30,960 bases of DNA, taken from NCBI GenBank assembly GCA_009602725.1, contig WELB01000034.1, positions 669,940 through 700,899 on the forward strand, in the 5' to 3' direction. Of this stretch, positions 1 to 30,960 are shown in pieces. Both the position numbers and the translations under genes were made by a program. Below the pieces are notes generated by a model, which was given only the letters and a program-made list of their open reading frames with translations, had not been told where the DNA came from and did no database searches. The stretch is from Spirogloea muscicola. Lineage: Eukaryota > Streptophyta > Zygnematophyceae > Spirogloeales > Spirogloeaceae. How positions within the stretch are numbered: the stretch's first letter is position 1; every line of letters begins with the position of its first letter.

Positions 1-860
<860 letters not shown>

Positions 861-863
861 TCT

Positions 864-981
864 GGACTTCCCCCAGAAGAAGAGAAGAAGAAGGGCTCGC
901 CCATTGAGGATAGGGGCTGGAAAAAGCCAGCTCAAAAAAGAATGAACATAGGACGAACAGAGGACTTCCCCCAGAAGAAGA
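864..981 (+). repeat. 20-bp direct repeat pair flanking a hairpin module
   Basis: The 20 bases at 864-883 recur identically at 962-981 (GGACTTCCCCCAG followed by AAGAAGA). The pair encloses the first hairpin-repeat module (893-949). It looks like a local duplication, or like repeated flanks of one inserted module. It is longer than a normal target-site duplication. Confidence 0.75.
893..949 (+). repeat. Hairpin repeat module, copy 1
   Basis: This copy carries the family layout: a GCTCGCCCATTGAGGATAG leader, then a stem-loop at 914-933 (GGGCTGG, loop AAAAAG, CCAGCTC), then AAAAAAGAATGAACA. It is near-identical to the copy at 3336-3390. The second palindrome seen in other copies (GGACAATGTCC) is degenerate here. 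Confidence 0.8.
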
Positions 982-1084
982 CCAGAGGCCCTGTTCACTT
1001 TCTCTGGGTCGGCAGCCGCATCCAGCAGCAGCATTCTCACGCTCTGGGCGTTGTTTGCTATGCGATCTCGTATCGAGGCTTCCC

Positions 1085-1450
1085 TCCAAGGCCTTTTTTC
1101 ATCGATCTGGCCCCACTACCTCTGGAGCTGGTCTTCTACAGCCGTCGCCCCTTTCTGAACGCGGCCAGTGAACTGGTTGGAGGCCTTTCGTGCTGGTGCT
1201 TCTCCATACATCTTCGTCCATTTGTTTGGGCTGGCAGCTGCTGTGTCCTCTTCAGCAGAGCGCCTTTGTGGGCTCCCACCTCTGTTGCACAACTGTCGGT
1301 GCTCTGCGGCAGAGCTCACTCATCTTTCGCCAACTTCCCATTCTTTTAGGCTGGCCTAGCACAGTCCCTCGGCCCCTTCGGTATAGCTGCTTCTTCGTCT
1401 GCAGACATCGCCCCCCTTGGAAGAGCTACTTCTCCCGGGTTCACGCCCAT
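1085..1450 (-). repeat. Degenerate hairpin repeat copies
   Basis: Several weak copies of the hairpin module lie in reverse orientation. They are recognised by GCTGG(T/C)CTTC.ACAGCC(G/A)TCGCCCC blocks near 1127-1152, a TGGGCTGGCAGCTGC block near 1228, and CATTCTTTTAGGCTGGCCTAG near 1339-1359. The stem is broken in most of them. No protein-coding gene is evident in 950-1960, although several short ORFs cross it. Confidence 0.5.
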
Positions 1451-1954
1451 ACGCCTCCCGCCTGGCCCCCTTCGTCACACGGGTCCACAAGAAGAAGAGA
1501 AGACGCTTCCACGAGAGGGCAGTAGCTGTTGTGAGAGGCCAGCCAAGAACAATGAATGACCTCGCACCTTCCGGGACCACCCTTTGATTGGCCACCCTCA
1601 TTGGGTGACTATGACAATTATTAAGATTTTATACACTTTATTACATTTTTAATACTTAGAATCGATCATGCGCACCGCTCCCCTTCCCTCCTCTCTCTTT
1701 TTCTGGGGAGTGAGAAGGTGGGCTTGCTGCCTCGAATAGCTTCGGTCACTACGGATCCGTCAGCACGGGGGCCCGTACGGTGGCTCGCTGGCTCGGCCGG
1801 CTGGCGGCTGGCGGCGGATGAAGAGCCGCTGGGCTGGCCCAACCAACCAGGGGCCCTCCTAGCGGGGCGTGGCCGGTGGGCACGGCCGCGGGGTGGGCGA
1901 CCCCGAGTGCCGAGGCTGCGCGACGGGGCCCCACTGAGGAAGAGATATAGGACA

Positions 1955-1997
1955 AGTGCGCGCCCATAGAGAAGAGGGGCTGGCAAAGCCAGCCCAA
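1955..1997 (+). repeat. Hairpin repeat module, perfect stem
   Basis: Leader GCGCGCCCATAGAGAAGAG is followed by a perfect 8-bp stem at 1977-1995 (GGGCTGGC, loop AAA, GCCAGCCC). The trailing AAAAAGAATGGACAA segment is replaced by unrelated sequence, so this copy is truncated on the right. Confidence 0.85.
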
Positions 1998-2110
1998 GAT
2001 ATAGACTCTTCCAGTAGAGGGCGATGGCTGTGATTGGCTAGTCCAGGAAAGAGTGAATGAAGTTGAAAAGGACAACCCAACCAGTCTCGCCACGTCCAAG
2101 GAAGAAGAAA

Positions 2111-2323
2111 GTGCTCGCTTATAGAGAAGAGGTGCTGGCAAAGCCAGCCCGAAAAGAATGGGACAATGTCCAAAGCCAAAGAAAAGAGGTGTCGAAAAAA
2201 GGACTACACCTCAAAACACTACAAAACGCAAGACGATGCAAAGGGAAGCTCAGTACCCGCGAGTGAGCAACATCCGGTCGGAGTAGCGCGCTGCAGGGAA
2301 GAAGTGCTCGCTCATAGAGAAGA
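2111..2323 (-). mobile_element. Composite repeat module: hairpin + 3' tail of a retroelement-like ORF
   Basis: About 210 bp. From left to right on the plus strand it holds the leader GTGCTCGCTTATAGAGAAGAG, the stem-loop (2132-2150), the second palindrome GGACAATGTCC (2161-2171), a roughly 70-bp A-rich block, and the complement of a short coding tail. On the minus strand the tail reads YSDRMLLTRGY and stops at 2250-2252. A new leader starts near 2302. The layout and sequence match 3101-3300 and, more distantly, 18328-18510. I infer a truncated retroelement 3' end read on the minus strand, with the A-rich block as its 3' untranslated region. Confidence 0.65.
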
Positions 2324-2400
2324 CAGTGATATGTAGCTGCTTTGTTTCTTGTTGTGCTTGCTTTTTATAGCGCTTCCCCTGGCCCCCTTCTCGTACTTCG

Positions 2401-2545
2401 TTCATTCTTTTTTGGGCTGGCTATACCAGCCCCTATCCTCAGTGGGCGAGCCCTTCGGGCTGAGAAAAGCGCGCCCATAGAAAAGAGGGGCTGGCCAAGC
2501 CAGCCCAAAAAAGAATGGGCTGGCCTCTCCCAGCCACCAGTTACT
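2401..2545. repeat. Two hairpin modules in opposite orientation
   Basis: The reverse-orientation copy 2401-2453 has stem GGGCTGG at 2414-2420, loop CTATA and CCAGCCC at 2426-2432. It is followed at once by a forward copy with a perfect stem at 2488-2506 (loop CAA) and then a third stem at 2518-2536 (GGCTGG, loop CCTCTC, CCAGCC). The stem is kept while the loop differs in all three. The forward and reverse copies also make a larger imperfect inverted repeat. Confidence 0.8.
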
Positions 2546-3095
2546 CTGGCCGCGCTTGCTTTCTCTTGCCGCGCAATCCCGGCTGTTGATGGCGATGTTG
2601 AGCGGCACCAGCGTGGCGGCGTGCACTGAGTAGGGAAGCCGACGAGGGCGGGATCCGGGGGGGCCCCGTATCGTGCGGCCTGTCGCGGCCCGGGGGCGGC
2701 GCCACCCGCGCAAATATCTTCCCACCCCGTGCGCATTCTCGTCCCGTTTCCGCGGAACTCGCGGCGCCGCCGTGCCATTCGACGAGGCGAAGCGGCTCTC
2801 CCGCTCTATGCTCACTCGTGGGGTTCCGACGATCTTAGCCTCCTTAGCATAAGGCTTCGTCTGATGTAGCCCCAGTCTCTGCACTAGCTTTTGCAAGTTC
2901 CTCGAACTTGCGGCTGCTGACTCGGGATCACTAAACTTTCATTTGCTGTAGTCTTCTGCAGAGCTGTGTGGTTTTGGCACCATCCGGCATCTTGGACCTT
3001 GTCCACTTTTTTCATTGAGCGCCAATTGTTGACATCTTTCGGAGTAGTATCCTGTTTTTTGCGCCATCTGGCCCATTCTGTAGTACCTTGCATAG
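2546..3095. other. Intergenic DNA without a recognised gene
   Basis: The first half is GC-rich and the second half is mixed. Short minus-strand ORFs cover it, but I recognise no family in them. A segment near 2964-3010 (TGTGTGGTTTTGGC... GACCTTGTCCA) resembles 4130-4170, so part of it belongs to the same repeat complex. Confidence 0.45.
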
Positions 3096-3100
3096 AAGAA

Positions 3101-3400
3101 ATGCTCGCCATGGAGAAGAGGGACTGGCAAAGCCAGCTCTAAAAAGAATGGACAATGTCCAAAGCCAAAGAAAGAGGAGCCGGAAAATGGACTACACCAC
3201 AAAACACTACAAAACACGTAGACGATGCAGAGGGAAGCTCAGTACCCACGAGTGAACAACATCAGGTCTGAGTAGCTCGCTGCAGGGAAAGAGGCACTCC
3301 GCCGAGACCCAGAGGCGGCGGCCATAGCGAGAAAGGGCTCGCCCATTGAGGATAGGGGCTGGAAAAAGCCAGCCCAAAAAAGAATGAACAAAGGACGAGA
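3101..3400 (-). mobile_element. Composite repeat module with the longest in-frame hairpin-tail ORF
   Basis: The left part is a hairpin module (leader ATGCTCGCCATGGAGAAGAG, imperfect stem near 3121-3139, palindrome GGACAATGTCC at 3150-3160). The middle is the same A-rich block as 2172-2249. On the minus strand 3239-3433 is open for 64 codons and ends AASYSDLMLFTRGY with stop at 3239-3241. The right hairpin (GGGCTGG at 3356-3362, CCAGCCC at 3369-3375) lies inside this ORF. So two hairpin modules in the same orientation flank the coding tail. The tail includes an AAASGSRR block that recurs at 3459-3560 and 12035-12060. I read this as a 5'-truncated retroelement copy; the start of the ORF is not meaningful. 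Confidence 0.65.
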
Positions 3401-3458
3401 CGGGGCCAGGGGAAGTACGAAGAACAAGCACAAAAAAGAAGAAGCAGCTACGAAGCAC

Positions 3459-3908
3459 TCAGTAACCCCTGCTAAGCAGCCTCAGATCAGAGAGACTGGG
3501 TTCCTGGAAGCGGGTCCCCTGGCCAGAGCCAGAGGCAGCAGCGAGGGCTCGGCCTGCCCACAGGTGCAGCGCCATAGAACTCTGCAGCGAGACGGCCAAG
3601 CGCATGCGGTACACCTGCGCAAGCGACCCTGCTGCATGGGAGTCCACCGGCTCCCCATGGAAGCGGCGGACAATGGCGTGGCGTGAGAGCTGGTTGAGCA
3701 GCTCGAGCCACCGAGCGCCCAGCGCCCCGTGCGCCCCGTGCGAATCGATGGCGAGCGGGAAGAACTCGTCTTCCCGCGCGTGATCTGCGTATTTTAGCAC
3801 GGCCTGCTCGCGTGTGGACGGCGTGGGCAAGGGAGCGTTGAAACGATACAACCAGGCGAATGCGGAAGACTTGGGTGAGCGAACCGGCGGCGTGTTGAAG
3901 CCGGGCAT
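3459..3908 (-). pseudogene. C-terminal fragment of a non-LTR retrotransposon (reverse transcriptase-type) protein
   Basis: A minus-strand ORF of 149 codons, the longest coding remnant of the repeat complex. In the middle it shows REQAVLKYADHARE, then EFFPLAIDSHGAHGALG, then a Leu/Arg-rich helix region (LAQVYRMRLAVSLQSS). This order (K.KYAD..., F.PLA.D..G..G, then R..LSV.LQ..) is what follows the reverse-transcriptase domain in many LINE-type proteins. That is family knowledge recalled, not searched. The end, GRALAAASGSGQG...SLSDLRLLSRGY-stop, is the same tail seen in six shorter copies elsewhere in the window. No catalytic RT motif (YADD-type active site) is present, so it is a 5'-truncated, non-functional copy. 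Alternative: the C-terminus of another transposon protein. Confidence 0.6.
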
Positions 3909-4125
3909 CGCCCCTGGCAGACCCGGCCGCCGGACAATGGCCTGGCCTACCTTGTCAATTCTTTTCGGGCTGGCTTCTCACAGCCCTTGCCCCCATTGGG
4001 AGAGCCACTTCTTCTTCTGGCGGGCAAGCCGCTGGAGTAGATCCAGCCAGCGGCTGCCGGAAGCCCGTGTACATCCATCGCCAGGGCATTGACCGGCGGC
4101 TGGGTCTGCCAGGGGCGATGCCCGG
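3901..4125. repeat. 33-bp inverted repeat enclosing a second retroelement fragment
   Basis: Bases 3901-3933 and 4093-4125 are reverse complements over 33 positions with one mismatch (CCGGGCATCGCCCCTGGCAG ... CCGCCGG). The 159 bp between hold a reverse-orientation hairpin module (GGGCTG at 3967-3972, CAGCCC at 3981-3986). On the minus strand they also hold a degenerate fragment NALAMDVHGLPAAAGW (about 4040-4092) that resembles the PLAIDSHGAHGALGARW segment of the neighbouring ORF. This suggests an inverted duplication or nested insertion of two element fragments. Confidence 0.7.
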
Positions 4126-4430
4126 CTGTGTGGTTTAGGCGCATTACGGCCCTTTGAACCTTGTCCATTTGTCTTTGGGCTGGCCTTCCACAGCCACTGC
4201 ATTGAATTGAATTGAAAAGCTGTTTAAAGTTTTCAGACCTTGTGCATGTTTTTGGGCCTGGCCTTTCACATCTTCCGGCCCCTCCGTCATTTGGCCCCTT
4301 CGAGCCTTTGTCAATGCTTTTCGGGCTGGCTTTTCACGGCCCTTGCCCCCATTGAGAGAGCCGACTTCTTCTTTTCGGCCCCTTTGGACCGTGTGCTATC
4401 CTTTTTGACCTTTCTTTTTGGCCTGAACAG
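4126..4430 (-). repeat. Cluster of reverse-orientation hairpin modules
   Basis: At least three diverged modules in reverse orientation: ACCTTGTCCATTTGTCTTTGGGCTGG...CAGCC (4160-4195), TTTTTGGGCCTGGCC...CGGCCCC (4250-4287) and TCAATGCTTTTCGGGCTGGC...GGCCCTTGCCCCCATTGAGAGAGCC (4311-4362). A further decayed copy follows at 4376-4430. They end about 750 bp upstream of the J-domain gene. Confidence 0.65.
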
Positions 4431-5185
4431 CGCCTTGGCTAAAATTGGCCACCGTTTCATTCCATGTGCACCGCGCGCCGGAGCCTTCCCTCGCTAGCGA
4501 CGCCCTGCGACCCGGTGGCGGACCCACGTCGCCCCGCGCCCCGGCGATGTCGCCGAAGCCCCCCCGACGACCCCGGCGAGTCGCCGCCAGGTGTCGCGCC
4601 CTCCGGCGGCCCCCCAACCGGGTCGTTTCGCGGACCTTCCGCCAGGTCCCCCCTCCCGGCCCCGGAGTCCGACGCCGGCGTGGTTTCTTTTTGAGAATAC
4701 GACGCTGGTGCAGATTCTTCCGGGCCCCCTTCAGCGGGACCTACCCCGCGCCGAGGAGCTTCCCGGCTTTCGCGCCGCCAATTCAGGCCAGCCGCCACCG
4801 CCGCCGTCGCCGCCGCCGCCGCTGCCGCCGGAGCCTGGCTCGGTGCCACGTGGCTCCGCTTGGCGCCCCCGCCCCGCCGCGTTCCCGCCTCGCCCTATAG
4901 GGCCACGCCGCTCGCCGAGGCGCCGGCGGTCCAGCCATCGTCGGCGACGCCATTGTGTCGCTAGCTTCGCTGGCCCGGCCGCGGCGGGGCGCAGTGCGGC
5001 CTAGCCGAGGCGCGAGGGACAGCGAGTGCCGGCACCACCGCCGCTGCCGCCGCCGCGTGCGCGGGGAGCTCCCCGGCGCTCGCTCGCTGTTGCCGCGGCG
5101 ATGATGTGACCGGAGACGCGCTGCGAGGCTGCCACCGCCGCTGCCTGCTCGACCGCCAGGTGGCCCCCGCGGCCGCGCCGCTCCG
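4431..5185 (+). promoter_or_regulatory. GC-rich 5' flank / probable promoter and 5' UTR of the J-domain gene
   Basis: Very GC-rich sequence with a (CCG)n-type run at about 4797-4832, directly before the J-domain start codon. Overlapping Pro/Arg-rich frames are open here, but none joins the J-domain exon by consensus splice sites with recognisable protein content. I therefore treat it as promoter and leader. No TATA-like box or defined operator is evident. Confidence 0.4.
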
Positions 5186-7714
5186 ATGGAGTGCGAGCGC
5201 GACGGCCCGCGGTGCTTCTACCGTGTACTGGGGATCAGCAAGGGGTGCTCCGCCGACGACATCCGCTCGGCGTACAAGCGCCTGGCCATGGTGTGCGCCT
5301 GCTCATTACGTCGCTACCGACCAATCTCCCGACGGCGCAAGTAGAGATGCTTAGGCGTGCACAGACGCGCACGTTGACCAGCTGCGCGGCCGTCAGACGC
5401 GTGGTGCAGCCAGCGAGTGCCTGCCCTAGCAGCCTCCTCGTTTGTGTCACCAGGCCTGCGCCTGGCAGTCCCTGGCCTTCTCCTGTCTTGGATAGGTCCA
5501 CATGGATACGAACGGAATTTCAATGTCTTGATGGTGTGAAAGATGTCTCTGGGAATGTAGCCCTAGTGTTTATGAGTATCTTGTGCATCGTGGTCGAGGC
5601 AATGCCACTGGGCAACATTATTCGCCACCTTTTCCTGCATTCAGAAGTGGCACCCTGATAAGTGCGGCAAGGACCTGGAGGTAGCCAAGCACGCCTTCCA
5701 GGCGATCCAGGAGGCATACTCTGGTCAGTTGTTTGGCCATTGCACCATCTGGCCCACCAGCAGCCCATCAGCTAAATCCTGTCGAAGACAACCAAGATTT
5801 GATCTCATTACTTTGATCGAAGTTGCACAGACAGCATGTAGAATATGAATGAGGATGATGGACTTTCTGAGCAGAAAATTGGGCCTAATATTCTATTGTC
5901 AAGGAAGGCTACCCTGCTGTCTGATGGTTGAGAAGTGGTCCATGCTTGTGGTGTTCGAAACTTAGTATTGTCGGATGACAATAAGAGAAGTCGCTATGAT
6001 CTTGGCATCCTGGAGTCAGATGAGGAAGAGGACACTGGGCAAGTAAGCCCTCCACTGCTCCACCCACTTTTAATCTATTTTTGAGTTACTGCAAGTTGTT
6101 GTTTGTTGTAACATCCCCGTACTGCAGAATGGCTCTTGGTTTAGACTACTGAGTATGCCTTGCCCGGTCCAGGATGTGACTGATATGGACGGGCTGATGG
6201 CTGAGCTGACTGTCATGATGGACGACATGATGGACATGAAGTGCAAGGTCTGCTGTGCTGTTCTCGACTCCTTTAGACTTGGATGCGACAAGCACCCACA
6301 TTAAGTTGATATTGTTATACTGTTGCTTCAGTAGTTGGTGTGTACTCCTCCTGATAGTGGCATCCATGCAGTGTCGTCATTGCTCATTGCTTGTGGGCTT
6401 TACTGCAGAATTTCGCAATGCCCTTTGCGGCTTGCTCAAGCTCACAGGCATGCACGAAGCTGGAAAGTCAGGCGCAGGACATCCTTCTGTCCTCCTTTCT
6501 GAGTGCTCATGACTCTCCGAGCAACAGCGTTAGCTGTCCGAGCCCCGCAGAACCGTGGGATGCGAAGAATGAATTGATGCAAAGCTTTATGGAGGTTCAC
6601 GTGGAGAAGGTAGTCCCTTTTGTCGCTCATATCGCTGCACTCTTGGCTGGCTGAGTTTGTACAGCTCAGCATTAAGAAACTAATGACAACATGACCTACT
6701 CAGACTTACCTAGATGAGTGACTTCATTTTCCGCTGTCCTCTGCAGGATGCCATTGGCAAGCTGACCTGCATCTTGGACGGCGTCAGTCTCTGCACGCTG
6801 TCGTTGATGCGGCAGCACTTTGACAATGTTCACATGGAGGATGCTGAGGACTGGTTAACGGTGCGCGGAACAAGCACTGCTGCCACAACTTAGAGTCATG
6901 TGCTCAGACGACTTGCTGCTGCAAGTGGCTGAAGCATTATGACCTATTTTCTGACTTTGTTGTAACCACAGTGTCTGAGTGTATCACACGCACAATAAGC
7001 TGATGAAAGACTGCACTCTTGTCTATACCAGGACATGCAACAGGAGAGCCTGGACCATCTCAGCGACTTGATACAAAGCATGATGGTTGGGCCGTCTCCT
7101 CACTGCAGCTTTCTTCCCAAGCAGAGTCAAGGAGGCGGTGGCTCCTGCGGCCCGGGGCCCTGGTCAGGGGACCTCTGTAGAAAAGATGGGAGCGACATTG
7201 TCAATAAGGCCTCCACCAATTCGTCGACAAAACAGGAGCACCACAATCAGCACACTGGCCACGCACACGCTGCGCATGCTGCTGACAGTGCAGATGGAAA
7301 CTTGTGCTCATCCGTCCTTAGAGACGGGATTTGTGAGGGGGCCACCTCCTCGCAAGTGGTCACCACTGCCGCACCAGACCCTGAGCGGCACGGATGCGTC
7401 CACTCAGAGCAGGTGCCTGCTCTGAATGGGTGTACAGAAGCGCGCTTCTGTATGGGGGTGAGTCACCAGCTGCTCTGACTGATGCGTGAGAAGCTCTCCC
7501 ATGATGTAGCTGAGCTTTGGCATTTCTCACACCCCCATGGCATGGCGCGACTGTCCAGATGGCGTCTGATGTTCATAAGGAAGCCAGGCAGGTCCGGAGC
7601 AAGAAGGGACGGCACAGCCCAAAGAATGTGGTCCCTTCATCATCCCCAGCTGCCACAACAATCAAGCCCAGCTCAATGACGGCCAGCTCAGGTGCCTGCC
7701 TTGCCGCTGTATAG
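5186..7714 (+). CDS. J-domain (DnaJ/HSP40) co-chaperone, 410 aa, 8 exons
   Basis: J-domain proteins stimulate the ATPase of HSP70 partners. Exons: 5186-5290, 5645-5723, 5966-6042, 6173-6247, 6409-6609, 6747-6860, 7032-7457, 7559-7714; all introns are GT-AG and the phases join without a break. Residues 10-78 make a complete J domain: CFYRVLGISKGCSADDIRSA, then KWHPDK with the HPD triad at 38-40 split across intron 1, then QEAYSVLSDDNKRSRYD. A Met/Asp-rich segment follows (GLMAELTVMMDDMMDM, about 110-125), then long low-similarity regions. These include a His/Ala-rich stretch in exon 7 and a basic region at the start of exon 8 (RQVRSKKGRH). There is no zinc-finger or CTD of type I/II DnaJ, so it is a class C (type III) J protein. 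The start is the only ATG before the domain. The J-domain call is firm; the client is unknown, and the exon 7-8 junction is the least certain. Confidence 0.85.
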
Positions 7715-9242
7715 ACTCAGCAGCTTCTGCTGGCTGTGATCTGCCTCAAGTGGGCTGTCATTTCGGAGCAAGGGTTATGTGGGATTGGACAGCCATGCTC
7801 GCAGATATTGTTGGCTATTGCCGACAAGTGGTTCCCTCTGTTGACGTACTCCCATTATGTAGAAGCCCCCCCCCCCCCCACACCCTCATCCCTCGTTGTG
7901 TCTAGAAGACAACGAAGCCCAATAGGTTGTGGCTGTAAAACAATGCTGAACGGCTTTTTTGTGTAGGCCCTCCCTTAGTGCAGGTGTGACAAAAGGTTGT
8001 ATTACACTTTTCTTCAATCCTTCAGGTGCCATGTTGTATGGTGCTTTAGCTCTTGGATTGCTGGTATCACAGCCCTTATCCATTACTGGCCCTCATTGGC
8101 CATTCTTTGCCTGCAGGATTATATAAATGTCCAGGTTCACTTTCCGTAAGTCAGTTCAAGTGGTCATGGTTTGTCCTACGGTGGTTAGGCGTGCCAGAAT
8201 GCCGGGCTTTTGTCCGCAAAGTTATGTTTGAGGACTGCATTTCATACCTTGATAATATGACAAGTTGCTGCATTGATACATGCATCTCTATCAGCGCTTC
8301 ACGACAGCTTTTGTTGAGCAGCTCGGGCTTTTCAAAGAGCAATACCTGTTAAGGTCCTTGGCTACTTGCAATCGAATACCCATTGTGAGCTGCCCTCAGG
8401 CTGACGATGTGTTTGGCTAAATTCTCAAACCCTACCTCTCATGTAAGCTGCAGCTAATAAGGGATGCAGCATGTCTGAGGAGATGGGCATGCTTTTCTAC
8501 CCCTGAGCAGAACAATGTTTGCCTGCTGGCTGTGTAAGCGGGCCTGCTTCTCTGTCTTGCAGGCATGGCAGTGGCCTTGAGCACAAGTTTTAAGGGAATT
8601 ACTCATGTCGATCAGACGAATCAGACAAACTGGGCCGAGAGCATCTCAGCCCTGCTGGATACAAGGGCGTGCTCGTGGTAGAGCTGAAGAGTACCACAGG
8701 CCAAGTCGAGCTCATACTTGCTCAGATGGCCATTTGCCGTCACTTGCAGTACTTGCAACCTGCATCTTGCAATGACGCTGTGTCAGCTATCTGCTTGCTG
8801 CCCGGCAATGTTGCTGCACTTGAACCTGAGTGCGAGCAGTGCTGTGGCAATGAACAAGGCCAGCGATGCAGCAATAGGATGTTGGAGCATTGACCTGGGC
8901 GGCTTTCCTCCTGTTACTGTGTCCGGCTCCTCTGGACCCATGCTGGGCTCTGCCACAGTGCAGAGACTGGACGAGGCACACGGGATGCAGCATGAGTTCG
9001 TCCAGCGACGGCACGTGCTTGCTTGAACGCGCGCACAGGGCAACATGCTGCACCTGTGGAGCCTCTACTGCAAGCATAACTAAAGCACATAATGGAGGTG
9101 GGCACCTAGCATCATGTGCATATCCAAGCACAATACAGGACAGCCCATGGACAAGCAGTGCTCAGTGGCAGCTCAATAGCTTGAGGCTGGATAAAGCACA
9201 GATGATGAACGATGGAGAAGCAACATGCTGAATGTCAAATGG
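7715..9242. other. Spacer between the J-domain gene and the ATG18-like gene, no gene recognised
   Basis: About 1.5 kb between two convergent stop codons. It contains a 14-base C tract at 7866-7879 and several short ORFs on both strands that match nothing I recognise. It must hold the 3' UTRs of both neighbours. An additional 3' coding exon of the ATG18-like gene could lie here, because that protein ends earlier than plant ATG18b. No hairpin modules are present in this spacer. Confidence 0.5.
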
Positions 9243-11196
9243 CTACTCTGGAATTCGGACGCGCCTGCGGGTGCCGCTTGGGCAGCTGTGGCGCAAAGTG
9301 GCGAAGCATCTCTCCTCTGCAGCCATCACTGATGCCAGGGGCCCACTGTAAAGTGCAGACAGCAGTTCGCAGCATGGTGCAGGGGATGCACGTCAGGCCT
9401 GGCGCTCTTGAATGGCAACAAGAGATGACTGCTGTACCCCAGACGATATCCAGCAGGCCCTGCAAATCAGTTATTCAGTGCAGCACCCTCTCTTTGTGGG
9501 GCCATTGCCAAGCTTGAAGACGTGCAGTGTCCCAGACCCGCACGTAGTGGCGAGCACTAACGGCAGGCCAGCAGTCGCCGGCCCAAAGGCCAGCGAATAG
9601 ATCGCGGCAGGGTACATGCCCCGTCGGAGGGTAAAGACCTGGATGCAAAGTGCACAGCGGGGTGCACCATGCTCAGAGTGCAGCAAGGACAGTCACTCAA
9701 GTCCAGGCCTGGAGATCCTGAACACTTGTTGTGACTTTGTGCTGAAGGTCTAGAAAAGACTGCAGGCAAAGTTACAGGAAATGAGTCGGAAAGGATGCGC
9801 CGCTGGCAAGTGCAGCGGTGTGACAAGGGGGAAGGAGGGGGGGAGGGGGGCAGGGGCGACCTTGGCTGCCTGCGGCATGGAGAAGACATAGACGAGCGTC
9901 CCGGTTGTTGATGCGGTAGCGAGCAGGGAGCCGTCCCGTGAGAATGCCATGGCCGCTACGGGCGAGTGATGCGCATCGACCTGCGCCCACCTTGTCAGGA
10001 CATGAGGCAGCCGTTGCTCCTAGTCCTCAACATCAGAATCACAGCAAAACCAATCTCTGACCTTGGAGTATCTGGCACGGGGAGGCTGATGAGTACAGCT
10101 CAACCGAGCGAGACGGCGGGCACACCGGACCTGGCAGAGCGCCTGGGCCTCGAGGGCGTCATGTATGAGCACGGAGCCCGAGTGGAGGCCAGCCGGCGTG
10201 GCCAAGTAGCACAAGCCCGTGCAGCTGGAGTCGCTCAGTGCACACAGCCCTGCCAACAGTGGGTGCGAGGCCCCTGGTCAAGAGCTATTGCCATGAGGAG
10301 CCACATGATGGGATTCAGGCGTTGACGAGATGTATGTGACTATTAGCACATGCATGCATCAGCGATCATCTGTCAGAGGCCAGCCTCCATGGTGGCGGCC
10401 ATGTGGGATGCGCAAGGGGAGCTCTGCTTGCAGCAGCCCAAAGTTCTGTCGGTCGACTGGGGCCCTCTGAAGGACAGTGCCAAAAAAATCTGGAATAGTG
10501 GTTGCCGTTCATTGCCCCTGAAAGGAGCAGCAGTAAGAAGGTGCACCAAACCTCGCGGATTTGCGGCCGTGTCGATCGTGGCAAACGGCGCTTCGAGGCG
10601 CGCGAGGTCGAAGACGTGAACCCGCACCTCCAGGACGACCGCCAGCCTGCACCCACCAACAGCACAAGAGTCAGCTGGTTTGCCTTTGTTGGATGGTTGC
10701 GAGGCAGCCGCCAAGTGCCACTGGCAGGCGGCCATGCTGCTGGAGGAGGGTGGACCTCGTGCAGTTTGCGCGGACGCCCAGAACGGAGGACGCAAAGCCA
10801 ATCTCAGCGGTGGTGGCGGCAGTCGCCTGCTCGGACGTGTCCACCAGGCTGAGCCGCCGCGGCGACAAGTCCGGCTAGCAGCAGCAGCGGGGATGGCCGC
10901 CATGAGAGATCGCGTCAAGCTGGATCACACAAAGCCGGAGCGACTGGAGACCGGATCTCAAGATGGTGAAGTCTGGGTCTTAGAGAGGGGAGTGAGTTGA
11001 GCCCGTGGGCTTCGGAGCGGCACCTGCTCACCGGCGCCGACGACGGCGACGAGGCCGGTGGTCGACAGCGGCTCTGCGATCGCCAGCCCGGCGACCACTG
11101 CACCGCCGCTGCCTCCCGTTAGGCGCTCGAGGCAGGCAGCCATTCGGCTCTGCGCTGACGCTGCAGTTGAGGAGCTAGCGCAGACGGCGTGGCGGA

Positions 11197-11229
<33 letters not shown>

Positions 11230-11585
11230 TGCGGTTCTCACGGCGGCTCCGGTGGATGCATGCGCCGGTGGCGGCCTCGAAGACCCGGAAGCCGTCCCGC
11301 GTGGCCAGCACCACACGACTGGCAGCAGAGGCAGGTCGCGCGGCGACGGCGGCGGCGGCGGCCTCAGCAGGCCGGCAAACCACCGCCGCCGGCAGCATCG
11401 TGGCCGTCAGCCGCGGCGGCGACGGCGGCGCAAGCAATGGCGGCGGGGTCGGCGCTGCCGCGGCGCGCGCCGCGAGAAGCGGCCACTGCCGTTGATGGGG
11501 TTTCTGTGCTGTTGGGCGCGCACCTGCCGTCGTGGCCGAAGGACGCGTACAGCACGCCGCGGTCGGACGTCGCGGCCACGTTCAT
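9243..11585 (-). CDS. ATG18B: ATG18b-like PROPPIN (WIPI family) autophagy beta-propeller, 327 aa, 9 exons
   Basis: PROPPINs bind PI3P/PI(3,5)P2 on autophagosomal and endosomal membranes. Exons in coding order: 11585-11524, 11318-11242, 11160-11024, 10874-10756, 10646-10552, 10249-10131, 9980-9861, 9638-9487, 9345-9243; all GT-AG with continuous phase. Diagnostic blocks: GVLYASFGHDG and VVLATRDGFRVFEAATG (blade 1), VGAGEQPDLSPRRLSLVD (the GEQP.LSPRRL string is typical of plant ATG18b), VVLEVRVHVFDL, GSVLIHDALEAQ, and VDAHHSPVAAMAFSRDGSLL. The lipid-binding motif is LRRG at residues 247-250, in place of the commoner FRRG. The C-terminus (EERCFATLRHSCPSGTRRR) is shorter than in plant ATG18b and may be incomplete. 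The start ATG lies just downstream of a (CGG)n leader. Head-to-head with the PUM24-type gene across a repeat-filled spacer. Confidence 0.85.
11166..11235 (-). repeat. (CCG)n microsatellite inside an ATG18b-like intron
   Basis: The second intron of the ATG18b-like gene (11241-11161 on the minus strand, gtgaga...ctgcag) is 81 nt long. A CCG run at about 11199-11229 makes up much of it. The frame stays open through it, so intron retention would insert a poly-Arg stretch between blades 1 and 2. Splicing is preferred because family proteins have no insertion here and the junction phases agree. Confidence 0.65.
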
Positions 11586-11586
11586 G

Positions 11587-11616
11587 GCCCGCCGCCGCCG
11601 CCGCCGCCGCCGCCGC
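11587..11616. repeat. (CCG)n microsatellite just upstream of the ATG18b-like start codon
   Basis: An uninterrupted GCC/CGG run lies a few bases 5' of the start codon of the minus-strand gene, so in its probable 5' UTR. An upstream in-frame ATG at 11654 would translate it as poly-Arg. The start at 11585 is preferred because homology begins there. Confidence 0.7.
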
Positions 11617-11760
11617 AGGCCACGGCGAGCCCGGCGTGTGGCACGAGCTGCCACTTGGTTCGGGCAGGAAATGCGAATATTATGCTTCTTCCCGTGATTT
11701 GATCAAGCGTGCGGTGGGTGACGGAGGGCCGGAGCTACAGCGAGGCCACTCGTGACAATG

Positions 11761-11935
11761 GGGCGAGCCATTCCTTTGAACCTTGTTCAATCGTCTTGGG
11801 CTGGCCCTTCACTGCTACTTCTGTCAATTCTTTTCGGGCTGGCTTTTCACAGCCTTGTCAAAAAGCAAGCGCGGCCAGATTAACTGGTGGCTGGGAGAGG
11901 CCAGCCCAAAAGAATGGACAAGGTCTGAATGAGTC
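11761..11935. repeat. Three hairpin modules, two reverse and one forward
   Basis: Two reverse-orientation modules (TTGTTCAATCGTCTTGGGCTGG.. at 11783-11815 and GTCAATTCTTTTCGGGCTGG..CAGCC at 11822-11855) are followed by a forward copy near 11885-11925 (GGCTGG, loop GAGAGG, CCAGCC, then CAAAAGAATGGACAAGGTC). Reverse and forward copies together can pair into a larger foldback. They lie in the divergent ATG18b/PUM24 promoter spacer. Confidence 0.75.
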
Positions 11936-11971
11936 GGAGAGCTAAGGACTGAGACAGCAGTAAGCGAACTC

Positions 11972-12130
11972 TCAGTAACCTCTCGTCAGTAGATGCAAAT
12001 CTGAGTAGCTAGCAGGCGGAAAGACGTCGCCCTGACAGAAGCCGGAGGCCGCCGCCAGAGCGCAGAAGAGGGGCTGGCAAAGCCAGCCCAAAAAGAATGG
12101 ACAATGTCCAAAGCCAAAGAAGTCTGATTC
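11972..12130 (-). mobile_element. Composite repeat: perfect hairpin module fused to retroelement C-terminal tail
   Basis: On the minus strand the tail reads CALAAASGFCQGDVFPPASY then SDLHLLTRGY and stops at 11972-11974. Directly upstream of it (higher coordinates) is a textbook hairpin module: GGGCTGGC at 12071-12078, loop AAA, GCCAGCCC at 12082-12089, then GGACAATGTCC at 12099-12109. The tail is the same peptide as at 3459-3560, so the hairpin replaces everything upstream of the last 34 or so codons. Confidence 0.7.
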
Positions 12131-12164
12131 GGGGGCCTGAACAGACAAGTGAGCTCTTGGAAAA

Positions 12165-12320
12165 GGGGCCGAGGGCTGTGAAAGCCAGCCCGATTTTCCG
12201 ATTTGACAAACCTTATACACTAAGCCGGAGCACCACCTCGTAGGAAAGACTCTTCCGCAGAGAAGGGGCACTCCCAATGGGGGCAAGGGCTGTGAAAAGC
12301 CTGCCCGAAAAAGAATTGAC
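12165..12320 (+). repeat. Hairpin modules ending at the assembly gap
   Basis: Two diverged forward modules: GGGCTG at 12173-12178 pairing with CAGCCC at 12186-12191, and a copy near 12289-12320 (GGGCTGTGAAAAGCCTGCCC then GAAAAAGAATTGAC). The second is cut by the N at 12321. Confidence 0.7.
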
Positions 12321-12321
12321 N
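12321..12321. other. Assembly gap marker (single N)
   Basis: One N separates repeat sequence from GC-rich coding sequence of the PUM24-type gene. The true gap length is unknown. It probably contains the start codon and promoter of that gene. Confidence 0.85.
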
Positions 12322-15300
12322 CCGCGGCGGCCGGGGCGGGCGCTCGCAGCCGCCGCCGCCGCAGCCTTCGCTGGACCGGAAGCAGCGCAAGGTGCGGCGC
12401 CGTCTCCCGCAGTACCTCTGACGTGTTTTAGGGTTGAGGGGGTTTAGGGTTCAGGGTTCAGGTGCGCAGCTCGTCGTCGAGGGCGTGGTCCTGGCTGCGC
12501 CGCTGAGCGCCGTGGCGGCGCTGGCGCTGGCCTGGCCGCGCGCAGGTGCTGGCAGAGGAGCGCAAGAAGCTCCGTAAGCCCCTGTACGACCTCGAGAAGG
12601 TCCGCCCTCCCTCCTGCCGCCAAGGCAGCCCGAGCCTCCCCCCGCGCTCAAACCCTCCTTAAACCCTCGAGCACCCTCCCTCCTCGCCCCTCCCTCCTTG
12701 CCCCCCACCTCCCCCTTGGCCGCTCAGGCCCTCCATTGATCAGTACACACTCCATTTGCCCCCTCGTCTTGAGCGTCACCTCAAGCCATGTGCTTCGTCA
12801 CGAGACCCACACCCGGGCCTAACATTGCACAGGCTGCTGACAGCCTGGTCCCCAGCGAGGCAGCCCGTACCTTCGCCGCTCCTGTGCAACTTGCACGGAT
12901 GCTGGCATGCGGGCCTAATAAGTATGCAAATCGTGACTTTGATTTTGTTGCTCGGGTGAGGCAGCACCTGGCAGCGCAGTGGGAGAAGATGAGGCAGCGA
13001 GGGATAATGACAGAGGAGCGGTCCAAGTGAGGCGACACCCTCCTCCACATTTGCCTCACGTCTCCGAGGCAACCCTTGGTTACTTCTGCACCTGCTGTCT
13101 TTTTCTCCTCCTGCTGATGCCATGGAGAGGTCAAGGACGTGCTCGTGCTGGCTCACTGAGACATCCGGTGGACCGGCCTTGTGTGGCAGGCTTGTCACTG
13201 CAGTGCTCGTGCAGGTGCGGGGCCGCATCAAGGAGCTGGCCATGTCCCACACCAACTCGCGCATCGTCCAGGTCCGCACAGCACAAAGCTCTCCCCCTTC
13301 GCCAGCAGCGGGCGGCCATAAAGGAAGTTGCGCTTTCTTATGCATGGAGGTGCTGGCCCTCTCTTATGCAGTCCAAGCTGTTCTCCCCTCCACACACCCC
13401 CAGCAAGTCGTATCGATGGCTGTGCCTGCTGCGCTTGGACCGGTGCTGACACCATCGCCAGCAGACATGCGTGAAGCACTGTGCCGCAGCGGAGCTCGCA
13501 GAGGTCTTTGCGGAGCTGCGGCCGCACTGCGTCGAGCTGGCCAAGAACACCTACGCCCACCACCTTGTCAACAAGATGCTGGACCATGGTGTGTTGGCCT
13601 GAGGCTTTCTCCTTAGATGTTGGTCTAGTCACAAATAGTCACAAAATCACAAATAAGAATTTCTGAGTACACATTGTGGCATAGGGCCGTTGGTGGCAAT
13701 TTAAGGTCAAGGAGTCTGCATTCCTGCTTGGCTTGCGGGGTGCAGCCACAAAGGAACAGCGGCAGCAGATCATCTCGCAGCTCCGTGGACAGGTCGTCCC
13801 GCTCCTTCGGCACCCCTCCGCCTCCGCAGGTCAGCGCCCTCTTTCTGTGTTGTCTGTGCACCCTGCTTGACCATCACCGAGCAAGACGTGGATTGGACCA
13901 TGCAGCGACGCAGTTGTGACCTGCTTGTGGGCTTAGCCGCATTACAGTCCTGACCTCTTAGGCTCAGCTCAACATCTTCTAGTTGTGTTGGGTGCCATCT
14001 GCCTCTCACAGCAACATTGGCATGCCGCCATTGATCCTGCTACCATGCGGGGGTTGACTGAGCCCTGCAACTTGTGCATCAGTGATGGAGCACGCCTACC
14101 AGCTGGCAAGCAGCAGCCAGAAGCAGGAGTTGGTGGCAGAGTTCTACCTGCCCGAGTTCCGCGTCTTCAGGGAAGCCGAGGGCACCAAGCCTCCGAGGTC
14201 CTCATCACCATCCTGTATAAAGACCAGAGAGAGACGGGTGTGCTGCTTTACAAACAGAGCAGCATTTACCAATAATCAATTCACTTGTATTATTCAACTT
14301 GTATCCAACTTGTATCCAACTTGTGTGGGCGGTGTGGGCGGCGGCGGCCCGGTAGGCTGGCTGAGATCATGGCAACGGCGGCAGCGCCGAGGCGTAGCGC
14401 AGTCCTGGAACACATGACGCTGGCGTTGCAGCCGATCCTGGAGAAGGGCATCGTAGACCACTCCATCATCCACCGCGTTCTCTGCGAATACATGTCGCTC
14501 AAGCGCAAGGTGTCGCCACCAGTCAAGCTTGAGCGATTGTTTGTCAGCTTCTTGCCATTCCATAACCTTTGGGTCACAGGTGCGGACCTCTTGAAGGCCG
14601 TCTGGAGCTGCCCTTCATGAGACTGTTACTCTTGGCACGTGGTGTCTGACAGTCTGCATTGTGCCGCCTGGTACCAGGGCTTGGTGGAGGAGGTGGTTGG
14701 CCAGCTGGCAGGCCCGATGATCCCTCGCATCGTGCACACCCGCAACGGTGCTGCTGTTGCTGCTGCCTGCATTGCCTTCTCTTCCGCAAAGGTCCGCAGG
14801 CGAATGTGAAGCAGCCATGTCCAAGTGTGCTGATCAAGCTCGTGCCTTCATCAACCACTCTGACAGATTCTATCATCGTCAACTCTTTGTAGGCCGCAGC
14901 ACTGGGCTGTCTGTGCTCTTGCTATTATAGTCAAACTTACACTCAGGCAGTGACTGCAGGAGAGGAAGAAGATAGTGAAGGGCCTGAAGGGCCACATTGG
15001 CAAGATAGCGCGCGACAATCATGGGAATCTGGTATGCTCCTCTGGGCTGCACAGAGCTCCACTATGAAGAGCTGGACCTGTCTGGATACTCGTGGAGATC
15101 ACAAACATTGTTACAGTGACAACATGCTCTCATAAGTCGGCTGCCTCCTTGCAGGTGCTGCTGAAGGTCCTTGATGTTGTCGATGATACCAAGCTCGTGA
15201 ATAAGGTGGGCGGTTATTGCAGGCATCATACCTTGAAGCCGCTGAGCCGAGTGTGCATCTAGCCCTACTGCTTTGGCTGCGCAATGTTGCAGCTGGCATG

Positions 15301-17405
15301 TTGGAGTGTCAGGCAGAGCGCTTTCTCACCCAAGTTATGAGTGAACGTTGAGGGCAGGTGGTCGTGTCGGAGCTAAATAAGGAAGTGAAGGAGCTCGCCG
15401 TTGATAAGGTGGTGTGCCGGCAGTATGGCACACAGCATCTGTCATCTCGCTGAGAAAGGGGGCCTGTTTTTTGAATTTGTCGCAAGGGGCTTCGTGTCTG
15501 GGAGCATCTTAATTATGTCACGTGCAGCATGGTGGTGTGTGAAATAGGCAGTGCATGTTGCAGGGTTCTGAAATTTTGGGACACTCTTGTTGCTCGCTCT
15601 AGCACCAAACCGGGGGTTGCCCTCTCCCAACCCATATGTTGCTCCTCGCACAGTTCGGCAGAAGGGCCTTGCTGCACCTGCTTGCGCCAAGGACTGGCCG
15701 CTACTTTCCAGCAGACATTATTGCAGCTTTGCAACCTCCTGAGCCAAGAGTGGCAGGTCTGTCGCCTAATCTTGTCAGAGAGCCTTGCTTGAAGCTGCTC
15801 AATTCCGTTATGTGCTCCCTTCTTTTTAACTCTGCTCGCTTGTGGAGGTAATGATAACGACATAGGCCATTGATGACTTCAAGGCATGCCCAGCATCTCC
15901 TGTTGTCCTTGCAACTATGGCAGGCTCGGGTACAGTGGGCGAGGAGGCTGGCATATTAATGTCCGAAGATGGAGCGAGGAGCTCTGCAGAGGAAGAAGAA
16001 GAGAAAGAAGTCAGGGCCGACTCTGCAACTGCTGTAGCAGCCAAGCCAGATGCTTCGAGAAAGAAGCAGAGGTTGAGTGCTGACGCCGATAGGAAGGGAG
16101 AGGAGGCAGAGGAGGCATTGGAGGATGTATCAGAGGTAGGAGCAGCAGGCAAGGCCGATCCGCAGATTGCAGAAGATTTGGAGCAAGCAGAGGAAGACGA
16201 CAGCTTGGAGGCCCCTGTTGGCGTGGCGAGCAAGAAAGATCCCGAAGTGCGGCGATTGGAGCTCCTTGTGAGCAGCGGCCTGGCCAAGGTTGGCAATCGC
16301 GACAACTTCGTATATTCAGCTTATTTGTGACAAGCGCCATGCATCTATGCATTGTTGACTTGAAGACCACCTTAACACGCCAGTCATGGGGCAGTTTTGA
16401 TGCCAGTCTCCACCTTGACACCAAGTGCGCCCTGCTTGTGCTTGGTCCCAGAAGCTGACCGAGGTCTGCGTGCAACATGCTGGGGAGCTCCTTTGCTCTC
16501 AGCATGGAACCGACATCATCTTCGAAGTAAAGTCAGGCCTTTTGCCCCAACTTTTGAGAGTACCAATGTACATGGTGCAGATGCCATTCTCTATTTGGAC
16601 TAACTGAAGCCATGCTTATCACTCCATCTTGTGGCTCTCAGGTTGCGACTGGAGGCACTGGCGGCATCTTGTGGAAGTCCATGTTGGAGGCGGTGGCAGC
16701 TGTTCACGCTGCCATTGCGGAGGCAGCAGCACAGCCTCGGCCAGAAACCAAGCCTGGGCTTAATGGCACAGCCCCTGAGGAGCATGTCCTGGATAACTAC
16801 TTTGCATCACGCACAATTCGGCGGCTGGTGATGGGTTCTCTCGAAGCTGGTGCGGCACGGCCCTTCGCAGCGGTTCTCTGGGAGACCGCGTTGCGGGGGC
16901 GCTGTAGCACTTGGGCGCATGGCCACAGGTGCCGAGCAACTCCTTCATCTCTCATGCAGTGCAAATGCATGGGCTTATTGCGACCTTCACCTTGACTCGA
17001 GCCCTTGCATGGCCTTCACACTCGTTGTTGCCATGCCGCAGTGCGAAGGTGGTGGCGGCCATGTGCCAGAGCGGCCATGGCCCGACTGCCCAGGCGGCCA
17101 AGTCCGAGATTCAACCGCTGCTTGCCTCAGGGGCTCTGGATGACATCAAGCACTTGTTTGCTGCCGGGTCCTCGCTTCTGGTGGGCGGAGAGGAGATGCC
17201 AACGCCTGCTCCATCCGCCAACTTGGGTGGTGGCCGTACAGACATGCAAGAACAAGAAGCGCCAACAACGCCCACGCTGGGAGAAGACGGCGCTCACATT
17301 AAGCTCATCATCAAGAGTGGCGAAGAGCTCGTCCCTCCTGATCCGGAAGGCCCTGTGAGGAGGAAGAGGAAGCAGGGGCAGGCGAGCCGGGCTACATTAT
17401 CGTGA
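12322..17405 (+). CDS. PUM24: PUM24/PUF6-type nucleolar Pumilio-CPL protein, 5' partial, 17 exons
   Basis: Eukaryotic PUM3/Puf6/APUM24 proteins are nucleolar RNA-binding proteins needed for 60S/ITS2 processing. Exon ends: ?-12391, 12546-12599, 12965-13026, 13190-13271, 13465-13588, 13746-13829, 14083-14197, 14356-14509, 14678-14791, 14960-15031, 15155-15205, 15358-15408, 15654-15756, 15924-16288, 16452-16526, 16642-16928, 17042-17405. All are GT-AG and from exon 2 on they give 718 codons without a phase error. Key blocks: RKKLRKPLYDLEK, QWEKMRQRGIMTEERSKLVT, TCVKHCAAAELAEVF, HHLVNKMLDH, VMEHAYQLASSSQKQELVAE, LQPILEKGIVDHSIIHRVL (start of CPL), LDVVDDTKLVNK, FGRRALLHLLAPRTGRYF, KKDPEVRRLELL, HVLDNYFASRTIRRLV. 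The exon 15924-16288 carries an acidic Glu/Ala-rich insert. The C-terminus holds a basic RRKRKQ signal that could be nuclear. The 5' end is lost at the N; the first visible exon is Pro-rich (QPPPPQPSLDRKQRK). Identity firm. Confidence 0.88.
12427..12451 (+). promoter_or_regulatory. Telo-box-like TTTAGGG motifs in the first visible intron of the PUM24-type gene
   Basis: TTTAGGGTT occurs at 12427-12435 and 12443-12451, followed by two CAGGGTT variants. The complement AACCCTAAA is the telo-box seen in promoters and first introns of plant ribosomal-protein and nucleolar genes. Its presence in a ribosome-biogenesis gene fits that use, but short telomere-like tracts also arise by chance or repair. 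Confidence 0.5.
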
Positions 17406-17900
17406 CAAGGGTTCACAATGGCAGCTTGTACGCTTTCTGAGGGGCTCTGGCGGCCAAGAGATCTCGCAGCATCAGATTGCTGGCTCAAATTCTCATGCTG
17501 TAAAGGTACTGACATGGCCGCCTATTTGCTTCAGCAGCAGCTGCTCTTGCAAGCTCTGTGGAGATAGCTGCAGCTTGTCTGTGCAGCGGACTTGCGCTTG
17601 AGGCGGTGCGGGCTACTGCCCTACTGTGGCTTTGATTGCCTTTGCCTCGGTTGTCTGATTCTTTGGAGGCCGCTTCGCCTAACATCTATCCTCCAACTAC
17701 AGGCCTTTGGGCCAGGGGCTGGCCGCCGTTGCTCTAGGCCTCAATGTAGTCTCTCGCTTATGGCAGGTCATGTGCGGCCACAATTGCAAGGTTCATCGAG
17801 CACCGCGCCATACCAGGTGGCTATCAGGTGTATCAAGGAGTACAGGAGTTACACTTCCTGCTCAATGCCTCAATGATAAACGGTTGCTCTTCTCTCAAGC
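17406..17900 (+). other. 3' flank of the PUM24-type gene
   Basis: Ordinary mixed-composition sequence after the stop codon, with no recognised gene. A TGTAA at 17499-17503 lies about 95 bases after the stop and could be a green-algal type polyadenylation signal, though one copy is expected by chance in this length. Confidence 0.45.
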
Positions 17901-17906
17901 CGCTTC

Positions 17907-17975
17907 AACCTTGTCCACTAGTATTTGAACTGGCCTTTCGCAGCCATCGCCCCTTTTGAAAGAGAGCTTTCAATT
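17907..17975 (-). repeat. Diverged reverse-orientation hairpin module
   Basis: ACCTTGTCCACTAGTATTTG is followed by AACTGGCCTTTCGCAGCC and ATCGCCCCTTTTGAAAGAG, which align with the reverse modules at 4160-4195 and 1127-1152. The stem is degenerate. 17976-18230 carries no recognised feature. Confidence 0.55.
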
Positions 17976-18234
17976 TCTTCCGCTGAAGCTGAGTACTATC
18001 CAACTTCAGCGCATGTCCTTGAGCACATGCCAGCAGCCAGCTCAATGTTTCTGCTCTCACTGCTCGGGTTGTCCACTTTTAGCATTCCCACCGATCACTA
18101 ACGACTGAAAGCCTGTGTACTGCAAGTTTTATGCTTGGGACCACGTGACTATGGGCACGAGCCGAGGCTAGACGTGGCGAGAGCTCCTTTGGGAAAAGTT
18201 GCAGAAGCTCCACTAATGAGAGACTAAGGCTGGG

Positions 18235-18560
18235 GTAATCAAGAAGCTCTTCCAGAATGGGCGATGGCTGTCAGAGGCCAGCCCAAAGATGGCAATTGCT
18301 CGCCCACAGAGGGTAGGGGAAAGAAAATGCTCGCCCATGAAGAAGAGTAGCTGGCAAGGCCAGCCCAAAAGGAACGGACACAGTCCAAAGCGTCAAGAGG
18401 TGCCGAAAAGGAAAGCCACACAGCTAGACAACACACGACCGCAGATAAAAGCTCAGTACCCACGAGTGAGCAGCAGCAGCAGCCCAAAGCTAAGTGCTCG
18501 CCCATAGAGAAGAGGGGCGGGCAAAGCCAGCCAAAAGGAATGTACAAGGTCTGAGAGGCC
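18235..18560 (-). mobile_element. Composite repeat with four hairpin leaders and a short retroelement tail
   Basis: Forward hairpin modules sit at about 18258-18285, 18328-18400 (AGCTGGC, loop AAG, GCCAGCCC, then GGACACAGTCC) and 18490-18550 (GGGCGGGC, loop AAA, GCCAGCC). Between the last two lies the same A-rich 3' block (GGTGCCGAAAAGGAAAGCC), then CTCAGTACCCACGAGTGAGC, the complement of LLTRGY-stop at 18453-18455. The order hairpin, 3' block, tail, hairpin equals that at 2111-2323 and 3101-3400. Confidence 0.65.
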
Positions 18561-18650
18561 GGGAGAAGGCGCGCGAAATTGAAAGGGAGGCCAATCCTAG
18601 CCTTATTACAAATGTCCTGTTAACTGGGTGATGAGCTAGCTAAGAGGGAC

Positions 18651-18760
18651 ACTAAGTATCCCCGAGTGAGCACATGCATATCTGACAAGCTAGGCTGAGG
18701 CGCCAAACCACCACCACGGAAGCCATTAGCCTGGGCTAATGCACGACCAGAGGGGGCAAA
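18651..18760 (-). pseudogene. Retroelement C-terminal tail copy without adjacent hairpin
   Basis: Minus-strand reading PSGRALAQANGFRGGGLAP then QPSLSDMHVLTRGY matches the tail of the 3459-3908 ORF over its last 35 or so codons, including the GRALA block. The stop is changed (reading continues LV), so it is decayed. This copy keeps the upstream coding junction that the hairpin-fused copies have lost. Confidence 0.6.
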
Positions 18761-18920
18761 GAAGACAGCGAAAGAATGGCCAAGGCCCCAAGGGCCGAGG
18801 TCCCTCGTATCGTTAGAACCCCCAGCCTCGGGCTCCCCTGGAACCGAAACCCACTGCAAGCCGGCCCGCCCGCCGCCGCCGCATGGCGGCCGCCTGCGCC
18901 GCCGCCGCTGCCGACGGCGG

Positions 18921-18921
18921 N
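18921..18921. other. Assembly gap marker (single N)
   Basis: One N inside a (GCC)n-like region at about 18867-18922. True gap length unknown. It probably hides the first exon, with the membrane anchor, of the SRP receptor beta gene that follows. Confidence 0.8.
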
Positions 18922-19077
18922 CGCGCCGCGCTCCCGTCGCCAGCTTCCCATTCCGGCGCCGCGCGGCGACGGCCCGTGCCGCCCCGGGAAAGGCATGAGA
19001 AGGCCGTCTAAGGCGTTGCCGCCTGGCCGGGTCTTGCGCTGACGGCGGCCGAGAGCTCCGGCGCGCGCTGGCTGCAG

Positions 19078-20286
19078 TCGTGCGATGGCTGCTCGGCGGC
19101 GGCCGTGGCGCCAAGGCCGACACGGTGGTGCTGGCGGGCCTCTGCGGCGGCGGCAAGACCGCCCTCTTCTACCAGGCCAGCCCGCCGGGCCTTCTGGCCA
19201 CGCCGCTGCGAGGCTGGCCGCCGCGCCGCCGGTGGCCACTGAGGCCGACGTGGGTCCCGTGGCGCTTGGCCTGCAGCTGCAAGACGGGACGACGCACCAG
19301 GGCACCGTGACGTCCATGGAGCCCAACGAGGGCCGCTTCCCGCTGCACTCGGAGGTGGCCAAGGTGAGCTGCTGATGGTGATAGCGACGAGGTCCTGCGG
19401 CCGAGACTGGCAGGCACACGGGGATGGTGCCGGGTCTGATCGGAGCTGGGGGGGTTCGATGCGCCTGTAGAACCCCAAGGCGCGGCCGGTGCACGTCCTC
19501 GACGTTCCTGGGCACCCGCAGCTCCGGCCGAGAGTCATGGAGGCCCTGCCGCGCGCGCGGGGCCTGGTCTTCGTCATCGACGCCCTCGACTTCCTCCCCC
19601 ACATCCGGGACAACGCGGAGTAAGTCGGCGTTTCAACAGTGCTTTGCATGAGTACGCTGTTATCCACTCCGTTTTCTGCGGACAGTAGCATTCCTGCTCA
19701 AGTTCGGCGATCCTAAGCTGTGGCATGTTTTGTGGGTAGCCTTCACATGGACAAGGGGGCTAGCTCTTTGCTCTGATGGCCTGGCAATCCATGTAGGTTC
19801 TTGTACGAGCTGCTCACCACCAAGGTGGTCGTGAAAAGGCGCATACCAATACTCCTCCTCTGTAACAAGATGGACAAGGTCACCGCTTACTCGGTGGACT
19901 TCATTCGCAAGCAGCTGGAGAAGGAAATGTGAGGTTATTTCCTCGTTCAGCCTCCAGCCGTTTGCCAGAGAGACATGGCAAGCTTGTACTCTTGTACGTG
20001 TACAGCATATTAGAGGCATTGATATGTTATTCCATCATGACAGTCTCTAGTCCCTGTCACCAAGTGCCACATTAATGATACTTGCCTTTCTTGCAGTGAC
20101 AAACTGAGGACAAGTAGGAACAGTATTTCAGAGGCAGACATTGGTACTGATGTTAAGCTTGGGGTCGAGGGCGAGGCGTTCAAGTTTACCCAGTGCGCCA
20201 ACAGAGTCACAGCAACTGAGGCCTCGGTGCAGAACGGGAAGATTGCAGACGTGGAGGCCTTCATCAGGGAGCTCGTGCGGGCCTGA
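19078..20286 (+). CDS. SRPRB: Signal recognition particle receptor beta subunit (SRPRB), 5' partial, 5 visible exons
   Basis: SRbeta is the ER-membrane GTPase that anchors SRalpha and helps deliver ribosome-nascent chains to the translocon. Exons: 19078-19175, 19277-19363, 19471-19619, 19797-19928, 20097-20286. G-motifs in order: P-loop GLCGGGKT after KADTVVLA, switch I region THQGTVTSMEPNEG (hallmark of SRbeta), DVPGH (G3), CNKMDK (G4), and the C-terminal DIGTDVKLGVEGEAFKF. The end EAFIRELVRA is typical. No in-frame ATG lies ahead of the P-loop, and the usual transmembrane helix is not visible, so the first exon is missing, probably at the N at 18921. The first intron (19176-19276) has a GC donor (CAG|GCCAGC) and CTGCAG acceptor; without it LFYQ cannot join LQDGTTHQG in frame. 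The other three introns are GT-AG. Identity firm; 5' end unresolved. Confidence 0.87.
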
Positions 20287-20907
20287 CCGTGGCCATGGAG
20301 TGTGTCAACACACAAGCGGCTCCTCAGCGCCCGATTAGAAGTAGGCCAAGAAGCTTAATTGCAAGCTTAATTTGGCCACATGAGCGTCATACAAGGGCGA
20401 TGAGGAATTGCTCATTCCCGCAGATCGAGCATTGCCTTTTCACCAAGCAAGTTACACATGCGTGTATGCTACTGGTGGTCAATGATGAGCATGCCTTGAA
20501 GATCCAAAGCCGTGCAACAGATAGATGATGCCACTGAGTGTTCACGTTGCACATTCATAAGCAGGCGGGCTAAAGCAGGTTGGGTGACCGTGCGTCCACA
20601 TGGCCGAAGATAAGATCTTGCTACGGGTGGTACAATGATGAGCATGCCTTGAGAATCCAAGTGCAAAGCTCATACATAAACACTCTGTGAAGAAGTGATT
20701 AGTATCGGCAACCTATTAATTACGAGGGCTGAAGCAGGCAGGTAGTGCTTTTGTGTACACATAGCTGAAGATTGGACATCTGCAAGTGTTGGCAGACTAT
20801 CTGCAACAGTCATAGGAGAGGTACACTTGCAGGCACACCCAAATAGGAATTCCTGCTCCCCTTGTGCGGTCCTGACTTTTCACCCAGCAATCGGGGTTTC
20901 AGAGTCG
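20287..20907. repeat. Convergent 3'-3' spacer holding a diverged tandem duplication of about 153 bp
   Basis: AATGATGAGCATGCCTTGA at 20481-20499 recurs at 20634-20652, and both are followed by a variant of GATCCAA. Further in, GGGCTAAAGCAGGTTGGGTG with CCACATGGCCGAAGAT (about 20567-20612) matches GGGCTGAAGCAGGCAGGTAG with ACACATAGCTGAAGAT (about 20728-20773). So two diverged units lie head to tail. No gene is recognised. Both neighbouring genes end here. Confidence 0.6.
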
Positions 20908-23900
20908 TCACGGCAATTTGAAGTAAGTGGTGTAGCTCTCATCCCGGAAGTCCGCAATGGGGAAAAGCAAAAAGTCCCGGTACGAGCCTTGCACTACGAA
21001 GCTCCGGTCTGGAAATCTAGCAAACGGGCCCGCCGACAGCCGGAAGCTGCTCGCATGCGCAAAAGCCTCGTCACTCTGGCCACTTTGTGGACCTCCGAGA
21101 AGGCCAAGCATGGTGTGTGACTCCTCGGGGGCACTGCCAGAGTGGGACCCCATTGTGTCGACTATGGAGAGGTAATGGTCGGGCATGCCGATCACTGCAA
21201 AGGAGACGGTGGCTGACCCAGAAAGACCCGGCACGATCTGAAACGTGGTGCGGTCCTTTGGCGTCACTGCGGCAGGGCCGGCCATGAGGAGTGGGGCCAC
21301 CCTCTTGCGCCCAATGGACGTCATAAGGCCCCAGAGAGACCGCAGCAGCCAAGACCGCTGAACCAGCGGCTGGTCGTTGCGGTACTGCGTAGCCCGTGCA
21401 GGGTCCATGACCAAAAATGGCCTCCATGCTCCCTGGTGGACGACGAACCGGCCAGGGCGGTCAAAGAGCTCCAGTGACACGAGCTTCCCTAGCAGCCGGG
21501 AATGGCTGGCCCCAATGCTGTCCTCCAGATCAAGGTCAGCGCGCCTGAATTCAGGATGCGTCGAGTATAGGCCCTGCTGGCACTGCAGCTTCCGATGGCC
21601 AGCTTGGACTCGGACTGGCAACTGAGGTTGTTCCACCTCCCAGTGGAGCCTGATTGTAGCAGCTGCGGCTTCATCAGTCCCTTCAAGTGGTGTACCCGGG
21701 CTGCTGATCAAGTGCCTCCCAGACCTTCGGAGGTGGCTGCGTCCATCGTGAGTGACCAGAGAGATCAGATTACTGTTGGCGTCCGAAGGTACGGGGCTGA
21801 GGTTGAGTGGATGGACTAGCTGGCGGTCGCTGTCGGTCAGGCCCGCCAACAGGAAGGGCCCGAAGAGGATGCTCTGTAGCGAGGAGAAGGCCGGCCTGTC
21901 ATCTGCAGCTACATGAAAAGATGTCATCAGCAGTGGTGTTGCTTTGCTCTCGATTCCATGCTGAGCAACCACTCTACAACATTGCATGTCTAGCTGTGGC
22001 GAAAAAAATTGCGTAATTCAAGTAGATGAGCATCAGTAATAAATACGCTGATGGTGACCATGACCAGTACAAGCATCGACTTCACAAGAGGATTGTGGGC
22101 GAGGCGCAGGACCTTGGATGCCTTCTGTGCGAATTGTGAGAGAGATGTTGAGCTTGAGCACCCCTCCGCTAACCCAATCTCTCCGGATGTTAAGGAAGCT
22201 CCCTGTCAGCAATTTATACAGATGGGCGAATTTAGTCAAAGAGAGCCTCACATTAGGAATGGCTGCTGCATTCAGAAGCTTTCTGAGCGACCTCCACCAC
22301 TACCTTACGAGGAGGCAATGGCCTCAAGGTAGTACGCGGCTTTCCTATTTGGTGCTAATCGCAGGCTTCACATTAAGAGTGGTTGGGACATAAGTTGCAG
22401 CTCGCTTAGTTTGCAATTTGCATACCTGCTGATGGGAGCTGCAGCTCCTCACCATCAAGTTGGGCGTATGAGGTTCCCAAGTCGGCCCACAGAGGAATGC
22501 GGACATTGACATCAGTCGTCAAGTTGCCTGCTGTCTGCTGCATGACCAAATAGTTCGCTTCAGGTGTATTTGATATTGACTGTAGGAATTGACCCCAATC
22601 AAGCTACTCGAGCCACATCTTGCACAACATCATGCAACCATGCAGGCTGTAGTTACTCACCTGTCTACCTTTGAGCTTGGAGATGGTTAGAGTAACTGCA
22701 TATGCAGCAGATGTTGCTGTTGGAAGCAGTACAGTCTGCTCCAATCTCAAGCCAGCCTGCCGCCATTGTAGCGTGCTAGAGACATACTGGATGATGTAAA
22801 GCGTGGGTGAATCCAACGAACCCTGGAAGTAAATTGAGTCGCCCAATTTGGAGAACGACTCAACTCCTGCCCAGGCCATGGCTCAACAAGTGGTCATTCT
22901 CCAGTCAACTGTCAAGGCGAGCGACGTGGACTTGCTGCAGGATCACCAAGAGACTCTTCAGTGCAGTCTACTGAGTTAATGTATTGGATAACATACATGA
23001 GCAGTACATACAATATGAAGCAAGACAATAGAAGGTTGCTGACAATGACAGTTTGGAGAGAGGGCAAGTGCTATGAGCCTGCCTGAGCCATAGCAGCACC
23101 AGAACGAGTCAAAGGGATTGCCCCAGCCATGATACCCTCTCGCTTTTGAGTTGCCGGCTCCCAGTGGAAGCATGTAGATCATTTTTCCAGGCTCTGTACC
23201 GCGCTGCGTGCCCATGATGCCATTTATAATGTTCCTCTCATAAAACTCTGCAAAGGAAGCGTCCCTTGTCCATCGGAACAGATTGCGAGACACCTGCATG
23301 TTGAGAGGATGAGGACACTCATCACTGTGCCACAGAAGAGAAGCGTGGTGTTGCTCAAAGGGGATAATGTCAAATTGATGACACTAACTTGAAAGGTTGA
23401 GAAGGCCAACATGGACAGCGGTGGGCTTAGAAGAAGGATATGGCCGCCTAACACCTCAGCGATCGGGGTACCTTTAGCATGTTATAGGTTGTGCAAGACT
23501 CCTGGTCCTCCTGCTGGAGAGTGTCGCCCAGGCGATGAGGGTCCTCCCTATTTACGGCAAGTGAAGCTCATTGGTGAGCACCCACATCCTCCTCCATAAT
23601 CTGTGGCATGCATCCAGAGCTTCAAGCATATAGAGCTGACTTATATTTCACATTACCACAGGGGAAGAGCAGTGCTTGCCAGAACTCCCAAGCGGAGGTA
23701 CCGCCAGTTGTGTAGCGGTGTGATGTGTTGACTGCGTGCATGAAGTTCTCAGCAATGTTCTGCCACCCAACAGGGAGCACAAGATAATGGGGCACAAGTA
23801 GCAATAGGCACTCATCTACCATACAGCGCCAGAAGCTGGCAATGGATCCAGTCAAACTGCTTCCACATTGTCCTGCCACCTGAGCGGCCTCTACCTTGTA

Positions 23901-26024
23901 AACCTCGTCCCCAGTCAATTCGTACCGCAGCTGTACTCCGACTATGATTGGGATGTGCGTGTTTGAGTGGTACCCAGCTAGCTCGTCGACCTGCACTATT
24001 GAATAAAGGACATGACTCAAGGATGCTATTTCAGCCTCCTCATCAATATGTCCAGCGCAGTGAATGCATGGATTTCTCAAGAAGGTGCAATACTTCCTTG
24101 CAAGTGTTCCACTCACCAAGCAAGCTTTGGCCTCTGACAGAGGTCAGACTTGATCCAATTATTACAATGCAAGAGCACCGGAGATAACCAAAATGTGGAG
24201 GACCAGACGCGGCAAATGTGTACCAAACACAAAACATGCCCATTATCTTGCCCTTGCCCAGCATAGGAGCTCTCTGACATAAGCCCTCCTGCAGAAGGAC
24301 GGCACCAGCTGCAGGGTTTGGTTTTTTACAGAGCATTGCACCTCAAGCGCAAGTGGGCCCAGGAAGCACGGCTTGTCGAAGAGGTGCGCCAGTTTCAGAT
24401 ACGCTGGGTTCTCCTACAGATTGAAGGAGGCAAGGCAGAGGCCTCAAGCACTGCTGACGGCAACCTGACTATGGACTGCTGGTTGAAGCAGCTGAGACCC
24501 ACTCATCAGTCGCTAAAGAAGTTGCAAGCAAGCTGGCAGGCAGTGAGTGCAAAACCTCAGATCACCATTGCAATGACAAACTTGCAAGTCTGGAGTTGCA
24601 AGGCTTAGAGGAAGGACCGTGATGTGATAGAGGCGGTAGAGGACATCGTTCATGCCGCCAAACTCCTCGTTCAGGGACCGCCAGTGGCGCTCGATCGTGA
24701 AGCGCTCAATGACGGCCTCCACACGCACACGGAAGTAGTCTGCCATGCGCGTTGCCATGTTGAGTGCCAGCTCGCTTCCAGCCAGCTCATACTGGTCCAC
24801 CAGGCCTGCAATGATCTGTGCATTCCCCCAGCGTGGCAACTCACAGTGAGATCTTCTAATTCCCGCTTGTGGACTGTTTCTCAGCCATGGATCAACCTTA
24901 ACTCATAAATATACAGCAATTGAGGGCAGGTAAGGTAGACCTTGTGAATGGTGTAGTATGGTGCCCAGACGGGCTGGATAGCCTCGACGCGGTCAAAGAG
25001 CTCCGTGGGAAAGGCCGAGAGATACCCAGTACCAATTTTGTCCTGGCATTCTTTGAGTGCGGCCACCAGCGCCTCCATCTTTTGTTTGAGCACCGTGGCG
25101 TTGGTGCTCGCCCACATGAGTGCCGTTGCACTGAGGTAGTGACCTGCCAAAATAAACACCCGTCAGTGTCTACCATGTTCACAGCGGGTGCTTGCTTAGA
25201 CAGCTTGAACATAGTGTGAGTGAATCTGGCATTTGGAGTGGATGCACTGAAGACCCATGTTTTCTAGATTTGTGGGATGATGCCGAGTATGCTTGCGACG
25301 TCGTAGCACTGTCAAGCTTCTTCATTCAGCACTTCGAAGGTGCTCGACAGAGGACGAAGAACCCACAAGTCTTCACATACTTGCCTCCTGAGAGTAGATC
25401 ACCGAAGCATTTCTTGCTCATTCCGTAGAGGAGCGATACGACACCGCTTGGAAAGGCGTCTCGGCAACTCACCAACAAAGTGGCCACGCAGCTCCGAGGC
25501 AGGAGCCTCCCAGCCGCCGTAGGGGCTGCCCAGCGCCGGCAGGCCCGCCGTGGTCCTGTCGGCTCATCGAACATCATCAATGAGGCGGACAAAAGCAATA
25601 ACAATCACACGTATCCAATTTCGCTAAGACCATGGCTTATAAAAGGGCTTGCGCCGTATACACTGCCGTCACAGCAAGCGCGGGCTACTAGTGGGGCGCA
25701 CCGGAAGCTCCACAACAGGCGGTCGACGTCGAGCAGGAGCAGGTACGCCAGGTTGGTGGCCTGCGCCACCGCCTGGGGCGAGCCCGCCGCCAGCCGCACG
25801 TCCGCCAGCGGCACGTCCGCCAGGAACGCCTTCCCGCCGCTGCCGAGCATGCGGCCGCGGCCGCCATGGCCGTTGCCGCCGGTTCCCAGCAAGCCCAGCT
25901 GCGTCGGGATGTTGGTACACTCCTTGGCGGCAGCCGGCTTGGCCACGGCAAGCAGGAGGAGGTGCAGCAGGGCCTGCAGAGCTGCGGCGCCCACTGGCAG
26001 CCGCGGCAGCGACAGGCTCGCCAT
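20908..26024 (-). CDS. Secreted GH127/DUF1680 beta-L-arabinofuranosidase-like protein with C-terminal AbfB-like domain, 916 aa, 13 exons
   Basis: GH127 enzymes release beta-L-arabinofuranose from cell-wall glycoproteins; the plant members are less well characterised. Exons: 26024-25702, 25555-25473, 25143-24941, 24815-24618, 24413-24342, 23990-23895, 23759-23680, 23547-23472, 23293-23083, 22866-22661, 22537-22426, 22202-22113, 21908-20908; phases join throughout. Residues 1-33 look like a signal peptide (QALLHLLLLAVAKPAAA) before KECTNIPTQL. Family blocks: PYGGWEAPASELRGHF, WAPYYTIHK, GGMNDVLYRLY, YHSNTHIPI, TGGTSAWEFW, QESCTTYNMLK, WCCYGSG. E368, C370, C443 and C444 match the zinc/nucleophile cysteine cluster known from GH127, and E350 sits where the acid/base Glu would be (inferred by spacing). 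The last 160 or so residues resemble an arabinose-binding AbfB domain (SFVVQGSYRDFLLFPIADF). The N-terminal region is shorter than in land-plant homologues. Introns 7 and 9 are GC-AG. The ATG at 26024 is the first in frame; an upstream GTG is not used. Confidence 0.88.
22867..23082 (-). other. GC-AG intron 9 of the GH127-like gene
   Basis: Exon 9 ends GGCTCAG and the next bases are GCAGGC. The following exon starts after CTGGGCAG and completes the codon (G+GA) to give CCYGSGVESFSKLGDSIYF, an unbroken family signature. No GT lies near the donor that would preserve the frame or the conserved motif. Confidence 0.8.
23548..23679 (-). other. GC-AG intron 7 of the GH127-like gene
   Basis: The donor reads TTCTG|GCAAGC, close to the GCAAGT consensus of GC introns, and the acceptor is AAATAG. 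Joining gives WEFWEDPHRLGDTLQQ then ESCTTYNMLK in frame, as in the family. A GT further downstream would leave an extra LLFPC segment and break the frame of the next exon. Confidence 0.8.
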
Positions 26025-26162
26025 GGCCGCCTCCCTGCCTCCGCCTCCTCGGCAAGCGGCCACCCTGCAACCGCTGCCCCCGCAGTGGCTTACTGCAAGC
26101 TCTCATTTGGCACAGCAACACTAATTCCCGACGAATTTTCGACTCTGCACTTGGAAGTAAGC

Positions 26163-26164
<2 letters not shown>
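26025..26164 (-). promoter_or_regulatory. Proximal 5' flank of the GH127-like gene
   Basis: About 140 bp between the start codon and a poly(T) tract. GC-rich next to the start, AT-richer further out. The start codon sits in a strong context on the minus strand (GCGGCCATGG). No TATA-like box is convincing. Confidence 0.35.

Positions 26165-26198
<34 letters not shown>
26165..26198. repeat. Poly(T) tract of 34 bases (poly(A) on the minus strand)
   Basis: A pure T run. Read on the minus strand it is a 34-base A tail located 162 bases after the stop codon of a retroelement coding tail (26361-26363), which also reads on the minus strand. That is the order expected for the 3' end of a LINE-type insertion. 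Confidence 0.8.
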
Positions 26199-26600
26199 CA
26201 GCGTGAGAAGGAGCGCTGTGGGCATGGGAGGAAAGGAAGGCCAGATTGAGCCAATGAACTGTTCAGGCAAAAAGCTAGTGCGAAATCGGGAGTTACATTA
26301 ATTAAGCCCTATGCCGAGGCAGGCTGAAGTAATTGTGAGGCTGCAGCTGAAGGGGGGACGTCAGTACCCACGAGTGAGCACATACAAATCTGACAGGCTA
26401 ATCTAGTGGCAAGGAGGCGAGGGCTGTGGAAGGCCTGCCCGAAAAAGAAGAAATTGCTCGCCCATGGAAGAAGAGGGGCTAGCAAAGCCAGCCCAGAAAA
26501 GAATGGACAACATCCGAAAGGCCACAAAACGGTGCCAAAAAGGAAAAACTACACAACTGGACACGAAAAGGATGGACAAGGTCCGAAGGGGCCGGACAGC
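26199..26600 (-). mobile_element. Probable retroelement 3' end: hairpin modules, coding tail, 3' UTR and poly(A)
   Basis: On the minus strand, from high to low coordinates: a diverged 3' block with GGACAAGGTCC near 26573-26583, a hairpin module at 26456-26515 (GGGCTAGC, loop AAA, GCCAGCCC, then AAAAGAATGGACAA), a second stem at 26420-26440, the tail SLSDLYVLTRGY with stop at 26361-26363, about 160 bases of 3' UTR, and the A34 tract at 26198-26165. This is the only copy in the window with a clear A tail. No target-site duplication was recognised. Confidence 0.6.
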
Positions 26601-27559
26601 GGTAATTGCACAGTCTATGCAAGTACCATAACGATGGTCTCTTGGTAAAGCTCAGTTAGCAGCTTCCTAACTTGCACAGCTGCAAGTTAGAAAGGATAGT
26701 AGTTAGAAAACAGTCCCCTCGCTGATAGACAGAGACGGCAGCTAGAAGAAGGCCAGCTTGCAGATGCAAGGGTCGGGCCATGGTAAGGAAAAAGTGAGGC
26801 GCATACTATGCACTCAGATGCTCAATCGAGGTCAGAATATGCGGCTCTTCTCAGTGAGGCGAGGGCTGTGAAGGGCCAGCCCACAATTACACGATACAAG
26901 TTTTGAAGGCTGCTCCCATCCTCCTTAACTTTCTCATTTCCACTCTCCCAATGCTCCATCCTTAGTCCATATAACTCGCCTTTATCTCCATCCTTCTATT
27001 CAGATCGAATTATGCAGTCCATAATTAGCAGATATCGGTTTGTACATAGGTGTGACCATCAATGCTGCCTGTCACAGGAATAATTCCCCTGCATTATCTC
27101 CTTAGTCCAGCCAACCCAGCAGCCAGCAGTCGCCCCTGACCTGGGCAATTTAGAGCAGCCATACTTATGACACTCGGCAGAAGCTATTGGCGTGCTCACT
27201 GTCTTAGAAGATCTGACCTTGCTCTCGAGCTCCATGCTCACTTTGTCACTGAAGCCGTGCAGCGACGCCTGTTCTACTTGGCGAGGCTGCAGAAAGAATA
27301 ATAGAATGGTCGTTGCCAGGTGACAACGACGACTGGCCTGTTTGCTGTTGCACTAATAGTGCCAGTATGAAGGTGCTAAAGTGCTCCACAGCAGGACCAG
27401 CTGCTGCAAGCTGGACGACACTGGAGAAGAAATTTTGAGGACTTCTAGGCACATATACATAAATTGGCATCATGGCTTGCACTAAGCAAGAGAGCAGCAT
27501 CCTCACTCATAAAGCGTTGAGATGCACTGGTAGCAACAGCGGCTGCAAGTCTTTAAGAG
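26601..27559. other. Spacer between the GH127-like and O-fucosyltransferase-like genes, one hairpin module
   Basis: Mostly unremarkable, AT-richer sequence with no recognised gene. One diverged hairpin module at about 26855-26890 has GGGCTG at 26863-26868 pairing with CAGCCC at 26877-26882. The right part must include the 3' UTR of the O-fucosyltransferase-like gene. Confidence 0.5.
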
Positions 27560-30500
27560 CTACATGTCGTCATCCTCACCATGATCGCCATCATCCCTGC
27601 CGCCAGCCACCTGCGCAACTATCCGCTCCGGCAGCAAGAGGGGCTTACTATCACCTGCACCGCCCCCCACATTACGGTCGGTCTTGCCATGGTCGCCCTG
27701 CAATTCGGCAGCGCTGCCGCGCGAGAGCTGAGAGGCTGCGACCTGTGCACGGCACATGCACTCGGGAGCAGGGAAGGTGTACACAGATGCGCCGAGCTTG
27801 CGAGGATTGCACCCTTTCACATCGTTGTGCTCTCGCATCGCTAGCATGTTGCTTGTGAAATCATCCCACCTGATCATAAGACCCAATGGCAGCCCTTAGA
27901 AGGCTTCTTGTATGTGCATACGCACAGCCAGCCCTTTCAATGACAATAAGCACGTTGCTCAGTGTGACATTTAGTGTGACAAGCACTCAAACACCCAAAC
28001 AAGGTAACCATACAGATGGGGGGACAGGCAAGGGGCGGGGCTGGGCGAGGCCTGGGCCTTTTGGGAGAGGGAAGGTGCCGCACTCAAGCGTGAGGTTGTC
28101 GAGGAGTACAGCCATTCGCCTCTTGTCGGGCCGGATTGTCTTCCAATGGCCGAAATTAAGGTAACGGCGGTGGCCGACCAGGATTTGTGGAAAGTTGCCA
28201 CCCTGCGTCGTCACAAAGACCTCGCTGTGCAGGCACACTGAATAATCCAGCGCAGCCATCCGCGAGGAGTAATTCTGTGGGTCGGCAAATGGAAGACATA
28301 CACACCACTAAGGCAGGGCTTAGCTGTGATCCACATAAGACCGAACTTTATCTGCCGAGTGATAATCGGCTACCTAACAATCAGTAATCACTAGCTGCCA
28401 CAGCTAAGCACCAAAAGGTCCAGCCATGCGCAGTAAAGGCAGCAGACAAGCGGCAAGCTTCCAGCAGCAAGGCCAACCCAGCCAAATTCGATCAAGGCAG
28501 CACACAAGCGGCATATCTGCAAGGGAGGGCCAACCCAGCGAGACAGTGGCCAACACAGACCTGAAATGGCGCAAGCTCCTCACGAGATAGCAGCAACTCC
28601 TTGCTCTGCAAGCCTGGGAACATGGCACGTAGAGGTGCCATATTGCGGTCCGCCTGGTACAGCTTGCCGGCTGCAATGAAGATGCGTGTCGTGCTGGGGA
28701 AGCCCATGCCCCGCAGCATCATGCCAACCTGCGAAAGACAACGGCCAAGGATGCTCAGTGACCTGCCGCCAAGGCCTGCAGGGCAAGTGGGAGGCAAGTG
28801 GCATAGTCTGAAAGACGAAGGCATACCTCCAGCGGAGTGAGGGGGCACTTGCCATCCCGCCTCCGCTCGCCAGGATCTATGTGCTTGCGGCCCGGCTTGG
28901 AGAACTTGCCACGCCACCCGTACTCGCGAAACTCATCCATCTCCCGCTTCTCCTCAGGCCCGCCATCATACACGCAATTTGAAAAGGCGATCATGTCCTT
29001 CACTCACAAAGCCAGGAGCTGCTTGTCAGAGTTGCCGAATACTGGCAAGCAACTTGGCAAGCATATTGACAGGGGACTTTTTGAAGGCCTGCTAATCACT
29101 ATCCTATCAGTAGGAGCACGGTTGATAGTTGTTTGAGCCCTGAAACTCAATCCTCTCCAGATAACAGAAGCATTTAGGAAGCTGGACACAAAATCACAAC
29201 TGCACAAGGAACATGCAGAAGGTGCTGCAGCGAGCCTGCACCTTCTCAAAGCGTAGGTGGACAGCAACGTACAGGCCCTTATCATGCCGGGCCCGCTCAC
29301 GCAGGCGCTGCCCGAGCCGGGCTGCGGCAGCAGCAATGGGTGGTGCGAAGCGGAGCGCCTCAAAATTGACGCGGCACCGCAGCCGCTGTATGTCGGGGGG
29401 GATGCCGTCGTAGGACAGCCGATTGGCGAAGGGCGAGAAGCGAATGACCCTGCACTGAGCAAGAACTTTTCATAACAGTAATAAGCATCTGCTGCAACAA
29501 CAGCTAGAGCCTAAGAAAAAGGTGTTCACTGAGAAATTTAAGAGATGCAGCTATAAGATGAAGCAAGAGGAGGAGGAGAAAGGAAGCAGGGTGAAATTAG
29601 GCCAGTAGCGAATGTCAGCAATGCATGGCCACACCAATTCTCTGATTGCAGTGGGGCTTCAGGGCAGAGACCTTGCTTCGAGGAGCTGTGGAAGGACATT
29701 CTCGAGGTAGAAGCTGGCGGGCGCCCATGCGGCGATGCGGACCTTGAAGCCCTGCACTGTCTCGCCGAGGCCCTCCAGCACATCCGGAGGAAGCTCCTTG
29801 ACGATGCGCACATCCTTTGCCAGAGACGAGATGAAGTGCTCTTCATCGAAGATGTCGCCAAACGAGCTGCAGGATGTTTACATGGGGAACAATGTAGGGC
29901 CATGAGAATGTGCTATCAAAGCTGGTACCAGAACCGAAGCCGGACGGTCAACAGAGAGCAGTGTCAGCACCTGGGGTCCTTCCAGATGGGGTTGTAATGG
30001 AAGTGCGGGACAACGAGTGTCGCGTTGAGCAGTCGCGCCACTGCGACAGCATTGCAAATCTGTGCAGAGGGTGGTCCCGCAGGGGGTCTGGGATGAGCAC
30101 AGAGGAGGTCCATGGAGTTTCTCAAGGGGCATGATAAGTAGGAGACATGCAAAAGGTGAGCACACCGAAGAGCGCTGCTGGTTGAGGCCGCCATTAGCGC
30201 TGACGATGATGAATCCGTTGGTCTTTTCGGGTAAGCCTGCGCGCTTGCAAAACGCCGCCCCATCAGCCACTTCTACTGCAAGTGTTGATGGAAGCAGCTA
30301 CAGATCGAGATGGGAGATGGTCGAACCCGGCTCGTCTCGGCCGCGGGCTGCACACGGGCGCCACTCCTCGCCTGGCAACGGCCGCTTCCACACTTGCATC
30401 TCCTGATGAAGACAGTACGGTGCTTGGTCAGGTGGGATACAGGCAGTAAGATTGATCATAACAATTCCCAATAGTCGACTTGCAGCAGCCACACACAGAG

Positions 30501-30959
30501 ATGGCACATATTTGCGACTTCAGCAAGTCGTCAATGCCAACAGATGATGGTGCATGGGGAGGCACTCACCCCAAAGGTTGCGTTCTCGTGCTCGCGACGG
30601 AGTTCGAGTTGCAGTCGCCGGTATATGTCGGGGCTCTGGTACACGGAGCCCGGCAGCGGTGGGGGGCGGGCGACTGCGACGGCGTCGGACGACAGGAGGT
30701 CCTGGACGCCGTCCGGGAGGACGCTCGAGACGTAGCCGGCGTACGTCCAGGTGAAGGCGGCGTAGACGAGGAGGAGGAGGGCGACATAGCGGGGACGCTT
30801 GTAGAGCAGCCAGGCGAGGTAGCCACCGAGGTGCTGGCGGATGGAGCGCGGCGGCCCGCGCAGCGTGCCCAGGCGCGGCGTGCGGGGGCTGCGCCCCGAC
30901 GGCGGCGCGCCGCCGCGCGCGAGGCTGCCCCGGGACAGTGGCGATGGGGGCTTGTGCGC
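27560..30959 (-). CDS. GT106 plant-type O-fucosyltransferase-like type II membrane protein, 5' partial, 10 exons
   Basis: Members of this family are Golgi glycosyltransferases; characterised ones act on rhamnogalacturonan I, and many remain without known substrate. Exons: 30959-30570 (runs off the window), 30402-30327, 30236-30166, 30059-29971, 29866-29672, 29449-29242, 28997-28827, 28728-28561, 28274-28084, 27869-27560; all GT-AG, 622 codons without phase error. Order of features: basic Ser/Pro/Arg-rich cytosolic region, a single transmembrane anchor ([20 protein letters not shown]), then catalytic blocks [128 protein letters not shown] and [16 protein letters not shown]. These are the GDP-fucose-type fold motifs (HLRFE, SE.F..T). 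The end is an acidic tail ([11 protein letters not shown]). The start codon lies outside the window. Same strand as the GH127-like gene and not an operon. Confidence 0.88.
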
Positions 30960-30960
30960 C

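Follow-up and report, generated by a model that had tools for sequence, protein, structure and literature searches.

The window, the whole 30,960-nucleotide stretch of Spirogloea muscicola DNA analysed here, carries a series of short coding tails, which are the last codons and 3′ UTRs of 5′-truncated LINE copies belonging to LINEs present in many copies in the genome. The initial annotation had listed seven such tails, and a six-frame motif scan of the window recovered all seven at or near the positions given for them, each on the minus strand, with no tail on the plus strand. The degenerate DNA form of L-T-R-G-Y-stop, with at most one mismatch, matched the window four times against 0.02 expected from shuffling, and all four matches fell on four of the seven tails. 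The tails and related fragments, assigned to element types A to E, are as follows:

879..956, minus strand: B-type 3′ UTR fragment without coding tail; 83–88% to L082
1951..2001, minus strand: E-type 3′-terminal fragment without coding tail; 90%
2100..2304, minus strand: E/A-type copy, last coding codons and 3′ UTR, tail YSDRMLLTRGY-stop to 2250; 84% to L013-type, 79% to L071, and by translation
2368..2456, plus strand: B-type 3′ UTR fragment; 90% to L082 over 2368–2455
2462..2518, minus strand: E-type 3′-terminal fragment without coding tail; 93%
2516..2557, plus strand: D-type 3′-terminal fragment; 86% to L084
3094..4087, minus strand: E-type copy in three pieces, tail YSDLMLFTRGY-stop to 3239; 91–93% to L013-type
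3330..3798, minus strand: B-type copy within the E-type copy, about the last 111 codons and 3′ UTR, tail SLSDLRLLSRGY-stop to 3459; 83% DNA and 85% amino-acid identity to L082
3947..4016, plus strand: 70-bp 3′-terminal fragment of a related family, within the E-type copy in opposite orientation; from a split-site row of L001, repeat family D7
4079..4127, plus strand: E-type ORF fragment; 94% to L013-type
11867..12063, minus strand: D-type copy, C-terminal codons and 3′ UTR, tail YSDLHLLTRGY-stop to 11972; 75% DNA to L084, tblastn 91% over 22 aa
12066..12121, minus strand: A/E-type 3′ UTR fragment adjoining the D-type copy; 98% to the L071 3′ UTR
18320..18479, minus strand: A/E-type copy, last 8–9 codons and 3′ UTR, tail LLLTRGY-stop to 18453; 73–74% to L071 and L013-type
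18486..18551, minus strand: A/E-type 3′ UTR fragment; 81–88%
18563..18748, minus strand: C-type copy, tail SLSDMHVLTRGY with its last codon at 18656 and no stop there; tblastn 77% over 31 aa to L083 at 18748–18656, E 1.7e-8
26357..26401, minus strand: C-type-related tail SLSDLYVLTRGY-stop, to 26361; 89% to L083 over 45 bp
26437..26518, minus strand: A/E-type 3′ UTR fragment upstream of the 26361 tail; 80–84%

Some tails differ in detail from their first description. The one placed at about 18651 is present, but its last Tyr codon ends at 18656 without a stop: the sequence there is TAC TTA, against TAC TAA in its relative L083; DNA matches of this copy lie at 18563–18602 and 18634–18724. The tail at 18453 is also present, but the element match begins at 18479, so that only about the last 8–9 codons are element sequence. 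The tails all lie on the minus strand, but their families do not keep to it: they have the four plus-strand fragments listed above and weaker, shorter ones at 4152–4198 and 11822–11854. Searches for RNA families and tRNAs found none in the window.

Both the 3239 and the 3459 tail are real, but their copies are nested, one inside the other. Three pieces of the E-type copy, at 4087–4017, 3946–3795 and 3328–3113, correspond to positions 736–807, 803–952 and 949–1164 of the L013-type library element, and the L071 match extends the copy to 3094. These collinear pieces overlap by 5 and 4 bp; within L001 (window 740–4100), the insertion at 3947..4016 is flanked by the 5-bp duplication GCCAG and the B-type insertion at 3330..3798 by the 4-bp duplication GCTA. 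The E-type copy is thus broken up by two later insertions. A 172-aa ORF at 3462–3977 on the minus strand, which by eye resembled a host kinase exon, gave nothing in Pfam and proved to be element sequence, a B-type C-terminus behind older E-type sequence. As a warning for annotation, some 100 codons left over from the 3′ part of a LINE can mimic a host exon.

A full-length ORF ending in the tail peptide was sought in the genome and found: the parents are single open frames of 1406, 1350, 1453 and 1521 aa (L071, L082, L083 and L084, respectively) that terminate in LTRGY or LSRGY, and the window tails are in frame with these ORFs. From the N-terminus, the full-length layout comprises one or more C2HC fingers, a reverse transcriptase, a CCHC knuckle, PD-(D/E)XK-like motifs and an SDL-x-x-L-T/S-R-G-Y end. 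Pfam, run on the whole of one protein, L071, identified RVT_1 (E 2.4e-13), and a motif scan found [YF]ADD in all four masters. There are two N-terminal C2HC zinc fingers in L071, L082 and L084 and one in L083. The knuckle reads C-x1-C-x12-H-x3-C in all four masters, and none has the published spacing CX2-3CX7-8HX4C. As a pattern, R-x-D-x14-D occurs in four of four, as does K-x2-[KH]-Y, in the exact form K-x2-K-Y in three and as K-x2-H-Y in L083; K-x2-K-Y holds the catalytic K of LINE endonucleases according to PMC5678591. The G-x-W motif, as defined in the same source, was not found at its expected place after the endonuclease core, where every master has G-x2-W. By these motifs, the parents appear to carry a restriction-like endonuclease of the PD-(D/E)XK-like kind. 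This assignment rests on motif pattern and position, because Pfam returned no endonuclease and a single-sequence PDB search gave no match at E up to 1. In a PDB profile search, the four-family profile matched solved R2 proteins at 1.8e-8, 2.4e-8 and 1.1e-7. Chain 8c8j, an RNA-directed DNA polymerase which we take to be LINE-1, scored far worse, at 0.16.

The tails had been attributed to a single family; instead, at least four related families are involved. The four masters differ by 28–48%, the other three being 71, 52 and 72% identical to the first across ~1000 aa. Comparison of synonymous and nonsynonymous change bore out the proposed coding constraint, which is strong: dN was lower than dS in every master pair with a computable dS, indicating purifying selection between masters. 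Among the 150 listed B-type matches, 64 had identical score and identity, seven of them in frames of 1324–1357 aa; a recent burst of B-type copies is therefore likely. A search for relatives on viral contigs gave 97 pattern matches, none of which was confirmed.

The proposed origin of the tails, as retroelement 3′ ends cut off at differing positions, was likewise upheld, with a fixed 3′ end and variable starts. The 5′ start region is common to all six copies with long frames, and the 3′ end to five of them. The 152 distinct copies reaching the 3′ end, the longest of which include the library elements' own loci, start 52 to 4546 bp from it, and 74 start within 140 bp. No LTRs were seen by eye in the portions of the ends that were inspected. 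At nested-split sites, 22 of 27 distinct cases (24 of 31 rows) overlapped by 3–10 bp, under a filter that admitted overlaps of −5 to 25 bp. A general search for target-site duplications in 141 copies gave a slight excess, with a mean longest match of 5.31 compared with 4.90 in the shuffled control, where the largest of 200 shuffles reached 5.15. The nested-site junctions showed no shared target by eye, and hairpin folding energies were not consistently unusual across copies.

Taken together, the tails are almost certainly the 3′ ends of 5′-truncated LINEs, non-LTR retrotransposons that resemble the restriction-like-endonuclease, R2-like type in appearance and probably also in their mechanism. 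In such a mechanism, the element protein would bind its own RNA at the 3′ UTR, which bears a hairpin, and, through its putative endonuclease, would nick DNA at a loosely chosen site. Reverse transcription would then be primed at the nick from the RNA 3′ end (target-primed reverse transcription) and would often halt early, leaving copies that retain the 3′ UTR and, in some cases, the last ORF codons, while staggered cleavage would create the short duplications. We infer that the elements are mobile at the present day.

The run of seven tails on one strand had been described as unexpected under random insertion, at about 1 in 64, but it is not a property of the family. Genome-wide, the tail 18-mer CTCACTCGTGGGTACTGA with up to one mismatch occurred 1022 times forward and 1062 times in reverse (binomial p 0.39), so that the tally is balanced, without bias. 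Within the first 100 listed exact places, out of 2084 counted, neighbours within 10 kb were 11 same and 12 opposite in orientation. An unlikely alternative makes the run a signature of mechanism, in which preferred insertion at older 3′ tails, or jumping between RNA templates, builds head-to-tail arrays on one strand. Template jumping is described for the R2-type reverse transcriptase, and 104 of 179 3′ ends had family sequence 22–50 bp downstream (40 same strand, 24 opposite, 40 both), compared with 251 of 3000 random control points. Those control points, however, all lay outside family sequence by construction, and the fetched loci were already 50% family sequence, so that an almost equal fraction would be expected from insertion at random; we accordingly set this enrichment aside as evidence of targeting. 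Moreover, in the pair 3459/3239 one copy has inserted into the other's ORF rather than into its tail, and neighbours within 3 kb were 6 same and 8 opposite among the same 100 places. Because the 18-mer and the listed neighbours are balanced, chance, acting on copies that are partly linked, is the best reading of the single-strand run.

It is very improbable that the tail belongs to a short SINE- or MITE-like mobile unit rather than to LINE remnants. The many starts within 140 bp of the 3′ end would suit such a unit, as would the recurrence of lengths of 83 and 88 bp nine times each, but starts range up to full length, the tails continue in frame into the long ORFs, the full-length ends do not resemble inverted repeats by eye, and the existence of long, intact parents that share this 3′ end contradicts it. 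A host gene family with common C-termini, for example alternative last exons, would account for the conserved C-terminal peptide and for the exon-like look of the 172-aa ORF. We regard it as practically negligible: the tail 18-mer occurs about two thousand times, element copies sit within other copies and show short duplications, the parents have a reverse transcriptase, and the full-length elements refute it.

We consider these elements to be new LINEs resembling restriction-like-endonuclease LINEs, a statement of likeness. Most described LINEs of that kind insert at fixed repeated targets, according to PMC4640811. The present set, being abundant, dispersed and apparently active in recent times, should help to address how site choice is lost in such elements and how their 3′ hairpin is recognised. 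Like the R2 group (R2, R4, NeSL/Utopia, Hero and CRE), whose defining features we took from PMC4640811, PMC5678591 and PMC3636483, they have a single ORF with N-terminal zinc finger(s), a reverse transcriptase and a CCHC knuckle followed by PD-(D/E)XK-like motifs with K-x2-K-Y, and their best PDB matches are R2 proteins. They differ in having no obvious fixed target by eye, and in a knuckle spacing and a G-x2-W that depart from the published forms. Likeness to the R2 group, not membership, is claimed because the knuckle lacks the published spacing and the comparison is a profile search rather than a tree with other clades. A narrow literature search, which cannot show that the family is unpublished, found no papers on restriction-like-endonuclease non-LTR retrotransposons for Chlamydomonas, Volvox, algae or green alga.

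Dualen/RandI elements are known from a green alga. They too have a restriction-like endonuclease, as described in PMC4640811, but differ in also carrying an apurinic-like endonuclease, of which Pfam at E up to 1 found none in L071, returning only RVT_1. The Hero clade, set beside these elements by description, includes many non-specific families according to the same source, a possible point of likeness. A tentative reading, which we think less likely than not, places the Spirogloea elements in a deep, as yet undescribed clade of LINEs with a restriction-like endonuclease, one that may have given up site-specific insertion and spread to thousands of copies, marked by the variant knuckle, G-x2-W and the conserved C-terminal end.

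A six-frame motif scan of the window recovered all seven minus-strand coding tails (SD..xLTRGY-stop) reported in the initial annotation, ending at 2250, 3239, 3459, 11972, 18453, 18656 and 26361, and gave no plus-strand example. At the DNA level the motif matched four times in the window against 0.02 expected, far above chance. Host exons in the window matched a GH127 arabinofuranosidase and an O-fucosyltransferase, as well as PROPPIN/WD40 and AbfB below the Pfam cut-off. Translation upstream of the tails led into a long C-terminal domain, a 242-aa piece of which gave at least 155 scored matches in the genome (153 Mb, 471 contigs). Among the matches listed, 11 lay in stop-free frames of 1000–1800 aa; far longer frames (e.g. 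10765), which may reflect masked stretches, were set aside. The full-length parent that had been sought was found in four forms, with frames of 1350–1521 aa, all ending in LTRGY or LSRGY and a stop.

Full-length parent elements
L071, A-type: open frame of 1406 aa, 1358 aa from the first Met
L082, B-type, parent of the 3459-type tail: open frame of 1350 aa, 1299 aa from the first Met
L083, C-type, parent of the 18656/26361-type tail: open frame of 1453 aa, 1420 aa from the first Met
L084, D-type, parent of the 11972-type tail: open frame of 1521 aa, 1501 aa from the first Met

Over ~1000 aa, L082, L083 and L084 are 71, 52 and 72% identical to L071, so that the single retroelement family first proposed gives way to several. 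A further diverged relative (tail DFLLLTRGY*, near the start of locus L003; 3′ UTR ...GGCTGGCTTTCACAGCCGCTC in L003 and in L036, near 134) makes the families more numerous than the four fetched parents. Pairwise dN/dS between parents was 0.17–0.26 over the last 1000 aa, with dS not computable in two of six pairs at 240 aa and one of six at 40 aa. The conservative changes in the tail peptides thus record constraint acting on the masters and not on the truncated window copies.

The tails were also correctly read as 3′ ends cut at differing points. The 18-mer CTCACTCGTGGGTACTGA occurs 2084 times in the genome with at most one mismatch (reversed control, 0). Among loci around its copies the 3′ end is fixed and upstream similarity ends 15 to >1000 bp away, the pattern left by 5′ truncation. 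The 3′ end is reached by 152 distinct copies, 74 of which retain fewer than 140 bp; five start >3300 bp from it, four being the library elements' own loci. Equal score and identity in 64 of the 150 B-type matches listed, seven of these in frames of 1324–1357 aa, suggest a recent burst. Window copies, 73–98% identical to the nearest library element, are for the most part older.

The one-strand run had been taken as non-random. The families occupy both strands of the window, however, and genome-wide forward and reverse counts of the 18-mer are balanced. Among the first 100 places listed, exact-copy neighbours agree in strand about half the time (same versus opposite: 6 and 8 within 3 kb, 11 and 12 within 10 kb, 12 and 18 within 30 kb, 26 and 28 within 100 kb), and no mechanism is needed for the run. 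The 100 listed exact copies of the 18-mer are spread very unevenly over large contigs C1–C13 (18 on C5; one each on C4, C9 and C11), which suggests regional clustering.

Copies split one another at 27 distinct sites (31 rows; filter admitting -5 to 25 bp), and the flanking pieces overlap by 3–10 bp at 22 of them (24 rows), as expected for staggered cuts; a broader search for duplications, covering 141 copies, found only a weak excess. Locus L001 (window 740–4100) holds two insertions in one E-type (L013-type) copy.

Insertions in the E-type copy
3330–3798: B-type copy, GCTA duplicated
Plus strand: 70-bp fragment, GCCAG duplicated

Tails 3239 and 3459 are thus one nested pair. A 48-bp inverted repeat (3899–3946/4080–4127, 94% complementary) consists of E-type ORF sequence in both orientations, 133 bp apart, so the nested insertions come with an inverted partial duplication.

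Six copies with long frames share the 5′ start region GCTAGGTCGAGG..., although in L076 the bases directly before GCTAG deviate. Five share the 3′ end through GGGCGAGCCTTC; the sixth, L073, diverges past CTCTTTCTT. In L082 the final ~35 bp (GCCTATTCTCAATGGGCGAGCACTTTC...) are present twice in tandem. The 3′ UTR of A- and E-types can form a hairpin (GGGCTGGC-loop-GCCAGCCC), followed by a short pyrimidine tail, e.g. ACTTTCTTCT; stems in other types are shorter or altered, and that of C-type is different. For the seven family representatives the MFE z-scores lie between -3.85 and -0.70, and values as high as +0.21 and +2.50 occur among window copies, so the predicted structure is suggestive, not proven. 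The window also carries a 112-A run at its left edge (1–112) and a 34-T run (26165–26198) ~160 bp beyond the 26361 tail, reading along its strand; since the full-length elements seen lack long poly(A), the latter is probably unrelated to that element.

RVT_1 (E = 2.4e-13) is the one Pfam family that the L071 frame matches at E up to 1. N-terminal C2HC fingers number two in L071, L082 and L084 and one in L083, and a motif scan found [YF]ADD, a CCHC knuckle (C-x-C-x12-H-x3-C), R-x-D-x14-D and K-x2-[KH]-Y in all four parents. A profile of the four proteins matched R2 retrotransposon structures at E ~1e-8 to 1e-7 (chain 8c8j, 0.16); a single-sequence structure search returned no match at E up to 1. 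PMC5678591 places the catalytic K of the LINE restriction-like endonuclease in K-x2-K-Y and also gives it a G-x-W motif and the knuckle CX2-3CX7-8HX4C. By that description, K-x2-K-Y occurs in three of four parents, or in all four if H replaces the less conserved second K, whereas G-x2-W stands in place of G-x-W and the knuckle spacing is found in none. We therefore class the elements as LINEs and claim likeness to the R2 group rather than membership. They make up several R2-like families, possibly a new clade, with a putative restriction-like endonuclease and a presumably ordinary mechanism.
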